Assembly: GCF_017875835.1 (NCBI RefSeq)
Contig: NZ_JAGING010000001.1
Coordinates: 1,550,001-1,614,000, forward strand
Length of the DNA: 64,000 bases
Direction: 5' to 3'
Origin: Psychrobacter sp. PL19
GTDB taxonomy: Bacteria; Pseudomonadota; Gammaproteobacteria; Pseudomonadales; Moraxellaceae
The position numbers and the translations under genes are program-made. Under the pieces are notes generated by a model. That model did no database searches and was not told the DNA's origin. It saw nothing but the letters and a program-made list of their open reading frames with translations. Shown here piece after piece: positions 1 through 64,000 of the stretch (positions within the stretch are counted from its first letter, which is position 1; each line of letters begins with the position of its first letter).

Positions 1-139
1 ACTGTAGGCGTTTAAAGTATAGCGAGTAATTAAAAAATAATAAGATCGGTTATTGAAAAACAGTGGGGAAAGATAATAAGTATTAGCAGGGTGCCAGCCT
101 GTTTATTAGAGACTAATCACTGATGTTATCTTAAGTTGG

Positions 140-1351
140 CTACTTAAGGTCTTTAGTCAATGATACTTTTGATGAACTGTCTTCTGATAGTAGCTGAGTG
201 GTAGTTGCAAATGGCTTAGTAGCAATAGGATAATCAACGTCTTTCGGCATTAACAAGCGCATGTGCGGGTAGGGAGTGGATATGTTTGCGGCATCAAAAG
301 CACGTTTTATACCTTCCTGCAAGCCTTCTTTGATTTTGGGCATGCGGGCAACAGAAGCTGGCTTGACCCAAAAGCGTACGATAAAGAAGATACCATATTC
401 ACCAACTTCAGCCACCGTCGCTGACGTTTCAGGACGATTTAATACCACTTCGCTATCGGTAAGTACCTGCAATATCACCTCGCGTGCAGTATCGATATCA
501 TCTTCAAAGGCGATACGCATGCGTATATCAAAGCGAATAAAGTTTTTGGAGGTCAGATTGGTTACCTCGGAAGAGGCGACGTTAGAGTTGGGAATAATCA
601 CTGTGATGTTATCACGGGTCAAGATATGAGTAGTACGTAGTGAGATGAGTACCACACGACCTTCATTATCGTTGATATTAATCCAATCACCAACTTGAAA
701 AGATTGTTCGATTAAAATAGTAAGACCAGCAATAAAGTTAGCAAGTGTTGATTGCGCCGCAAAGCCGACAGCCAAGCCAACAATGCCTAGACCTGCTACC
801 AGTGAGACAATATCAAAGCCAAATTGTGCCATGACGCTGGCAAGTCCCAGCACCAAAATAAGTACTGACAACATATTTTTTAGCAGCTGTTCAATAGAAG
901 CATTGAGACCATAATGCTGCAGCACTCTATGAATAATTTGATCGGATGACGCCCACAATACATAGTAAATACCTGCCCAAATACTGGCTTTGGCAGTGGC
1001 TTTGACGGTGTTTGGTTCAAAATTAATCTGACTCATGATGGCAATTAGACTTGCCACAATCCACATATAACGCAGGATCGAACGTGCAATTTTGGCACGG
1101 CGATCATTCAAGCGCAGACGTGATTTATTTTTTTTAATAATATAAGTCGCTAGCCAATAAAAAAACCCTAACACCGCGAGCAGTATGAGGATTTTAATAC
1201 CTGTGCTGACTAACTCTACTGCATGTGATGTCCAATCACGCGAGTCCTCTTCTAATGAGCCGCCAACTGCAAGATAAAGACTAGTATGTAAATCACGAAT
1301 AATCTCTTGAAAAAAATCAGTAATACTAGCGATTGCCATTGTCTCATCCAT
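140..1351 (-). CDS. Small-conductance mechanosensitive channel (MscS family)
   Basis: This is an inner-membrane protein of the MscS family, which opens under membrane tension to release solutes during osmotic downshock. The 403-residue protein has hydrophobic segments near residues 50-71, 92-107, 120-135 and 158-176. The pore-helix region follows at about 182-213, rich in Gly and Ala with the family pattern GLAVGFAAQSTLANFIAG. A soluble beta domain comes next (EQSFQVGDWI). The length suits the shorter MscS/YnaI-like members. The start is ATG; a second in-frame ATG at codon 5 is possible. The gene reads in the same direction as the flavoprotein gene upstream, 48 bp away, and could be co-transcribed with it. 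Family assignment is secure; gating properties cannot be inferred. Confidence 0.9.
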   Translation of the reverse strand: MDETMAIASITDFFQEIIRDLHTSLYLAVGGSLEEDSRDWTSHAVELVSTGIKILILLAVLGFFYWLATYIIKKNKSRLRLNDRRAKIARSILRYMWIVASLIAIMSQINFEPNTVKATAKASIWAGIYYVLWASSDQIIHRVLQHYGLNASIEQLLKNMLSVLILVLGLASVMAQFGFDIVSLVAGLGIVGLAVGFAAQSTLANFIAGLTILIEQSFQVGDWININDNEGRVVLISLRTTHILTRDNITVIIPNSNVASSEVTNLTSKNFIRFDIRMRIAFEDDIDTAREVILQVLTDSEVVLNRPETSATVAEVGEYGIFFIVRFWVKPASVARMPKIKEGLQEGIKRAFDAANISTPYPHMRLLMPKDVDYPIATKPFATTTQLLSEDSSSKVSLTKDLK

Positions 1352-1399
1352 GGGAGTTTTAGTATTTATAACGCTTTGAAAGTGTAACTGAGCGCGCGA

Positions 1400-2890
1400 C
1401 TAAAAGCCATCTTGCTGTGTGTCATAAGATTGGTAAGGGATAGCCATTTTATCTTGCACATCGCGTAGCGCGGTACGCAGGCCTTCCAATATAGTTGGAT
1501 GGTAAAATGGCGTATCGAGCAGGGCTTTAATGCACATATCATTGGTAATGGCGACTGCTAAAATATGGGTAATATATTCTGCATCAGGTCCCACCATACT
1601 AGCCCCGAGTATTTTATCGGTTTTTTTACAGCCATAGATATGTAGTAGGCCACAATTAACACCCATGACTCGGCTACGCCCTTGGTTATCGAAACTGACG
1701 TTACCAACGACATACTCTAGCCCTGACTCTTTAATTTCGGGTAGCGACATACCAACATTGGCAATCTGCGGCTCACAAAACACAATAGACAAAGGAATGG
1801 CAGGTAGACGTACATTAGCATCCGTATTGTCTTTGCAGATTGCGCTGCCGGCGCTAAAGCCTTCATCACTGGCAACGTGTAATAATGGAATATTAGCGTT
1901 GGCATCACCAACAATATAAACCTCAAGGTTGCCAATCTGACCGGTATTTTTGTCTAAGTCTTTCGGACGGTTTTTATCATCGAGCTCAACGCTCAGATTT
2001 TCAATCCCCAGTTGTTCGATATTGTTACGGCGTCCAGTAGCTACTAAGACATATTCACCTTGCCATTGTCTACTTCTGCCATCTTTATCTTTATAATTAA
2101 CAAAAGCTGCTAGGTCTTGGTTTTCATCAGTTTGAGTGCCAACATTCTCGATTTCACTATTTAAGTGCATGGTCAGATCACTGCCTAAGCAGTCAATAGC
2201 CTTGTTATTGATATCTTCGTCTTGTAAGCCACCAACCCGATTGGCACGGTTAAACAAAGTCACTGCTACGCCCAAACGAGTGAATGCTTGCGCCAACTCC
2301 AAGCCCACTGAACCTGCACCAATCACTGCCATTGATACGGGTAAGTCTGGCAATTCAAAGACATTATCGGAGGTCAAAAGTGTCTTGCCCAGCTTATCTG
2401 CCCAGCCATCTGGAATAAATGGTGAGCTACCGGTGGCAACGATGATTTTATTAGCTTTAATCAGCTCGTCATTCACTTCAATCAGACCGTCTTTATTAAT
2501 ATGGGCGCGCCCCGATATCTTTTTATCCGCAGGCCAGCCTTCGACTTGTTCTGTGACGAAACTTGCAAAGCGGTCGCGCTCTGATTGAACGCGAGCCATG
2601 ACTTGCTTACCATCTATTCTGACATCAGCATGGATACCAAACTGATCAGAGTACTTAGCGTCATGAGCACGACCAGCCGCGGCAATCAGTAATTTACTTG
2701 GCATACAGCCCACAGTGGCACAAACAGTCGTCCAAAAGCCATCGTTAATAATGACGATATTTTCGGTGGTTGTGCTGGCTTGACGAAATGCATTCTGTCC
2801 GGCTGTACCGGCACCGATGACTGCTACATCTACTTCCCGGATTACTTTACTGGAGCTACGATCAGACGATTTTTCAGATAAGTTATTCAT
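1400..2890 (-). CDS. Dihydrolipoyl dehydrogenase-like FAD/NAD disulfide oxidoreductase
   Basis: This is a class I pyridine-nucleotide disulfide oxidoreductase of 496 residues. An FAD-binding Rossmann motif (VIGAGTAG) lies at residues 24-31. The redox-active pair C57-x4-C62 sits in the family pattern CATVGCMPSK. A second Rossmann motif (VIGAGSVGLELA) marks the NAD domain near residue 190. The C-terminal dimerisation domain carries the catalytic His464/Glu469 pair (HPTILE). Members transfer electrons between dihydrolipoamide or a similar dithiol and NAD. No E1 or E2 genes of a 2-oxoacid dehydrogenase lie nearby, so this may be a stand-alone Lpd paralogue rather than the pyruvate dehydrogenase E3. 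The Ser/Lys-rich stretch before residue 20 is a short extension. Confidence 0.85.
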   Translation of the reverse strand: MNNLSEKSSDRSSSKVIREVDVAVIGAGTAGQNAFRQASTTTENIVIINDGFWTTVCATVGCMPSKLLIAAAGRAHDAKYSDQFGIHADVRIDGKQVMARVQSERDRFASFVTEQVEGWPADKKISGRAHINKDGLIEVNDELIKANKIIVATGSSPFIPDGWADKLGKTLLTSDNVFELPDLPVSMAVIGAGSVGLELAQAFTRLGVAVTLFNRANRVGGLQDEDINNKAIDCLGSDLTMHLNSEIENVGTQTDENQDLAAFVNYKDKDGRSRQWQGEYVLVATGRRNNIEQLGIENLSVELDDKNRPKDLDKNTGQIGNLEVYIVGDANANIPLLHVASDEGFSAGSAICKDNTDANVRLPAIPLSIVFCEPQIANVGMSLPEIKESGLEYVVGNVSFDNQGRSRVMGVNCGLLHIYGCKKTDKILGASMVGPDAEYITHILAVAITNDMCIKALLDTPFYHPTILEGLRTALRDVQDKMAIPYQSYDTQQDGF

Positions 2891-3133
2891 ATCATCCCTA
2901 AAGGCTTAGTGAATCGTTATGGTTATCTTTAGATTTAGTTTTTTATTATTCAACAATTGCTTGTCGTCGTAATGGACTTTGATAATAAAGCGTTGCTAAG
3001 TCTCTTGCAGCATAAAATAGGTAGTAAGATGTTGCATAAATGAAACCCAGGCATCGTTTAAAATCTATAAGTAGAGGTGTAAGCGATGCCCCAGTTCATT
3101 ATGACAGGGTTGTTGTTAGTACTTATGACCTTA

Positions 3134-3631
3134 TTACTCTGCTAGCGTTGTCAGTAAGCGATCGGTATAGCCTGCTGCTCGTAGATTACGCTGTGCATGA
3201 GTCAGGTCACCGTTTTTATCAAACACAAAAGCTGAGCGCACCAGACCTAATGTAATTTTGCCATACATATTCTTTTCTTTAATAACCTCGAAATATTGGC
3301 ATAACTTTTCATCGCCATCACTGATCAGTGGAATCTGTAGGTCGTATTTATCAATGAATTTTTCATGAGACTCAACGCTATCACGTGAGACTCCAATGAT
3401 GTCATAGCCGAGATCGTCGAAAGTATTAATATTAGTGGTGAAGTCATTCGCCTGCACCGTGCAGCCTGGGGTATTGTCTTTTGGATAAAAATAGAGAATA
3501 AGACCCTTGTGCGTATTGGCAATCAGCTCTTTTAGGCTGATATCATCATGAATAAAGTTGTTATCTAGTTTACGGACTATTGTGATTGGAAAATCAGGTA
3601 GAGCAATTATCTCTGTGGTCGGCTTAGCCAT
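3134..3631 (-). CDS. bcp: Peroxiredoxin, BCP/PrxQ type
   Basis: This is a thiol peroxidase that reduces hydrogen peroxide and organic peroxides in the cytoplasm. The 165-residue protein has the AhpC/TSA thioredoxin fold with the peroxidatic motif PKDNTPGCTVQA, Cys57 being peroxidatic. The resolving Cys usually found five residues later in E. coli BCP is absent (the sequence reads CTVQAND). The only other Cys is Cys111, which may act as a distal resolving Cys or may not participate. The ATG is preceded by a good Shine-Dalgarno (AAGGAA). A strong hairpin terminator separates it from the small secreted protein gene upstream, so it is probably transcribed alone. Confidence 0.9.
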   Translation of the reverse strand: MAKPTTEIIALPDFPITIVRKLDNNFIHDDISLKELIANTHKGLILYFYPKDNTPGCTVQANDFTTNINTFDDLGYDIIGVSRDSVESHEKFIDKYDLQIPLISDGDEKLCQYFEVIKEKNMYGKITLGLVRSAFVFDKNGDLTHAQRNLRAAGYTDRLLTTLAE

Positions 3632-3726
3632 TGTAAATTCCTTATGGTTTTAATTTAGTTGTTATTGTTGAATACTTTATACAAGCAGTCTTACACTTTG
3701 TTGGTTTGTTGGCAACTACTGGCAAC

Positions 3727-3756
3727 AAAAAAGACTGGCGATAGCCAGTCTTTTTT
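3727..3756. terminator. Bidirectional hairpin terminator
   Basis: The sequence AAGACTGGC, a GATA loop and GCCAGTCTT is flanked by an A-tract on one side and a T-tract on the other. It lies just downstream of the minus-strand secreted-protein gene and upstream of bcp, so it most likely ends the former's transcript. Confidence 0.85.
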
Positions 3757-3778
3757 ATCGTTTTTATTGCCTTTGCAA

Positions 3779-4108
3779 TCAAGCTGGCTTTTGTGGTTGT
3801 TTTAGATCCAATCCTGATGTACATTTTTGTAAATCTTGCTGCATTTTTTTCACGTAGGGTAGCGCTGAAGGGTCTTTTTTATCTTGAGCATAGCTTTCGA
3901 TTTGCCACATCTGACCGATGGTCATTTCGCTACGGACACCAATGGTGCAATTACATAGTTTAGTGGCGGTACCTTGGTCAGCAACTTTATATTTGACTGC
4001 ACCACTAATACACTGGTCGATATTATTTTGCTTAATATCTATAGCATTTGCTTGCGGCATGGCGATCAGACCAATCAGTGCCAAGGGTAGTATTTTCAAT
4101 AAATTCAT
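3779..4108 (-). CDS. Small secreted Cys-containing protein of unknown function
   Basis: I do not recognise this family. The 109-residue product begins with a clear Sec signal peptide: a short charged start, a hydrophobic core LPLALIGLIAM, and a probable cleavage after ANA at residue 22. The mature part of about 87 residues has four Cys (33, 52, 54, 96), an even number consistent with periplasmic disulfides. It is otherwise polar with a Pro/Lys/Gln-rich tail. The ATG has a good Shine-Dalgarno (AGAGGAT). A terminator follows directly. It is probably a periplasmic protein, and nothing in the neighbourhood suggests a role. Confidence 0.75.
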   Translation of the reverse strand: MNLLKILPLALIGLIAMPQANAIDIKQNNIDQCISGAVKYKVADQGTATKLCNCTIGVRSEMTIGQMWQIESYAQDKKDPSALPYVKKMQQDLQKCTSGLDLKQPQKPA

Positions 4109-4455
4109 AAATATCCTCTTAGGAGCTGCGTCAATAAAATAAAGAATTGAATAGAGGTTAAATAAATAACATCAGTATTCACCAATAGTTGACTTAAAGG
4201 TTGCTCTCCTATCAATACACGTTGTTACCAGTATTATTATTAGGTATGAGACTTTTGTCTGCCAGCACTATATCTGTTTAATATAAATATAGTGGCTTAT
4301 ACCATAACAATTATTGTTAGCAAAAAAAACCACACGCGTGCTGTGTTGATGCAAGTAAATGTTACGCTTGTGTTTAATTATTCTACGGTAATGAAGTATT
4401 GCTAGTGAAATATTATTAATGGAATAGGGTTATAGAGGGCTTGGATGGTAAAAGG
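4109..4455. other. Intergenic region, no gene seen
   Basis: This is 347 bp of AT-rich DNA between the secreted-protein start and the end of queC, both on the minus strand. It contains a small palindrome (AACAATTATTGTT near 4305) followed by an A-run. I see no convincing terminator for queC and no RNA gene. Confidence 0.5.
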
Positions 4456-5253
4456 CTAATACTGAGGTTGATAATGAGTGGGATCAGCGATACCCACCTG
4501 TGTAAACCCTTGGCGACGTAGCGTACAACTGTCGCATACACCACAGGCTCGTCCTTGGCTATCCGCTTGATAACAAGAAATGGTTTGCCCATAATCCACC
4601 CCAAGCGTCAAACCAAGCTCAATGGTCTGGGCCTTTGATAACTGCTGTAGTGGGGTCTGAATCGTTAAATGGTGGCCGGTCACGCCAGCTTTGGTCGCTA
4701 GGTTGGCCATATGTTCAAAGGCGGCGATATATTCAGGGCGGCAATCAGGGTAGCCAGAATAATCGACTGAACTGACCCCAATAACAATATGGTTGGAGTC
4801 GGTCACTTCAGCAACCGCAAGCGCATAAGATAGAAATATGGTATTGCGCGCTGGTACATAAGTATTCGGAATAGCCTCGTTATCTATTTCATCGCGCTTT
4901 TTGCTAGGGAACTTGTCTGCATCGCCGTCAGGTACGATCATGCTATGGTCAGTCAATGAGGAACCGCCGAGTTGGGCAATATCAATATCAATAATACGGT
5001 GTGTAACCTCTGCAGTCTCGGCGATAGTTTTTGCCGCCACTAACTCACTGTTATGACGCTGGCCATAGTTGAAGCTAACGGCAGTGACTGACGCATAACG
5101 CGCCTTTGCCCAATAAAGGCAAGTGACCGAATCTAAACCACCTGACAGCAAGACAATAGCGTTTTGGGTGCTCTCAACAGGGTTGTCTATAGAACTGCCA
5201 GTAGAATTTTTAGTAATGGGAAGCATAGCGTTGGTCATAGTAGCGTGTGTCAT
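4456..5253 (-). CDS. queC: 7-cyano-7-deazaguanine synthase QueC
   Basis: QueC converts 7-carboxy-7-deazaguanine to preQ0 with ATP and ammonia, a step in queuosine tRNA modification. An ATP-pyrophosphatase P-loop (LLSGGLDSVTCLY) lies near residue 35. The conserved SVDYSGYPDCR segment follows. The zinc-binding Cys cluster CYQ...CGVCDSC is at the C terminus. Length (about 265 residues) is normal apart from a polar 25-residue N-terminal extension. The longest frame opens with TTG; the adjacent ATG at 5253 is taken here, and another ATG lies six codons in. None has a strong ribosome-binding site, so the start is uncertain. No other queuosine gene is adjacent. Confidence 0.92.
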   Translation of the reverse strand: MTHATMTNAMLPITKNSTGSSIDNPVESTQNAIVLLSGGLDSVTCLYWAKARYASVTAVSFNYGQRHNSELVAAKTIAETAEVTHRIIDIDIAQLGGSSLTDHSMIVPDGDADKFPSKKRDEIDNEAIPNTYVPARNTIFLSYALAVAEVTDSNHIVIGVSSVDYSGYPDCRPEYIAAFEHMANLATKAGVTGHHLTIQTPLQQLSKAQTIELGLTLGVDYGQTISCYQADSQGRACGVCDSCTLRRQGFTQVGIADPTHYQPQY

Positions 5254-5351
5254 CAATGGCTGAAAAACCGCTATTTTAACAAAATTTCTGTCATTACAAA
5301 ACCATCAAAACAATACGACACAAACTAGGGCGTCGAAATTTTTGCCATACC

Positions 5352-5939
5352 CTAACTTTTAGCAAAGACCGGTAGAGGATCAAAGCTCACTTCTGGACGT
5401 GGTAACTTTGCCACATCCTGCATGCGCCAGTCATCTTTACCATTATGACTGACTTGCAGATAATACTTGGCTTTTACACCATCTAGGTCTACTTTCGCAC
5501 TATATTTATTACCACTTTGGTGTTGTAGTACGGTATCACGATCTTTTTTAATATCGGTTGCGTGCGAAATAGAAAGGTCTAGCGTATCGGGATAGGTCAA
5601 TGGTGTACCATTAAGCAGCTTACCGGTTTGCAGGCTTTGCTCAGGATAATTCAGATAAAAAGTAATATCGCCATTATCTGCAAACTGCATTTCGCCATGT
5701 AAGTCTAAATCATAGGTCAGCTTATCGCGTCCAACATCGTGATATAGCGTTTTACCATCCATATACCAATCATCACGTACCACGCTATCGCGAATTTGGT
5801 AGGAGTAATACACAAACCAGATGCAGGCAATAACCACGAAAGCTGGCATGCCAATAACAAAGATAATCACCATGTAGTTTTTGTACCACGGCTGGCTATC
5901 TTGATGTTTAAAGTTTGGTGATGGAATCTGAGAAGACAT
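5352..5939 (-). CDS. FixH-like membrane protein
   Basis: This is a 195-residue protein with one N-terminal transmembrane helix (about residues 22-48, IFVIGMPAFVVIACIWFVYY) followed by an extracytoplasmic beta-rich domain. Size, topology and position directly after ccoG in the cbb3 oxidase region match the FixH/CcoH family, which takes part in cbb3 oxidase assembly and stability. Sequence identity in this family is low, so the call leans on context. It is separated from ccoG by 164 bp containing a 29-bp palindrome. No ccoI (copper ATPase) or ccoS follows, although those normally accompany ccoG and ccoH. Confidence 0.75.
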   Translation of the reverse strand: MSSQIPSPNFKHQDSQPWYKNYMVIIFVIGMPAFVVIACIWFVYYSYQIRDSVVRDDWYMDGKTLYHDVGRDKLTYDLDLHGEMQFADNGDITFYLNYPEQSLQTGKLLNGTPLTYPDTLDLSISHATDIKKDRDTVLQHQSGNKYSAKVDLDGVKAKYYLQVSHNGKDDWRMQDVAKLPRPEVSFDPLPVFAKS

Positions 5940-6031
5940 AAAACACCTATTAGATGTATCAATTGATAAATCTGACCGTTAATTACGGCCAGTTCGATAA
6001 TAATCGATAATTATAGCCAGTATAGCTTGAT

Positions 6032-6060
6032 TTATCAGATACTTGCTAAGTGTCTGATAA
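6032..6060. repeat. 29-bp palindrome between ccoG and fixH-like gene
   Basis: TTATCAGA on the left pairs with TCTGATAA on the right, and the stem continues inward through ACTT/AAGT around a GCT loop. A seven-A run follows on the plus strand. In the minus-strand transcript this puts the U-run before the stem rather than after it. It is therefore not a normal terminator for ccoG. It could be an mRNA-processing hairpin or a protein-binding site. Confidence 0.6.
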
Positions 6061-6103
6061 AAAAAGTCCGTCAGTAGAGCAAGCTAACGAGCGTAGCATT
6101 AGC

Positions 6104-7513
6104 CTACTGACCTTGAGTGGTAAAGACGTTTTCCTTACTGGCTTTATATTCGCCACCTTCACTGACTACATTTAGGGTAACGAGGGTTTGACCCTCATTG
6201 ATAATAGCAGGGTCACCATAAATACTGACTGGCATATCGTAACTTTCACCTGGATCTAACGGCACGTCATTAAAACGCAGGTGTAGACTCAGACCATCTT
6301 GCGGCACTAAGGTAATGACGTAGGTGTGTTCATCTTGAGTTTTATTCGTTAATTTGACGATATAACTGTTTTCAACCATCCCTTGAGCATTGATTGAGGA
6401 CAGCTGATTACGATCACGACGAATATCAATTTCTAAGGGTACGCGCGAGGTCAAGGCGTATACGACCCCAGTACATAACACTGCAAGCAATACCAAGTAG
6501 GCAAATAAACGTGGACTAAATACTCGGCTTTGCTCTTTTTCAGCTAATTGACGTTCTGTCGTATAACGAATCAGCCCGCGCGGATAGCCGACTTTATCCA
6601 TAACTTCATTACACGCATCGACACAGGCGGCGCATTGGATACAGGCTACTTGCAGGCCATCACGAATATCAATACCAGTGGGGCAGACCTGTACACACAT
6701 CTGACATTCTATACAGTCCCCTAAATCTTCAGGATTGGTTCCCTTTTTACGTGCACCGCGAGGTTCACCACGCTCATAATCGTAAGAGACAATCAGGGTA
6801 TCTTTATCAAACATCACACTTTGAAAGCGGCCATAAGGACATATTTGAACACACATCTGCTCGCGCATATAGCCAGCATTGGCATAAGTAGCAAAAGCAA
6901 AAATAGATACTGACACCCATATCCACGTTGCCCAATCAGGAAAGGGTATAAATCCTATCATCTGCCAACTTTGATATAGGGCGTCTGTCCCTGACACATA
7001 ACTGACAAAGGTAGTGGCTGTAATCATGGACAATACAAACCAAATAAAGTAAACCAAGAAGCGCTTAAAAGCTTTACTGGCACTCATCGGCTGTTTATCA
7101 AACTTAATACGTTTGTTACGGTCGCCAATCACCCACTTTTCAACATATTGATACAGATGTGTCCAAATCGTCTGTGGACAAGCATAGCCACACCATACGC
7201 GCCCAGCATAAACAGTCACCATAAACAAGGTGAAGGCGGCGATAAGCGCAAACGCGGCAATAAAGTAAAAATCTTGAGTCAAAAAGGTGGTACCGAAAAT
7301 ATAATAGTGCTGAGATGGCACATCAAACCATATAGCCTGCCTACCGTTATAGCGTAGCCATGGCAAAATTAAAAATAATGCCAAAAATGAATACATGGTG
7401 ATAACACGTATATTTTGATAAAAACCTGTAATAAATCTGGGATGAATACGATGTTTGGTAGCATCAAGATCAATCTGTTGTACAGGAATTTTATTGGATG
7501 ATTGTGCTGACAT
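6104..7513 (-). CDS. ccoG: Cytochrome c oxidase accessory protein CcoG
   Basis: This is a polytopic membrane ferredoxin-type protein (469 residues) needed for cbb3 oxidase copper-centre assembly. Transmembrane segments occur near residues 38-52, 78-102, 150-175 and 190-208, with one more at about 345-365. Between them are two [4Fe-4S] motifs, CIECQMCVQVCPTG and CIQCAACVDAC, plus CGYACPQ in the second loop. The periplasmic C-terminal part is an Ig-like domain ending in the stop at 6104. It lies downstream of ccoNOQP on the same strand, but 626 bp with a terminator and a repeat element separate it from ccoP, so it probably has its own promoter. Confidence 0.93.
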   Translation of the reverse strand: MSAQSSNKIPVQQIDLDATKHRIHPRFITGFYQNIRVITMYSFLALFLILPWLRYNGRQAIWFDVPSQHYYIFGTTFLTQDFYFIAAFALIAAFTLFMVTVYAGRVWCGYACPQTIWTHLYQYVEKWVIGDRNKRIKFDKQPMSASKAFKRFLVYFIWFVLSMITATTFVSYVSGTDALYQSWQMIGFIPFPDWATWIWVSVSIFAFATYANAGYMREQMCVQICPYGRFQSVMFDKDTLIVSYDYERGEPRGARKKGTNPEDLGDCIECQMCVQVCPTGIDIRDGLQVACIQCAACVDACNEVMDKVGYPRGLIRYTTERQLAEKEQSRVFSPRLFAYLVLLAVLCTGVVYALTSRVPLEIDIRRDRNQLSSINAQGMVENSYIVKLTNKTQDEHTYVITLVPQDGLSLHLRFNDVPLDPGESYDMPVSIYGDPAIINEGQTLVTLNVVSEGGEYKASKENVFTTQGQ

Positions 7514-7840
7514 AAACTTGCCTCTTTAAAAAAAGAATCAGTCTGCTGGCATGAGTAACAAACACCTATTTTTAAAATAAGGTGTGTGAGCTTGCGCTGT
7601 TATCAATGTCAGTAAGTAATGAAAGTCTGCTGCATAACCAATGCAAAGCTGCTTCCAACTACTGAATGAGCGATTATAAATAACGGGTATTAGTACTGAT
7701 ATTAGTAATGACTATTTTAACATTCCCCTTGTTATAAATGGGGTTGTAATCCGAAAAAATAATTATTATACAACCATAATTAATGACATGCAGACTATAT
7801 TGCGTGTAGTTTTCAGCCATTACTAGCCACAAAAGCTAAA

Positions 7841-7978
7841 TATAGTTAAAATACCTTAAAAACGCCACGGTACTGCTGGTATAAGCTTTTTGCAGCCTCT
7901 GTCTGCGTAGGCACAGCAAGCAAGAAAAACTTATGCCAGCAGTATGTTATGTATCGATATTACTTTTCATTGACTATA
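7841..7978 (+). repeat. 138-bp MITE-like intergenic repeat, copy A
   Basis: This is the first of four near-identical 138-bp units in the window. It is bounded by TATAGTTAA and TTGACTATA, near-perfect inverted ends. Inside is a long hairpin whose outer stem is TACTGCTGGTATAAG against CTTATGCCAGCAGTA, at 7871-7944. The segment 7887-7921 is identical in all four copies. It contains no open frame of note. It lies between ccoP and ccoG. Confidence 0.85.
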
Positions 7979-8060
7979 CATAAAATATGTTTATTAATAA
8001 CTGATAAGCGTTAATTGTTTAAAACCCTTCACTTAGTAAGCACTATAAAATTGTTTACAT

Positions 8061-8095
8061 AAAAAAGGAGAACTGCAATGACAGTTCTCCTTTTC
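8061..8095. terminator. Terminator downstream of ccoP
   Basis: The stem is AAGGAGAACTG / CAGTTCTCCTT with an A-tract on the plus-strand left side, which reads as a U-tract after the stem on the minus strand. It sits 45 bp past the ccoP stop and should end the ccoNOQP transcript. Confidence 0.85.
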
Positions 8096-8139
8096 TTAAA
8101 TCTTATCATCCTATGATAGAGCAATGTACCCAAGCACTA

Positions 8140-9291
8140 TTAATTAATAGTAGCCGCTGCAGGCACTGCCGCTTTAGGAGCAACAGTATTAACAGGGATT
8201 GAGGTATTGTCAGTTTGGACACCTCGATCCGATAGCGAATACACATACGCAGCAAGTAGCATAATACGCTCATTACCTAGCTTAGTTTCCCACTTCGGCA
8301 TAACGCCTGCACGACCATAACGTAAAGTATTGCGTACTGTTTCGCGCTCACCACCATATAACCAAGTAGTATCAGTTAAGTTTGGCGCGCCCGCTGAAAT
8401 CATACCTTTACCTTCTTTACCATGGCATAGCGCACAATTCTGCTGAAAGATAGCTGAGCCTTGGGCTACTAGCATTTTATCAAGCTCGCCGTTACCCTTG
8501 TCGCCGTCATTAGACGATAGTGATAAGACGTATTCTGATGCTGCTCGTACGCCTTCTTCACCAATTTGATCACGCCAAGCTGGCATACCGCCAACTCGAC
8601 CATTGTGTAACGTGGTCAAAATATTGGTAGCTTCACCGCCATATAACCAATCATTATCGGTTAAGTTAGGGTAGCCTGTGGCACCTTTGGCGTTAGAGCC
8701 GTGACAAACCGAGCAGTTCTGTAAGTATAGGCGACTACCAACTTTTAGTGCATTTGGGTTTTCGGCAAGCTTCTCAACTGCCGGCGCAAGTGCTGCAATT
8801 TTTTCATCGATCTGAGTTTGCAGGTCGGCAGGTGGCGTCTCACTACGACGCATAGTGGCTTGCATATCATTTAGCGTACCCAAGGTCTGGGCCGCACCAG
8901 TGGCATTCGCTTTCACCAAAATACTTTTTTCAAAGTTATCAGTGAAGACTTTGTTGTTTTTCTCAAGCTCACTGAACAATTCGTTGCGAGAGGTCCAAGG
9001 CACGGTTTCGCCATCGACTTCTACGGTGGCGATACCCTCCCAGTGTTTTGGAAACATACCAGGGAAAAATACCCAGTAGGCGACACCCCAAGCGATAGAA
9101 CCGAAAAATATCACTAACCACCATTTAGGTAGCGCCTTGTCATATTCTCGGATACCATCATATTCATGGCCTGTCGTACCATCTTCTTCCACTTCTGGCT
9201 TATACTTCAGTACCATCAATAAGACGCCGAGAATACCCGCCCAACACATAATACTGAGTATGGTGATCCAAGAACTCCAAAAAAATGTCAT
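8140..9291 (-). CDS. ccoP: cbb3-type cytochrome c oxidase subunit III (CcoP)
   Basis: CcoP is the dihaem cytochrome c subunit that passes electrons to CcoO and CcoN. The 383-residue protein has two N-terminal membrane helices (about 4-26 and 54-74). The periplasmic part carries two haem-attachment motifs, CSVCHG near residue 192 and CALCHG near 287. Each is followed by its conserved PNLTDxxWLYGG segment and a distal Met ligand region (GRVGGMPAW and GRAGVMPKW). An Ala/Val/Pro-rich tail ends the protein. It overlaps the end of ccoQ by 4 bp, showing translational coupling. Two haems and two helices are longer than the minimal CcoP and typical of Moraxellaceae and Neisseriaceae-like forms. Confidence 0.96.
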   Translation of the reverse strand: MTFFWSSWITILSIMCWAGILGVLLMVLKYKPEVEEDGTTGHEYDGIREYDKALPKWWLVIFFGSIAWGVAYWVFFPGMFPKHWEGIATVEVDGETVPWTSRNELFSELEKNNKVFTDNFEKSILVKANATGAAQTLGTLNDMQATMRRSETPPADLQTQIDEKIAALAPAVEKLAENPNALKVGSRLYLQNCSVCHGSNAKGATGYPNLTDNDWLYGGEATNILTTLHNGRVGGMPAWRDQIGEEGVRAASEYVLSLSSNDGDKGNGELDKMLVAQGSAIFQQNCALCHGKEGKGMISAGAPNLTDTTWLYGGERETVRNTLRYGRAGVMPKWETKLGNERIMLLAAYVYSLSDRGVQTDNTSIPVNTVAPKAAVPAAATIN

Positions 9292-9473
9292 GGTTTATCC
9301 TTATCACGCTGCTCTTTAGACCAGGCTTCTATATCCTCATCATCAAGCGCAAGTTGTGCATCTTCTTCGAAACGTTTTACATTTTTTGGCGAATACGCCC
9401 ACCATGCAATGCCTACAAAGGCAACAAAGGCGGACACAGTCGCAATAATTTGTAATTCAATAACATTATCCAT
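9288..9473 (-). CDS. ccoQ: cbb3-type oxidase small subunit CcoQ (FixQ)
   Basis: This is a 61-residue single-helix membrane protein. The helix spans about residues 8-27 (IIATVSAFVAFVGIAWWAYS), followed by the characteristic acidic tail with many Asp and Glu. It lies between ccoO and ccoP with 1-bp and 4-bp overlaps, the standard order for this operon. CcoQ stabilises the association of CcoP with the core complex. It is small, and the identification rests on position plus topology. Confidence 0.92.
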   Translation of the reverse strand: MDNVIELQIIATVSAFVAFVGIAWWAYSPKNVKRFEEDAQLALDDEDIEAWSKEQRDKDKP

Positions 9474-10111
9474 TAGCGCTGTCCTTCCATCGCAGTACCC
9501 AGTTGCTGAAGATAGGCAACTAAGGCATCTAGCTCAGTGGCGCCAAGCACAGCATCAGGTGCTCCTGCAATATCTTCTTCAGTGTAAGGTACACCGAAGC
9601 GATCACGGAATAGGCGCATTTTGGATTGAATCTTCGCTCCGCTGACTTCGTTAGTAGCAAGCCAAGGGAAACCGGGCATAATTGATTCAGGGACCAGTGA
9701 GCGTGGGTTAATTAAATGTTGCTTTTGCCAATCCTCAGAGTAACGTCCACCAACTCGTGCTAAATCTGGTCCTGTACGTTTTGATCCCCATAAGAATGGG
9801 TGATCCCACGTCGACTCAGCAGCACGCGAGTAGGGCCCGTAACGCTCAACTTCTGCACGTAATGGACGAACCATTTGGGTATGACAAACATGGCAACCTT
9901 CACGAATGTAGATGTCACGACCTTCAAACTCAAGCGCGGTCCAAGGTTCCATAGACGGTAGAGGCGCATTCACCCCACCATCTTCAGGGCCCTTGTTATC
10001 ATATATCAGCGGTACAATTTCAACTAGCGTTGCAAAGCTAATAGCAATAACGATAAAGATGACCAACAAGCCTGTATTTTTTTCAATAATTTCATGCGGT
10101 GTACCAGCCAT
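9473..10111 (-). CDS. ccoO: cbb3-type cytochrome c oxidase subunit II (CcoO)
   Basis: CcoO is the monohaem cytochrome c subunit of the cbb3 oxidase (212 residues). It has one N-terminal membrane anchor (about residues 12-32). The haem motif [12 protein letters not shown] lies near residue 73, followed by the conserved [11 protein letters not shown] and [17 protein letters not shown] segments. The C-terminal [11 protein letters not shown] helix is also typical. The start ATG lies 9 bp after the ccoN stop, so it is tightly coupled. Electrons flow from CcoP haems through CcoO to the CcoN binuclear centre. Confidence 0.97.
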
Positions 10112-10120
10112 GATCGCTCC

Positions 10121-11602
10121 TTATACGTTAGCAGTCGAGGTTTCATCTACACTAGATTTGTGATCGGTTGGATCCGCAACATCTACAGGTTTACCTTCTG
10201 GCATTTTCAGCGTCCGATAGACGTTATAGGCCATAACAAACATACCTGAGACATAAAGCAAACCACCAAAAGCACGACCAATATATGGGAAATGCGAGAA
10301 CTCAACGGTATCAATGAAGCTATATACTAAAGTACCATCGGGGTTCGTCGCTAACCACATCATGCCCTGACCAATACCTGAGATCCACATTGAGACAATA
10401 TAGAAGATAGTCCCTGCCGTTGCTAGCCAAAAATGCGTCGTGATTAAGCTGATAGAATACATTTTCGGTTTGTTATAAATACGCGGTATTAGTACGTACA
10501 ACGAACCAATGGTAATCATACCAACCCAGCCAAGTGCACCTGAGTGTACATGTCCGATAGTCCAATCCGTATTGTGCGACAGCGCGTTGACCGTCTTGAT
10601 AGACATCATCGGGCCTTCGAATGTTGACATCGCGTAGAACGACAATGCCACAATCATAAAGCGAATAATCGGATCGGTACGTAATTTATCCCAGCTGCCT
10701 GATAGGGTAAGTACACCATTAATCATACCGCCCCAAGAAGGTGCGAATAGAATAATAGAGAATACCATTGCTAGTGACTGTGTCCAATCTGGAAGCGCTG
10801 AATAATGTAAATGGTGACCACCCGCCCACATATAAGAAGCAATTAATGCCCAAAAGTGAACGATTGATAGACGATAAGAATAAATCGGACGACCGATCTG
10901 TACTGGAACAAAGTAATACATCATTCCAAGGAAAGCTGCCGTCAGGTAAAACCCTACCGCATTATGACCATACCACCACTGCACCATCGCATCGGTTGCA
11001 CCACCAAATAATGAGTAAGACTTAAACGCGCTGATAGGAATCGCCATACTATTAACAATGTGCAGTAACGCAATCGTAATAATAAAAGCCGCAAAGAACC
11101 AGTTAGCCACATAGATATGAGAGGTTTTACGCTTGATGAGAGTACCAAAGAAAACAATAGCGTAAGAGATCCACACTAAGGCAATTAGGATATCGATTGG
11201 CCACTCAAGCTCAGCGTATTCTTTGGTCGAAGTCAAACCTAGAGGCAAGGTAATGACGGCCGCTACGATAACCGACTGCCAACCCCAAAAGGTAAACCAG
11301 GCCAAATAAGGGGCGAATAACCGCGTCTTACACGTACGCTGAACGATATAATAAGACGTTGCGAAAAGAGCAGAACCCCCGAACGCAAAAATAACGGAGT
11401 TAGTATGCAGTGGTCTCAGACGACTAAACGTTAGCCATGGGATGTCAAAGTTAAGTGCTGGCCATGCTAACTGTGAAGCAAGGAATACGCCAAGACTCAT
11501 GCCGACGATGCCCCATACTACGGTCATAATCGTAAAAAATCGTATGATAGTGATTTCATACTCACGGTCAACTGGGGCGACTGCTGTGTTTTGTAAACTC
11601 AT
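10121..11602 (-). CDS. ccoN: cbb3-type cytochrome c oxidase subunit I (CcoN)
   Basis: This is the catalytic haem-copper subunit that reduces oxygen to water and pumps protons. The 493-residue protein has about twelve membrane helices. His ligands are seen in [13 protein letters not shown] (low-spin haem), WYGHNAVGF (copper-B site), [14 protein letters not shown] and [11 protein letters not shown] (haem ligands). The Tyr of the [11 protein letters not shown] region suits the C-type family. The ATG has a good ribosome-binding site (AAAGGA). It is first in ccoNOQP. I looked for an FNR/ANR site (TTGAT-N4-ATCAA) in the 260 bp upstream and did not find a convincing one. Confidence 0.97.
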
Positions 11603-12980
11603 TGGATGATTCCTTTACAGCCCGAATTATCAACAGGATTAACTAACTCACCGCAGAGTCTGTGCTATAACAATAAAGTACTGTAAGCAGATAAGAATTG
11701 CGGTACACGCTATTGTCTAACTCTCGTATCACCATGACGGTCTATTAACTATAAAGCTAAGCCTTCATTAGATAGCAGCGGGTAATAATCAGCTGGTACT
11801 AATGATTAGAGAACGGTGCTAAAAATGCACAGGGTTCACAGCTAGTCGATAGTAGGATTGTTAATATGTGGTCAAAGTTAATAAGAAAGTGCACCATCTT
11901 TGAGCATCAAACATTTATTAATGCTGAGTACTTACCTTGGTCGCTACTAATGAAAATAGGGCTAACGAAGATCGATACTGACATCCATTTGGTAACAGAA
12001 GAAATCACTGACTATGGATGTATGCTGATGGCAGCTGACAAAAAACATGTTTAAGTAAGGTTTAGTTAAAACTCCCGACTCTGTTTAAGGGTATTGTAAC
12101 GCAATCTTAAGCAAATATCATCAGAACTATGTGCCAAAATACAAACTCTTTGGTAATTAATTTAGCAGACAACTTATTTTAACAATGCCATCAATACCTC
12201 TCAAACGTGCATTGGCTGCCCATCGTTCACATAAGCGATCATAAATAATAATTTAAAAGTTTGCAGAATATTATTCATTAGCAAGATATGCGTTACGGAT
12301 TAAGATAAATAACCATTTGTAGCCACCAGCGACACAGTTTGGAAGAACAGTGCGTCGCGAAAAATAGTACGTTACACTGACTACTGACTACTGACTACTG
12401 ACTACTGACTGCTGACTGCTGACTATGCTTCGAATTTTGTCAGTAGTCGCCTGTCTGTGAGGCAATAAGCTATGAAATAATAGTTATGTTATGAAGTAAT
12501 AGTTACATTATGTGTAATACTATTACTTTTGCAAGTAATAGCTTCTAGGCTGATAATTCTGGACAGTATAAACGTTACAGTTTAGATGCAGCCAGTTAGA
12601 TGCAGCCAGCTCATTTATCATAACAAAAATAACCAATATATCAACCAGATATTATAGAAATTGATAGTATTATTAAATTCGGTTTAAATTAACAAACATA
12701 ATTGAATTGTCGCAGAGCGGTTAGCGCGCTAGCAATCTGATAAGGGTCTATTAATACGCAGATAAATAAATTTTTAATAGACTTTTGTTACCATTTGGCA
12801 AGCAGTCACGTAAAAGGGTTTTACTTATCATGAAGTCGCCCCTTATAATGAGGTTTAGCATTACCGCTAATAGCAATGACGTTATTAGCAATAATTTAAC
12901 ACTCTTACACTCTTAAGTGTCAGTTGGGTCACTGTAATAAATCTAATTGGCCCAGTATGACAGTCATCAAGGATAATAAT
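11603..12980. other. Long gene-free region
   Basis: This stretch of about 1.4 kb separates the ccoN start (minus) from the SCP2-like gene (plus). It holds only short unsupported frames, among them a 62-codon one at 11866-12054 without a good ribosome-binding site. It also holds a 7-bp tandem repeat at 12376-12424 and a doubled 14-mer TTAGATGCAGCCAG near 12583-12610. Base composition is AT-rich throughout. Promoters for the two flanking genes must lie here. I see no tRNA or recognised structured RNA. Confidence 0.6.
12376..12424 (+). repeat. 7-bp tandem repeat (ACTGACT)x7
   Basis: Five perfect copies of ACTGACT are followed by two GCTGACT variants. The array lies in non-coding DNA about 560 bp before the SCP2-like gene. 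A heptamer period is not codon-compatible, as expected for slippage-prone intergenic DNA. Confidence 0.9.
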
Positions 12981-13370
12981 ATGGCAGTTCTTTTAACAGA
13001 CGCATGGTTTGAGCAAGTTGAAAAGTTAGGTACTGAAGCCGGTGAGCTAAACCTGCCACCGACTCTAGCCAATATGGTCATTAATCTAAAAGTTTCTGAT
13101 GCTGGAAAAGATATTGAGGCCAACTTTACTGATGGTCTACTACATCGTGGTTTAAATGCTGCTGGGAGTACTACCTTGCTACTTGACCATGAAACGTTGC
13201 AATCTATGGTTACTGATTTTGATATGAATCAAATCATGGGCGCATTCATGAGTGGTAAAATTCGTGTTGACGGTGATATGTCACAACTCATGGCACTACA
13301 AACTGCACGCCCGAGTTCAGAACAAAAAGAATTATTCAACCAAATTAAGTCGATGACGACGACTGCCTAA
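12981..13370 (+). CDS. SCP2 sterol-binding-domain protein
   Basis: This is a 129-residue single-domain protein of the SCP2/UbiJ-like lipid-binding fold. Supporting features are an amphipathic start (TDAWFEQVEKLGTEAGELNL) and the late motif IMGAFMSGKIRVDGDMSQLMAL, which matches the conserved G-KIKVEGD-slamrl region of SCP2 domains. The start chosen is the ATG at 12981, preceded by AAGGATAATA. A longer frame opening at 12924 lacks a ribosome-binding site and adds 19 atypical residues. Bacterial members bind fatty acids or polyketide/sterol-like ligands; the specific ligand is unknown. A bidirectional terminator follows. Confidence 0.8.
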   Translation: MAVLLTDAWFEQVEKLGTEAGELNLPPTLANMVINLKVSDAGKDIEANFTDGLLHRGLNAAGSTTLLLDHETLQSMVTDFDMNQIMGAFMSGKIRVDGDMSQLMALQTARPSSEQKELFNQIKSMTTTA

Positions 13371-13478
13371 TAACTCGTTGTTAAAAAACACTCAGTCATA
13401 GTGTTGGTTGTACATCTGGATCTATGTATTCTATGTGTTCTGAGTTTTTTTAGCATCAAGTCAGCATGAAATTAGCAC

Positions 13479-13512
13479 AAAAAAGCCCCTAACGAGTGTT
13501 AGGGGCTTTTTT
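13479..13512. terminator. Bidirectional terminator
   Basis: A strong stem AGCCCCTAAC / GTTAGGGGCT with GAGT loop is flanked by an A-run on the left and a T-run on the right. It sits between the convergent SCP2-like gene (plus) and the unknown gene at 13543 (minus) and can serve both. Confidence 0.93.
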
Positions 13513-13542
13513 CAGATTAAAGGTTGACGACCAGGATAGTAT

Positions 13543-14499
13543 CTATCCTGCTGTGCTCTGATTGTCTTTATAGATAGCAGCTTGTAGCCAAATATTGGCC
13601 TGTACGTAGTCATGGACTTGGATGGCTTGAGTACCCGCAGTACTCACCGCGCCCATGCGTACCACGAACGGATCAGCATCTTGTTCACGCAATATCACCA
13701 CATCAAATAAAATAATAGGTTTGCCATTAAACAAGGTTTCTTGTTTGCCAAGCACCTGTCCTTGACACCAGGCTTCATCTTCTTGCCCTAAGGTGTCGCC
13801 AAACAGATACGCGCACATATGGCCCAAGTTAATCTCTACCGGTGCCATTTGTTCTTGAGTTTCTGGCTGCCAGCCTTTGATTTGCTCTTGGATATCACTT
13901 GGAACTTGACCATCATTAGCCGCGACAATATCGTTAAAAGCACGGTGGTAGCGAATAGCTTCTTGATCCTCAACCATAATAACTTCATTTTGCTCGCTGA
14001 GCGTAATCTCATGCGCCCAGGCACTGAAGTTTACAAAATATGAGGTGCTTTGTTGATATAGGTGACGATTAGCGGTGTAAAGCTGATCAAAGGCATAAAT
14101 AATACTGCCATCAGCACTGCGAAGGCGCAGTACGGTATCGTGCGAACTATCATTGACGATCATGCGCTCTATAGTACAGGTGAGACCATACGGGCCATCA
14201 ACACAAGGGTATGCGTTGATAAAACGTTCAGGCTTACCGTCTTTCATCGCTAGCACTTGATTGATATGGCAAGGTTGGTCTTCTGAGAGCAGCAGTCGAT
14301 TGTCTTTGGAGCTGACATTACCATTGAGGCCTTTGGGCATTGCTGCCTGCTCAATCATTTGTTGTAACCATTGCGGTACATCATGACCCATATCATCGGT
14401 TAAAATACGCCAATGATCCGCATGACCGGCAGCTTGTTCGTCGGTTAAAGTAATTTTAGTAGGAGATTGTATGTTTTTATATTGATAATTGATGGTCAT
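13543..14499 (-). CDS. Conserved-looking protein of unknown function
   Basis: I do not recognise the family. The chosen ATG at 14499 gives a 318-residue soluble protein with no signal peptide or membrane helix. A longer frame from 14526 has no ribosome-binding site, whereas 14499 has a TTGAG 8 bases upstream. The composition is acidic and Gln-rich with even coding character throughout, so it is very likely a real gene. The middle part has alternating beta-like segments (DTVLRLRSADGSIIYAFDQLY). It stands alone between a terminator and a 500-bp gap, which suggests its own promoter. Its role is not inferable from sequence or context. Confidence 0.7.
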   Translation of the reverse strand: MTINYQYKNIQSPTKITLTDEQAAGHADHWRILTDDMGHDVPQWLQQMIEQAAMPKGLNGNVSSKDNRLLLSEDQPCHINQVLAMKDGKPERFINAYPCVDGPYGLTCTIERMIVNDSSHDTVLRLRSADGSIIYAFDQLYTANRHLYQQSTSYFVNFSAWAHEITLSEQNEVIMVEDQEAIRYHRAFNDIVAANDGQVPSDIQEQIKGWQPETQEQMAPVEINLGHMCAYLFGDTLGQEDEAWCQGQVLGKQETLFNGKPIILFDVVILREQDADPFVVRMGAVSTAGTQAIQVHDYVQANIWLQAAIYKDNQSTAG

Positions 14500-15024
14500 G
14501 AAGATACTCAAAATTAAGTCAGCCATGAAGTTTGGACGCCAAACTGTGGTCGCTCATGGTTTAACCAATCACCAATCACCAATCACTGTATCATTTATTT
14601 TTGGATAAATAGCTACGGATGGATAAGTAATATTGGGTTATGACATGTCGCAACGTCACTAGTAAAGGGTCTGCAAACAACAATGATGGGTTAATGACAA
14701 TTGTCCCTAGCATACAATATATAGGTATAGACGCAACTAATAGCAAGCCCCTCGCGGAAAATAAAAATAGAGCACGATATTTTAATAAAAAATCCGGTCA
14801 GTTTTTGCTAATGACTGGCACATGTCAGCCAAATTGTGTCAAACTATCCCCCTTTTGACAGTCCCAGCTAGGTAAATAGTTAGATGAATAGCTGGCCTAT
14901 CTAAAACCATATTTGTGTGTTCAGTTTATGTATTGATATGACGGATATAATGCATGACGCATTTAATACCATTAGTGTTATAGCATATTTAGAGTCACAC
15001 GTAGATTAGATAAAGAGTTTGAAT
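14500..15024. other. Divergent intergenic region
   Basis: This is about 500 bp between the unknown minus-strand gene and the plus-strand lol genes. It includes three tandem CACCAAT units near 14568-14588. A 72-codon frame at 14640-14858 has no ribosome-binding site and atypical composition, and I do not call it. No terminator or RNA gene is evident. Confidence 0.5.
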
Positions 15025-16260
15025 ATGTTTCGTCCTTTAGCGTTATTTATCGGCTTACGGTACACTCGAGCAGAGCGCAGTAACCGCTTTATCTCTTTTA
15101 TATCTCTCGTTTCAATGATGGGTCTGACGCTTGGGGTCGCGGTACTGATCACAGTGTTATCGGTCATGAACGGCTTCGATCGCGAGCTAAAAACCCGAAT
15201 TTTGGGTATGGTGCCGCAAGCGACCGTCATCTCAACTGAGGTCATTGGCGACTGGAAGCAGTTGGCAGATCGTATCAAAGAAGATCCAGAAGTGACGGCT
15301 GTTGCCCCTTTTATTCAGTTGCAAGGAATGCTGACTTCAAATGGCCAAGTGGCAGGAATTATGGTCACTGGCGTTGATCCTGAGTACGAAAAAAACGTCT
15401 CAATTATCAACGACCATATGACCGAAGGCAGTATTGACACTCTACAAAGCGGCGACTTTAGCATTGTGCTAGGTGAAGAAATGGTGCAGTCTTTGGGTTT
15501 GCGCATAGGCGATAAAGTCACCTTAGTGCTGCCAGAAGCGTCACCATCACCTGCTGGGGTGATACCGCGCTTTAAGCGTTTTACTTTAACTGGGATATTT
15601 AGTATCAGCCCAGAAGTAGACAGCCTGATGGCATTTATTCCGATGAATGACGCGGCTAAGTTGCTGCGTTTACCGGATGGCGCACAGGGTATTCGTATGA
15701 AGCTTACTGATCTGTTTAACGCACCGATTGCTGCTCAAAAAGCCGCTGCTATCGCCCCTGAGCAGCTTTATCCTAATGATTGGACGCAAACCCACGGCAA
15801 CTTATTTGGCGCGATTCAAATGGAAAAAGCCATGGTTGGCTTGCTGCTATTTTTAATTATTTTAGTAGCGGCGTTCAATATTGTCTCAAGCTTAGTCATG
15901 CTGGTCACGGATAAAAAAGCGGATATTGCTATTTTAAAAACTTTTGGTGCTTCTCCACGACTGATTACCCAGATTTTTATGGTGCAGGGTGTGGTCATCG
16001 GCTTTATTGGCACCATCGCTGGTACGATATTGGGTATCATATTTGCGCTAAGTGTTAGTGATATTTTGGGCTTTATCAATCAAAGCTTTGGTTTGAACTT
16101 ATTCGATGCTTATTTTATCAATTATCTACCTTCAGAGTTGCGTTTGCTCGATGTCGTATTGATTACGGGTGCTTCATTTATTCTTAGCTTTTTGGCGACT
16201 ATCTATCCAGCACGCCGGGCTGCCAGAATTCAACCAGCGCAAACGTTACGTTATGAGTAG
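15025..16260 (+). CDS. Lipoprotein-releasing system permease (LolC/LolE family)
   Basis: This is the inner-membrane subunit of the LolCDE ABC transporter, which extracts lipoproteins from the inner membrane for transfer to LolA. The 412-residue protein shows the family layout. One N-terminal helix (about 23-48) follows the conserved FIGLRYTRA, and a large periplasmic domain spans about 50-270. Three C-terminal helices (about 273-300, 320-350, 375-400) follow, ending with PARRAARIQPAQTLRYE. The ATG at 15025 follows AAAGAG; an alternative TTG two codons earlier is unlikely. Only one such permease precedes lolD here, which suggests a homodimeric LolF-type arrangement or a second permease elsewhere. 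Confidence 0.93.
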   Translation: MFRPLALFIGLRYTRAERSNRFISFISLVSMMGLTLGVAVLITVLSVMNGFDRELKTRILGMVPQATVISTEVIGDWKQLADRIKEDPEVTAVAPFIQLQGMLTSNGQVAGIMVTGVDPEYEKNVSIINDHMTEGSIDTLQSGDFSIVLGEEMVQSLGLRIGDKVTLVLPEASPSPAGVIPRFKRFTLTGIFSISPEVDSLMAFIPMNDAAKLLRLPDGAQGIRMKLTDLFNAPIAAQKAAAIAPEQLYPNDWTQTHGNLFGAIQMEKAMVGLLLFLIILVAAFNIVSSLVMLVTDKKADIAILKTFGASPRLITQIFMVQGVVIGFIGTIAGTILGIIFALSVSDILGFINQSFGLNLFDAYFINYLPSELRLLDVVLITGASFILSFLATIYPARRAARIQPAQTLRYE

Positions 16261-16390
16261 CATATAACACAACTAATATCGCGACTAACTAATAGCGCGA
16301 CTATAAGACAACATGGTTATAAATTTCACATATCAATGTTGATTGGATTTGACGGTAAGTAACAGCATAATTAATAATAAAGGAAACCGT

Positions 16391-17071
16391 ATGTCTGTCA
16401 TTTTAGAAGCAAGCAATATCAGTAAGATATATGATGAAGGGGCCGTACGTACGCAAGTGCTGACTGGTTTGGACCTTACCGTTACTCCTGGCGAGCGTAT
16501 CGCTATCGTCGGTACCAGCGGCTCGGGTAAAAGCACCTTATTGCACTTATTAGGAGGGCTTGACACGCCAACCAGTGGCGAAGTGTGGCTACATGGTAAG
16601 TGCCTCAATCATATGAATGAAACCGAGCGAGGCGCAATGCGTAATCAATACTTGGGTTTTATTTATCAGTTCCATCATCTGTTGGCAGAGTTTACAGCGG
16701 TAGAAAACGTCGCTATGCCGCTACTGATGCGTCCACAAGTGTCAACCACTGATGCACGCAAGCAAGCGACTGAATTATTAGAAAATGTAGGCCTAGGGCA
16801 CCGTTTAGACCACAGACCAGGCGAGCTATCCGGGGGCGAGCGTCAGCGTGTGGCTATTGCACGCGCTCTGGTGACCAAGCCGTCAGTAATTTTGGCAGAT
16901 GAGCCAACTGGTAATCTAGATTATGATAACGCGCAAAGCGTCTTTGGCTTACTCACCGAACTACAAACCACCATGAAAACCGCATTACTGATGGTGACGC
17001 ATGATCGTAATTTGGCTGCGCTTGCTGATCGTCAATTGTTGTTACGTAATGGACACTGGGAAAACTATTAA
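16391..17071 (+). CDS. lolD: Lipoprotein-releasing system ATP-binding protein LolD
   Basis: This is the cytoplasmic ATPase of the lipoprotein-releasing ABC transporter, 226 residues. It shows Walker A ([16 protein letters not shown]), a Q-loop region with the LolD-typical [15 protein letters not shown], the ABC signature [15 protein letters not shown], Walker B ([12 protein letters not shown]) and the H-loop MVTHD. The start is the ATG at 16391 behind AAAGGAAA; the in-frame ATG 48 bases earlier has no ribosome-binding site. It follows the lolC/E permease by 130 bp on the same strand. The pair forms one functional unit. Confidence 0.96.
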
Positions 17072-17138
17072 AACAAGCTTATTGAACTATTGGATAATGA
17101 AAGGATAATGAGGAATTAGATAGTGAAAAAGCGCTTGT

Positions 17139-17469
17139 ATGACTGAAAATCATAACTTGATTGCTACTTTTGGCTGTACAGAAGTAGGTAGTCATCCATT
17201 ACAAGCCTATATTGATCCAACCTTATTTGATACTATTGACAGACAGTCTCAAATAGAACGGCTAACATCAGTTTTCTATACTATTTTGACATTATTTCGA
17301 TACTATAACGTCAGCTGGTGTTGATTTCGATTTAACGGTTCAAGATAGCGCCACTAGTAAGCGTTATATTTTACTTAGAGATCACGAGGTGATTGATATT
17401 TTAACTATGGATAGCAGCTTTACAGACCATGTCGTTGACTTTATCAATAAAAATAAAAAAGACAACTGA
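17139..17469 (+). pseudogene. Possible small frameshifted gene
   Basis: Frame one opens at ATG 17139 (MTENHNLIATFGCTEVGSHP) and stops at 17324. A second frame carries on from about 17292 to a stop at 17469 with the coding-like stretch VDFDLTVQDSATSKRY and RDHEVIDILTMDSSF. Neither frame alone makes a convincing protein. Read together with a single base shift near 17290-17325, they would give a protein of about 110 residues. I do not recognise the family. It may be a decayed gene, a sequencing error, or two chance frames. Confidence 0.4.
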
Positions 17470-17507
17470 TACGTTGCTATAAAAAAACCGCTGCTTATAG
17501 CTGTTGT

Positions 17508-18104
17508 CTATTTTGATTTAGGCGGTTTAACCCGCGAATTACTTTGACGTTTTTGCCAACCGACAATGGTCTTATAGCGCCAAATAGCCTTAAAGGCTAA
17601 ACCGCAAACAATGCTAGTAAAAATGGCCAATATAGTAAGTCCCACACAAAATGCGGCTATTGATACTGTACCTCGATAAGTAATAAATGGATTGGCACCA
17701 TCGGACAATACCCATAAGCTAAAATCAGAAATCATTCTGCCTATGACTCGTAACCTAATCATCGGTACATCAAGAATCTTGGCACCAACATAATAGCCTG
17801 CATAAAAAATAGGCAGAGACGTGAGTGGATTAGTAATCCAAGTCAAACCAAGCGCCATCGGAACATTGGCGCGAAAAATAAGAGCGCCAATTAAAGCCAG
17901 AAGCATCTGTCCTGGTAGTGGGAAAAATGCACTAAGCACTCCGATATAGACCGCTTTATTTAAGCTATGACGATTGAAATGCCAAAAACGTGGGTCAGCC
18001 AAATACGGCGCAAATAGCCTTAAGGTGCGGCTTTCTAGGATTTTTTCGGGTGTGGGCAGCAGGTTTTTAAGATGTTTTTTTGGCACAGGCTTGCCTTCAA
18101 TCAT
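17508..18104 (-). CDS. DUF2062 membrane protein
   Basis: This is a 198-residue protein with the DUF2062 signature: an N-terminal HFNRHSLNKAVYIGVLSAFF, followed by PLPGQMLLALIGALIFRAN and WITNPLTSLPIFYAGYYVG. Three to four membrane helices are visible at about 48-68, 72-95, 100-118 and 150-172, ending in a basic C-terminal tail. The molecular function of this family is unknown; members are small inner-membrane proteins, sometimes fused to or near glycosyltransferases. The ATG start follows the divergent gap before comEC. It converges with the possible broken gene to its left. Confidence 0.85.
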   Translation of the reverse strand: MIEGKPVPKKHLKNLLPTPEKILESRTLRLFAPYLADPRFWHFNRHSLNKAVYIGVLSAFFPLPGQMLLALIGALIFRANVPMALGLTWITNPLTSLPIFYAGYYVGAKILDVPMIRLRVIGRMISDFSLWVLSDGANPFITYRGTVSIAAFCVGLTILAIFTSIVCGLAFKAIWRYKTIVGWQKRQSNSRVKPPKSK

Positions 18105-18510
18105 TATCTACAGCTTACTCAAACTATAATGAGAAGCTGGTATGCAACAATATTATTAACAGAAGAATTTTGTAAGATATCACAAAAATAAAATACTATA
18201 AAAAATAGAACGGTAACAGCAGATAATAACAACCGTAGCCCACCCAATTGAGTATAAGGTAATATAAATAGAAATGCTATCGTCAGCGTTTAGCAAACAC
18301 TTCCAGTCTATTATGTCATAATATTTGCTAGTGGGGCGTCTACTAACTGTTTTTCTGGTATGACTGCTCAGATAATCATCGCGCATTATTCGAAATGTTT
18401 GATGATGTCATTGGCTATTTTAACGTACTGCAATCGTAACGGGTACTCTGATCGCAATGTATAGCCGTTGACGAAGGCCTCTAAAAAATATTAAAGCCAT
18501 CAAGTAGGGA
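18105..18510. other. Divergent intergenic region before comEC
   Basis: These 406 bp lie between the DUF2062 start (minus) and comEC (plus). They are AT-rich, and the only sizeable frame (18180-18386, minus) lacks a ribosome-binding site and has an un-protein-like composition. Promoters for both neighbours should lie here; I could not choose them with confidence. Confidence 0.5.
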
Positions 18511-21500
18511 GTGCTGGTGTATTGGTTGCTAGGTGTTCTTATAATAACAACCATGATAGGTGCTTTAGCAGTCGCTAGCAGCATAGCGTTGCCGGTTAGT
18601 CCGCTGTTAGCCAGTATGGCCACTGTTTCGGTTGGACCGCTATTATTAATCATTCTTACTGCTATTTTTGCATGGGTCACACAGCGCAGTGTATTGCCTT
18701 GGTCTTCGGCAAATAACAGCACTCTTGTCGACCAAAACCCTTCTCAGAATTCACAGCCTATAACCAGCCTCTCTCTTCCCATTATTCGTTATTTTTTGGT
18801 AGCTGGGTTAGCTGCGGTATTGATTGTTGGCAGTGCGCTACAAGCCCTGATCAGTCATCAACAAGCAGACGCCACGGCCATTAATGAGCCTATGCGTGTA
18901 CAAGCATTGGTCACCCTTGAGGGCGTGAGTGACAGTGTTTATGATGTCACAACTAACAGTGGCTATCGGCAGGTCGCCACCATAGAACAGATAACGCCGT
19001 TGGTTTCTGAGTTGACGGTTCAAGACCTAAATAACGCTACTATTAGTTATGCTGAAAACATAAATAATAATCTAAGTGGTAACAATCCAAGCAACAATCC
19101 AAGCAACAATCTAAGTAACAATGGAGCGAATAATAGCAGAACAAATAGCAATAGATTAAATAACGACCAGACTGAAAATCTAGAGTATCGGGTGCTACTC
19201 AATGCTTATCCAAAACAGCCATCTCAAGATTCGCAGACAACAATACTGAATGATTTGCGCCCTGGTGATCAGTTATTTATGACATTAACGCTTGCGCCAA
19301 TCGAGACATCACAAGCAGCCATTGATAATCCTTCAGGCTTCGACAGCTACCGTTGGCTACGAAGTCGTCATATTGATGGAGTAGCTGATATTATAGGTGT
19401 TAGCACGTCAGTTGCTACGATTGGCGGTCAATTGGGACAGGCGACTGCCTCTGATTCTTACCTTAAACGTCTGCGCGTTCGTATTGATCAATGGCGTTGG
19501 CAGTTGCGTCAGCACTTTTATCAAGATTGGTCGCAACGAACCACCGCGCAACAACAAGCAAAGGCAGTAACACTTAGCTTGTTAACTGGCGATCGTAGCT
19601 TGATCAGTCGTGACACTAAAGACCTATATCAGCTAGCAGGAATTTCACATTTATTAGCTATTTCTGGTACTCATGTGTTGTTTTTAGCACTCATGTTGGC
19701 CGGTGCGGCGGCGCTACTATTCGATCGCCTGTGTCCCATAATGTACCGCTATATACCGCGCTGGCAAATACGCTGGTTGGTGATGATTAGTGCTGCTTTT
19801 ATTTACGCGCTGTTCACAGGTTTTGACGTGCCTGCTGCTCGTACGGCATGGATGTTACTGGCTATTGGGGCAGTCAGATTGACCTTGTTGCCGATTAGTA
19901 CCATGCGCGTATTATTAGCGCTAGCAGTGCTGATGGCGTGGGTTGATCCTTATGTATTATGGCAAGCAGGCTATTGGCTATCCTTTGTCGCGGTGGCATT
20001 AATATTAAAGTATGACAGCAAACAATATACGCACAATAAGATAACCGATAACAATCGGCAAAATATATCACAGCATACCAATGAGCATAAATCTAGGGCG
20101 TTTGCTGTCAAGATTGGAGAAGTATTCAAGCGCTTATTTAAATTACAATGTTGGTTGTTTATAGCGCTTTTGCCCATCACTTTATTCTTATTTGGCAAGG
20201 TATCATTGTGGGGCCTGGTAATTAACTTATTTGCTATTGGTTTATTTGGCTGGGTTATTGTGCCTTTGAACCTACTTGCAGGACTTTGCTATCTCTTATT
20301 GCCTGCTGTCGCTAATGGTGTTGCTGACAGTATTTGGGCGCTTGTTAGTGCAATAGTTGCCAGCTTACATGCATTGATATCGTGGCTGACAGCCTTGCCA
20401 GCGCTAGCAGCAGCATGGTTATATACACCGGTTAATACCGGCATTTTATTAATAACTTTATTGGCCATGCTGCCTTGGTTGTTACCGCGTGGCCTTATTA
20501 GTCGGTGGTTGGCGCTACCACCACTGGCACTATTGATCCTGATTATAACTGTCAATCAGCAGTCGGTATCATTGACGCCAACCTTATATGTCTTGCCTAC
20601 TGGCGATCGCTATCTGAGCGCTGCCGTATTGCAATATCCTATTCATGAAAACAAAATTGATGGTAGTGAGGCTTACGATAGTCATAACGATGAAGATATA
20701 GCTAATAAGCGTAAACAACAGCTGGTTACAGAGAATGTTAGCTGGTTATTTTTAGCAGACCATCGAGGGCGTGAGACCCGTACCATGCCAAGCTCATTGA
20801 CTGCAGACAAGCTATCCGCAACATTAGAGCAGCAACTACGCACTTTATCGATTAAGCGTTTGGAAGGTATTGTTGTGCAAACCAGTGTTATATCATTAAC
20901 GGATACCTTATCTGCCGAGCACAAAGGTAAAAAGATTAATGAGAACTTCTCTGAGCTGCTGCCTATGACTGTTGCACAGTTAAGCCAGCGCTTACCAATC
21001 AGCCGCTATTGGCAAGCAGGGCGTAGCGATCTTTGGCCAACACGACCACAAGCTTCTGGCAAAACTGACCCATCTAAAAATAAGCCTAATATCAGTGCCC
21101 AACGTTGCGAACAGGGCAAAACGTGGCAGCTTGCAAATAGTAATTTATCATTACAAGTGCTGACTGGCTGGCCTAAAATAGCAGATACCAGCGTTTGGGA
21201 CTGTACGGTCGCCATTGACAGTAATTTACCGATAAATGTTGTCAAATACTATGCTGCTGATCCTCTGCGCTCTCAGAAATTAGCAGGTCAAGCTTTGGAT
21301 CAAACTACTGTCCCGCGCACTATTAATGCTGTTATAAAAGACAGTCAGCAATCAGGCAGTCAGCAAAAAAGTAGCTCGTCTCACTCTCTCCAAACACGTG
21401 TTATTATTGATGCAGCCACTCATCAGCGCGTGTGGCAATTATGGCCGCTGCTATGCTCAGCCGAACCCATGATGACTAATACGACTGTGAGCCGCCCGAC

Positions 21501-21642
21501 AACCTGGTTGGGGCACAGCGCGTCAAATATGTCTGCCGAGGCACTAACAATGCACAATATAAGCAGGGTGCTGACTTATGATGAGGAAGTTTTAGAAGCT
21601 GCATTAGCGTTGGGTGTTAACCTAGGTGCTGAGCAGCAATAA
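18511..21642 (+). CDS. comEC: DNA internalisation competence protein ComEC/Rec2
   Basis: ComEC forms the inner-membrane channel that takes up single-stranded DNA during natural transformation. The start is GTG at 18511 behind AGTAGGGA; an in-frame stop just upstream rules out an earlier start. The 1043-residue product has N-terminal helices (about 1-55 and 88-115) and a periplasmic OB-like domain. The competence domain starts near residue 375 (ISHLLAISGTHVLFL), with a helix bundle to about 690. The remaining 350 residues sit where other ComEC proteins have a metallo-beta-lactamase-like domain, but no HxHxDH motif is present. An Asn/Ser-rich tract (residues about 185-220) interrupts the OB region. 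The protein is longer than usual because of these parts. Confidence 0.92.
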   Translation: MLVYWLLGVLIITTMIGALAVASSIALPVSPLLASMATVSVGPLLLIILTAIFAWVTQRSVLPWSSANNSTLVDQNPSQNSQPITSLSLPIIRYFLVAGLAAVLIVGSALQALISHQQADATAINEPMRVQALVTLEGVSDSVYDVTTNSGYRQVATIEQITPLVSELTVQDLNNATISYAENINNNLSGNNPSNNPSNNLSNNGANNSRTNSNRLNNDQTENLEYRVLLNAYPKQPSQDSQTTILNDLRPGDQLFMTLTLAPIETSQAAIDNPSGFDSYRWLRSRHIDGVADIIGVSTSVATIGGQLGQATASDSYLKRLRVRIDQWRWQLRQHFYQDWSQRTTAQQQAKAVTLSLLTGDRSLISRDTKDLYQLAGISHLLAISGTHVLFLALMLAGAAALLFDRLCPIMYRYIPRWQIRWLVMISAAFIYALFTGFDVPAARTAWMLLAIGAVRLTLLPISTMRVLLALAVLMAWVDPYVLWQAGYWLSFVAVALILKYDSKQYTHNKITDNNRQNISQHTNEHKSRAFAVKIGEVFKRLFKLQCWLFIALLPITLFLFGKVSLWGLVINLFAIGLFGWVIVPLNLLAGLCYLLLPAVANGVADSIWALVSAIVASLHALISWLTALPALAAAWLYTPVNTGILLITLLAMLPWLLPRGLISRWLALPPLALLILIITVNQQSVSLTPTLYVLPTGDRYLSAAVLQYPIHENKIDGSEAYDSHNDEDIANKRKQQLVTENVSWLFLADHRGRETRTMPSSLTADKLSATLEQQLRTLSIKRLEGIVVQTSVISLTDTLSAEHKGKKINENFSELLPMTVAQLSQRLPISRYWQAGRSDLWPTRPQASGKTDPSKNKPNISAQRCEQGKTWQLANSNLSLQVLTGWPKIADTSVWDCTVAIDSNLPINVVKYYAADPLRSQKLAGQALDQTTVPRTINAVIKDSQQSGSQQKSSSSHSLQTRVIIDAATHQRVWQLWPLLCSAEPMMTNTTVSRPTTWLGHSASNMSAEALTMHNISRVLTYDEEVLEAALALGVNLGAEQQ
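19078..19120 (+). repeat. 12-bp tandem repeat inside comEC
   Basis: Three units of AACAATCCAAGC and a variant encode repeated Asn-Asn-Pro-Ser. The period of 12 keeps the frame. It underlies the Asn/Ser-rich tract in the OB region and may vary in length between strains. Confidence 0.8.
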
Positions 21643-21776
21643 AATGGACCCTGAATCAATAATACAGCAATAACACAGCAATAACGTTACAGTTCATAGT
21701 TTCTGATGGTTGTACTATTGAACCGTGACCGAAATACCACCATACTTAGTAACTTACCAATACAGACTTGTCGTAA

Positions 21777-21812
21777 CGTGAAAGAATTAAATTTTTCACG
21801 GTATTTATTTTT
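21777..21812 (+). terminator. Possible weak terminator after comEC
   Basis: CGTGAAA pairs with TTTCACG around a short AT loop, followed by GTATTTATTTTT. It is 135 bp past the comEC stop and 50 bp before the SppA-type gene. The stem is short and AT-rich, so the call is tentative. Confidence 0.4.
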
Positions 21813-21862
21813 CTAGACCAGCTCTTTTATCGTTTTAGACTGTTTCTGACTTAGGAAGTTAT

Positions 21863-22924
21863 ATGCCCAACTGGCCACCAGACCCTAATAAACGTCCTGA
21901 AAACTCGGCAAATCAGCCCACACCTTCACAACACACGTCGTCTAATCAGCCGAGTGGACAAGAGTGGCGACTGATTGAAAACACTCTATTGGCTAGTGTA
22001 GTAGAGCAGCGCCGAGCTCGACGTTGGGGTATTTTCTTTAAGCTACTGACCTTCGGTTATATTTTATTGTTATTTTTGACTATTGGGCGCGGGTGCAGCA
22101 CGAAAGCCCCGACTGGTCTCGAAGGTGTCGATACCAGCAAACCGCATTTGGCAGTGGTTGAGCTACAAGGCACCATCAGCAGTGGTGATATAGCCAATGC
22201 TTATGATGTCAATAGAGCGTTGACCCGGGCTTTTGAGAACAGTAACTCACAAGCTGTGGCGTTGGATATCAACTCACCTGGTGGTTCACCGGTGCAGTCT
22301 GATGAAATCTGGCAGACTATGAGAGACTTGCGTCAAGAATATCCAGATAAAAAGCTCTATGCTGTGATTGGTGATATTGGCGCTTCTGGTGCTTACTATA
22401 TTGCTTCAGCTGCTGACGAAATCTATGTTAACCCATCAAGCTTAGTGGGCTCAATCGGGGTCATTATGCCAAGTTACAACATTGAAGGCTTAATGGATAA
22501 AGTAGGCGTTAAAGATCGTACCATTACTGCTGGCGAGTACAAGGATATCTTAAGCTTGACCCGTCCTCTCACGGACTATGAAGAAAAACATGTCGAAAAT
22601 GTGCTGGCCAACACCCATAAGCACTTTATTGATGCGGTTAAAGAAGGGCGTGGCGATCGTCTAAAAAATGCAGAACAAAACAAACTGTTCTCAGGATTGT
22701 TTTGGACCGGTGAGCAGTCTATAGCGTTAGGTTTAACAGACAAAACGGGTAGTATCGGCAGTTTAGGTAAAGAACTTGAGCTTAACAACATAGTGAACTA
22801 CACACCAGCTGATCCGTTTCAGTTTTTTATGGATCGCTTCGCCGTTAAACTGGGCGCTGGCATCGGCGCAAGCATCAAGCTTGATGTGTTGCCGCAAGAA
22901 GAAGGCAATGCGCAAATGCGCTAG
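21863..22924 (+). CDS. sppA: Signal peptide peptidase SppA-type, S49 family
   Basis: This is a membrane-anchored serine protease that degrades signal peptides after their release. The 353-residue protein has a polar Pro/Gln/Ser-rich N terminus, one membrane helix at about 62-80 and a single S49 domain. The catalytic Ser lies in GDIGASGAYYIASAADEI (near residue 176). The general-base Lys is in TAGEYKDIL (near 227). The length matches the short (36K) bacterial form rather than the 67K double-domain E. coli SppA. The ATG follows TTAGGAAG. A terminator follows, so it is probably monocistronic. Confidence 0.92.
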   Translation: MPNWPPDPNKRPENSANQPTPSQHTSSNQPSGQEWRLIENTLLASVVEQRRARRWGIFFKLLTFGYILLLFLTIGRGCSTKAPTGLEGVDTSKPHLAVVELQGTISSGDIANAYDVNRALTRAFENSNSQAVALDINSPGGSPVQSDEIWQTMRDLRQEYPDKKLYAVIGDIGASGAYYIASAADEIYVNPSSLVGSIGVIMPSYNIEGLMDKVGVKDRTITAGEYKDILSLTRPLTDYEEKHVENVLANTHKHFIDAVKEGRGDRLKNAEQNKLFSGLFWTGEQSIALGLTDKTGSIGSLGKELELNNIVNYTPADPFQFFMDRFAVKLGAGIGASIKLDVLPQEEGNAQMR

Positions 22925-22984
22925 GATTGTGCTATCTTCGCTATAGTATTTTCTTAACGTCATGTACGTAATAACACGGTTATA

Positions 22985-23020
22985 AAGACTGAGTCATAAA
23001 TGATGGCTCAGTCTTATTGT
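22985..23020 (+). terminator. Terminator after sppA-type gene
   Basis: AAGACTGAG pairs with CTCAGTCTT around a 13-base loop, followed by ATTGTTTTATT. It is 60 bp past the sppA stop and 60 bp before the next gene. Confidence 0.75.
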
Positions 23021-23077
23021 TTTATTATTTGTTAATTTGATTTAATAAAAGTCAATCAGGACTAGTGAGAATAAGCC

Positions 23078-23965
23078 ATGGATGTCATTAATTCGCAGAC
23101 CTTTGCGTCGCTGCCAGTATCTAAAAAAACGCAAAAGCCCGTCATTCATTTCGCCCATGCCAATGGCATGCCAAGCGCAGTCTATCAGCCACTTTTTGAG
23201 GGCTTAGAGGCGTTTTTTACTATTGAATATATTCCGATGCTAGGCGTTGATCCTCATTATCCCGTAGACGATCATTGGCGCAGCTTAACGCAGCAGATTA
23301 TTGACAGTGTGAAGCACACCTGCGAGCAGCATGGCGTCAAGCAAGTAGTGGCTGTCGGGCATTCACTGGGTGGCTTATGTACTTTACAGGCATTATACCG
23401 TGCGCCGCAGTATTTTCATCAAGCAGTGTTACTGGATCCACCTTGGATTTATGGTAAGACTAGCTTTATATGGCATCTTGCCAAGACCGCGGATAGATTG
23501 CCGTTAATGAATAACCGATTAATGGATAAGTTGTCACCAGCTGGAATATCCAAAAATCGCCGTGATATCTGGGATAGCCGTGAAGACGCTTACGATTCGT
23601 TGCGTCATAAAGGCTTCTTTAAGAGTTTTGATGAACGCAGCTTTCAAGGTTATATCAAGCATGGCCTACACGAGCGTGCGGATGGTAAGGTGACACTGGC
23701 TATCCCTAAGGCTAGTGAAGTTGCGGTGTTTCGTACCAACCCTTCTTGGTACTGGCTGACACCCAGTCGCGCGCCCAAGCCGCCAGTTACTTTGGTAATT
23801 GGAGAAGAAAGTATGTTCTTAAAGCGCCAATGGCCACAACAAATTCAGAAACGTCTGGGTATTAACTATCAGACCCATGAAGGCGGCCATATGTTCCCGC
23901 TTGAGCATCCAGACTCTGTATCGGCGCGTGTATTAGAGCTAATTAAGCAGCAACTGCCGAACTAG
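23078..23965 (+). CDS. Alpha/beta hydrolase
   Basis: This is a 295-residue soluble hydrolase of the alpha/beta fold. The oxyanion-region motif HFAHANGMP lies near residue 26. The nucleophile elbow GHSLGG is near residue 93 (Ser95). A late His is in EGGHMFPLEHP near residue 270, completing a plausible Ser-Asp-His triad. The sequence resembles the broad carboxylesterase / MhpC-like hydrolases, but the substrate cannot be named. It stands alone between the sppA terminator and the CPBP protease gene on the same strand. The ATG at 23078 is preceded by GTGAG. Confidence 0.85.
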   Translation: MDVINSQTFASLPVSKKTQKPVIHFAHANGMPSAVYQPLFEGLEAFFTIEYIPMLGVDPHYPVDDHWRSLTQQIIDSVKHTCEQHGVKQVVAVGHSLGGLCTLQALYRAPQYFHQAVLLDPPWIYGKTSFIWHLAKTADRLPLMNNRLMDKLSPAGISKNRRDIWDSREDAYDSLRHKGFFKSFDERSFQGYIKHGLHERADGKVTLAIPKASEVAVFRTNPSWYWLTPSRAPKPPVTLVIGEESMFLKRQWPQQIQKRLGINYQTHEGGHMFPLEHPDSVSARVLELIKQQLPN

Positions 23966-24077
23966 TTGCTCGTCTGCTATGATGTTTGGGGTCGGTAGCT
24001 TAATACCAAGTAAGAAGCAAACGGTCTACAATTATTCCACTAATAGTGGCCATTCCATCACTGAGCTATAGTTGACC

Positions 24078-24848
24078 ATGTCTAATGCGACTACTTTAAA
24101 TAATACAGTAACGCCTGTTAAGCACCCGCCACTATTTTCGCGCTGGGGCGTGTTCGTACTTATTGTAGGGGTCGTTCTTGCCTTTTTTATGAGTCAATTG
24201 CTTGGGATTTATATCGCGGGCAAGTTATTACTACCTGCTGCTAGCAGCTCTTCAGTTGGCAATATATTCTTTTTTGGTAGCGCTAATGGCACGGTTGTTA
24301 GCGTCTCAATTATCATTAGTTGGGTATTATTAACTGCGCTTAGCGTGTCAACTGTGCATTTGAAGGGTGGTAAGATCCGGAGATATTTGGCATTAACGCC
24401 ATTCTCGCTAACGGTTGCAGCGGGGATGTTTGGCTTGTTATTGCTATTTATGATTGGCAGTCAGGCGCTAACTTACTTACTGGATAAATCGCCACTGCTG
24501 TTTGTTGATCCTTTATATGAGTCGGTGAGCTCGGTATGGCTATTGATTCTTGCCATAGTGATTGTCGCGCCAATATATGAAGAACTGGTTTTTCGCGGCC
24601 TATTATGGTCAGCTATCGCTGAGCAGTTCTCAGAACAGCGCGGTGCAATAATCGCTAGCATTATAACCAGCCTCATTTTTGCTGTTATTCATCTGCAATA
24701 TGGTTTGTACGAAATCAGTACCATTGTAATATTGGCTTTTATATTTTGCTACGCTCGTATTAAGTCAGGCTCACTGTTATTACCGATAATACTACATATT
24801 ATTAATAATGGTGCCGCCATGTGGCAGTATTTAGCACAAGTTACTTAG
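24078..24848 (+). CDS. CPBP family intramembrane metalloprotease
   Basis: This is a membrane protein of the CPBP (CAAX protease / bacteriocin-processing) family. The 256-residue protein has about eight hydrophobic segments. The diagnostic motifs are EELVFRG (EExxxR, about residue 166), a His in VIHLQYG (about 204) and the final HIINN (HxxxN-type, about 239). These residues bind the metal within the membrane. Substrates are unknown here; in other bacteria members process prenylated or signal peptides or protect against bacteriocins. The ATG at 24078 is used rather than the upstream TTG. It converges with dusA. Confidence 0.87.
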   Translation: MSNATTLNNTVTPVKHPPLFSRWGVFVLIVGVVLAFFMSQLLGIYIAGKLLLPAASSSSVGNIFFFGSANGTVVSVSIIISWVLLTALSVSTVHLKGGKIRRYLALTPFSLTVAAGMFGLLLLFMIGSQALTYLLDKSPLLFVDPLYESVSSVWLLILAIVIVAPIYEELVFRGLLWSAIAEQFSEQRGAIIASIITSLIFAVIHLQYGLYEISTIVILAFIFCYARIKSGSLLLPIILHIINNGAAMWQYLAQVT

Positions 24849-24905
24849 AATGAGATCTTAGAACGAGATATCAGAATGACTGAACCTTGCTAAAAGTAAA
24901 ACTTA

Positions 24906-25880
24906 CTAAGCATCAGGATTCAACTGCAAAACGTCATCCGCAGCGTGCTCAATATCTTCGATCGTCAAGTGTGGCTTCCCACTTAGCGCTTGTCGCCATT
25001 TCCGCGCGCCAGTCAATCCCTGAAACAGACCTAAATAATGCCGTGCCATAGTCGATAGTGGCTCACCATTCGCGACCTGCTGACGCAAGTGTGGGTATAA
25101 TTGCGTTAAAATCTCCGAGCGCTTAGGTATCGGTTGTCCCCACAAGGTATTAGTTTGTGCTAATAGATAAGGGTTATGATAAAACGCTCGCCCAATCATT
25201 ACACCGTCTACCTGCTGTAGATGCGTTTGGATGTCTTCTACAGTCTCGATGCCACCATTGATTTCGATAGTAAGTGCGGGAAAGTCTTGTTTCAGTCGAT
25301 AAACATCATTATAGCGTAGCGGCGGGATGTCGCGGTTTTGCTTGGGGCTTAAGCCTTGCAGCCAGGCAGTACGCGCATGCGCAATGAAGCGGGTACAGCC
25401 TGCGTCAGCTACGGTCTGTACAAAATCTGCCATAAACTCATAACTGTCGAAATCATCAATACCAATACGATGCTTGACAGTCACTGGAATATCCACCGCT
25501 GCTTGCATGTGCTTGACCAAGTCTGCAACGACATTAGGCTCTGCCATCAAGCAAGCACCGATTTTATTATGCTGTACGCGATCAGAGGGACAACCAACAT
25601 TGATATTAACTTCATCATAGCCATGCTGTTGAGCAAATTCAGCACATTGAGTCATCTCGGTGATATCTGCGCCACCAAGTTGCAGCACTAGAGGGTGCTC
25701 GCGCGCATTAAAACGCAGATGTCGAGCGCGATTGCCATGTAATAGTGCGCCAGTACTGATCATCTCGGTGTATAGATACACTTGCGGATTAAACAAGCGG
25801 GCAAAATACCGATAGTCAGTCGTAGTCCAGTCGATCATAGGCGCTACTGATAGGCGCTTGTCTTGCATTAAATCAATCAT
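24906..25880 (-). CDS. dusA: tRNA-dihydrouridine synthase A
   Basis: DusA is an FMN enzyme that reduces U20/U20a of tRNA to dihydrouridine using NADPH. The 324-residue TIM-barrel protein starts with the DusA-type LSVAPMIDWTTTDYRYFARL. It shows LQLGGAD, the catalytic Cys in NVGCPSDRVQ (near residue 98), and the VTVKHRIGIDD and FIAHARTAWLQGLSPKQNR segments that define the DusA subgroup. The FMN phosphate loop is EINGGIET. The C-terminal helical domain is full length. It converges with the CPBP protease gene. Confidence 0.95.
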   Translation of the reverse strand: MIDLMQDKRLSVAPMIDWTTTDYRYFARLFNPQVYLYTEMISTGALLHGNRARHLRFNAREHPLVLQLGGADITEMTQCAEFAQQHGYDEVNINVGCPSDRVQHNKIGACLMAEPNVVADLVKHMQAAVDIPVTVKHRIGIDDFDSYEFMADFVQTVADAGCTRFIAHARTAWLQGLSPKQNRDIPPLRYNDVYRLKQDFPALTIEINGGIETVEDIQTHLQQVDGVMIGRAFYHNPYLLAQTNTLWGQPIPKRSEILTQLYPHLRQQVANGEPLSTMARHYLGLFQGLTGARKWRQALSGKPHLTIEDIEHAADDVLQLNPDA

Positions 25881-26045
25881 TTAGCATTAAAGCCTTAAGT
25901 ATTATAAATTTGATATTAACTATCATGATGTGTTTGCTAGTGTGGCACTTTTTTTATGTGCACTTACTGATTTTATGTGCACTTACTGATGATAGTGTGG
26001 CACTATATTTACGCCACGAACAAAAATAGTGGCATGGCACAAGCA

Positions 26046-27347
26046 TTAAATTACTTCATTAATTTGCTTAAACTCCGGCAAGCTATAAAAATAAAGACCC
26101 ATTATTATCCCGATAAAGCCGACAAATACAATATATAAGGCAGGTGTAAAACTCACAAAAGTAGTGACGTAGCCAAGTGCGAAGGGCACCAGTCCGCCAA
26201 CGATAGCATAGGTTATATTATAGGAAAAAGCCAATCCTGTGAGGCGCACATTGGTTGGAAATAACTGCACTAAAATGGCGGGCACCATGCCGACAATACC
26301 CGCACAAAAACCTAAGAGGGCATACATGATTAAGATATAATCACCACCCGCCTGCACATGATAATAAAAGGCCAATATCTGAATAATCAATAGCACCGAG
26401 CCAATAATTAAAATTTTGCCAAAGTTCTGATAATTAGAGATTAAGCCGTAAAAAACACAGCCAAAAATCATAAATACAATACCAAGACTGTGTGAAAACC
26501 CAAACAGAGCACTATCCAAAGTAAAGCGTAGCTCAATCAAATCTGGTAGCAGCAGTACCACTACTATGGTGATACTAGAGACAATAAAAGTCAGGATCAT
26601 ACTGACGAATAGTGAATGCTTACGATGCCTGAACAGTAGCGTAAATGGCTGCAAATTATCATTATTAGAGTTGGATTCTTTGGTCTCAACAAAAAACGGT
26701 GATTCATGAATAAAACGCCAGGCTAATAGTGGTAAAAAGCTTAATACTGCCGCCACCAGGAAGGGTAAACGCCAGCCATAAGTGGCCAGCTGCTCAGTAG
26801 TCATAGTACTGGTGAGCCAGACAAAAAAGACGTTAGAGAGTAACACCCCCACAAAAAGGCTGGCGGTCACATAGCTACAGCCAAGCGTCAAATATTGCCG
26901 TGGTACATGTTCTGCAACAAACACCCATGCTAAGGGCACATAAATACCAAATGCCATACCCTGTATGAGTCGTAGCAAAATAAATAAGGCCGGTGCCAAC
27001 ATCCCCCATTGAGCATAAGTTGGCAAAAACGCCATTGCTAGCATGCTGGTAGCAGTAATGAGCATGCTGATCAGTAACACTGGTTTTCGGCCCTTGATAT
27101 CGCCATAACGACCAAAAATAACCCCGCCAACGGGGCGGGCTAAATAACCAGCAGCAAATAGGCCAAGCCCCTGTAGTCTAGAGACATTAGGGTCAATGTG
27201 AGCAGGGAACAACACAGACGAGACTATATCTGAAATATATAAATAAATCAAAAAATCAAAAAAAGCGATAGCGCTGCTAAAACAGATAAATAAAACCATG
27301 TTTTTGTCTTTAGAAGACATCAACGCATATTCAGAACGAGAGGGCAT
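26046..27347 (-). CDS. MFS transporter (metabolite:H+ symporter type)
   Basis: This is a 12-helix major facilitator protein of about 433 residues. The cytoplasmic loop 2-3 signature GRYGDIKGRKPVLL is clear, as are ARPVGGVIFG before it and the charged loop at mid-protein (ETKESNSNNDNLQP) separating the two six-helix halves. The pattern fits the ProP/KgtP/ShiA metabolite:proton symporter group, which take up osmolytes or organic acids; the substrate is unknown. The longest frame starts with GTG at 27365. The ATG at 27347 is taken here, although neither has a good ribosome-binding site. Two similar short direct repeats precede dusA in the gap downstream. Confidence 0.88.
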   Translation of the reverse strand: MPSRSEYALMSSKDKNMVLFICFSSAIAFFDFLIYLYISDIVSSVLFPAHIDPNVSRLQGLGLFAAGYLARPVGGVIFGRYGDIKGRKPVLLISMLITATSMLAMAFLPTYAQWGMLAPALFILLRLIQGMAFGIYVPLAWVFVAEHVPRQYLTLGCSYVTASLFVGVLLSNVFFVWLTSTMTTEQLATYGWRLPFLVAAVLSFLPLLAWRFIHESPFFVETKESNSNNDNLQPFTLLFRHRKHSLFVSMILTFIVSSITIVVVLLLPDLIELRFTLDSALFGFSHSLGIVFMIFGCVFYGLISNYQNFGKILIIGSVLLIIQILAFYYHVQAGGDYILIMYALLGFCAGIVGMVPAILVQLFPTNVRLTGLAFSYNITYAIVGGLVPFALGYVTTFVSFTPALYIVFVGFIGIIMGLYFYSLPEFKQINEVI

Positions 27348-27556
27348 AATATTATAAGTATCCACATATATAAGTGGGGATTAATAGGTTATTACTAAAA
27401 TAACCTTCCGCTAAAAAGCATAGGAAATACGTAACTGGCTCACTGCACACTAAAGTTTTATATTTCCAATCCACAACACGTCTTAATATAAATAAATGCA
27501 GCGTGGGCTACATTAATATGGCTAGCAAGGCTGACGTCAACGTTTTATTGTGGGAC

Positions 27557-29233
27557 TTATAGCAACCAATCAATAGGCAGCCATGACATGATCGTGAGCC
27601 AAATATGATCTGACATACCCACGCGTGGCTCGGCATCATAAATGATTTTTTCTCCATTCTCAACGGTATGCCACTGTAGCTGGTTGTTATCTAGTAATTT
27701 AACTTCATAAGCTTGGCTCAACAAATTGTCGCTAAGCGCTTGATGCAATTGCCGTGCTAACTCATCATCGTTAATTATGACCCCCATCTCGGTGTTAATA
27801 TTAGCAGAGCGGGGATCGACATTGTAGGAACCGACAAACACTTGATGATCATCAACGGCAAAAGTTTTTGCATGTAGGCTAGTTGATGATTGGCTACGCG
27901 CTTTCCACAGCTTGTTGTCGCGTTTTTCTTCACTAGCGGTTGATTTTAGCTCGTAGATCTTGATCCCTGCTCGCAATAGTGCAGGCCGCCATTGACTGTA
28001 GCCAGAATGTACAGCGGTCACATCGGTGGCATCAAAAGAGTTGGTCAAAATTTTAATATCAACGCCATTATTGGCCAGTTGCACTAGCGTACTGACACCA
28101 TCCTTGGTCGGCACAAAGTACGAGGATATAATGGTCAGCTTCTTAGAAGGGCTACCGAGTAAGGTACGAAGTTGGTGCACTAAATTAGTATTGGTAGGGA
28201 CGGACTTAGTCAATTTGCCAACATCGTCACTCAAAAACTGTATATCTGTCCAGCGAAAGGGCACGTCTTTATTGACTAAGTCAGTATCAATGGAAGAGTC
28301 TTCAATTGCGGTTTTATAAACAGCCAGACTACTACGCGAGTTATTCTTTTCATCTACGTTTAGCTTGTCTAAACCTGCCAAAAAATCATTCGTAGTGCCT
28401 TTTTCAAGGCTCACAAGGGTTTCGATATCAAATGATATCGGCGCTGACCAGTAGCTGCTAAAGCTGTTGTCAATATCTGCCACTACTTTACCAATGAGCA
28501 GCACATCTAAGTCAGCGAATTGGCTGTTTTGATCATTACTGAGGTACTCATTACCAATATTTCGTCCACCTATGATAGTGATTTGTTTATCAAAGATCAT
28601 GCTTTTATTATGCATGCGTCGATTGATACGCGGCAGACCAGTGACAAAGTTCAGCATTTGAAATTTACGATGCATTAGGGGATTGACAATACGTACCGCG
28701 GTATTAGGGTGACTAGAAAAACGCAATAAATGCTGATCAAACTTGGCATCATTATTAAAATCGTCAAGCAGTAAGCGTACGATAACGCCGCGCTCAGCAG
28801 CTTCCCATAAGTCTTTGAGTAGCAGCTGACCGGCCTGATCATTATGCCAAATATAATATTGAACGTCGATATTGCGCGTGGCCATACCGGTCAATATACT
28901 GCGTGAAGCAAAGGCATTAGCGCCGGTTACGATAGGATGGTAGCCTGATAGATCAGGGTGAATATCATTTTGTTCGCTAATGACCGCTACCAGATCGGTA
29001 TTATCAATGTTGGCAACCGTACTTCTACTCTCATCTGGACCGTTTGACTCTTGAGAAAGCTTGTTTTGTGGCGTATTATTTTGTTGGTACAGCGCATTTA
29101 CTCGTGCCGATAATTTTTGACTTTCAGGTAAACGTGGCTGATCGGGCAAGCTCTGACAGCCACTTAGACCTAAAGATAGACCAAGCGCAAGACTCAGCGA
29201 TAAGTTACTTAGATCCATATTTAACATCGACAT
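27557..29233 (-). CDS. Phospholipase D-family lipoprotein (cardiolipin synthase-like)
   Basis: This is a 558-residue protein with a lipoprotein signal (LALGLSLGLSGCQ, lipid-attached Cys near residue 26), so probably membrane-anchored facing the periplasm. Two HKD motifs define the phospholipase D superfamily: HNKSMIFDKQ near residue 206 with IIGGRN after it, and LHAKTFAVDD near residue 452 followed by FVGSYNVDPRS. The layout matches the YmdC/ClsC-type cardiolipin synthases and related periplasmic phosphatidyltransferases. The gene stands alone. Cardiolipin synthesis is the best guess, but another phospholipid transfer is possible. Confidence 0.87.
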   Translation of the reverse strand: MSMLNMDLSNLSLSLALGLSLGLSGCQSLPDQPRLPESQKLSARVNALYQQNNTPQNKLSQESNGPDESRSTVANIDNTDLVAVISEQNDIHPDLSGYHPIVTGANAFASRSILTGMATRNIDVQYYIWHNDQAGQLLLKDLWEAAERGVIVRLLLDDFNNDAKFDQHLLRFSSHPNTAVRIVNPLMHRKFQMLNFVTGLPRINRRMHNKSMIFDKQITIIGGRNIGNEYLSNDQNSQFADLDVLLIGKVVADIDNSFSSYWSAPISFDIETLVSLEKGTTNDFLAGLDKLNVDEKNNSRSSLAVYKTAIEDSSIDTDLVNKDVPFRWTDIQFLSDDVGKLTKSVPTNTNLVHQLRTLLGSPSKKLTIISSYFVPTKDGVSTLVQLANNGVDIKILTNSFDATDVTAVHSGYSQWRPALLRAGIKIYELKSTASEEKRDNKLWKARSQSSTSLHAKTFAVDDHQVFVGSYNVDPRSANINTEMGVIINDDELARQLHQALSDNLLSQAYEVKLLDNNQLQWHTVENGEKIIYDAEPRVGMSDHIWLTIMSWLPIDWLL

Positions 29234-29630
29234 AAATGGCCTACCTTAATGTACTTAAAGTTATTCTATTCAAAATTCAGCATAAAAGCGCAGTGAGCAC
29301 AGTACAACGTGGGTTGCCGTCAAGCTTATCAGGTGTGGTAATATCTGACTATTAAAAATACGTTACTTTTTTGGTTTATCAGTGAGTTAGGCGTCAGTAT
29401 TTTCGTAAAATAGTACCCAAAAACAAAGCTAAGCAGGTGTCTGAAATAAGGTGACATGCTATGATAGACTTCAGTTTACCGCTTCAACAAATAGCTATCT
29501 AGTAACCTATTAGTAATTTTACTAGTAATTTTATTGGTAATCCTATTAGTAATCCTAACCCGTTTTTAACGTGGTTAAAAACATCAATATAAGCATGAAC
29601 GAAAACATTAACAATAGTAATGGAAAACTT
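29234..29630. other. Divergent region with 12-bp tandem repeat
   Basis: About 400 bp lie between the divergently transcribed PLD lipoprotein and metZ. The only structure I see is the 12-bp repeat array at 29499-29558. No terminator or riboswitch was recognised, and I did not find a SAM riboswitch despite the methionine gene downstream. Confidence 0.5.
29499..29558 (+). repeat. 12-bp imperfect tandem repeat x5
   Basis: There are five 12-bp units of the type TAGTAATTTTAC / TAGTAATCCTAA, ending 12 bp before the first possible start codon of metZ. Units differ at 2-4 positions. The array is in the probable promoter or 5' leader. Confidence 0.8.
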
Positions 29631-30917
29631 ATGAGTCAATCGCAAGCGCAGGATGAAAATAATCTAGACCCTCATTCAGATAAATTAGATCCAAATTGGC
29701 GTTCTGATGCCCTGGATTTAGGGCTAGATTATGGTATGCAGACCATTGCCGTACGAGCAGGGCAGCATCGTACTGATGAGGGTGAGCACTCTGAGCCTAT
29801 TTTTACTACCAGTTCTTACGTTTACCGCTCAGCGGCCGACGCCGCCGCACATTTTGATGGTACTAAGACCGGTAATGTCTACTCACGCCACACTAATCCT
29901 AGTGTACGCACCTTTGAGCGTCGGTTAGCAGCTCTCGAAAATGGCGAGCGTGCGGTAGCAACCGCTTCAGGCATGGGTGCCATTTTAACCATGTGCTTGG
30001 CATATCTAAAAGCCGGCGATCATTTATTAGCAGCCAATCAGTTATTTGGGTCATCTATTGGGCTTTTTGATAACTATATGGCCAAATTTGGCGTTGAAGT
30101 CAGCTATGTCGATTGCTTTGATAATGACGCTTGGGCTAATGCAGTACAGCCCAATACTAAGGTGATTTATTGTGAAAGCCCAAGTAATCCGCTAGCACAG
30201 ATTTGTGATATTGGCTTTTTAAGTCAGTTGTCAAAGGCCAATGATATCTTACTAGTCGTTGATAATTGCTTTGCATCCCCTGCTATACAGCGTCCATTAG
30301 ACTTGGGGGCAGATGTGGTGATTCATTCAGCGACCAAATATCTAGATGGTCAAGGTCGGGTACTCGGCGGCGCGTTAGTTGGCAGTGACAAGCTAATGCA
30401 AGAGGCGTTCACGGTTGTACGTTCAGGCGGTATCAGTATGAGTCCGTTTAATGCCTGGATCTTCACCAAAGGTCTTGAAACTTTGAAACTACGGATGCAA
30501 GCACATTGTAGTAATGCCAATCAAATAGCAGAGTTTTTAGACAATCATCCTAACGTTAGCAGGGTACATTTTTCGGGCTTAGCTGACCATCCCTCGCATG
30601 AGTTGGCCACTCGTCAGCATCATATGAAAGACGGCTATGGGGCGATTATGGGCTTTGAAGTCAAAGCGTCTACGGAAGATGAGGCAAGGGCTGCTGCCTG
30701 GCACGTGATTGATTGTACTCGAATGGTTTCAATTACCAATAATCTAGGGGATACAAAAACCACTATTACCCATCCTGCTACCACTACTCATTTCCGTTTG
30801 ACACCTAAAGCACGTGCTGAAGCTGGTGTTAACAACAGTCTGATCCGGTTGTCCGTAGGACTAGAAGACGTGGAAGATATCATCAAAGATTTGGCACGTG
30901 GTTTAGACAGCTTGTAA
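29631..30917 (+). CDS. metZ: O-succinylhomoserine sulfhydrylase
   Basis: This PLP enzyme makes homocysteine from O-succinylhomoserine and sulfide in methionine biosynthesis. From the ATG at 29631 (after TGGAAAAC) it has 428 residues. Earlier in-frame ATGs would add an Asn-rich leader with no ribosome-binding site. It shows the Cys/Met-metabolism fold: SSYVYRSAADAAAHFDG, NVYSRHTNPSVRTFERRLA, the PLP Lys in HSATKYLDGQGRVLGG (near residue 232), and the C-terminal NNLGDTKTTITHPATTTH and LIRLSVGLED. The GQGRVLGG pattern favours MetZ over cystathionine gamma-synthase. It is transcribed alone, before ybaB. Confidence 0.93.
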   Translation: MSQSQAQDENNLDPHSDKLDPNWRSDALDLGLDYGMQTIAVRAGQHRTDEGEHSEPIFTTSSYVYRSAADAAAHFDGTKTGNVYSRHTNPSVRTFERRLAALENGERAVATASGMGAILTMCLAYLKAGDHLLAANQLFGSSIGLFDNYMAKFGVEVSYVDCFDNDAWANAVQPNTKVIYCESPSNPLAQICDIGFLSQLSKANDILLVVDNCFASPAIQRPLDLGADVVIHSATKYLDGQGRVLGGALVGSDKLMQEAFTVVRSGGISMSPFNAWIFTKGLETLKLRMQAHCSNANQIAEFLDNHPNVSRVHFSGLADHPSHELATRQHHMKDGYGAIMGFEVKASTEDEARAAAWHVIDCTRMVSITNNLGDTKTTITHPATTTHFRLTPKARAEAGVNNSLIRLSVGLEDVEDIIKDLARGLDSL

Positions 30918-31109
30918 AGATAACGGTATAATCGCTGCCAGCGTAACAAGTTTTTTATTATAAATTTTTAGCACTAAGAAACTATGTCATTACAAACCAG
31001 CTTATAAGAATCAAGGTTATAAGAATCAAGGTAGCTCACTAAGCTATCGCTACATAACCCGCTACTATAAGTTAGTCACCATAAATCCATGATCATATAA
31101 GAGACTATT

Positions 31110-31439
31110 ATGAATATTCAAGCATTAATGCAACAAGCACAAACCATGCAAAAGAAAGTCGAAGCCAATGTTGAGACTGCAAAAAAAGAGCTTGGCAACA
31201 AAGAAGTTCATGCAGAAGCAGGCAGTGGTTTGGTTAAAGTTACTATGACCGGTCGTCATGTGGTCAAGCGCTTAACTATTGACCCAAGCTTGTTAGAGGA
31301 TGAGCCGGATATGATTGAAGACTTAATCGCCGCTGCTATTAATGACGCAGTACGTCAAGCGGACGAGTTATATGAAGAAACCATGACTGGTGCAACCCAA
31401 GGTATGGGTCTACCACCAGGTATGCAAGGTATGTTCTAA
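31110..31439 (+). CDS. ybaB: YbaB/EbfC nucleoid-associated protein
   Basis: This is a small (109 residues) dimeric DNA-binding protein that coats the nucleoid. It begins [20 protein letters not shown], the conserved amphipathic helix. The beta hairpin ([20 protein letters not shown]) comes next, then the [17 protein letters not shown] helix, and a Gly/Met-rich tail. The ATG follows AAGAGACT. It precedes recR, the classic dnaX-ybaB-recR order without dnaX here. A terminator at 31477 separates the two. Confidence 0.95.
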
Positions 31440-31476
31440 GCTTTAGTTTGGATTAAACACAGTGTATTGAAGTATG

Positions 31477-31515
31477 AAAATGGGGTTGTTATCTAGACGA
31501 TATGACCCCATTTTT
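31477..31515. terminator. Bidirectional terminator after ybaB
   Basis: AAAATGGGGT pairs with ACCCCATTTT around an 18-base loop, and T-rich DNA follows on both strands. It lies 38 bp past the ybaB stop. The presence of a terminator indicates that recR has its own promoter. Confidence 0.8.
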
Positions 31516-31828
31516 ATAGGTATTGTTTTAGATTCTACCGTCTATCTGTTTTACTGTTGTTAGCACCTAATAATGCTGATACCCGTCATGTTAATATTCA
31601 AGCAATCAAACAGGTAGGTTAACCCGTGACGCTAATCGTTATGCTGTTAGCCACACTAATAGTCATATTAACAGTCACGTACGGCTGGCAAAAACATTGT
31701 TGCTTGCGGCTCGGCTTTGCTATTTCAGAGGCGGCGCTAATTTCTCTTCGCCACATTATATTTGTTCTAAAGTAAATCAACTATATTTAAAATGTCTAAA
31801 AATTATATTGTTTATAGAGGAAGTCATT

Positions 31829-32422
31829 TTGCTTACTGCCAAATTTGATCAGCTGGTCAAGCAGCTGCGTATTTTACCTGGGGTTGGCCAAAAGAGTGCT
31901 CAGCGTATGGCGCTACATCTGCTTACCAAAAAACGCCCACAAGGAATGGCGCTTGCCCAGGCGCTCGATGAAGCGATGCGCGATATCGTTGAATGTCAGC
32001 GTTGCCATAGCTTTAGTGACGACAGTATCTGTCCACTATGCCAAGACCCGCGCCGTGATGATAATTTATTATGCGTGGTCGAGACCGCTGCTGACGTGAT
32101 GGCTATTGAACAGACTGCAGGCTATCGTGGGCGTTATTTTGTGTTAGGTGGGCATTTATCACCGATTGATGGTATCAGCGCGGATGATTTAAATATTGAA
32201 CAGCTGGTATGGCGGGTAAAGCAAGAGCCTGTTGAGGAGCTAATATTAGCGACCGGTACCACCGTTGAAGGGCAGACCACCGCCCACTTTATCAGTGAAG
32301 CGGTGAGCCGTCACGTCGGTAAAGTCACTCGGCTAGCGCAAGGCGTGCCGATGGGTGGCGAGCTTGAGTATCTTGATAGCATGACTCTTGGCCAAGCATT
32401 ACAAAATCGCTCTTTTTTATAA
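31829..32422 (+). CDS. recR: Recombination protein RecR, TTG start
   Basis: RecR forms a ring that, with RecO and RecF, loads RecA on gapped DNA. I choose the TTG at 31829. It lies 7 bases after AGAGGAA and gives 197 residues, the normal family length, starting [19 protein letters not shown] with the helix-hairpin-helix motif. The open frame upstream (from 31697) encodes a Cys/Phe-rich stretch unlike any RecR. The C4 zinc finger is [16 protein letters not shown] (near residue 57). The Toprim domain follows ([19 protein letters not shown]), as do the [10 protein letters not shown] and [12 protein letters not shown] motifs. Confidence 0.95.
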
Positions 32423-32663
32423 TCGCTCAGCACATTGTGTGAGTCGCTCGCTGGTAGTCGTACTATCAAGAGCGTGCTATCAAAACATAAGATCCAATGA
32501 ATTTTTCGATGGTTAGTTTGCCATCTTAGACGACGATATTGTTATACTGAAGCTATTTATTTAACTCGATTATCTCCTTCTTATAAATGCTAATCGCCAT
32601 GTGCTAAACAGCAGTGGCGATTGATTAGTGTTTTTTCTCTTTTATTTATGCAGGTATCTGCCC

Positions 32664-33995
32664 GTGTCTGACCACTCTACCTTTAGCACCCAAGCTAACA
32701 CTTCTTCACCCACCATCGCTGCTGACGCTATTGATGATGCCACTAATGGCAATCAGACGCATGTAGCAACAGATTCAAACTTAGCAGTATTACCAGCAGA
32801 GCCTGATATTGATGCGTTGTTAGATGTCGCTGATGAATTGCCCGTTACCTGGATAAAACAGCAGTACCAGATCGATGAGGTTATTGCTGCGTTAGAAGGT
32901 TGCGGGCGGGTGGCGTTAGATACTGAGTTCATTAAGCGTGACACTTATTATCCACGCTTGGCACTGGTGCAGCTGAATACCGGTGGTCATATTTATTTGT
33001 TAGACGCACCGCAACTACAACTGGATGAATTGTGGCAAGCCCTGATCAAAGTTGATGTTGCTATTTGGCATGCTTGCGGCGAAGATTTGGGTATTTTTTA
33101 CTTATTGTCTGGCTGCCCGCCGTTGACCAATATATTTGATACTCAAATTGCCTTGTCTTATTTGACTGGACAATTACAAATGGGCTATCAGCAAGCGCTT
33201 GATGATCAGCTGGATATGCATATTGATAAAGAACAAAGCCAGTCTGATTGGCTCATGCGCCCATTATCAGAAGAGCAAGAGCAATACGCGATTGATGATG
33301 TACGCTTTTTGCCGGCCTTGTATTTGAGTCTCGAGCACGCGCTTAAGTCGCAAGGACTCTTTGACTATGTGTGGGCCGATTGCCAGCTATATGCCCAAGA
33401 TTTATACAACAACCAGCATGTCGAAGATGACGCCATGTATCTGACTATGGCTGATTATCGCTATAACTCGCAGCAAATGGCGATATTACAGGCAGTTGCT
33501 ACTTGGCGCGAAGAGTTGGCGCGCGCGACCAATCAACCCCGTACTTTTGTCATTAAAAAACAAGCCGTGCGTGAAATTATTACTGAGAAGCCAAGTAATA
33601 TGCGCGAGCTGGCCCATAAAACCACCATGCATCGTAGTATGTTGCGTCTATATGGTGAGGAATTGATAATTATTATTAATAAGGCAAAAATGCTTGCGCC
33701 CGTTGAGCATCCGCCTTGTCTCTTACCGCCTTATCGTTCAAAAAATAAAGTCTTATCCAAAGCGGTACAAGAAGCAGTGGATAAGCAAGCAGAGCAAATC
33801 GCTGTACCTGCTAATGTTTTGATGCGTAAAAAATGGTTGGGTCAGCTGTATGAAGTTATTGCCTTCGATCAAGATCTAGGTGAGTTACCACTAGGGTTAA
33901 AGGGTTGGCGCAATGAGTGGGTAATGCAAACCTTGATTCCCGTGATTGAAGCGCATAAGGTTGAACTGAAGCAGGGTATGGGTGCCAGCGCTTAA
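32664..33995 (+). CDS. rnd: Ribonuclease D
   Basis: RNase D is a 3'-5' exoribonuclease in tRNA and small RNA 3' maturation. The protein has a Ser/Thr/Asp-rich leader of about 55 residues, then the DEDD exonuclease domain. Motif I is VALDTEFIKRDTYYPRLALVQ-like (Asp/Glu near residue 92), motif II is WHACGEDLGIF, and motif III is EQYAIDDVRFLPALY. One HRDC domain follows (about 275-350, MAILQAVATWREELARATNQ), and then a second, less conserved half. Start choice: the GTG at 32664 behind CAGGTATCT gives 443 residues. An upstream in-frame GTG at 32628 would add a hydrophobic leader and is unlikely. It converges with the lipase-like gene. Confidence 0.93.
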   Translation: MSDHSTFSTQANTSSPTIAADAIDDATNGNQTHVATDSNLAVLPAEPDIDALLDVADELPVTWIKQQYQIDEVIAALEGCGRVALDTEFIKRDTYYPRLALVQLNTGGHIYLLDAPQLQLDELWQALIKVDVAIWHACGEDLGIFYLLSGCPPLTNIFDTQIALSYLTGQLQMGYQQALDDQLDMHIDKEQSQSDWLMRPLSEEQEQYAIDDVRFLPALYLSLEHALKSQGLFDYVWADCQLYAQDLYNNQHVEDDAMYLTMADYRYNSQQMAILQAVATWREELARATNQPRTFVIKKQAVREIITEKPSNMRELAHKTTMHRSMLRLYGEELIIIINKAKMLAPVEHPPCLLPPYRSKNKVLSKAVQEAVDKQAEQIAVPANVLMRKKWLGQLYEVIAFDQDLGELPLGLKGWRNEWVMQTLIPVIEAHKVELKQGMGASA

Positions 33996-34049
33996 TATAA
34001 ACACCAATCCTGTTTTGGCCTAACCGTCGCTATTAACGCTTGATTACTA

Positions 34050-34724
34050 TTATCTCTTAAATACTCCATACTGCAAAAAATATCCAGTCTGCTCAGCAAC
34101 TGCTGGGTTGCCCAACATGCCGGTATGGGAGACTGGTAGGATTAGGTGATCAGTGGCAGCGGCGAGTTTAGTCTCCTGCACATATACCGTGCCATCGTGT
34201 ACCAGATGATCCTCTAGCGATGGATCATTTGCTTTACGTAACTTACGTTTATGATACTGCAAAAATAATTGTCCCAAACCGTAAGGGCGATTACCAGCAA
34301 TCACGCCAAGGGTGATATGCTCAGGTAATGGTGCCGCTGTGCCATCCAAGGCATCGATATATGATTGTCCGACAATGGCTGGGGCCAAGCGCCAAATATA
34401 ATCGGCACAGACACTACCAATATGCGGCGTACCGAGCGTCACGCAGCGTCCAATTTGCCACTGCGGATAATGAGTAACAAAGTCGCGAATAATAAGTCCG
34501 CCTAAGCTATGACCGACCAGATCGATTGGTTGATCAGGATTATGATGATTCTCAAGCCACGTATTTAAGCGCTGACTGTTGGTCCTGATCCCATCACGCA
34601 CACTACGATAACCATACTGATGAGTATTGAGTCCTTGCGCTTGTAAGCGCTTAGCAAGTGGCCGCATAATCCTTATAGTTTGATGTAAGCCATGAATCAG
34701 AATAGTACGATTCTTTTGCTGCAT
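34050..34724 (-). CDS. Lipase-like alpha/beta hydrolase
   Basis: This is a 224-residue alpha/beta hydrolase starting at ATG 34724, which has GGAA six bases upstream; an ATG four codons earlier is less well placed. The protein begins with TILIHGLHQT (oxyanion region). The nucleophile elbow is VGHSLGGLIIRDF near residue 70, and the Ser-His partners are in TLGTPHIGSVCADYI and the C-terminal LPVSHTGML, as in PGAP1/Lip-like serine hydrolases. There is no signal peptide, so it is cytoplasmic. The substrate is unknown. A perfect 22-bp inverted repeat lies about 60 bp upstream of its start. Confidence 0.85.
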   Translation of the reverse strand: MQQKNRTILIHGLHQTIRIMRPLAKRLQAQGLNTHQYGYRSVRDGIRTNSQRLNTWLENHHNPDQPIDLVGHSLGGLIIRDFVTHYPQWQIGRCVTLGTPHIGSVCADYIWRLAPAIVGQSYIDALDGTAAPLPEHITLGVIAGNRPYGLGQLFLQYHKRKLRKANDPSLEDHLVHDGTVYVQETKLAAATDHLILPVSHTGMLGNPAVAEQTGYFLQYGVFKR

Positions 34725-34794
34725 GTGTAATTCCATAGAAGTTATTTGACGTGATCAGTTGTTTCATTTGATAGATGGATGACTATTTTTACTA

Positions 34795-34847
34795 TATTGA
34801 GTATTAACGCTATAGCTGTAAAAACGCTATAGCGTTAATACTCAATA
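34795..34847. repeat. Perfect 22-bp inverted repeat with 9-base loop
   Basis: The left arm at 34795-34816 (starts TATTGAGTATTAACGC) is the exact reverse complement of the right arm at 34826-34847. The loop is TGTAAAAAC. It is in the 5' region of the lipase-like gene (minus strand). No T-run follows on either side in the right place for a terminator. It might be an operator, an RNA hairpin, or a remnant of a mobile element. Confidence 0.9.
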
Positions 34848-34920
34848 AAATTAATGCACTGATAGTCACCTAGGGCTCTTCTACTACTCTAGATATTATA
34901 AAATTTATCCCAGCCTGTCG

Positions 34921-35058
34921 TATAGTTAATGAAAAGTAATATCGATACATAACCTACTGCTGGCATACGTTTTTCTTGCTTGCTGTGCCTACGCAGACAG
35001 AGGCTGCAAAAAGCTGATACCAGCAGTACCGTCGCGTTTTTAAGGTATTTTAACTATA
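34921..35058 (-). repeat. 138-bp MITE-like intergenic repeat, copy B
   Basis: This copy is in the opposite orientation to copies A, C and D. The ends are TATAGTTAA and TTAACTATA, a perfect 9-bp inverted repeat here. It is located between the gcvP terminator and the lipase-like gene. Confidence 0.87.
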
Positions 35059-35124
35059 TCTGTTTCAGAGTAAATTGCTACAAAGCTATTTAATGAATTA
35101 AGTATCAGAAAATAGGCAAAATAA

Positions 35125-35157
35125 AAACCTCCAAATCAGCTGCTGACTTGGAGGTTT
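35125..35157. terminator. Bidirectional terminator after gcvP
   Basis: AAACCTCCAA pairs with TTGGAGGTTT around a 13-base loop, with A-rich DNA left and T-rich DNA right. It sits 50 bp past the gcvP stop on the minus strand. Confidence 0.87.
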
Positions 35158-35206
35158 ATTTTTGTATTTATATAAGACCACTCATTGAGCCGTTCGTTAT
35201 CGAAAA

Positions 35207-38104
35207 CTACATGTAGTTTTCGATGCTTGGGCAAGAACATCTTAAGTTCTTATCGCCATAAGCATCATCGATACGTGCCACACTTGGCCAAAACTTATTA
35301 TTGCGAATATAAGGTAGTGGGAATGCCGCAGTATCACGGCTGTATGGATACGACCACTCGTCTTTAGTAATCATCGCTGCAGTGTGCGGCGCATTAACCA
35401 ATGGGTTGTTATCAAAAGTCCAGCCATCTTCGCCCGCTTTGGCCTTTAACGCTTCTGCTTTGATAGATTTTAGCGCTTCAACAAAACGATCAATCTCTTC
35501 TTTTGATTCAGACTCAGTGGGCTCAATCATTAAAGTACCTGATACGGGGAAGCTCATGGTTGGGGAGTGAAAGCCATAGTCCATTAAGCGTTTTGCAATA
35601 TCACTTTCACTGATGCCAGTCGCTTCTTTTAGCGGACGAATATCGATAATACATTCGTGCGCTACTTGACCGTTTTTGCCCGTATAAAGTACAGGGTAAT
35701 GGTCTTTAAGTTCAGCGGCAACATAGTTGGCATTCAATAGCGCAAGATTAGTAGCCTCTAATAGACCATCACGGCCCATCATAGCGATATACATCCATGA
35801 AATTGGTAGGATACTCGCTGAGCCATAAGGAGCCGCAGACACCGCTGAACAGCCCTTTTGTGCATTATGGACTGGAATGAGCGTATGGTTGGCCATAAAG
35901 GGTGCCAAATGCGCTTGCATACCGATAGGACCCATACCTGGACCACCGCCGCCATGTGGGATACAAAAAGTTTTGTGCAAGTTCATGTGTAATACGTCTG
36001 CGCCTACGTCAGCAGGTTGCATGATAGCGACCTGGGCGTTCATGTTTGCGCCATCCATATATACCTGACCACCATGCTCATGGATAAGGTCACACATGAC
36101 ACGGATGCCTTCTTCGAACACCCCATGCGTTGACGGATAAGTGATCATCAAGGCACCAAGATTGTCGCTATGCTCTTCACATTTAGCTGTTAGGTCAGCG
36201 ATATCAACGTTACCATTGTCATCGGTTTTAACCACGACCACTTTCATGCCCATCATGATTGCTGTTGCAGGGTTGGTACCATGCGCAGACATTGGGATTA
36301 GGCATATGTCGCGATTGCTTTGACCCAACGACTCATGATAACGGCGGATAGCCAGAATACCGGCATATTCACCAGAGGCACCAGAGTTCGGTTGCATAGA
36401 TACATCATCAAAACCAGTGATGGCTTTTAATTGTTCTTGCAGGCTATCAATCATATCGATATAGCCAGACACTTGGTCAAGTGGCGCAAAAGGATGCACG
36501 TTTGCAAACTCAGGCCAGGTGATAGGTAACATCTCGCTGGTCGCGTTGAGCTTCATGGTACAACTACCAAGCGCAATCATGCTGCGGTTCATCGCCAAAT
36601 CTTTGTCTTCTAAAGATTTTAAATAACGCAGCATTTCGTGTTCGGTGTGATATGAGTTAAAGACCGGATGACTTAAAATAGCATCAGTACGTAAATGCGC
36701 AGCATCTAATGACACGCTAGCATCTGCAGGTAAGTCATGTGACTTACTAACAAACAGCTGGGTTAAAACACAGAAATCCTCTTGGTCACTGGTTTCACTA
36801 AACGCAACGCCAAGTTTAGTAGCGCTAAGACGCCATAAGTTATAACCAACATTGTCTGCATTCTCAAAAATTTGAGTCGCAAGATTTTCTGAACCACAGT
36901 CAACCACGACGGTATCAAAGAATTGATCATGAACGACACTTAACTTGCCATCATTAGCATTTCTGATAACATCAGCAAAGGCAGTTGCAAAGGCATGGAT
37001 ACGAGTAGCAATGCGTTTAACCCCATTTGGACCGTGATAGACGGCATACATACCCGCTAAGTTGGCAAGTAATACCTGTGATGTACAAATGTTAGAGTTG
37101 GCTTTTTCACGACGGATATGTTGCTCACGTGTTTGTAGTGCCATACGTAGAGCAGTATTGCCTTCCGAGTCTATTGAAACCCCAATGATACGACCTGGTG
37201 CTGAGCGTTTTGCTTTATCAGAAAATGCAAAATAAGCCGCATGTGGCCCACCATAACCCATAGGGATACCAAAGCGCTGTGTGCTACCTAAGGCGACGTC
37301 TGCACCCATATCAGCAGGTGACTTTAATAGCACCAAGCTCATGATGTCGCTGACGACTGAGGTATACGTTTTATTTTCTTTCACGGCACTGATAACGTCA
37401 GTTAAATCTTTAACATCGCCTTCTGTACCGACATATTGGAACAATGCACCGAAGTAATCGCCAGATTTAGCCAGCTCAAAATCACCAACGACCACTTCAA
37501 AACCGAAGTATTTGGCGCGAGTCCGAATAACGTCTAGCGTTTGTGGGTAGATTCGGTCATCAACAAAGAACTGAGTTGATTTACTTTTACTCATACGTTT
37601 TGACATGGCCATGGCTTCAGCAGCAGCGGTTGCTTCATCAAGTAATGAGGCACCTGCCATTTCAAGACCAGTCAAATCAATACAAACTTGCTGAAAGTTA
37701 AGTAGCGCTTCTAGACGACCTTGGGCAATTTCAGCTTGATAAGGCGTATAAGCCGTATACCAACCTGGATTTTCTAGCACGTTGCGCTGAATAACAGCAG
37801 GCATACGTACTGGCGAGTAGCCTTGACCGATATAGCTTTTATTAACTGTCACTTTATCAGCCATCTTACGCAGCTTAGCAAGCGCAGCGTGTTCACTCAT
37901 AGCTAGCGGTAGGTCAATTTCTTTCTTTAAGCGTACGGCTTCGGGCACAGTATCATTGATAAAGCTAGCCATATCATCATAACCGACTGCTTTTAGCATT
38001 GCGGCTTGTTTGTCATCGTTAGACCCTAGATGACGATAGACGAATTCAGATTCGTTGAATAAACCTTTGAAAGTATCGAATGTCGGGCTTTGAGAGGTAG
38101 TCAT
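35207..38104 (-). CDS. gcvP: Glycine dehydrogenase (decarboxylating), GcvP
   Basis: This is the P-protein of the glycine cleavage system. It decarboxylates glycine and passes the aminomethyl group to lipoylated GcvH. At 965 residues it is the long single-chain form, with two homologous halves. The N-terminal half shows IGQGYSPVRMPAVIQRNVLE and NPGWYTAYTPYQAEIAQGRLE. The PLP Lys is in MNLHKTFCIPHGGGGPGMGP, near residue 710, and MALQTREQHIRREKANSNIC is also visible. It follows the nitroreductase gene and is 250 bp from it, so it may carry its own promoter. Confidence 0.97.
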   Translation of the reverse strand: MTTSQSPTFDTFKGLFNESEFVYRHLGSNDDKQAAMLKAVGYDDMASFINDTVPEAVRLKKEIDLPLAMSEHAALAKLRKMADKVTVNKSYIGQGYSPVRMPAVIQRNVLENPGWYTAYTPYQAEIAQGRLEALLNFQQVCIDLTGLEMAGASLLDEATAAAEAMAMSKRMSKSKSTQFFVDDRIYPQTLDVIRTRAKYFGFEVVVGDFELAKSGDYFGALFQYVGTEGDVKDLTDVISAVKENKTYTSVVSDIMSLVLLKSPADMGADVALGSTQRFGIPMGYGGPHAAYFAFSDKAKRSAPGRIIGVSIDSEGNTALRMALQTREQHIRREKANSNICTSQVLLANLAGMYAVYHGPNGVKRIATRIHAFATAFADVIRNANDGKLSVVHDQFFDTVVVDCGSENLATQIFENADNVGYNLWRLSATKLGVAFSETSDQEDFCVLTQLFVSKSHDLPADASVSLDAAHLRTDAILSHPVFNSYHTEHEMLRYLKSLEDKDLAMNRSMIALGSCTMKLNATSEMLPITWPEFANVHPFAPLDQVSGYIDMIDSLQEQLKAITGFDDVSMQPNSGASGEYAGILAIRRYHESLGQSNRDICLIPMSAHGTNPATAIMMGMKVVVVKTDDNGNVDIADLTAKCEEHSDNLGALMITYPSTHGVFEEGIRVMCDLIHEHGGQVYMDGANMNAQVAIMQPADVGADVLHMNLHKTFCIPHGGGGPGMGPIGMQAHLAPFMANHTLIPVHNAQKGCSAVSAAPYGSASILPISWMYIAMMGRDGLLEATNLALLNANYVAAELKDHYPVLYTGKNGQVAHECIIDIRPLKEATGISESDIAKRLMDYGFHSPTMSFPVSGTLMIEPTESESKEEIDRFVEALKSIKAEALKAKAGEDGWTFDNNPLVNAPHTAAMITKDEWSYPYSRDTAAFPLPYIRNNKFWPSVARIDDAYGDKNLRCSCPSIENYM

Positions 38105-38270
38105 GACAGTCCTTAGTAGAATTTATAACATAGTGGGCCACTTATAGGGCAGTTATGATAACGAACTCGTTGACTGTCCCTGATTTTATAAGCCAGCGAC
38201 AGTTTTACTCGTCTTCTAGTAACCGCTTTATATTTGATTCACTACATAGTTAATAAATAGAGTGACTTTT

Positions 38271-38306
38271 AATAAATGAAATAATAAATGAAATAATAAA
38301 TGAAAA
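38271..38306 (+). repeat. 12-bp tandem repeat x3 upstream of gcvP
   Basis: Three AATAAATGAAAT-type units lie in the gap between gcvP and the nitroreductase gene. It is a simple slippage-type repeat in the presumed gcvP promoter region. Confidence 0.8.
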
Positions 38307-38354
38307 ATGGGCATGGTCGATTTAAATATAGGGGTTTAATTTGTTAAAAATAGT

Positions 38355-39203
38355 CTATACATGATGTACAAATTGCTGTTGGTCAAAGCGAAACTGTTCA
38401 TGGTAAATACCTTTATCGGCACGTTCACCGGCACCAAGCATCATGACAATATGGTGCTCATCGGTTAAGCCTAATAATCGCTTCATCGCCGGCTCATCAA
38501 AGCCACCCATTGCACAACTATCGAACCCATGTGCCCGCAAGGCCAGTATTAGGTTTTCGGCGGCCAATGAGGTATTGTTAGTCGCCCAGTTTTTGACATC
38601 TTCAAAGGTATAATAAGGCGATTTGATTGGCCCTTTTACTCGTCTGATGGTTTGGATCGCACCCCATTTGGCCGCTGATACCACATTGACGGGTCCCCGC
38701 ATAAAGTCCATGGCCACTACCTTAGTGTAGTAGTCTTTGACTTTTTTGGGTACTGGCGACATTGGGAATTCACGTAAAATCTGCTTAGAATGATCATACC
38801 AGGTGTCAGTGCGTGCCACGACTGCTATCAAGCGTGCTGAAGTTTTAGCAGCATTTTGATTCATACAGTTTTTGATGGCGAGCTTACGATTGTCAGCACT
38901 ATCAATGACATAAAACTCCCAAGGCTGTAGGTTGCTAGAGTTGGGCGCTAGCATCGCTAAACGTAGACAGTCTGCGAGTACATCGTCAGGTATGGGGGTG
39001 TCGGTAAAACGTCGTACTGAACGGCGTGACTCCACAATTTCTCGAAACGCTTGTAGCTGGGGTGTATGGTTAGGCATCGCTATGTGAGTTGCTTTGTCTG
39101 TAGCCACAATAGCACTTTTCTGCTTGGAGGCCTGATGAGATGATGGTAGGTTATTGGCATCGACCGCATCGTTTTGGTTGACACTAGTATCGGCTGGTTT
39201 CAT
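38355..39203 (-). CDS. Nitroreductase family protein
   Basis: This is an FMN-dependent oxidoreductase of the nitroreductase family, 282 residues from the ATG at 39203. That start has CTGGAG eight bases upstream and is preferred over a TTG at 39257. The family N-terminal segment is IVESRRSVRRFTDTPIPDD (near residue 55), followed by MLAPNSSNLQPWEFYVID. The C-terminal FMN-contact pieces are AAENLILALRAHGFDSCAMGGFDE. The N-terminal 50 residues are polar and probably disordered. Its substrate is unknown. It sits between gcvH and gcvP, which is not a usual partner position. Confidence 0.88.
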   Translation of the reverse strand: MKPADTSVNQNDAVDANNLPSSHQASKQKSAIVATDKATHIAMPNHTPQLQAFREIVESRRSVRRFTDTPIPDDVLADCLRLAMLAPNSSNLQPWEFYVIDSADNRKLAIKNCMNQNAAKTSARLIAVVARTDTWYDHSKQILREFPMSPVPKKVKDYYTKVVAMDFMRGPVNVVSAAKWGAIQTIRRVKGPIKSPYYTFEDVKNWATNNTSLAAENLILALRAHGFDSCAMGGFDEPAMKRLLGLTDEHHIVMMLGAGERADKGIYHEQFRFDQQQFVHHV

Positions 39204-39439
39204 ACGTGACTCCAGAGCAGGGTAGTAAGATAATGGGCGTAAAATAGATGACAACAACGAACTATAAATACTGTCGAGCGGTGTTCATTAAACACTATAA
39301 GCATAAATAATATGCCGGTGGTTGGATACTGGATATTGTTGAATAGTGGCAGATATCAACTGGCGTCAATATCTGCAATTTTGCAATAACTTATGCTGCT
39401 TATACTATTATTAGTAAGTCATAATACTAAAGAAGAGGA

Positions 39440-39820
39440 CTATAGCTCGTTTTCATACTCTTCAGCACCCATTAGCGCTTCATAGTCTTCGATGTTATCA
39501 GGCTTCATTTTGAAGAACCAGCCTTCACCATATGGGTCTGAGTTAATGATTTCAGGGTCATCATCGAGGCTTTCGTTGACTGCAATAATTTCGCCTGAAA
39601 TAGGGGCATAGATATCAGACGCCGCTTTTACAGATTCAACCACTGAGATTTCTTCATCAACAGTGATATTGGCACCAACTTCTGGTAACTCAACAAATAC
39701 CACATCACCTAGTAAATCTTGAGCGTGGTCAGTGATACCAACAGTGATGGTACCGTCGTCTTCAAGGCGTAGCCACTCATGGCTGGCGATATATTTTAAT
39801 TCTGCTGGGACATTACTCAT
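39440..39820 (-). CDS. gcvH: Glycine cleavage system H protein
   Basis: This lipoyl carrier protein shuttles the aminomethyl group between GcvP and GcvT. The 126-residue protein has the lipoyl Lys65 in [13 protein letters not shown]. The hallmark [34 protein letters not shown] region is complete. The ATG has an excellent ribosome-binding site (AGGAGAGA). It lies about 175 bp downstream of gcvT on the same strand and is probably covered by the same riboswitch-controlled transcript. Confidence 0.97.
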
Positions 39821-39996
39821 AGTGTCTCTCCTAAATTATAGAGGCTGGTTAGTAGAAAATATTAAAACATCATAAAAGCCAATTATAGGCGGTGGTTAAT
39901 CTAAGTCTCAATTGGAGGTACTAATTGGAGGTACTAATTAAAACCTTGATTAATCCACAACAAAATAGCACTAGTTAACCGTAGTTAACACTAAAA

Positions 39997-41172
39997 TCAA
40001 TCGAATTGCTGTTTACCGTTACGAACAAAAGGCAGTTTGAGGACACGGACATCGACAAATTTGCCTTTACCGCGTAAATCAATTTGCACATGGTCATCGT
40101 CTGATAAGCCAGCAGGTACACGCGCGATGGCAATAGAATTTTTAAGACTAGGAGAGAATGTACCGCTAGTAATCACGCCAGTTTGCTCATTATCAGTGCC
40201 TTGGTTGATGGTCACTGCCATGCCTTCACGTAGAACGCCACGAGTGGTCATTAATAGACCAACTTGTTTCATCGCAGTATTGTCATCTTTGGCTTGTTTG
40301 CGCTTATTAACTAGCGCGTCACGACCCACAAAGTCACGGTCATCTTTAAGGGCCAGCGTCCAACCCATGTTGCAGTCATAAGGACTGATAGTCTCGTCCA
40401 TATCGTGGCCATACAAGTTCATGCCCGCTTCCATACGTAGCGTATCACGAGCGCCAAGACCGGCGGGCTTGATACCATTGGCTTTTAGTTGCTCAAAAAA
40501 TGCCGGTGCATCATCGCCGTGCATGATAACCTCAACGCCATCTTCACCAGTATAACCGGTACGAGCGACAAACCAGTTTGAACCTTCGATATCAGTTAGG
40601 TCAGCGCCAACAAACGGCGTTAGTCCAGCAAGGGTATCGGCCCAACTTGGTTTGACTTGTGCCAGTTTTTCAACCGCATTTGGTCCCTGAACCGCAAGCA
40701 TAGCAAGTTCTGTGCGCTCAGTTAGCTCAACGTCAAAGTCTTCAGCAACTTTTTCGAACTGTGCCATGTCTTTATCGTGAGTAGCCGCGTTTGATACGAT
40801 ACGGTATGCCGTTTCGTCGCTATTTGATAAGTAGACGATTAAATCATCGATGATGCCACCTTGCTCATTGAGCATAGGAGAATACAAGGCTTTGCCAACG
40901 ATTTTTAGTTTGTTGACATCGTTGGCCAGCAGTTTTTGTAGCCACGCTTTACTGTCCGCGCCTTTAACATCGACAATGACCATGTGTGAGACATCAAACA
41001 TACCGGCGTCACTACGTACTGCTTCATGTTCTTCGATTTGCGAGCCGTAATTAATAGGTAATTCCCAGCCAGAAAAATCCACCAGTTTGCCATCACTATC
41101 AACATGAGACTGGAAAAGAGGGGTGCGCTGAGGTGCTTGATCGTTAGTGTTTTGGGTATGAGTATCGGTCAT
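39997..41172 (-). CDS. gcvT: Aminomethyltransferase GcvT
   Basis: This is the T-protein of the glycine cleavage system, which transfers the methylene group from GcvH to tetrahydrofolate and releases ammonia. The 391-residue protein shows the folate-binding N-terminal [19 protein letters not shown] and [13 protein letters not shown]. The GNxxGL-like region is [11 protein letters not shown] with [21 protein letters not shown]. The C-terminal barrel ends [18 protein letters not shown]. The ATG has AAGGATTTG ahead. It is the first gene after the tandem glycine riboswitch, so glycine should control it directly. Confidence 0.97.
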
Positions 41173-41302
41173 AACAAATCCTTATGTTTACGCCATCAGT
41201 ACTCAGTAAGTATGATATACGATGGTCGTTGTCAGTATGAAGAGTAAGCTTGCAAGGTGCAAATATTACGATAAAAGGTGGCACAAACAATAAAGCCGTG
41301 AG

Positions 41303-41332
41303 CAAAACAGACGCTGAACGTCAGTTTAAACA
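41303..41332 (-). promoter_or_regulatory. Possible riboswitch expression-platform hairpin
   Basis: Reading the minus strand just after aptamer II, AAAC-T-GACG pairs with CGTC-T-GTTTT, followed by GCTC. It is placed between the riboswitch (ending near 41342) and gcvT, where an expression platform is expected. Whether it acts as a terminator or only an anti-SD partner is an inference. Confidence 0.45.
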
Positions 41333-41341
41333 AAAGCCCTA

Positions 41342-41700
41342 TCTGTCCTGTGACCTGAGATTTTCAACACGTTCCATACTTTATGCACACTCAATATGAG
41401 ATGCATACTCAATATGAGTCAGCTTTAGTATAAGCTTAAAACTCATAAGCCTAAAGCATATGGTAACGCATTTTCTCCCCTTCGGTGGGTAAGGCGTCGT
41501 CCGTCCTTACCGCTCTCCAGATTTGTTATGCGATGATATGAGTTATTGCAGAAAGCAAATAAATATAGCAGGCATGTGTTTTTCAGTCCTTTTACCTGAG
41601 CGATTAGCAGGGTAGATGCGCCTTCGGTGGTCTCATAGCAAATAGTGACGGCTGAGCTGCGTACAATAAACGCGGCGTCTTGCTATAATACTCTCTCCTG
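41342..41700 (-). promoter_or_regulatory. Tandem glycine riboswitch upstream of gcvT
   Basis: On the minus strand, two aptamers follow each other. Aptamer I (about 41583-41700) begins CAGGAGAGAG, holds GACCACCGAAGGCGCA and ends CTCAGGTAAAAGGACTG. Aptamer II (about 41342-41520) begins CTGGAGAGCG, has GCGGTAAGGACGG closed by CCTTACC, then CACCGAAGGGGAGAA, and ends CTCAGGTCACAGGACAG. These core blocks are the glycine aptamer signatures, and a linker of about 60 bases joins the two domains. Aptamer II carries an unusually long arm between its CACCGAAGG and CTCAGG blocks, near 41358-41470. In known systems glycine binding turns on gcv expression; the fit to gcvT is direct. Confidence 0.95.
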
Positions 41701-41712
41701 AAAAACGCTTTT

Positions 41713-41741
41713 ATTATGGAAGGTTCATCACCGTTTTACAA
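41713..41741 (-). promoter_or_regulatory. Candidate promoter for riboswitch and gcvT
   Basis: On the minus strand, a -35-like TTGTAA (41736-41741) and a -10-like CATAAT (41713-41718) are separated by 17 bases. The transcript would begin a few bases before the first aptamer, just as expected. The hexamers are imperfect, so this is a candidate. Confidence 0.5.
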
Positions 41742-42119
41742 GTCATCAAATGGATTAAAATCGATAAAGTTAGCAAAATAGCATTATTTTATAGAGGTTA
41801 AGTACCGAAACGAAGAAGACGTAAGGGTTTACGTCTGGTTGTTGATTTATAAGACGTAGCAGTCAGCTCAGTTACGGAAGTCGGCTAAATGACCTAATGG
41901 GATAATAAACATAGAACAATAAGCACAGAATAATAAATTAGATTCACTATACTAAAGCATCTACTCAATACCGGATGCTGATACGTAAAGCGACTATTGA
42001 TAATAAAGTAAATTATGCTAGGCTAGCACATCGTTATTCATAAGCGTTTTGATGGCCGTTTTAATGGTTACCTTAATCCGCATTTGGTTTTAATTTTTGA
42101 GGTTCGATAGGGTATTTTT
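41742..42119. other. Upstream region between gcvT leader and ycgL
   Basis: These are AT-rich intergenic sequences with no gene seen. They hold the promoters for the divergent ycgL and gcvT transcripts. No further aptamer-like blocks were found. Confidence 0.5.
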
Positions 42120-42440
42120 ATGCATTGCGATATTTATAAATTTACCAAGCGTGATGAACTGTATGTTTATATTGCGCGTCCTGACTATCCTGATGATACG
42201 GATGAGCTCAAGGACTGGCTAGGCGTATTGCCTAAAGATTTTCGCACTGGTTTAGGCGTCAGTAAGTTTGTGATGCATCTGGACTTGAGTGCCACACCAA
42301 CACTTGCTCGTGTTGATAAAGAAGAGGTGCTGGCCAAGCTAATTTCGCAAGGGTATTTTGTACAAATGCCGCCACAAGATGTGATGATTCGCCAAGCAGA
42401 GCTGCGCGCTCGCGAGGCCCAAGATAACATTTACGACTAG
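42120..42440 (+). CDS. ycgL: YcgL domain protein
   Basis: This is a 106-residue protein of the YcgL family, found in many gamma-proteobacteria with unknown molecular function. The segments MHCDIYKFTKRDELYVYIAR, LKDWLGVLPKDFRTGLG and VLAKLISQGYFVQMPPQ match the conserved family pattern of an N-terminal beta sheet and C-terminal helices. The tail (PQDVMIRQAELRAREAQDNI) is helical and charged. The start ATG follows ATAGGGT. In other species ycgL often sits near minD or rnd. Here rnd is in the window but about 8 kb away. Confidence 0.9.
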   Translation: MHCDIYKFTKRDELYVYIARPDYPDDTDELKDWLGVLPKDFRTGLGVSKFVMHLDLSATPTLARVDKEEVLAKLISQGYFVQMPPQDVMIRQAELRAREAQDNIYD

Positions 42441-42656
42441 CCGCTTGTTATGGAGTCTCCGTGGTCATCGATGTATTAATAATGACTACAGCTGGATCAA
42501 ACAGCTGGATCAAATAGGGGCGGTATGAGCAGTCATAACGAGTCACAAGTACGCTACAAAGACTCTGCCGAAGATCTGCCGAAGAACGGGCATTACGCAT
42601 TTTGGTATAAACTCGTGATAAACTAGCGACTTATAGACGTAGGTATGTAAACACGC

Positions 42657-43397
42657 ATGGACTGGATAAAAAATCTTCTACAAATCTTACCATTAGAAAC
42701 TATCAGTGACATTCTCGGCGAGATTGTCATTTGGTGGAGTCAGATGGTCAAAGACGTGCCACCCGCCGACCTACCGATGTATGCCTATCTGGGCGGCGCT
42801 ATTATAGTATTGATACTCTGGGTACTGGTCGCACGAATGTTACCACGCCCGCTCGGTGGTATGAGTTGGATGGTATTATTTGCAGTTTTATTATCTCCTA
42901 GTACTGCGCTTGGTGACTCCAGTTTGCTTGCGCCAGCAAGTATCAGTGTTATCTATGCGATTATGATGAAGGATATTGCCACTGCTGTCACCAATGCGCT
43001 ACCTATACTGGTAGTGCTAGTGGTAGGCTTATTCATCGGTTTTGTCTGGCAGCTTATACGTGGTGCTATTGAGTCGAGCTTAGCCAAAGCACGTCGGTAC
43101 ACTGCTGAAGACACTCAAGCAACTATGCAACTGGCGACGGGTAATTATCTAATAACAGATACTGATGAGCCGTTACTAGCCGTTGTTCCTACTACTGATA
43201 TCAATCTACAAAAAGACAGTGAGCTACAAAAAAGCACTCTTATTAAAAAAGACAGCATCATTAAAAAAGACAGCACCGTTAAAAAAGACAGCATCATTAA
43301 AAAAGACAGCACCGTTAAAAAAGACAGTGCTAAGATACCGATGGTTAAAAAGCCTACAGTAATAGCTAATAATGATTTGATAGACAAAGAGCCATGA
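42657..43397 (+). CDS. Membrane protein with KKDS repeat tail, unknown function
   Basis: I do not recognise this family. The 246-residue protein has hydrophobic segments at about 42-62, 68-90 and 115-140. A cytoplasmic linker follows and then a repetitive C-terminal tail. The tail carries units KKDSII and KKDSTV in alternation (residues about 196-225), encoded by an 18-bp repeat with 36-bp higher order. The tail is strongly basic and Ser-rich. The ATG at 42657 has only a weak ribosome-binding site. It is followed by a probable terminator. It may be a lineage-restricted envelope protein. Confidence 0.7.
   Translation: MDWIKNLLQILPLETISDILGEIVIWWSQMVKDVPPADLPMYAYLGGAIIVLILWVLVARMLPRPLGGMSWMVLFAVLLSPSTALGDSSLLAPASISVIYAIMMKDIATAVTNALPILVVLVVGLFIGFVWQLIRGAIESSLAKARRYTAEDTQATMQLATGNYLITDTDEPLLAVVPTTDINLQKDSELQKSTLIKKDSIIKKDSTVKKDSIIKKDSTVKKDSAKIPMVKKPTVIANNDLIDKEP
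43242..43331 (+). repeat. 18-bp tandem repeat x5 (KKDS-coding)
   Basis: Five 18-bp units, ATTAAAAAAGACAGCATC and GTTAAAAAAGACAGCACC type, alternate to give a 36-bp higher-order period. Each unit contains an A6 run. Copy number changes would keep the frame, whereas A-run slippage would shift it. Confidence 0.92.
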
Positions 43398-43497
43398 TTT
43401 TTTACATAATGCTTTAGTTATTGTCATCAATATATCAGGAGCTGTTCTAGATAAGTGTAATGATCTAGGATAGCTTTATCAGAAAGAGCAGATTAAC

Positions 43498-43521
43498 AGA
43501 CACCGAAGCGTGTCTTTTTTT
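43498..43521 (+). terminator. Terminator after KKDS-repeat gene
   Basis: AGACAC pairs with GTGTCT around CGAAGC, followed by a run of seven or more T. It lies about 100 bp past the stop. Confidence 0.75.
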
Positions 43522-43585
43522 ATGGCAGTTAATAACCATGGCAGTTAAAACTATAGTTATTAACTAGAGGTTATTAACTAGAGGC

Positions 43586-43723
43586 TATAGTTCAAATACC
43601 TTAAAAACGCTAGGGTACTGCTGATATAAGATTTTTGCAGCCTCTGTCTGCGTAGGCACAGCAAGCTAGAAAAACGTATGCCAGCAGTATGTTATGTCTC
43701 GATATTACTTTTCATTGACTATA
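43586..43723 (+). repeat. 138-bp MITE-like intergenic repeat, copy C
   Basis: This copy has the same 138-bp length and internal core as the others. The ends are TATAGTTCA and TTGACTATA, one end slightly diverged. It lies between the KKDS-repeat gene and the MoxR gene. Confidence 0.87.
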
Positions 43724-43948
43724 GTTGTTAACCATAAGTCATTTTTTAATGAGTAATAATCAGGCATTGTCGTCAAAAACTGCGAACGTATGAGTACTTT
43801 GGCATTCAGGTCTGCTGTGCTAGTCTTAATCATTGCTTGCTTAATTTACTCATTATGAATGTTTTATAGCCATGCGCTTTATGTGATGCATCAAAGCTCT
43901 TTTGTAATGACACCCTTCAATATTAATAACAATGAATGAGATTTGATT

Positions 43949-44803
43949 ATGACTACTGCTAAACCGAGCTTTACCGGTACCGAAAGCTATATTGCCACCG
44001 ATGATTTACAATTGGCAGTCAATGCTGCGATAACCTTGCAAAAGCCGTTATTAATAAAAGGTGAGCCTGGCACAGGTAAGACTTTACTTGCTGAAGAAGT
44101 CGCTGCCAGCTTAGGTATGCCGCTGATCACCTGGCATATAAAGTCGACTACCAAGGCTGAGCAAGGCTTGTATGAATACGATGCTGTATCACGCTTACGA
44201 GATTCACAATTAGGCGATGATAAGGTTTATGAGATTGGTAATTATATTAAGCCAGGTAAGCTATGGGATGCCTTTACCAGCAAAGAGCGTAGTGTATTAT
44301 TAATTGATGAGATTGATAAAGCGGATATCGAGTTTCCAAACGACTTGCTACACGAACTTGATAAAATGTCATTTTATGTCTATGAAACCGGCGAAACAAT
44401 CACTGCCGAACAGCGTCCAGTAGTGATCATTACTTCGAATAATGAAAAAGAGCTACCGGATGCATTTTTGCGTCGCTGTTTTTTCCATTATATCGACTTC
44501 CCTGAAGAGCAAACCATGCGTCAAATTATTGACGTGCATTTCCCTAATATTCAAGAAAAATTGGTCAATGATGCGCTGGATGTTTTTTATAAACTGCGTA
44601 ATATTCAAGGACTAAAAAAGCTGCCATCCACCTCAGAGCTAGTTGATTGGTTAACGCTGTTACTTGCTGATGATATGGCACAAGCAGAGCTGGAAGAAAA
44701 TTTACGCGGCGAAAAATCTATCCCACCGCTATATGGTGCATTGCTTAAGAACGAAGCCGATGTTAATTTATTGCAGCGTTTTGCTAATATGATGCGCCGT
44801 TGA
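43949..44803 (+). CDS. MoxR-family AAA+ ATPase
   Basis: This is a 284-residue AAA+ ATPase of the MoxR type, a chaperone-like ATPase that works with von Willebrand A proteins in cofactor insertion or complex assembly. Walker A is GEPGTGKTLLAEEVA (near residue 38). Walker B is LLIDEIDKADIEFPNDLLHEL (near 118). Sensor 1 is VVIITSNNEKELPDAFLRRCF (near 156). The C-terminal lid is present. The ATG at 43949 is chosen rather than the TTG at 43943. It is followed 134 bp later by the VWA gene, the typical pair. Confidence 0.92.
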   Translation: MTTAKPSFTGTESYIATDDLQLAVNAAITLQKPLLIKGEPGTGKTLLAEEVAASLGMPLITWHIKSTTKAEQGLYEYDAVSRLRDSQLGDDKVYEIGNYIKPGKLWDAFTSKERSVLLIDEIDKADIEFPNDLLHELDKMSFYVYETGETITAEQRPVVIITSNNEKELPDAFLRRCFFHYIDFPEEQTMRQIIDVHFPNIQEKLVNDALDVFYKLRNIQGLKKLPSTSELVDWLTLLLADDMAQAELEENLRGEKSIPPLYGALLKNEADVNLLQRFANMMRR

Positions 44804-44937
44804 TAGCTGGCTAAATCGTAATATAGCCACGATTTAAGTTAAGTCATTTAATTTAAGTAATAAAATTAAGTCATTCAAGTCGATGAATGCTAAATGCTAA
44901 GTCATAATCAAATTAGCCAATAAGTGATGCCTGCTTT

Positions 44938-46170
44938 ATGTTTATTAAACTGTTCTATACCTTACGTACTTATGGAGTGCCCGTCAGCACGCGCGAACTG
45001 CTCGATCTAAATGCCGCGTTGGAACAGGGGCTGATGATGCAGCCACACCCTGATTATCCGGACGATCTGGAGTTACGCAAATTTGCCAGCCGTGAGGATA
45101 TGTATCGCCTCATACGTCTATGTATGGTGAAAGATGAGCGTCACTTTGATAAATTTGATCGGGCAATGGCAGATTACTTTGAAGGTGTCGATAGTCTAGA
45201 CACTGATGAGCTATTGGCAAAGCTGACTGACATTCCTAAAGAATGGTTAGATTTACAGCTTGATCCTAAGAACTTGACTGAAGAGCAGCGGCGCTTACTC
45301 AAAAAATATGGCTCGCTTGAAGAGCTGATGAAAGCACTAGAGGAACGCCTAAAAGAACAAAAAGAGCGTCATCAAGGCGGTAGTAAATGGGTCGGTACAG
45401 GTGGTACTTCGCCATTTGGTGCCTATGGTGATCATCCAGAAGGGGTGCGTGTCGGCGGTGAGTCACGTAAACGCAGCGCTGCTAAAGTTTGGGAACAGCG
45501 TAAATATCGTAATCTAGATGATGATCATTTACTTGGTACTCGTCAAATTCAGATGGCATTGCGTAATCTGCGCCAGTTTGCGCGCACAGGTAGTGCCGAT
45601 GAGCTAGATATCCATGAAACCGTCAAGCAGACTGCCAGAAAAGGCGTGCTCGACATTCATATGCAAGCGGAACGTCGTAACCGGGTCAAAGTGCTGATGT
45701 TGTTTGATATCGGCGGTAGTATGGATATGCACATCGAGGCGCTAGAAAAGCTATTTTCTGCAGCTAAGAATGAGTTTAAGACCTTAGAATTCTTTTATTT
45801 CCATAACTGTTTGTATGATTACGTCTGGCAGGATAATGACCGTCGTCACAGCGCGCGCATACCAACCTATGAGCTATTAAATAAGTATGGCCGCGAATAC
45901 CGAGTAATATTTGTAGGAGATGCTTCGATGTCACCTTACGAACTATTTACGGTGGGTGGTAGCGTTGAGTATATGAATAATGAAGCTGGGGTGGTCTGGT
46001 TAAAAAGGGTACTTGAGCATTTTGATAAAGTAGCATGGCTCAATCCCGAAAATCCCACCTATTGGTCATATACGCAAACCATTACTGAAATTAAAAAAAC
46101 ATTCGATAATCATATGTACCCTATGACCCTACATGGTGTCGAGGAAATGACTGCTTATTTAGCACGTTAA
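44938..46170 (+). CDS. VWA-domain protein, CoxE-like
   Basis: This is a 410-residue protein of the CoxE-like von Willebrand factor A group, partner of the MoxR ATPase just upstream. The N-terminal helical part (about 1-150) includes the family opening FYTLRTYGVPVSTRELLDL. A Gly-rich section (GGSKWVGTGGTSPFGAYGDHPEG) leads to the VWA domain at about 230-400. Its metal-site motif is FDIGGSM, with Gly in place of the usual middle Ser of DxSxS, as is seen in this subfamily. Such pairs assist assembly or metal insertion for other enzymes; the client is unknown. No carbon monoxide dehydrogenase or other evident client is nearby. Confidence 0.9.
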   Translation: MFIKLFYTLRTYGVPVSTRELLDLNAALEQGLMMQPHPDYPDDLELRKFASREDMYRLIRLCMVKDERHFDKFDRAMADYFEGVDSLDTDELLAKLTDIPKEWLDLQLDPKNLTEEQRRLLKKYGSLEELMKALEERLKEQKERHQGGSKWVGTGGTSPFGAYGDHPEGVRVGGESRKRSAAKVWEQRKYRNLDDDHLLGTRQIQMALRNLRQFARTGSADELDIHETVKQTARKGVLDIHMQAERRNRVKVLMLFDIGGSMDMHIEALEKLFSAAKNEFKTLEFFYFHNCLYDYVWQDNDRRHSARIPTYELLNKYGREYRVIFVGDASMSPYELFTVGGSVEYMNNEAGVVWLKRVLEHFDKVAWLNPENPTYWSYTQTITEIKKTFDNHMYPMTLHGVEEMTAYLAR

Positions 46171-46220
46171 CTTAAGCATTTGGCCTCATTTAATAAGCTT
46201 CTTAATGAAATATTAATTAT

Positions 46221-46261
46221 AAAAAAGCAGTCGTTATGAAATCATAATGACTGCTTTTTTA
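46221..46261. terminator. Terminator after VWA gene
   Basis: A-run plus GCAGTC pairs with GACTGC plus T-run around a 16-base loop. It is 50 bp past the VWA-gene stop and precedes the hmp regulatory region. Confidence 0.85.
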
Positions 46262-46414
46262 GGCGCAATAAATCAGTTTTTACCACAACCTTAATTTTCT
46301 GGCTTATAGGACTATTCACTATTATCATTGCAGCTATTTAATACTTTATTCGTCACTATTAGATCCTTAGACAGAAAAATTAACAATAAAAATAATTAAA
46401 CTGCTGATAGCGCA

Positions 46415-46443
46415 TTGGTATAACTATCAAAACATGATAACAT
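46415..46443 (+). promoter_or_regulatory. Candidate hmp promoter
   Basis: TTGGTA (46415-46420) and TAACAT (46438-46443) are spaced by 17 bases. The -10 element overlaps the left half of the NsrR-like palindrome, so bound repressor would block RNA polymerase. Confidence 0.45.
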
Positions 46444-46463
46444 TCATTTTAAATGAATGTTAT
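46437..46463. promoter_or_regulatory. NsrR-type operator upstream of hmp
   Basis: This is a perfect 13-bp inverted repeat around one central base. Its halves read ATAACATTCATTT and AAATGAATGTTAT. The core closely matches the gamma-proteobacterial NsrR pattern AAnATGCATTT-n-AAATGCATnTT. NsrR is the nitric-oxide-sensing iron-sulfur repressor that controls hmp in relatives. It lies 150 bp before the hmp start. Confidence 0.8.
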
Positions 46464-46614
46464 AGAAAGGCTTTGACTTATGAGCATTTGACTATTGTCT
46501 GCAGAGTCTAGTTGTTATTATCAATTTAAGGTCTTTAAGCTAGGCATTTAAACCTAAGTATTTAAACTTAAGCATCTAAACCTATCAATGTGATGACTCA
46601 CTAAGAGAAATATA

Positions 46615-47814
46615 ATGGCTACCGCTCAAACTCTAGAAATCGTAAAAGCAACTGTTCCCGTACTTGAAGAACATGGGAATGCTATTACCACCGTTTTTTA
46701 TCAAAACATGTTCGTTGAACATCCGGAATTGTTAGATATATTTAATGAAACCAATCAAAAGCTAGGCCGCCAGCAGACAGCATTGGCGACGACCGTCTTA
46801 GCTGCTGCCAAGCATCTTGAGCATTTAGCGGTTCTGCTGCCACAAGTGACACAGATAAGTCATAAGCATCGCGCCTTACAAATCCTTCCAGAGCATTATC
46901 CTATCGTTGGCAAGCACTTGATTGGCGCTATAAAAGAAGTACTAGGAGAGGCGGCAAACGATGACATTATCAATGCTTGGACAGAAGCTTATGATGAGAT
47001 TGCTAACGTCTTTATTCAAATTGAACATGGTATGTATGAAGAGGCAATGTGGGAAGGCTTTGCCGAGTTTAAAGTGGTTGAAAAGGTAGCGGCTGCTACT
47101 GACATTACCGCGTTTACGGTCGTACCTGTTAATGACAACTCACTAGATAGTAAACCCAGCATAGATCTAAATAAACTTAACTTAACCGCTGGTCAATATA
47201 TCACTGTAAAAATTGATCCTAAAGACAGTGAGCATTTAGCGTTACGTCATTATTCTTTATATTCAGCGAATACTGATAAAGGTCTTCAGTTCGCTGTCAG
47301 ACGTGACAATCGTAATGATTATCATGGTCTAGTGTCTAATTATTTACATGATCATCTACAAGTTGGCGAGACAGTATTATTATCAGCACCTGCTGGAGAC
47401 TTTGCTTTAAACAAACAGCTAATGACCCAAAATGATATTCCGTTGGTACTAATAAGTGCTGGGGTCGGGGTGACGCCTATCTTGTCTATGCTAGAGGCGC
47501 AAGTGGCGACCAATCCTCAGCGACCTATCATTTGGGTTTATGCTTGTCAGAATAAAGATCATCATGCTTTTAATGAGCAGACTCATCAGCTGTTAGCGTT
47601 AGCAGAAAAAATTGAAAAACATATCTTTTATTTTGACGAAGGGCAAATACTAAATGAGGCGTGGCTGGCTACTCTACCAGAACCGGCAGATATTTATGTT
47701 TGCGGATCTATGCCATTCATGGAAAGCATGATCGATGGTTTGACCACGTTAAAGCACGGCATTGATACGGTTCATTATGAACCATTTGGCCCTAAAATGA
47801 GTCTTGGAAGCTAA
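46615..47814 (+). CDS. hmp: Flavohaemoprotein (nitric oxide dioxygenase)
   Basis: Hmp converts nitric oxide and oxygen to nitrate, protecting against nitrosative stress. The 399-residue protein has an N-terminal globin domain (about 1-140). The haem-proximal His is in QISHKHRALQILPEHYPIVG, and VFYQNMFVEHPELLDIFN precedes it. The FAD domain follows (LRHYSLYSAN near residue 207). The NAD-binding domain comes last (LISAGVGVTPILSML near residue 280) and ends with YEPFGP. The start ATG follows AGAGAAATATA. A near-perfect NsrR-type palindrome upstream points to NO-responsive control. It is followed by a terminator. Confidence 0.96.
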   Translation: MATAQTLEIVKATVPVLEEHGNAITTVFYQNMFVEHPELLDIFNETNQKLGRQQTALATTVLAAAKHLEHLAVLLPQVTQISHKHRALQILPEHYPIVGKHLIGAIKEVLGEAANDDIINAWTEAYDEIANVFIQIEHGMYEEAMWEGFAEFKVVEKVAAATDITAFTVVPVNDNSLDSKPSIDLNKLNLTAGQYITVKIDPKDSEHLALRHYSLYSANTDKGLQFAVRRDNRNDYHGLVSNYLHDHLQVGETVLLSAPAGDFALNKQLMTQNDIPLVLISAGVGVTPILSMLEAQVATNPQRPIIWVYACQNKDHHAFNEQTHQLLALAEKIEKHIFYFDEGQILNEAWLATLPEPADIYVCGSMPFMESMIDGLTTLKHGIDTVHYEPFGPKMSLGS

Positions 47815-47852
47815 AAGACTTTCAATATCAGAGTTATCACCGCTAATAAGCT

Positions 47853-47892
47853 AAAAGCGTTTGAGATGAGAGAATCACTCAAACGCTTTTTT
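47853..47892. terminator. Terminator after hmp
   Basis: AAAAGCGTTTGAG pairs with CTCAAACGCTTTT around a 12-base loop, with extra T residues. It lies 38 bp past the hmp stop. Confidence 0.92.
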
Positions 47893-47996
47893 AGTACATG
47901 TTAGTTAGGTTGATAGGAAAATGAGTATCGATATCAGTCATAATTTCAAAAATATTTTTGTGGATGTCATAAAAATAAGCTTCGAAAGTATATTGA

Positions 47997-48137
47997 TATA
48001 GTGAATACTAAATAAAATAGATACAACGGCTAAAGTCACATGGCTGGCAAATTTTTCTCGCTTGCTGTGTAGCTTTGCCACTCCAGAGGCTTCGAAAAAT
48101 TCCCACAGCCATGCTCGCTAAACCTCTTTTATAGTAG
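47997..48137 (-). repeat. Diverged fifth relative of the 138-bp repeat
   Basis: The core at 48039-48113 is a strong hairpin (CATGGCTG with CAGCCATG, AATTTTTC with GAAAAATT). Its inner part TTTTTCTCGCTTGCTGTG...CCAGAGGC aligns with the inverted core of copies A-D. It begins TATAGTGAA, resembling the family end. The right end is less clear. Confidence 0.6.
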
Positions 48138-48176
48138 ATCAACCCTAGCAAGAAGATAACCTAAGAGTAGGCCAGG

Positions 48177-48998
48177 TTATTTTTCTAAATCAACCACACC
48201 TATCATCACGCCCATCTCTTTTTTATCATGACGATCGATACTGGGTGCATATAAGGCTGAGGCAATACCGCCATCTAAAAATAGCGCGTTTGGACAATTG
48301 AGATTGTCTTTAAATAGGGCCGCAAATTGATAAAAGGTGACGGGCTGATCACTATTGACAAACTGTATACTGCCATCCGTACAGACACCTGCACCATTAC
48401 GAAACTTCAGTGAGGTGCTATCAGGATTAAACTGTGGATGAATAGCATCATCGATGACCAGCATAGGTCCTGATTGAGTCGCAAACCAAGGCTTAGCGGT
48501 ATCCTGCTGTAGCTGTTGTTGCAGCTCATGGCTTTCAGTGATTTGAATGTTACCTCTCTTATCCCACCACATTACGCCATTGGGCAGTAAATGAAAATTA
48601 CCGCCACCTTCATTGAGGTTCAACGCGCGTATTTCTTCACCTTCAATAACCGTATAGCCAATTGGCGCATAGCGTTCATTGTACATGCCAGCGTTCATTG
48701 CGAAGGCAAGAGTTTGCGACGGTGGCAAGCTGGCCAATAGCTGATCAAAGGTCAGTAACGGTTGCGTACTTTTGGTCTGTTGCCAAAACAGCTGTAGTGA
48801 GTAGCGCCCGTTAATTAACGATTGCGCACCTATGCGACAAGCGCTATAAGCGAATGGTATCTTTTGCGTTTGACAGGACCATTCTGATGTTGATGCACTG
48901 CTAGTATCTGAGTCTGTGGGCTGGCAGGCGCTGATGCTCAATGCAACTAGCGCTACCGTTAGTAGAGAGTAAGGTGACGTAAAAATGGAGCTTGGCAT
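48177..48998 (-). CDS. Phosphodiester glycosidase-domain lipoprotein
   Basis: This is a 273-residue protein starting at ATG 48998 (after AAGATAAG; a TTG one codon earlier is also open). A lipoprotein signal (LVALSISACQPTD, lipid Cys near residue 24) suggests membrane anchoring in the periplasm. The domain is the phosphodiester glycosidase / DUF2233 fold related to NAGPA. It shows FAMNAGMYNERYAPIGYTVIEG near residue 95, a FATQSGPMLVID segment, and the C-terminal ALFLDGGIASALYAP. The substrate is unknown, and related proteins act on glycosyl-phosphodiester links in polysaccharides. The gene follows the glutamate-synthase-like gene on the minus strand. Confidence 0.82.
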   Translation of the reverse strand: MPSSIFTSPYSLLTVALVALSISACQPTDSDTSSASTSEWSCQTQKIPFAYSACRIGAQSLINGRYSLQLFWQQTKSTQPLLTFDQLLASLPPSQTLAFAMNAGMYNERYAPIGYTVIEGEEIRALNLNEGGGNFHLLPNGVMWWDKRGNIQITESHELQQQLQQDTAKPWFATQSGPMLVIDDAIHPQFNPDSTSLKFRNGAGVCTDGSIQFVNSDQPVTFYQFAALFKDNLNCPNALFLDGGIASALYAPSIDRHDKKEMGVMIGVVDLEK

Positions 48999-49071
48999 CA
49001 ATAACTTATCTTTTATTAGGTGGACAGAGTTTGTCTATTTTAATGACTCAATAGTGCCTAATGTGTATTAT

Positions 49072-50874
49072 TTAGTCGCTTGTAGGTGGAAAGTCACGAA
49101 AAGTGTTGTTGACATTACCGATTAAACGCCCACCGTCAGTGATGTTGGCAAAACTTCCAAGACCTTGTTCCGCTGTCGCACTGGTTTCTTTGCCTTTATC
49201 ACGCGAGTCTTTATTATAAGCAATTAGGGCATCATTATTGGCTAAAAAGCTATCAGAACTTGCCATCACCCACATTTGATTAAACACATCCGCACGGGCG
49301 CTATTATTAAGTAGTGCTCCCTTGTCGGCAAAATAAAAGAACTTGGATAAAAGTTTTATTTGTCCATCATCTAAACGGCGAGCAATATGATAAGGCTGCA
49401 GTTGACTGGGGTGTTGCAGACCAACCGCGCCAACAATACTTGCAAGAGACTTGAGGGTGTTTTTATGGAAGCTGGCGACACGATCCGCTTTGCTGGGCAC
49501 ATCGAGCGCCTTTTGACGATAAGGATCTTGGGTTGCAACGCCGGTAGGGCAGGTGTTGGTATGACAGGTACGCGATTGAATACAGCCGACCGCAAACATA
49601 AAGCCACGGGCAGAGTTACACCAATCTGCCCCCAAAGCTAACAGGCGGGCAATATCAAAACCTGATATGATCTTGCCACTAACCCCAAGCTTAATCTTGT
49701 CACGAATACCAGCACCGACTAAGGTGTTGTGTACCAATAAAAAGCCATCGACCATCGGCATACCGACGCTATCCATAAACTCAACAGGCGCAGCACCGGT
49801 ACCGCCTTCTGCACCATCAATAACAATAAAATCAGGATAGTTATCGGCCTCAATCATGGCTTTTACAATCGCCATAAACTGCCAAGGTTGACCGATACAC
49901 AATTTGAAACCGACTGGTTTACCTTCTGATAGTTCACGCAGCTGTTGCCAAAACGCGACTAGCTCACGCGGGGTGCTAAAGGCGGGGTGCGAGGAGGGGG
50001 AAACACAGTCTTGCCCCATCGGCACTTGGCGGGTATCAGCGATTTCTTGGGTTATTTTCCCGGCAGGCAGTACGCCACCTTGACCAGGTTTGGCCCCTTG
50101 TGACAGTTTGATTTCAATCATTTTTACTTGTGGGTCAACCGCTTTTTCAGCAAAGGACTGCGGGTCAAAATCACCCTTGTCATCACGGCAACCAAAATAA
50201 CCTGTGCCCAGCTCCCAAATCAAGTCGCCGCCGAACTTACGATGATAAGGGCTGATTGCACCTTCACCAGTATCATGGGTAAAGCCGCCAATTTTTGCGC
50301 CTTGATTCAGCGCCATAATGGCATTAGCAGATAGACTGCCAAAGCTCATCGCTGAAATATTAAACACCGACATATCATGCGGCTGCTGACAACGCTCACC
50401 GCCAACAATAATACGAAAGTCTTTGTTTTTTATCGGTTCACTGATTGCTGATTGTAAAAACCACTCTTTACCATGAGCATACAAGTTGTCTAGGGTACCA
50501 AAAGCGTTGGTATCACTGACATTTTTGGCGCGCTGATAAACCAGTGCGCGCTGTTGACGTGAAAACGGCACTTGTTCTTTGTCATCTTCAAGTAAGTACT
50601 GACGAATCTCAGGGCGAAAGTCCTCAAGTACATAGCGAATATGACCAGCGACCGGGTAGTTGCTTAATATGGCATGCTTTGATTGCAGCAAGTCATAAAT
50701 ACCCAAACCTACTCCCAACCCGCCAATAATTATTAGCCACCAGTTAGTTAATAATAGCCCCGCTACCAACAGCAGTACAGCTGCGCCAAAAGTGCCATAA
50801 CGCAGTAACATACCAGTCAGATAAGAAGAGTTATGTTTGGATTTGGGGTTCAGATCAGTACGAGATTCGGCCAT
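49072..50874 (-). CDS. FMN-binding glutamate synthase-family protein
   Basis: This is a 600-residue stand-alone protein with the FMN-binding (GltS alpha) barrel. Two N-terminal membrane helices lie at about residues 24-41 and 45-62. The barrel shows MSFGSLSANAIMALNQGAK, DTGEGAISPYHRKFGGDLIWELGTGYFGCRD and GQGGVLPAGKIT. FVIDGAEGGTGAAPVEF and the iron-sulfur Cys set CIQSRTCHTNTCPTGVATQDP follow. There is no glutamine amidotransferase domain, so it is not a complete glutamate synthase. The function of these membrane-anchored proteins is not well defined. The ATG at 50874 is preferred over a TTG 12 bases upstream. Confidence 0.9.
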   Translation of the reverse strand: MAESRTDLNPKSKHNSSYLTGMLLRYGTFGAAVLLLVAGLLLTNWWLIIIGGLGVGLGIYDLLQSKHAILSNYPVAGHIRYVLEDFRPEIRQYLLEDDKEQVPFSRQQRALVYQRAKNVSDTNAFGTLDNLYAHGKEWFLQSAISEPIKNKDFRIIVGGERCQQPHDMSVFNISAMSFGSLSANAIMALNQGAKIGGFTHDTGEGAISPYHRKFGGDLIWELGTGYFGCRDDKGDFDPQSFAEKAVDPQVKMIEIKLSQGAKPGQGGVLPAGKITQEIADTRQVPMGQDCVSPSSHPAFSTPRELVAFWQQLRELSEGKPVGFKLCIGQPWQFMAIVKAMIEADNYPDFIVIDGAEGGTGAAPVEFMDSVGMPMVDGFLLVHNTLVGAGIRDKIKLGVSGKIISGFDIARLLALGADWCNSARGFMFAVGCIQSRTCHTNTCPTGVATQDPYRQKALDVPSKADRVASFHKNTLKSLASIVGAVGLQHPSQLQPYHIARRLDDGQIKLLSKFFYFADKGALLNNSARADVFNQMWVMASSDSFLANNDALIAYNKDSRDKGKETSATAEQGLGSFANITDGGRLIGNVNNTFRDFPPTSD

Positions 50875-51159
50875 AGCAACGCTCAACTATAAAACATAGA
50901 TATTAAAAAACGCAGTAATTATTAATGATAGATAAAAGCGGCCTATCTCAACCATCAGTATTGATGACTCAGAATTCAGCCGGTTTTAATCTTAACTTAT
51001 AATTGCCGCGCATGTTATACGTCTATGATATCACGGCTTAGGAATAATTGAGTAATGACATGCTCATGTTGGTATTATCACAGTAAATCTACTAAATTAT
51101 TTCCGTATTTATAACTTCTCATCCAACAGCTTATCTGGTGCAAGGCTTTGTATAATAAT

Positions 51160-53289
51160 CTAACTAAAATATGTTTCTTTACATCTATTAGTAAGTTCGT
51201 TTCTTATACGACCATCACTTTCATCTGTATCTTTTATTATAAGACCCATATCCCGAAGCTTACTAGTACGTTTTCCTACTAGTTGATGAGTAGTATCAAT
51301 TAAAGCAGATATCTCACCTGCTCTCATCTTTTTCTCCTCATCGTTTATTGCACTTATAATTTCCAATTCAACAGGCTCTAACATTATTTCTTGATTAAGC
51401 TTTTCTACCTCTTCTTTAAAGTCGTCAGAAAGGTTCGTTATTTCACATAGTCCTTCTGAGCACGTAGGGCATTTCCACTTATACAATTCTAAACTCGGCC
51501 TTAAGTCCATAGGATGACAAGTCCCACAACTGTTGCATTTGATTGTAGAGTTTTTGGAAAGAAATTGATGAACTGCTCTTGTATATTCAAAGCACCTTTG
51601 TTGAAAATAATGTCTAAAATGTCTGCCTAAAGGATACCCCCAAGCCATGCGTTCACTTTCACATAGGCCTAGGAAAAATGCATATACAATAACATCGTTA
51701 CCATTTTTATCTCTCATATTCTTATATCTTGATAAAAAAAAGTTAGATTCCAATGATGAAAATACATCTTCCAATTCAGGGCTTACAGTGAAATGGCTTG
51801 TTGGAGGAACTCCCTGTAATTCTGAAAAATAATTACCTCCAACTTCGTTACTAGTGATCTTTCTTCTAACGCTTATAGCTTCTTGAATAAGAGATTTCAA
51901 AAGTTCATTTTGGTTATGTCTATCTAACTTGTTTTCAAAAGGCTCAAGAGCATATCTATTAAATCTATCAAAATACTTTTTAATAGTACTTTCATAATAT
52001 TTTTTCGAAGCTAATTTGATAGAAGCCGAGGTTATTTTCTGAGATTTGGATACTCGATCTAAGTACAACGTTTGCAGAAGATAGCCTATTATTCTAGGAA
52101 CATTGAATGAAGCTTGGAAGATAGACTTCATTAACTCTGCTCGTTCTTCGTCAGTAGTAAAATCAAAGTAATCCTCTAACTCTACATCAAAAGCTTTGAA
52201 TCTTGTCTCTAAAAGTCTGTAAGCATAATCAGAAGCTGACTTTTCCATCTCTTGGACTTCAGAAGCCTCGTATAAATCTGAAAAATCTAAACTTATTGTA
52301 TCTGCTTTGCTAGGGTCGATTCTTCCATAATAGACCCTGCCAGGGTATGCGGCTACTTTTAGCTTTACTTTCTCATTACTTGAATTGTTCAATGGTGACA
52401 ACACAACATCTACGAATAACCTCTGATCTATAAAGCTTAGCTCAGAAAAATCATCGAAAAAAACAACTAATCTTGACATTCCTGATTCAGAAATAAGAGT
52501 TTGAATATCTTCGATTATTTTATTAAAAGGAAATGATTTCAATACAATATCTGAATATTCATTATATATTTCATTATCGTCTAAAGTCTTATCAAAGTCA
52601 GTGTAAGAACTACTAGCCTCACCATTTAGTTCTATATTTGTCGGAGTAACTCTACCATTAGCTTTTACAGAACTGGTGCTTCCTTGAGAGTTTTCTTGTT
52701 GCTGTTTTATTCTTATTTGACGACTAATTTTTTGAAGTATAGGAATTTCGTGTTGTTCTAGTTTTGCACTTTTTACTTGTCTAGCTACTTCATTTAAGCT
52801 CAACATGAGTTCTTCATACTGATGCTTAATTCCTTTCCAACGTTCTAAGAGTGTTAGTTTACTACTGCTAACTTCGATTTCTTTCAAGAGTTCTGCAATA
52901 ATTCGTCCGAGTATTGCTTTTCTTAATAAGTGAGAGCGGAATGTAATAAGAGATATGTTATAAGAACTTAAATTAGTAGAATCTGCTTCAGTAGCGTCTA
53001 ATACATCAACGAGAGATTTAACATCTATATACACTGATATTATATCTTTTTCATTGCGCAACACTGATTGTGCTTTAGCGAATACCGTACTTTTACCAGT
53101 ACCCTTCCTACCTATTAAAAAAGTTGTATTGCTAGATAATATTGAATTGAGTACTGCATTTCCAGGTAATGCATCAACATAAAGCTGATCTATAGGTTTA
53201 GCTCCTATATCTCTTTCAAAATCCTTAAGTTCAGCTCTTCTATATTGTCTTAACGATTCAGCAATTTTAGATAATTTTTCTACATCCAT
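51160..53289 (-). CDS. P-loop ATPase with zinc ribbon and winged-helix tail
   Basis: This is a 709-residue protein, markedly more AT-rich in its codons than its neighbours. The N terminus is helical and charged (1-50). Walker A is FLIGRKGTGKSTVF at residues 57-70. A long, mostly helical stretch with Gln/Lys (about 150-215) precedes a Walker-B-like RLVVFFDDFSEL near residue 275. A middle helical part follows, then a four-Cys zinc ribbon CNSCGTCHP...KCPTC near 583-612. The C-terminal winged helix (about 640-700) contains MRAGEISALIDTTHQLVGKRTSKLRDMGLI. The overall plan resembles poorly characterised P-loop ATPases of the Sll1717 type. The gene is isolated, with a GGAGAATAG ribosome-binding site. 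Possible roles are phage defence or DNA/RNA handling; neither is shown. Confidence 0.75.
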   Translation of the reverse strand: MDVEKLSKIAESLRQYRRAELKDFERDIGAKPIDQLYVDALPGNAVLNSILSSNTTFLIGRKGTGKSTVFAKAQSVLRNEKDIISVYIDVKSLVDVLDATEADSTNLSSYNISLITFRSHLLRKAILGRIIAELLKEIEVSSSKLTLLERWKGIKHQYEELMLSLNEVARQVKSAKLEQHEIPILQKISRQIRIKQQQENSQGSTSSVKANGRVTPTNIELNGEASSSYTDFDKTLDDNEIYNEYSDIVLKSFPFNKIIEDIQTLISESGMSRLVVFFDDFSELSFIDQRLFVDVVLSPLNNSSNEKVKLKVAAYPGRVYYGRIDPSKADTISLDFSDLYEASEVQEMEKSASDYAYRLLETRFKAFDVELEDYFDFTTDEERAELMKSIFQASFNVPRIIGYLLQTLYLDRVSKSQKITSASIKLASKKYYESTIKKYFDRFNRYALEPFENKLDRHNQNELLKSLIQEAISVRRKITSNEVGGNYFSELQGVPPTSHFTVSPELEDVFSSLESNFFLSRYKNMRDKNGNDVIVYAFFLGLCESERMAWGYPLGRHFRHYFQQRCFEYTRAVHQFLSKNSTIKCNSCGTCHPMDLRPSLELYKWKCPTCSEGLCEITNLSDDFKEEVEKLNQEIMLEPVELEIISAINDEEKKMRAGEISALIDTTHQLVGKRTSKLRDMGLIIKDTDESDGRIRNELTNRCKETYFS

Positions 53290-53476
53290 TTCTATTCTCC
53301 AATAATTGAGAGTGCCTAACTACCTTCATATGTCATCAGTACGCACAAGATTCCAAAAAACGATAAGTAAAACTTTCAAACTTTAAGGAAAGACCTACGA
53401 GGGTATGTTGCTAACCATAGGTTATAGCATGCTTAGATAGCCTTAACACAGATATTTAGTGAAATTTGAGCCTAAT

Positions 53477-54064
53477 TTACGCACAGCCTTCTTGTGACAT
53501 CAATCCATCTTCGTTACCAATATTTATATTGATGACGACATCATGGTTTAAATTATATCGGGTACCGACACGCCGCCCATTTTCTATAGTCCAATAGTAC
53601 ATATTAATGAGTTTTTCATCAGGACCGCTAAAAGGGCTGTCGATGATTTCTGGCGTCTGGCCTTGGTGCTTAGCATAGACTTGGCTAAGACTGTCACCAA
53701 CCTTAACACCAGAAGCAGATGGAATATCTGAATCATTGATAGTTATTTTGACGACTTTATCATCTATGATTAGATAATTAGCAGCCAGTATGGCTTTATT
53801 TTCGGCTGAAAAACAACGGTCAAAATTTGAGGGGGATTTGTTCAGCTTTTGCAAGTCAAAAGTATCCCCAATTTTTGTGCTACCGATGCTATCTTTAGTA
53901 AAAATATTAGGAGAAGAGATATCCATAGTGGTGCGGTCATCAACCCTAACTTTAGTATCGGTACCGGTTATAGTATCTGATGATGGCGCACAGGCTGTGA
54001 GACTAAGTAGCAGGACAGTTAGCAATCCTGTCATCTGGTATAAGCTAGAATATAAAGCCATCAT
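53477..54064 (-). CDS. Lipoprotein of unknown function
   Basis: This is a 195-residue protein with a lipoprotein signal peptide: hydrophobic LLTVLLLSLTAC with the lipid Cys near residue 25, then a Ser/Thr/Asp-rich linker. The mature part includes FDRCFSAENKAILAANYLIIDDKVVKITINDSDIP and ends GLMSQEGCA. The repeated KIGDTFD and KVGDSLSQVY segments look like the paired GD-S turns of small periplasmic domains. I cannot name the family. It lies between the AT-rich ATPase and the IclR regulator. Confidence 0.7.
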   Translation of the reverse strand: MMALYSSLYQMTGLLTVLLLSLTACAPSSDTITGTDTKVRVDDRTTMDISSPNIFTKDSIGSTKIGDTFDLQKLNKSPSNFDRCFSAENKAILAANYLIIDDKVVKITINDSDIPSASGVKVGDSLSQVYAKHQGQTPEIIDSPFSGPDEKLINMYYWTIENGRRVGTRYNLNHDVVININIGNEDGLMSQEGCA

Positions 54065-54176
54065 TATCTGTCCTAGTTTTTAAAGCTATAGCCTTTTACT
54101 ATAGATAACTCTTTATTAAAGTTAATTTGATCTTTTTTATAGTTGGAGCTGTTATCTTTCTTGTTAAGAAACCGAT

Positions 54177-55004
54177 CTATGCTCCGCGACCAATCCTCTC
54201 AGCAAGTGCCTGTAACTTGGGTACAATCATCGCCACATAGTCTTCTGCTTCCCAGTTGGCACGGGGCACGCTAGCATTCAGTGAATAAGCATAGTGTCCA
54301 GTTGTTACATCAAAGACACCGACTGCCACTGCCAGAATATCTGTAGAAAACTCGCCATCGGACAGCGTATAGCCATGAGTCTCATAATACTGCGATGCAT
54401 GAGTTAACGCCGTTTGTGCTGGTCCAAAATCTTCGACAGATAAACTTGCTTGCAGATTGGAGGTAATTGCCGCTTGTCTGGTAGATGAGCTGACGGCATA
54501 AAACGCGCGCCCTATAGCGGTTCGAGCGATCGGTACCGCTGAGCCCACTTGCAAGTTTACCGATAGACGTGCTGGACTTCGGTAACAGGCTAAATAACGC
54601 ATTTCACCTTCGATTTCTTTGGCCAGATTCACCGATACTTCATTTTGTGTGGCGAATTGGCGTAATAGTGGTTCAGCAAATGCCACCACATCATGACGGC
54701 TCCACGCTTGAGCGCTCAGTTGCACTGCGCTACTGGCCAATTGATACTGTCCATGCGCCATCGTCCGCAAAAAACCAAGCGTCATCAAGGTATAGATTAG
54801 GCGAGTAACGGTCGCTTTTGGCAAAGTGGTCAGTTGGCATAACTGCTGATGGCTGAGTTGTTCATGATGTTCAAATGCAGCCAGCAATGTCAATCCGCGG
54901 CCAAGAGCCGTGACGAACTGCCGATCTTCAGCTGCCTTGCTTTGGACTAGCCTATCATTCATTTGATCTAACAGCGATACGGGTGTTGCTAGGTGTTTTG
55001 TCAT
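54177..55004 (-). CDS. IclR-family regulator (divergent from gcdH)
   Basis: This is a 275-residue IclR-type transcription factor. An N-terminal winged helix-turn-helix (about 28-90: LGRGLTLLAAFEHHEQLSHQQLCQLTTLPKATVTRLIYTLMTLGFL in separate pieces) is followed by the effector domain. That domain shows NEVSVNLAKEIEGEMRYLACYRSP, VGSAVPIARTAIGRAFYA and SDGEFSTDILAVAVGVFD. It is divergent from gcdH with a 230-bp gap that holds a 13-bp palindrome, so it is the likely regulator of gcdH and the CoA-transferase. The effector may be glutarate or a related acid. The ATG start is typical. Confidence 0.88.
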   Translation of the reverse strand: MTKHLATPVSLLDQMNDRLVQSKAAEDRQFVTALGRGLTLLAAFEHHEQLSHQQLCQLTTLPKATVTRLIYTLMTLGFLRTMAHGQYQLASSAVQLSAQAWSRHDVVAFAEPLLRQFATQNEVSVNLAKEIEGEMRYLACYRSPARLSVNLQVGSAVPIARTAIGRAFYAVSSSTRQAAITSNLQASLSVEDFGPAQTALTHASQYYETHGYTLSDGEFSTDILAVAVGVFDVTTGHYAYSLNASVPRANWEAEDYVAMIVPKLQALAERIGRGA

Positions 55005-55071
55005 TTTATAACCATATATTAGGATAAAGGTTTACAGCAGACCTGATTTCTGCTTAAATGGTTAATATTAT

Positions 55072-55084
55072 GAAACTAAGTTTC
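55072..55084. promoter_or_regulatory. Candidate IclR operator in the gcdH promoter region
   Basis: GAAACT-A-AGTTTC is a perfect 13-bp palindrome in the gap between the divergent IclR gene and gcdH. IclR proteins bind short palindromes of this size. The link is by position only. Confidence 0.45.
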
Positions 55085-55233
55085 GCATAGCAGAACAAAT
55101 TATTCAAGTGAAAATATCTACAGTATTAAATATTTAAACTACTAAGCCTTTAAAGTATTAAGTCAGCGTCAAACATTCAGATAAGTCAAAATACTATTCG
55201 TCAGTCAGGATGACTGACACCAAGGAGCACAGC

Positions 55234-56418
55234 ATGGCAAACTCTACTAGTCCACGTTTTGATTGGGAAGACCCTTTTTTATTGCGCGATCAGTTGACCG
55301 ACGAAGAACGTATGGTTACTGATACTGCTCACCAGTTTTTTCAAAAAGAATTAATGCCGGGCATCATTGAAGCCAACCGTAATGAGCATTTTGATCGCAA
55401 TATTATGCGTCAAATGGGTGAAATGGGCTTGCTGGGCGTCACGATTGACGGCTATGGCTGTGCTGGCTTGTCGAGTGTTGCCTACGGTCTGCTCGCCAAA
55501 GAAGTGGAAGCGGTTGATTCAGGCTATCGCTCAGCAATGAGTGTGCAATCAAGTTTGGTTATGCATCCAATATATGAATATGGTACTGAAGAGCAAAGAG
55601 AAAAATATTTGCCTAAACTGGCGACTGGCGAATACGTGGGCTGCTTTGGTCTGACTGAACCGGACTCAGGCTCAGATCCATCATCGATGTCAACGCGCGC
55701 CCGCAAAGTCGCTGGCGGCTATGAGGTGACCGGTAACAAAATGTGGATCACCAACAGTCCGATCGCCGATGTATTTGTGGTTTGGGCGAAAGATGATGAA
55801 GGTTTGATTCGTGGCTTTATTTTAGACAAAGGTATGAAAGGCTTATCTGCTCCCAAAATTGAAGGTAAATTCTCGTTACGTGCCTCAGTTACTGGTGAGA
55901 TTGTCATGGACAAAGTATTCGTCCCTGAAGCCAATGCCTTTCCAGATATTCGCGGCCTTAAAGGTCCCTTTGGTTGCTTAAATAAAGCCCGTTATGGCAT
56001 TGCTTGGGGCACGATGGGCGCGGCTGATTTCTGTTGGAAGGCTTCGCGCCAGTACACCCTTGATCGTATTCAATTTGGACGTCCGCTAGCGGCCACCCAA
56101 TTGGTACAGTTAAAACTTGCCAATATGCAAACTGAAATCACCTTTGGTCTACAAGCGGCGCTACGTGTCGGACGCTTGATGGATGAAGATAACGCTGCAC
56201 CTGAAATGATTTCGATGATCAAACGTAATAACTGTGGCAAGGCGCTAGATATTGCTCGGGTTGCCCGTGACATGCATGGTGGTAACGGTATCTCTGATGA
56301 GTATCATATTATTCGCCACGTGATGAATTTAGAAGCGGTCAACACTTATGAAGGCACACACGATATCCATGCTCTTATCCTAGGCCGTGCTCAAACAGGC
56401 ATCCAAGCATTTTATTAA
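55234..56418 (+). CDS. gcdH: Glutaryl-CoA dehydrogenase
   Basis: This FAD acyl-CoA dehydrogenase oxidises and decarboxylates glutaryl-CoA to crotonyl-CoA in lysine catabolism. The ATG at 55234 is chosen because AAGGAG lies 6 bases upstream; the ATG at 55210 would add 8 residues with no site. The resulting 394 residues match the family length. Landmarks are [56 protein letters not shown], and the catalytic Glu in [20 protein letters not shown] near residue 371. It is followed by a terminator, then the CoA-transferase gene. The adjacent class III CoA-transferase supports the glutaryl-CoA assignment. Confidence 0.95.
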
Positions 56419-56504
56419 TTTATATTTTGCATAAGGTGTTTTGCATAAGGTATTTTGTATGAGTGTTTAGCAGTGTTTAAATTACTGCCAATCACCAACT
56501 ACTA

Positions 56505-56564
56505 GCGTACGTCACTGTTTAGCTGTTCATTCAGCACTTAGCATTCAGTAACGTACGTTTTTTT
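56505..56564 (+). terminator. Terminator after gcdH
   Basis: CGTACGT pairs with ACGTACG, extended by ACTG/CAGT with one mismatch, enclosing a long loop. Seven T residues follow. It separates gcdH from the CoA-transferase gene and indicates partial or complete termination between them. Confidence 0.6.
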
Positions 56565-56676
56565 GTGGTTCATTATTAAAACTTATATAAATAACTAAAG
56601 CCCCCAGTACAAAAGCATAATAAAACAGGTTGAGAAACTGACTAGAGGGTAAAGGACGACTAAATAAGGGAATATT

Positions 56677-57975
56677 ATGACCATAATATCGCCGCAGACT
56701 GAGCAACAGCAGCCTAGCAGTAATACTAATAATGATTCTAATAGCAATAAAGATAATAGTAGTAACGACGCTAATAATAAGCAAGCGGCACGAGGTGCAT
56801 TGCACGGTATCAAGGTGCTGGACTTATCTAGAGTGTTGGCCGGGCCATCGTGTACTCAGATTTTGGCTGATTTGGGGGCAGAAGTGATTAAGGTTGAACG
56901 TCCACGTATCGGTGATGAGACCCGACATTGGGCGCCGCCAGCTTTTAGCGATGATACCTCAGCATACTATGCCACCATCAACCGCAATAAAAAATCACTC
57001 ACTGTTGATATAACCACTCCAGCGGGACAGACCATTATTAAAAAAATCGCCGCTGATAGCGATATTGTGGTGGAAAACTTTAAAGTCGGGGGTCTGCAAA
57101 AATACGGTTTGGATTACGACAGTCTTAAACAGACCAATCCGCAACTGATTTATGCCTCTCTTACTGGTTTTGGACTGACAGGACCTGATGCCAAGCGACC
57201 CGGTTATGACTATATTATTCAAGGCTTATCAGGCTTGATGAGTATCACTGGGCCTAGCGATGGTGAGCCGTATAAGGTCGGGGTCGCAGTGGTAGATTTG
57301 TTTGCCGGACTGCAGCTCACTATCGGCATACAAGCGGCGCTGTTAGCACGGCAACATACTGGACGTGGACAGCAAGTTGATGTGGCGTTATTTGATAGTG
57401 CATTGGCGCTGCTGGCCAATGTTGGTATGAATCATTTAGCCTCAGGCGAGGTGCCACCAAGATTGGGCAATCAACATCCCAATATTGTCCCTTATCAAGT
57501 GTTCTTGGCTGCGGGCGAGCAACATTTTATTTTGGCTTGTGGTAATGATCAACAGTTTGCCAAGCTTTGTCAGGTCTTAGATGTCAATTGGCAGCAGGAC
57601 AGCCGTTTTACTACCAATCCTGCGCGGGTCGTCAATCGTGAGTTGCTATGCGGCTGGCTAGTGGATAAGTTTGCACAACAGTCGCGTGCACATTGGTTAG
57701 AGGTTTTGCAGCAAGTAGGCATTCCGAGTGGTGCGATTCATAATGTCTCTGAAGCCTTAGCCATGCCGCAAACACAGGCTCGAGAAATGGTGATTGATTT
57801 TACGGCACAAGGCAGCCCAGTCAGAGCATTAGGCAACCCCATCAAACTATCTGAATCACCTGTCACGTACCGATCGCCACCGCCGAGTCTGAGCGAACAT
57901 ACCGATAGCACGCTCGCAGCGCTTGGTTACGATAGTGAGATGATCGCTAAGCTAAAAGCGGACGGTATTGTTTAA
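56677..57975 (+). CDS. CaiB/BaiF-type CoA-transferase, probably succinyl-CoA:glutarate
   Basis: This is a class III (family III) CoA-transferase of 432 residues. The first 36 residues are Asn/Ser/Gln-rich and probably disordered. The domain begins LHGIKVLDLSRVLAGPSCTQ. The catalytic Asp is in KRPGYDYIIQGLSGLMSITG near residue 182. Other landmarks are VGVAVVDLFAGLQLTIGIQAAL and GQQVDVALFDSALALLANV. Because gcdH is adjacent, the best substrate guess is glutarate with succinyl-CoA as donor, as in the SUGCT family. This would feed GcdH. The ATG follows AAGGGAA. Confidence 0.88.
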   Translation: MTIISPQTEQQQPSSNTNNDSNSNKDNSSNDANNKQAARGALHGIKVLDLSRVLAGPSCTQILADLGAEVIKVERPRIGDETRHWAPPAFSDDTSAYYATINRNKKSLTVDITTPAGQTIIKKIAADSDIVVENFKVGGLQKYGLDYDSLKQTNPQLIYASLTGFGLTGPDAKRPGYDYIIQGLSGLMSITGPSDGEPYKVGVAVVDLFAGLQLTIGIQAALLARQHTGRGQQVDVALFDSALALLANVGMNHLASGEVPPRLGNQHPNIVPYQVFLAAGEQHFILACGNDQQFAKLCQVLDVNWQQDSRFTTNPARVVNRELLCGWLVDKFAQQSRAHWLEVLQQVGIPSGAIHNVSEALAMPQTQAREMVIDFTAQGSPVRALGNPIKLSESPVTYRSPPPSLSEHTDSTLAALGYDSEMIAKLKADGIV

Positions 57976-57987
57976 GCGTTTATGAGC

Positions 57988-58125
57988 TATAGTCAAAATA
58001 CCTTAAAAACACTAGGGTACTGCTGGTATAAGCTTTTTGCAGCCTCTGTCTGCGTAGGCACAGCAAGCAAGAAAAACGTATGCCAGCAGTAGGTTATGTA
58101 TCGATATTACTTTTCATTGACTATA
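57988..58125 (+). repeat. 138-bp MITE-like intergenic repeat, copy D
   Basis: This is the best-preserved copy, with ends TATAGTCAA and TTGACTATA as an exact 9-bp inverted repeat. It lies 13 bp after the CoA-transferase stop, between convergent genes. Confidence 0.88.
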
Positions 58126-58206
58126 AGAATACTAAATGTATAACCCTTGAATATATAGCGCTGTCCCGTCCCAAAATAAAGTGAGGGTTTAGAAGTTTAG
58201 GAATTA

Positions 58207-58241
58207 GAAAAAGCCAGATATGGTTAGTATCTGGCTTTTTC
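58207..58241. terminator. Bidirectional terminator between CoA-transferase and IclR genes
   Basis: GAAAAAGCCAGATA pairs with TATCTGGCTTTTTC around TGGTTAG. T-tracts flank it in both directions. The genes converge here. Confidence 0.92.
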
Positions 58242-58298
58242 TTTGGGTTACGTCTATCGATTGCGAATTGTTTTAAAGTGATTTTCCATAAGACGATA

Positions 58299-59069
58299 TT
58301 ATGCTAAGCGGACAGGCGTAAACCCTAAACGCTGTTCCATTTGTTCCGCTAACTCAATCAATACAGCGCTGACTTCATCGCGCTTAGACTCGTACTCTGC
58401 TTGTAAAAAACTCACGGCCATACCTGCAGTGGCTTTCCCCGAGGCATTACGAATATAAGTACCTAAGCAGTACATGCCATCGCGCAGTTGACCGTCATCA
58501 AGTGAGATACGACTGCTATGAATAGCTGCCAGCTCAGTGGAGAGGGTGTCAAAATTGTCTACACCATTGGGTGTGAGTGGCTCGGGGAAGTTATCTTCAT
58601 ACAATGATTTGATGGTGTGCATAGATAAAGTTGAAAGCATTGCTTTGCCTGTTGCTGAAAATACTGCAGGCACGCGCACACCTGAGCGGAAAGTAAAGCC
58701 TAACGGAGCAGGGGATTCGTGACAAGCCAAGAATACCACTTCTCCCAAGTCTAGCTTGGATAAGGTAACCGTATGCTGAAGCAGAATAGGATATTGTACA
58801 ATAAGCTCCTTAAACAACTGTATGACCCCTTGTCGCTGCTCATATTCACCCGCCCAATAAAGCAAGTATGAGCCCAAATGAAAGCGACTGTCCCCGTCTT
58901 TGTAAATGACATGCTTGGTCAGTAGACTTTGCAGTATGTTATGAGTTGAGCTACGAGCAAGCCCCAACTGTTTGGCGATATGGGCGGCAGTTAATGGCTG
59001 CGGACTGGCAGTTATTAAGTCCAAAATCTGGAAGGTTTTTTCTAATGCTGGCACGGCAGTCGTAGTCAT
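58299..59069 (-). CDS. IclR-family regulator (divergent from davD/gabD-like gene)
   Basis: This is a 256-residue IclR protein starting at ATG 59069 (TTATAGGCGACAT ahead). A longer frame opening at 59117 adds a hydrophobic stretch and is unlikely. The helix-turn-helix region is ALEKTFQILDLITASPQPLTAAH with IAKQLGLARSSTHNILQSLL (about 7-52). The effector domain has LSKLDLGEVVFLACHESPAPLGF, RVPAVFSATGKAMLS and DGMYCLGTYIRNASGKATAGMAVS. It is divergent from the semialdehyde dehydrogenase with a 335-bp gap, suggesting it controls the following catabolic unit. Confidence 0.88.
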   Translation of the reverse strand: MTTTAVPALEKTFQILDLITASPQPLTAAHIAKQLGLARSSTHNILQSLLTKHVIYKDGDSRFHLGSYLLYWAGEYEQRQGVIQLFKELIVQYPILLQHTVTLSKLDLGEVVFLACHESPAPLGFTFRSGVRVPAVFSATGKAMLSTLSMHTIKSLYEDNFPEPLTPNGVDNFDTLSTELAAIHSSRISLDDGQLRDGMYCLGTYIRNASGKATAGMAVSFLQAEYESKRDEVSAVLIELAEQMEQRLGFTPVRLA

Positions 59070-59404
59070 ATGTCGCCTATAAATGTGAAGAAAAATAACA
59101 AGGTAAGTAAGAATCAAGCTAAAGCGCTAATAAAAATAGTAATAAGGGTTGCAAAGTACGTCACATCATTCTTATAATGATGTCTCATATAGAGAATTAT
59201 TATTCAGCATACTGAACTAAGAGTATATTAAACAAGTTGTCGATTATCAATAAGTATTTGTGCACAACAGTCTATTTATAATAGTTTAATGAGGACAATG
59301 TTCACTGTTTCATTAATATTCGTTTTATCTATAGCCAATTTTTCGCCACTTACTTCATCAATAATTATAAGTAAGCGCCCAGCTTACTAACAAGGAACGT
59401 CACT
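59070..59404. other. Divergent regulatory region before dehydrogenase gene
   Basis: This 335-bp AT-rich gap lies between the IclR gene and the plus-strand dehydrogenase. It contains the palindrome at 59203-59216. I see no RNA gene. Confidence 0.55.
59203..59216. promoter_or_regulatory. Candidate IclR operator
   Basis: TTCAG-CATA-CTGAA is an inverted repeat with 5-bp arms in the divergent region. It is weaker than the palindrome upstream of gcdH. Position suits an operator for the adjacent IclR gene. Confidence 0.35.
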
Positions 59405-60883
59405 ATGTCAACAACTACGTCAACAACCACATTAAAATTAGCCAATCCAGACTTACTCAAACATCAATGCCTGATTAAAGGCAGTTGGCATGATGCTAGT
59501 GATGCCACCACTCTCGATGTGACTAATCCATTCAACGGCGAGATTATCGGTACTGTTCCAAGCCTAACTGATCAAGACATCAATGACGCCGTCGCTCATT
59601 CTCATGAAGCACAGGTAACATGGGCGGCAAAAACTGCTCAAGAGCGTTCGGTGCTATTACAGAAGTGGGCTGATCTTATTGATGACAATAAAGAAGATTT
59701 AGCTATCTTAATGACTGCTGAGCAAGGTAAACCATTGGGTGAATCACGCGGCGAGATTGGCTACGCCAATAGCTTCATCCGCTGGTTCGCTGAAGAAGGT
59801 AAGCGGGTCTATGGTGATGTGATTCCGTCTGCCAAATCGCAGCTACGCTATGTCGTTCTAAAGCAGCCAGTAGGCGTTTGTGCGGCTATTACCCCTTGGA
59901 ACTTTCCGGCAGCAATGATCACTCGCAAAGCGGCTCCGGCACTGGCTGCTGGTTGCACCATGATTATCAAACCTGCCACTGCTACCCCATTTTCTGCTTT
60001 AGCACTCGGCGTATTGGCTGAGCAAGCGGGTATTCCTGCTGGCGTTATCCAAGTCGTCACCGGTAAATCTTCGGTCATCGGCGATATTTTAACCGGTGAT
60101 GCTCGCATTCAAAAACTATCATTTACTGGCTCTACTGAAGTGGGTCGCACCTTGATGGCACAATGCGCGCCAACCATCAAAAAACTGTCATTAGAGTTAG
60201 GTGGTAATGCTCCTTTCATCGTATTTGACGATGCCGATTTAGAAAAAGCGGCTGATGGCTTAATCGCCTCCAAGTATCGCAATGCTGGTCAGACTTGCGT
60301 CTGTGCCAACCGCGTCTACGTACAAGCCAGTATCAAAGACAAGTTCCTAGAGATTTTTGTCAAAAAAGTAGAAGCACTTAAAGTCGGTAATGGTATGACT
60401 GAAGGCGTTGATATTGGTCCTTTAATCAATAAAGATGCGTTAGAAAAAGTTCAGGCACTTCTAAAAGACGCGCTTGATAAAGGGGCGACATTAGTAACCG
60501 GCGGCGACACCAATGAGGCTTCTGAGTTGAGCTTTAATCCCACCGTTATTACTGATATTAGTACGGATATGGATATCGCTAGCGAAGAAATTTTTGGTCC
60601 TATCGCCTCCATATTTGTCTTTGAGACCGAAGAAGAAGCTATACGCGCCGCTAATGATACGATTTATGGTTTGGCAGCTTATTTTTATAGCAGCGACTTT
60701 GCGCGCGCATGGCGGGTCACTGAAGGCCTAGAATACGGTATGGTTGGTCATAATACTGGCATGATCTCAACTGAAGTTGCGCCATTTGGTGGCGTTAAAC
60801 AATCAGGTTTTGGCCGTGAAGGCTCAAAATATGGTCTAGAAGAATATGTTGTCACCAAATACTGGTGCTCTGATATCAGCTAG
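59405..60883 (+). CDS. davD: Glutarate/succinate-semialdehyde dehydrogenase
   Basis: This is an aldehyde dehydrogenase of 492 residues close to the GabD/DavD group. The NAD-site region is ITPWNFPAAMITRKAAPALAAG near residue 168. The catalytic Glu is in LELGGNAPFIVFDDADL near 265. The catalytic Cys is in GQTCVCANRVYV near 299. The C-terminal EEIFGPIASIF and FGGVKQSGFGREGSKYG segments are standard. With gcdH and a CoA-transferase next door, glutarate semialdehyde (5-aminovalerate route) is a likely substrate; succinate semialdehyde (GABA route) is equally possible from sequence alone. It has an AAGGAACG site before the ATG. Confidence 0.87.
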   Translation: MSTTTSTTTLKLANPDLLKHQCLIKGSWHDASDATTLDVTNPFNGEIIGTVPSLTDQDINDAVAHSHEAQVTWAAKTAQERSVLLQKWADLIDDNKEDLAILMTAEQGKPLGESRGEIGYANSFIRWFAEEGKRVYGDVIPSAKSQLRYVVLKQPVGVCAAITPWNFPAAMITRKAAPALAAGCTMIIKPATATPFSALALGVLAEQAGIPAGVIQVVTGKSSVIGDILTGDARIQKLSFTGSTEVGRTLMAQCAPTIKKLSLELGGNAPFIVFDDADLEKAADGLIASKYRNAGQTCVCANRVYVQASIKDKFLEIFVKKVEALKVGNGMTEGVDIGPLINKDALEKVQALLKDALDKGATLVTGGDTNEASELSFNPTVITDISTDMDIASEEIFGPIASIFVFETEEEAIRAANDTIYGLAAYFYSSDFARAWRVTEGLEYGMVGHNTGMISTEVAPFGGVKQSGFGREGSKYGLEEYVVTKYWCSDIS

Positions 60884-60918
60884 TCTTGCTCATTTAGCCC
60901 AGTAATCAACTTAGTTTA

Positions 60919-60958
60919 AGGTGCTAAAAGATAGGATTATTTCTATCGTTTAGCACCT
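60919..60958 (+). other. Intercistronic hairpin between dehydrogenase and aminotransferase genes
   Basis: AGGTGCTAAA pairs with TTTAGCACCT, with an inner GATAG/CTATC stem. No T-tract follows the stem (ATTACATAAACC). It may be an RNA-processing or stability hairpin, or a weak attenuator within the operon. Confidence 0.6.
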
Positions 60959-61020
60959 ATTACATAAACCGCTATTAACGACATAGCGCTTACTTTAAAT
61001 ATAAAGAAAAGGACGTTCTC

Positions 61021-62292
61021 ATGACTACGACTAAAATTACCAATCAATCTTTGCTTGAGCGCCGTAAAGCGGTTTTACCGACCGGACTTGGTGTGGCGTT
61101 TCCTATATTTGCTGCCAAAGCAAAAAACTCGGAAATTTGGGATGTAGAAGGCAATCGTTATATTGACTTTGTTGGCGGTATCTCAGTGCTTAATACCGGT
61201 CATAGCCATCCAAAAATCACTCAGCGTGTGCATGAGCAACTAGATAAATTCACTCATACTGCCGCGCAAATGATCAATTATGAATGCTATGTTGAGCTCG
61301 CTGAAAAGCTTTGTGCAGCCGTGCCTATTAGTGGTGACAAAAAAGCTTTCTTTTTAACCACTGGTGCTGAAGCGGTCGAAAACGCAGTCAAAATCTCTCG
61401 TGCTAAAACTGGTCGTCCAGGGGTTATATCCTTTGTTGGCGGCTGGCACGGTCGTACATTATTGTGTATGAGCTTGACCGGTAAGGTTATTCCGTACAAA
61501 AAAGATTTTGGTCCAATGCCAGGTCCTGTGTTTCATGCGCTATTTCCTGCTGAAGAGCTCAATGTTACTGAGGCGCAAGCGCTACATAGCCTTGAGATGA
61601 TCTTCCAGGCCTCAATTGATCCGAGTGAAGTAGCAGCGATGATTATTGAGCCGGTACAAGGCGAGGGCGGCTTCCATCAAGTTACGCCATCATTTGCCAA
61701 AGCGTTACGCGCTATCTGTGATGAGCACGGCATCGTGTTGATCTTTGATGAAGTGCAGTGCGGTTTTGCTAGAACCGGTACCTTATTCGCTACTGAACAA
61801 CTGGGTGTTGAGCCTGACCTAATGACTAGCGCTAAGAGTTTGGCTGGTGGTTATCCGATATCTGCGGTTATCGGTCGCGCTGACATCATGAACGCCCCGC
61901 AAATAGGTGGGTTGGGCGGTACTTATGCGGGTAACCCACTCGCTTGTGTAGCGGCTTTAGCAGTAATAGAAGTTATCGAAGAAGAAAACTTACTTGAGCG
62001 CAGTATTGAGATTGGCGACAAAATCGAGTCATTCTTAAAAGACTTAAATCTTAGCAGCATCGGTCACATCCGCCATAAAGGTGCCATGCTGGCTTTTGAA
62101 TTAATTGACAGTGACGGTCAGCCAGATGCTGATGCCACTGCTAATCTAAAGCAGAAGTGCTTTGAGCAGGGTTTGTTGTTAGCATCTTGTGGTATGCATA
62201 GCAACGCCATTCGTGTCATGGTGCCACTGACTGTTGAAGACGAAATACTTCAAGAAGGCCTCGATATTATTGGTACGTTATTGCAGGCCTAA
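61021..62292 (+). CDS. davT: 4-aminobutyrate / 5-aminovalerate aminotransferase
   Basis: This is a class III PLP aminotransferase of 423 residues. It shows FPIFAAKAKNSEIWDVEGNRYIDFVGGISVLNTGH in parts and the phosphate-site TTGAEAVENAVKIS. Further landmarks are the GGWHGRT segment, the Asp/Gln site IFDEVQCGFARTGTLFA and the PLP Lys in SAKSLAGGYPISAVIG near residue 271. It transfers an amino group from GABA or 5-aminovalerate to 2-oxoglutarate. Its partner dehydrogenase is immediately upstream. Together with gcdH it fits the DavT role in lysine breakdown, but GabT activity cannot be excluded. The ATG has AAAAGGAC ahead. Confidence 0.9.
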   Translation: MTTTKITNQSLLERRKAVLPTGLGVAFPIFAAKAKNSEIWDVEGNRYIDFVGGISVLNTGHSHPKITQRVHEQLDKFTHTAAQMINYECYVELAEKLCAAVPISGDKKAFFLTTGAEAVENAVKISRAKTGRPGVISFVGGWHGRTLLCMSLTGKVIPYKKDFGPMPGPVFHALFPAEELNVTEAQALHSLEMIFQASIDPSEVAAMIIEPVQGEGGFHQVTPSFAKALRAICDEHGIVLIFDEVQCGFARTGTLFATEQLGVEPDLMTSAKSLAGGYPISAVIGRADIMNAPQIGGLGGTYAGNPLACVAALAVIEVIEEENLLERSIEIGDKIESFLKDLNLSSIGHIRHKGAMLAFELIDSDGQPDADATANLKQKCFEQGLLLASCGMHSNAIRVMVPLTVEDEILQEGLDIIGTLLQA

Positions 62293-62626
62293 TTTTTATA
62301 AACGGTCTGAGCTCAGTTAATAAGTAATAATTGTAACTTAACAGTAAGGCTCTGATTTTAAATTTAAGTATCGTAACGGCGCCTTGCACGACAAGACGCC
62401 GTTGTTGTCTGTGGTATTAGACGATAACCAAAGTAATCGTGCAAACCAACACAACAGGCAAATAAACAGAAATTGATAGATACGGAAAGATAACGATGAT
62501 GGGCTATGCCCGAACAAACAAGCATGTAGCCAGATAAGCATTAAACCAGATAAGTATGATTGTGAATATTTATCTGGCTGAAGTGTCAAGGATGGACATG
62601 GATGACACACGAACAAGGAGTAAGTT
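62293..62626. other. Intergenic region before permease gene
   Basis: Apart from the hairpin at 62375-62403 I see no feature here. The permease promoter could lie within these 334 bp. A minus-strand frame here is antisense to the start of the permease and is not a gene. Confidence 0.5.
62375..62403 (+). terminator. Possible weak terminator after davT-like gene
   Basis: AACGGCG pairs with CGCCGTT around a 15-base loop, followed by GTTGTCTG. The T-run is poor, so read-through into the permease is plausible. Confidence 0.45.
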
Positions 62627-64000
62627 ATGTCTGGATTAAAAAAATCGTTGGGGACATTTGATATTATTGCTCTAGCGTTTGGTGCGATGGTAGGTTGGGG
62701 CTGGGTAGTATTGGCTGGTGGCTGGATTATTGCTGCTGGAACTTGGGGCGCGATGTTAGCGTTCCTCTTAGGTGGTCTGGCAGTAATTTTGATCGGCGTC
62801 ACTTATGCTGAGCTGGCCGCATCTATGCCCATTACGGGCGGTGAGCACACTTACACCCATAGGGCGTTAGGTGTCAACGTCTCCTTTATTTGCTCATGGA
62901 GTATTCTGTTCGGTTACTTCTCCGTAGTGGCTTTCGAAGCGGTGGCGCTACCGACAGTAGTCGAATATTTTATCCCTAACTATAACCAAGGTTATCTATG
63001 GACCATCGCAGGCTGGGATGTCTATGCCACTTGGGTTGGGGTTGGGATGCTAGGGTCAGTGATTGTCACTTGGCTAAACATTCGTGGTATGGAAGTCAGT
63101 GCTTGGTTCCAAAAAACAGCAGTAGTTGGTATATTTTTGGTGGGTATATTACTGTTTATTGGTGCTGCACTATATAATCCTGCTACCTCAACTGCGGTAC
63201 AATCACCAGCGTTTATTGGCGGTGCAGCTGGGGTAATGGCAGTTATTGTCATGGTACCCTTTTTGTTTGTAGGCTTCGATGTAATTCCGCAAGCCGCTGA
63301 AGAGATCGATTTGACCCGTCCTAATATTGGTAAGTTTTTGATCATCTCAATAGTCATCGCAGTACTTTGGTATATCGCAGTCGCTTGGAGTGTTGGCACG
63401 ACGTTACCACTGATACAAGCAGAAGGTTCAACCTTAGCGACCGCTGATGCGATGACCAATGCTTGGAGCGGTAAGTGGGCGGGTGTTTTACTGGTGATCG
63501 GAGGGGTACTGGGTATTTTATCCAGTTGGAATGCCTTCTTAATTGGTGGTAGTCGTCTGCTGTATGCGATGTCCAAAGCCCGTATGTTACCGGCGTTTTT
63601 GAGTAAATTACATCCTAAGTACAATACGCCAGCCAACGCTATTTTACTCATTGGTGGTTTGGCGACCCTAGCACCATTATTTGGCCGCAAAATGCTGGTT
63701 TGGATTGTAGATGCCGGTGGCTTTGGTATTGTCATAGCTTATACTTGTGTGGCTATCTCTTTCTTAGTATTACGCTACCGCGAGCCTGATATGGTACGTC
63801 CGTTTAGAATACCAGCAGGTAAGCTCGTAGGTGTAGTCACTATCATTCTAAGCATTGGTCTATTGACCTTGTATATGCCAGGGATGCCTTCGGCGCTTAT
63901 CGGCATTGAGTGGTGGATCTTCCTCGGCTGGACTGTACTGGGGATTTCTTTATATGGCTATGCAAGAATCAAGTATCCAGGTACAAGCGAAGCTATCATG
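62627..64000 (+). CDS. Amino acid permease, APC superfamily (incomplete at window end)
   Basis: The frame is open from the ATG at 62627 to the last base of the window with no stop, so at least 458 residues are encoded and the end is missing. AAGGAGTAAGTT is a strong ribosome-binding site. The protein is a 12-helix type APC transporter. The first helix is FDIIALAFGAMVGWGWVVLA, with the Gly-rich substrate-site stretch seen in the family; PFLFVGFDVIPQAAEEID is another landmark. Its position after davD and davT suggests uptake of 5-aminovalerate, GABA, lysine or a related amino acid. The substrate is inferred from context only. Confidence 0.92.
   Translation, partial: MSGLKKSLGTFDIIALAFGAMVGWGWVVLAGGWIIAAGTWGAMLAFLLGGLAVILIGVTYAELAASMPITGGEHTYTHRALGVNVSFICSWSILFGYFSVVAFEAVALPTVVEYFIPNYNQGYLWTIAGWDVYATWVGVGMLGSVIVTWLNIRGMEVSAWFQKTAVVGIFLVGILLFIGAALYNPATSTAVQSPAFIGGAAGVMAVIVMVPFLFVGFDVIPQAAEEIDLTRPNIGKFLIISIVIAVLWYIAVAWSVGTTLPLIQAEGSTLATADAMTNAWSGKWAGVLLVIGGVLGILSSWNAFLIGGSRLLYAMSKARMLPAFLSKLHPKYNTPANAILLIGGLATLAPLFGRKMLVWIVDAGGFGIVIAYTCVAISFLVLRYREPDMVRPFRIPAGKLVGVVTIILSIGLLTLYMPGMPSALIGIEWWIFLGWTVLGISLYGYARIKYPGTSEAIM

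Follow-up and report, generated by a model that had tools for sequence, protein, structure and literature searches.

A multicopy 138-bp MITE in Psychrobacter with TA target duplication and a covarying internal hairpin

Four copies of a 138-bp element in the window

Copy A (7841-7978, plus strand), copy B (34921-35058, minus strand), copy C (43586-43723, plus strand) and copy D (57988-58125, plus strand) of a 138-bp element are found in the window (the whole 64,000-nt stretch of DNA that was analysed). The initial annotation listed four copies of exactly 138 bp at these positions, and they align without gaps over the full 138 bp, with flanks that cannot be aligned. All four are intergenic, as it had proposed: no ORF of at least 90 aa overlaps any of them. 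Copy B is flanked by two minus-strand ORFs, copy C by two plus-strand ORFs, and copy D is located between convergent ORFs, 12 bp past the stop of the ORF at 56677-57975. The reported lack of an encoded transposase was confirmed, in that the window has no PF13358 match and the copies carry no ORF of at least 90 aa. At the Rfam gathering score no family was found on the four copies, and a lax search gave a single chance-level match on copy D (E 0.69). The two Rfam matches in the window are both to the glycine riboswitch.

The span of copy A takes in the TA at both ends, which is the duplicated target. Its two IS630-like terminal regions of about 28 bp, assigned by end comparison with the IS630 locus L265, are located at 7841-7868 (plus strand) and 7951-7978 (minus strand). 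Between them lies a hairpin on the plus strand with a left arm at 7870-7891, an apex (GCAGCCTCTGTCTGCGTAGGCACAGCAAGC) at 7892-7921 and a right arm at 7924-7945; the arms form a covarying stem of 22 pairs, and two unpaired bases separate the apex from the right arm. Alignment of the four copies places the apex at 34978-35007 in copy B (minus strand), 43637-43666 in copy C and 58039-58068 in copy D (both plus strand). The ends pair as annotated, but the count of one mismatch in some copies needs correction: the terminal 9-mers are fully paired in copies B and D; copy A has one mismatch and copy C has two. The 35-bp core (7887-7921 in copy A) is the same in all four copies, as first described. 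Its conservation over more variable outer parts holds in 81 copies from the same genome, where it is the best kept of 75 tested 35-base windows (0.53; others 0.10 to 0.52), but the four-copy identity is partly luck: the exact 35-mer is present in 43 of the 81 gapless copies, which were selected through the right end, independently of the core.

Copy number, insertion target and likely transposase

A search for the element in its own and in other Psychrobacter genomes, as the initial annotation had suggested, found it to be multicopy in both. With up to 3 mismatches allowed, the 35-mer core is found at 142 sites in the 3.12-Mb genome, and the right end is also found at 142 sites, each against 0 for the control (a reversed pattern for the core), so that chance is ruled out and the chromosome carries about 142 copies. 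The core is present in 67 of 105 Psychrobacter genomes and in 0 of 243 other genomes of Moraxellaceae; among the matches listed, all 80 named ones are from Psychrobacter. Two of the other genomes searched (G096 and G043) have hundreds of copies each. No match was found in viral contigs (exact 25-mer search), plasmids or phages, and a literature search did not find this Psychrobacter element described.

The initial annotation also proposed that the outermost TA is a duplicated target and that relatives should have empty sites. The empty-site search gave 29 spanning matches, some of which repeat one copy and some of which fall inside the copy's own locus. Six insertions were aligned from them: two base-clean (L100 and L177), one consistent (L098), one approximate (L095) and two with unreadable junctions (L101 and L079). 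Comparison of the filled site in P. glacincola (L100:6049-6186) with an empty site in G058 (L064; 94% over 403 bp) leaves exactly one TA at the junction. The copy at L177:6966-7103 sits within another repeat, and the same result, exactly one TA, was obtained against five uninterrupted copies of that repeat. The L098 copy is nested in a sibling element and agrees with a TA target, with two of the four siblings compared having TA and two having CA at that position. A sibling element of about 156 bp shows the same single-TA junction between G002 and G094. In the window, the copy A locus is collinear in G002 and lacks the element there; identity is 83-84% for the flanking genes and 72% for the joined flanks, and the left flank is too diverged for a base-exact junction. 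At copies B, C and D the neighbor genes are kept in G002 and G094 and the intergenic DNA is too diverged for empty-site reading. It was concluded that the outer TA is the duplicated target. The element is thus a MITE by its features: short, multicopy, transposase-less, with terminal inverted repeats and with filled and empty sites that differ by a target duplication.

The suggested link to Tc1/mariner or IS630 transposases is supported by this duplication and by IS630-family elements with partly similar ends in the same genome. PF13358 matches the genome 16 times, and seven of these matches fall in one 915-bp element whose seven resident copies differ at 0-2 bases; it carries one ORF with HTH_Tnp_IS630 and, in a different frame, one with DDE_3. 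Its ends (TATAGTCAAT, TATAGTCAATT...) share TATAGTYAA with the 138-bp element, and the identity beyond is partial. After TATAGTY, the left end of the 138-bp family matches one L265 end at 14 of 21 bases (shuffle p ~0.0002) and its right end matches the other at 13 of 21 (shuffle p ~0.01), both p values being uncorrected for the 12 IS copies and the end pairings. Because the best resident IS630 ends match only to this extent, the actual mover could be a different element or one that has died out. A full-length IS with the exact ends of the 138-bp element was not found among 134 left ends examined with 1.4 kb behind them; eight of these were not followed by a right end at a distance of 100-180 bp, and inspection by eye showed no IS end among the eight. 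The check for an IS630-type element with the same ends, suggested in the initial annotation, gave partial and not full identity. The candidate IS630 partner matched 49 plasmid records, of which 2 are matched along 80% or more of the query and 5 are from Psychrobacter.

The 138-bp element is a non-autonomous, TA-targeting MITE, most likely driven by an IS630 transposase, and it seems unable to move unaided. Judging from the similarity of the ends, an IS630 transposase produced from another chromosomal site would bind the ends of about 28 bp and cut at TAGT...ACTA, and the element would then insert at TA and duplicate it. A mover from a different transposase family would account for the partial likeness beyond TATAGTYAA and for genomes that have core sites and no PF13358 match (e.g., G033 with 40 sites, G073 with 35, G042 with 25, G050 with 17 and G018 with 11). 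We regard it as very improbable, since the TA duplication and the TATAGT ends are shared with IS630 elements (of 30 IS630 loci retrieved from the genus, 26 have TATAGT and ACTATA ~880-920 bp apart around the transposase) and the ends of the sibling elements resemble IS630 ends too.

Internal hairpin, strand asymmetry and gene context

The interior of the element forms a hairpin with a stem of about 22 bp and the apex AGCCTCTG...(A/C)ACAGCAAGC. The core had been placed within a long hairpin and compensatory changes had been proposed as its test; the core is indeed the tip of a strongly covarying stem. Changes on both sides are found in 18 of the 22 pairs and the covariation score is 0.462 (0.128 or less for slid partners), in a set gathered mostly via the core sequence and from which the tested stem was itself derived. 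Between close relatives (106 disjoint closest pairs), G·U pairs are gained or lost in 94 changes and A·C pairs in 40 on the strand read in core orientation. The excess is found in changes from G-C pairs (46:25) and from A-U pairs (48:15). Against the weight of such an excess, base composition alone would already favor G·U if columns were independent (352 G·U to 240 A·C, with 237:101 observed), and within the window's own genome the ratio is 13:6 for private changes but 8:8 for common ones. Because of the excess between close relatives, one strand seems to be under constraint to fold as a single strand, with RNA as the simplest reading, and the shape of the hairpin appears to have been held by selection on one strand while the letters changed.

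Folded single-strand DNA also tolerates G·T better than A·C, and strand asymmetry alone fails to separate the two nucleic acids. The hairpin could be a DNA signal that serves transposition or replication, of the kind found in IS200/IS605 or REP systems, which we consider quite unlikely: TA-duplicating junctions and IS630-like inverted ends indicate a double-strand DDE mechanism, and HUH systems are not known to duplicate a target.

The apex is also found in sibling MITEs with other IS630-like ends and in elements with strongly different stems, many of which were fetched through the apex. For the core, the initial annotation offered a transposase-binding region or an RNA. A structured nucleic acid is favored because the core is the tip of a covarying hairpin, the apex occurs across different ends and the G·U excess is strand-specific; the binding region is not, and one would look for a transposase site in the outer ~28 bp, the part that resembles IS630. 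We tentatively suggest, as a possibility well short of an even chance, that the hairpin is a mobile RNA module: a single structured hairpin with a conserved internal-loop apex, which MITE ends of several IS630-type kinds have adopted within one genus and which is kept one-sidedly as a folded strand. The ends would be exchangeable around a functional RNA part spread by the MITE, and that part may be a protein or nuclease binding site that makes insertions tolerable or aids the element.

Long near-palindromes can be corrected by template switching between their arms, and such correction or recombination between copies might keep the pairing of a roleless fold-back hairpin, a leftover of the element's origin, in a plain MITE relic. 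Two copies (L319 and L329) look mosaic by eye, with a left arm of sibling type and a right arm of the main family, common variants in the window's own genome give a G·U:A·C ratio of 8:8, and private changes are spread almost evenly across the element. Against this reading, palindrome correction is strand-blind, yet G·U exceeds A·C in both G-C and A-U pairs, and the apex is shared by elements whose stems differ strongly, with the above bias in how these were fetched. We consider it rather unlikely.

Copies are commonest between convergent genes and seldom found between divergent ones. Among the copies with two flanking ORFs, 41 of 84 are between convergent ORFs (7/46, 16/112 and 11/88 of the intergenic gaps in three comparison stretches), and of the 122 distances between the element and the end of a gene that reads towards it, 23 do not exceed 30 bp. 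Together with the strand-asymmetric covariation, this could point to an RNA used by the host, with copies kept in place as 3'-end structures (terminator, mRNA stabilizer or RNase III site) like Correia/NEMIS and ERIC transcripts. The convergent bias is also what a loss of insertions from promoter regions would produce; at tandem genes the copies favor neither orientation (21 sense, 18 antisense), and there is no T-run after the hairpin. The core shows no significant deficit of singletons (17 in 35 sites vs 47 in 74, p 0.21) or of changes found in at most two copies (p 0.16). We therefore consider host use unlikely, and selection on the core in place is unsupported. Variants present in at least three copies are depleted in the core (4 vs 42 outside, p 0.0002). 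Given the near-even decay and the lack of tandem orientation bias, it seems to be the spreading lineage that is under selection, with single copies decaying nearly evenly.

A promoter reading out of the right end (TTGACT as the -35 box) was also considered. A -10-like hexamer (at least 4 matches) is found at promoter spacing in 33 of 92 copies (~18% further downstream), and a position-by-position check left no more than a slight increase at spacings 13-17. This candidate was rejected.

It is highly probable, in our view, that the element is a non-autonomous MITE of the IS630/Tc1-mariner type with a hairpin selected as a folded strand on the transposing lineage. The folded strand would most likely be RNA from read-through transcription of neighboring genes, and selection would act while the lineage still transposes, after which individual copies would decay near-neutrally.

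Comparison with known elements

As we read the accounts cited below, whether the hairpins of bacterial MITEs are selected or a by-product is a live question for the Correia, RUP and ERIC elements, the class that the 138-bp element resembles. Looking for strand asymmetry in the covariation is a simple test on sequences and could be applied to all three, and Psychrobacter offers a test bed for mobility and hairpin role, with copy-rich genomes, several ends per apex and a resident IS630. REP/REPIN sequences are likewise numerous short extragenic hairpins per genome; as generally described they are palindromes of 20-40 bp tied to a REP-associated tyrosine transposase (RAYT), and the TA duplication and IS630-like ends argue against this class. 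MITEAba12 (111-114 bp) is a MITE from the same bacterial family, and differs by its 9-bp target duplication, ISAba12-type ends and transposase, as far as described in PMC6382973.

The ERIC/IRU repeat of enterobacteria (127 bp, intergenic, with a short TIR, terminal TA and target duplication, according to the relevant passages of PMC3049150 and PMC2229807) belongs to another host group and is likened here by description. RUP of Streptococcus pneumoniae (107 bp, 108 intergenic copies) has IS630-Spn1-like ends and a TA target; the section on it in PMC2229807 reports no other signatures of structure or function, whereas the Psychrobacter element holds a covarying, strand-asymmetric hairpin.

Correia elements (CREE/NEMIS) of Neisseria are described as intergenic, 69-151 bp long and present in more than 100 copies, with a repeat starting with tatagt (PMC5039591), and as having terminal TA, target duplication and RNA stem-loops with proposed RNase III processing (PMC2229807). 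The sibling element L182 starts with TATAGTGGATTAAATATAAA, with 19 of 20 bases as in the Correia repeat. A 20-base Correia stretch (up to 4 mismatches) gave 53 distinct matches in the loci examined, several of which are sibling or IS630 ends. Because some Psychrobacter ends are nearly identical to the Correia repeat, there are hints that Correia elements may belong to the IS630 group. The 138-bp family itself diverges from the Correia repeat (tatagtggattaa...) beyond TATAGT and does not have it at both ends; by eye none of the 53 matches is a main-family end. A further difference is that Psychrobacter combines one apex with several kinds of ends and has IS630 elements with similar ends resident in the genome.

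Copies, spread and gene context

We found that the four copies of the intergenic element (A, 7841-7978, +; B, 34921-35058, -; C, 43586-43723, +; D, 57988-58125, +) lie between unrelated flanks and are each exactly 138 bp, the length given by the initial annotation. The chromosome that holds the window (bases 1,550,001-1,614,000 of 3.12 Mb) contains 142 sites of the 35-base core (7887-7921 in copy A) at up to three mismatches, 75 forward and 67 reverse, and the reversed core pattern used as a control gave no site in the same 3.12 Mb. A right-end pattern independent of the core also detected 142 sites (74 + 68), and its control detected none in this chromosome. The copies studied closely were 93 distinct ones, picked by right end among the matches listed, a sample that under-represents reverse-strand copies of the later chromosome part (copy B, for example, is absent among the core matches listed). 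Eighty-one are gapless 138-mers and 12 carry indels, are truncated or look mosaic. By eye, the PL19 loci L319 and L329 appear to join the left arm of a sibling element (same hairpin apex, other ends) to a main-family right arm, which suggests recombination inside the hairpin. At a third PL19 locus, L304, three sibling-type ends of other elements lie within about 1.3 kb. Next to copy B (about 34795-34846) an inverted repeat of ~20 bp (TTGAGTATTAACGCTATAGC and its complement) was found by eye, just upstream of copy C an 18-nt tandem repeat (43210-43335) lies inside ORF 42657-43397, and 41333-41710 (-) gave two adjacent glycine riboswitch aptamer matches.

The element is widespread in the genus. 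The 138-bp query matched 77 of 100 Psychrobacter genomes and a 30-base core (up to three mismatches) is present in 67 of 105, PL19 counted in both. The highest number of core sites in one genome is 343 (G096), and G043 has 265. Despite its 343 sites, G096 shows only three matches to the DDE_3 transposase domain (PF13358), the best at E 2.5e-8. The same 30-base core gave no site in the 243 genomes searched from 15 further genera of the family, and a 28-base form gave none in 368 genomes from elsewhere in the class. When named genome contigs were scanned for an exact 25-mer, at least 120 stretches matched, and all 80 among the matches listed are titled Psychrobacter; viral contigs (exact 25-mer), plasmids and phages gave no match to the element.

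Gene context was assessed by simple ORF calls, with no gene finder, for the 91 PL19 copies whose flanks reach 600 bp or more. Five overlap an ORF and two lack a flanking ORF. The remaining 84 lie between convergent (41), tandem (39; 21 sense and 18 antisense) or divergent ORFs (4). Among background gaps of at least 40 bp, the convergent ones number 7 of 46 in the window, 16 of 112 in G002 and 11 of 88 in G094. Avoidance of promoters explains this convergent bias and a role of the hairpin is not needed.

Insertion at TA and the likely IS630 partner

The outermost TA had been proposed as a duplicated target. The 200-bp flanks of 173 of 184 copies were joined by one TA and queried against the sequences collected, giving 29 junction-spanning matches, and six insertions were then aligned. 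Two are base-exact, with one TA in the empty site and TA on both sides of the filled site, in agreement with the proposal. P. glacincola L100:6049-6186 is empty in G058 (L064; 94% identity over 403 bp), and L177:6966-7103 interrupts a different repeat and was aligned with five uninterrupted copies of it. The 138 bp therefore include both copies of the duplicated TA, one at either end, and the element without them measures 134 bp. L098:1001-1138, nested in a sibling element, is consistent with a TA target, although just two of four compared siblings carry a TA at that position; the L095 junction is approximate, and the L101 and L079 alignments were unreadable. The same single-TA pattern appears between G002 and G094 (92% identical over the aligned stretch) for a sibling element roughly 156 bp long, and G002 has a collinear site without copy A. 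It is near certain that the element is a mobile TA-targeting MITE. Copies in G041 (L063), G073 (L068) and G042 (L078) have almost identical flanks and apparently go back to a single old insertion, common to the three, whose outer ends have decayed.

None of the 16 PF13358 matches in the PL19 genome falls within the window. Seven of them belong to one 915-bp element whose copies differ at only 0-2 positions, and which therefore probably moved recently. It encodes HTH_Tnp_IS630 and DDE_3 in separate ORFs of different frames, an arrangement common for IS630 elements that use frameshifting. Its ends, TATAGTCAATTTCCTTTAAAAATG and TATAGTCAATTCAAAATAAAAGTG, share TATAGTY with the 138-bp element, and the bases beyond are partly alike (left end against the first, 14/21, shuffle p about 0.0002; right end against the second, 13/21, p about 0.01; both uncorrected, 12 IS copies and end pairings having been compared). 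Counted by hand, the transposase is bracketed by TATAGT and ACTATA, spaced about 880-920 bp, in 26 of 30 fetched IS630 loci of the genus. Judged from these ends, an IS630 element is likely the driver. Against a simple partnership count genomes with core sites and no PF13358 match, for example G033 (40 sites), G073 (35), G042 (25), G050 (17) and G018 (11), whose copies may be leftovers.

Hairpin structure and core

Inside the element, flanked by its IS630-like ends, is a hairpin. Covariation of its stem (7870-7891 with 7924-7945 in copy A), proposed earlier as a check, was detected: among 37 hairpins with stem similarity below 85%, 18 of 22 pairs changed on both sides and 88% of 810 cells were paired. 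The covariation score was 0.462 against 0.078-0.128 for slid partners, a comparison that favours the tested stem since it was derived from the same 37 sequences. None of 500 shuffles reached the observed values, and RNAalifold, without the stem supplied, recovered 18 of the 22 pairs.

If a palindrome is kept as DNA, G·T mismatches should be as frequent as A·C mismatches. Averaged over 20 draws of non-redundant subsets (about 84, 34 and 11 sequences), G·U against A·C stood at 118:41, 51:19 and 17:7. Independent columns would give 352:240 where 237:101 was observed, and base composition could account for part of this surplus. Counting changes instead of states avoids that effect: 218 hairpins gave 106 disjoint closest pairs, and in these the single steps between Watson-Crick and G·U numbered 94, those involving A·C 40 (p 2e-6). 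Both kinds of count exclude hairpins with a different arm offset or fewer than 12/20 Watson-Crick pairs (28 of 217 for the subsets). The spectrum at other positions is strand-biased (C/T 178, A/G 110), which would shift the ratios from G-C and A-U pairs oppositely, but the G·U surplus is seen in both (46:25, p 0.008; 48:15, p 2e-5). In PL19, private changes tend in the same direction (13:6), but common variants show no surplus (8:8). The asymmetry points to a folded single strand, RNA and DNA not being separated by it alone, and the hairpin is probably selected in that form.

The core had been described as better kept than the flanks. Core conservation is not measurable from the collected loci because most were fetched through the core. 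In the right-end-chosen PL19 sample the claim held for variants in at least three copies (4 in 35 core sites, 42 in 74 others, p 0.0002) and failed for singletons (17 and 47, p 0.21), read as constraint on the spreading lineage while single copies decay near-neutrally. Both ends could be set for 198 of the 217 core-bearing elements collected; 143 have a main-type left end. The remaining 55 are heterogeneous. At the cut-off used, neither end of the main family is matched in at least 23 of them; among the rest are elements whose right end is main-like, and copies of the main family with ends that have decayed or were set wrongly. True siblings are often 144-146 bp long, with other IS630-like ends, different stems and the same apex (7892-7921 in copy A). 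A looser search returned 231 hairpins; in 22 of them the terminal loop between AGCCTCTG and (A/C)ACAGCAAGC is a different one.

Comparison with known elements

Our literature search, covering titles and abstract beginnings among the matches listed, with subscription literature mostly outside it, found no such element named. The architecture is that of Correia, RUP and ERIC, which are described as below 200 bp with TA at the ends, target duplication and stem-loop transcripts (PMC2229807, PMC3049150, PMC5039591). For RUP, mobilisation by IS630-Spn1 has been proposed (PMC2229807). MITEAba12, known from the same bacterial family, duplicates 9 bp (PMC6382973), whereas our element duplicates TA. Correia differs from the 138-bp element in sequence. 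The sibling end at L182 agrees with the Correia repeat at 19/20 bases, and the end TATAGTGTATTAAATATAAA of an IS630 element of G010 (L231:1409-2325) agrees with the Neisseria Correia repeat at 18/20, hinting that Correia elements may themselves be IS630-type MITEs.
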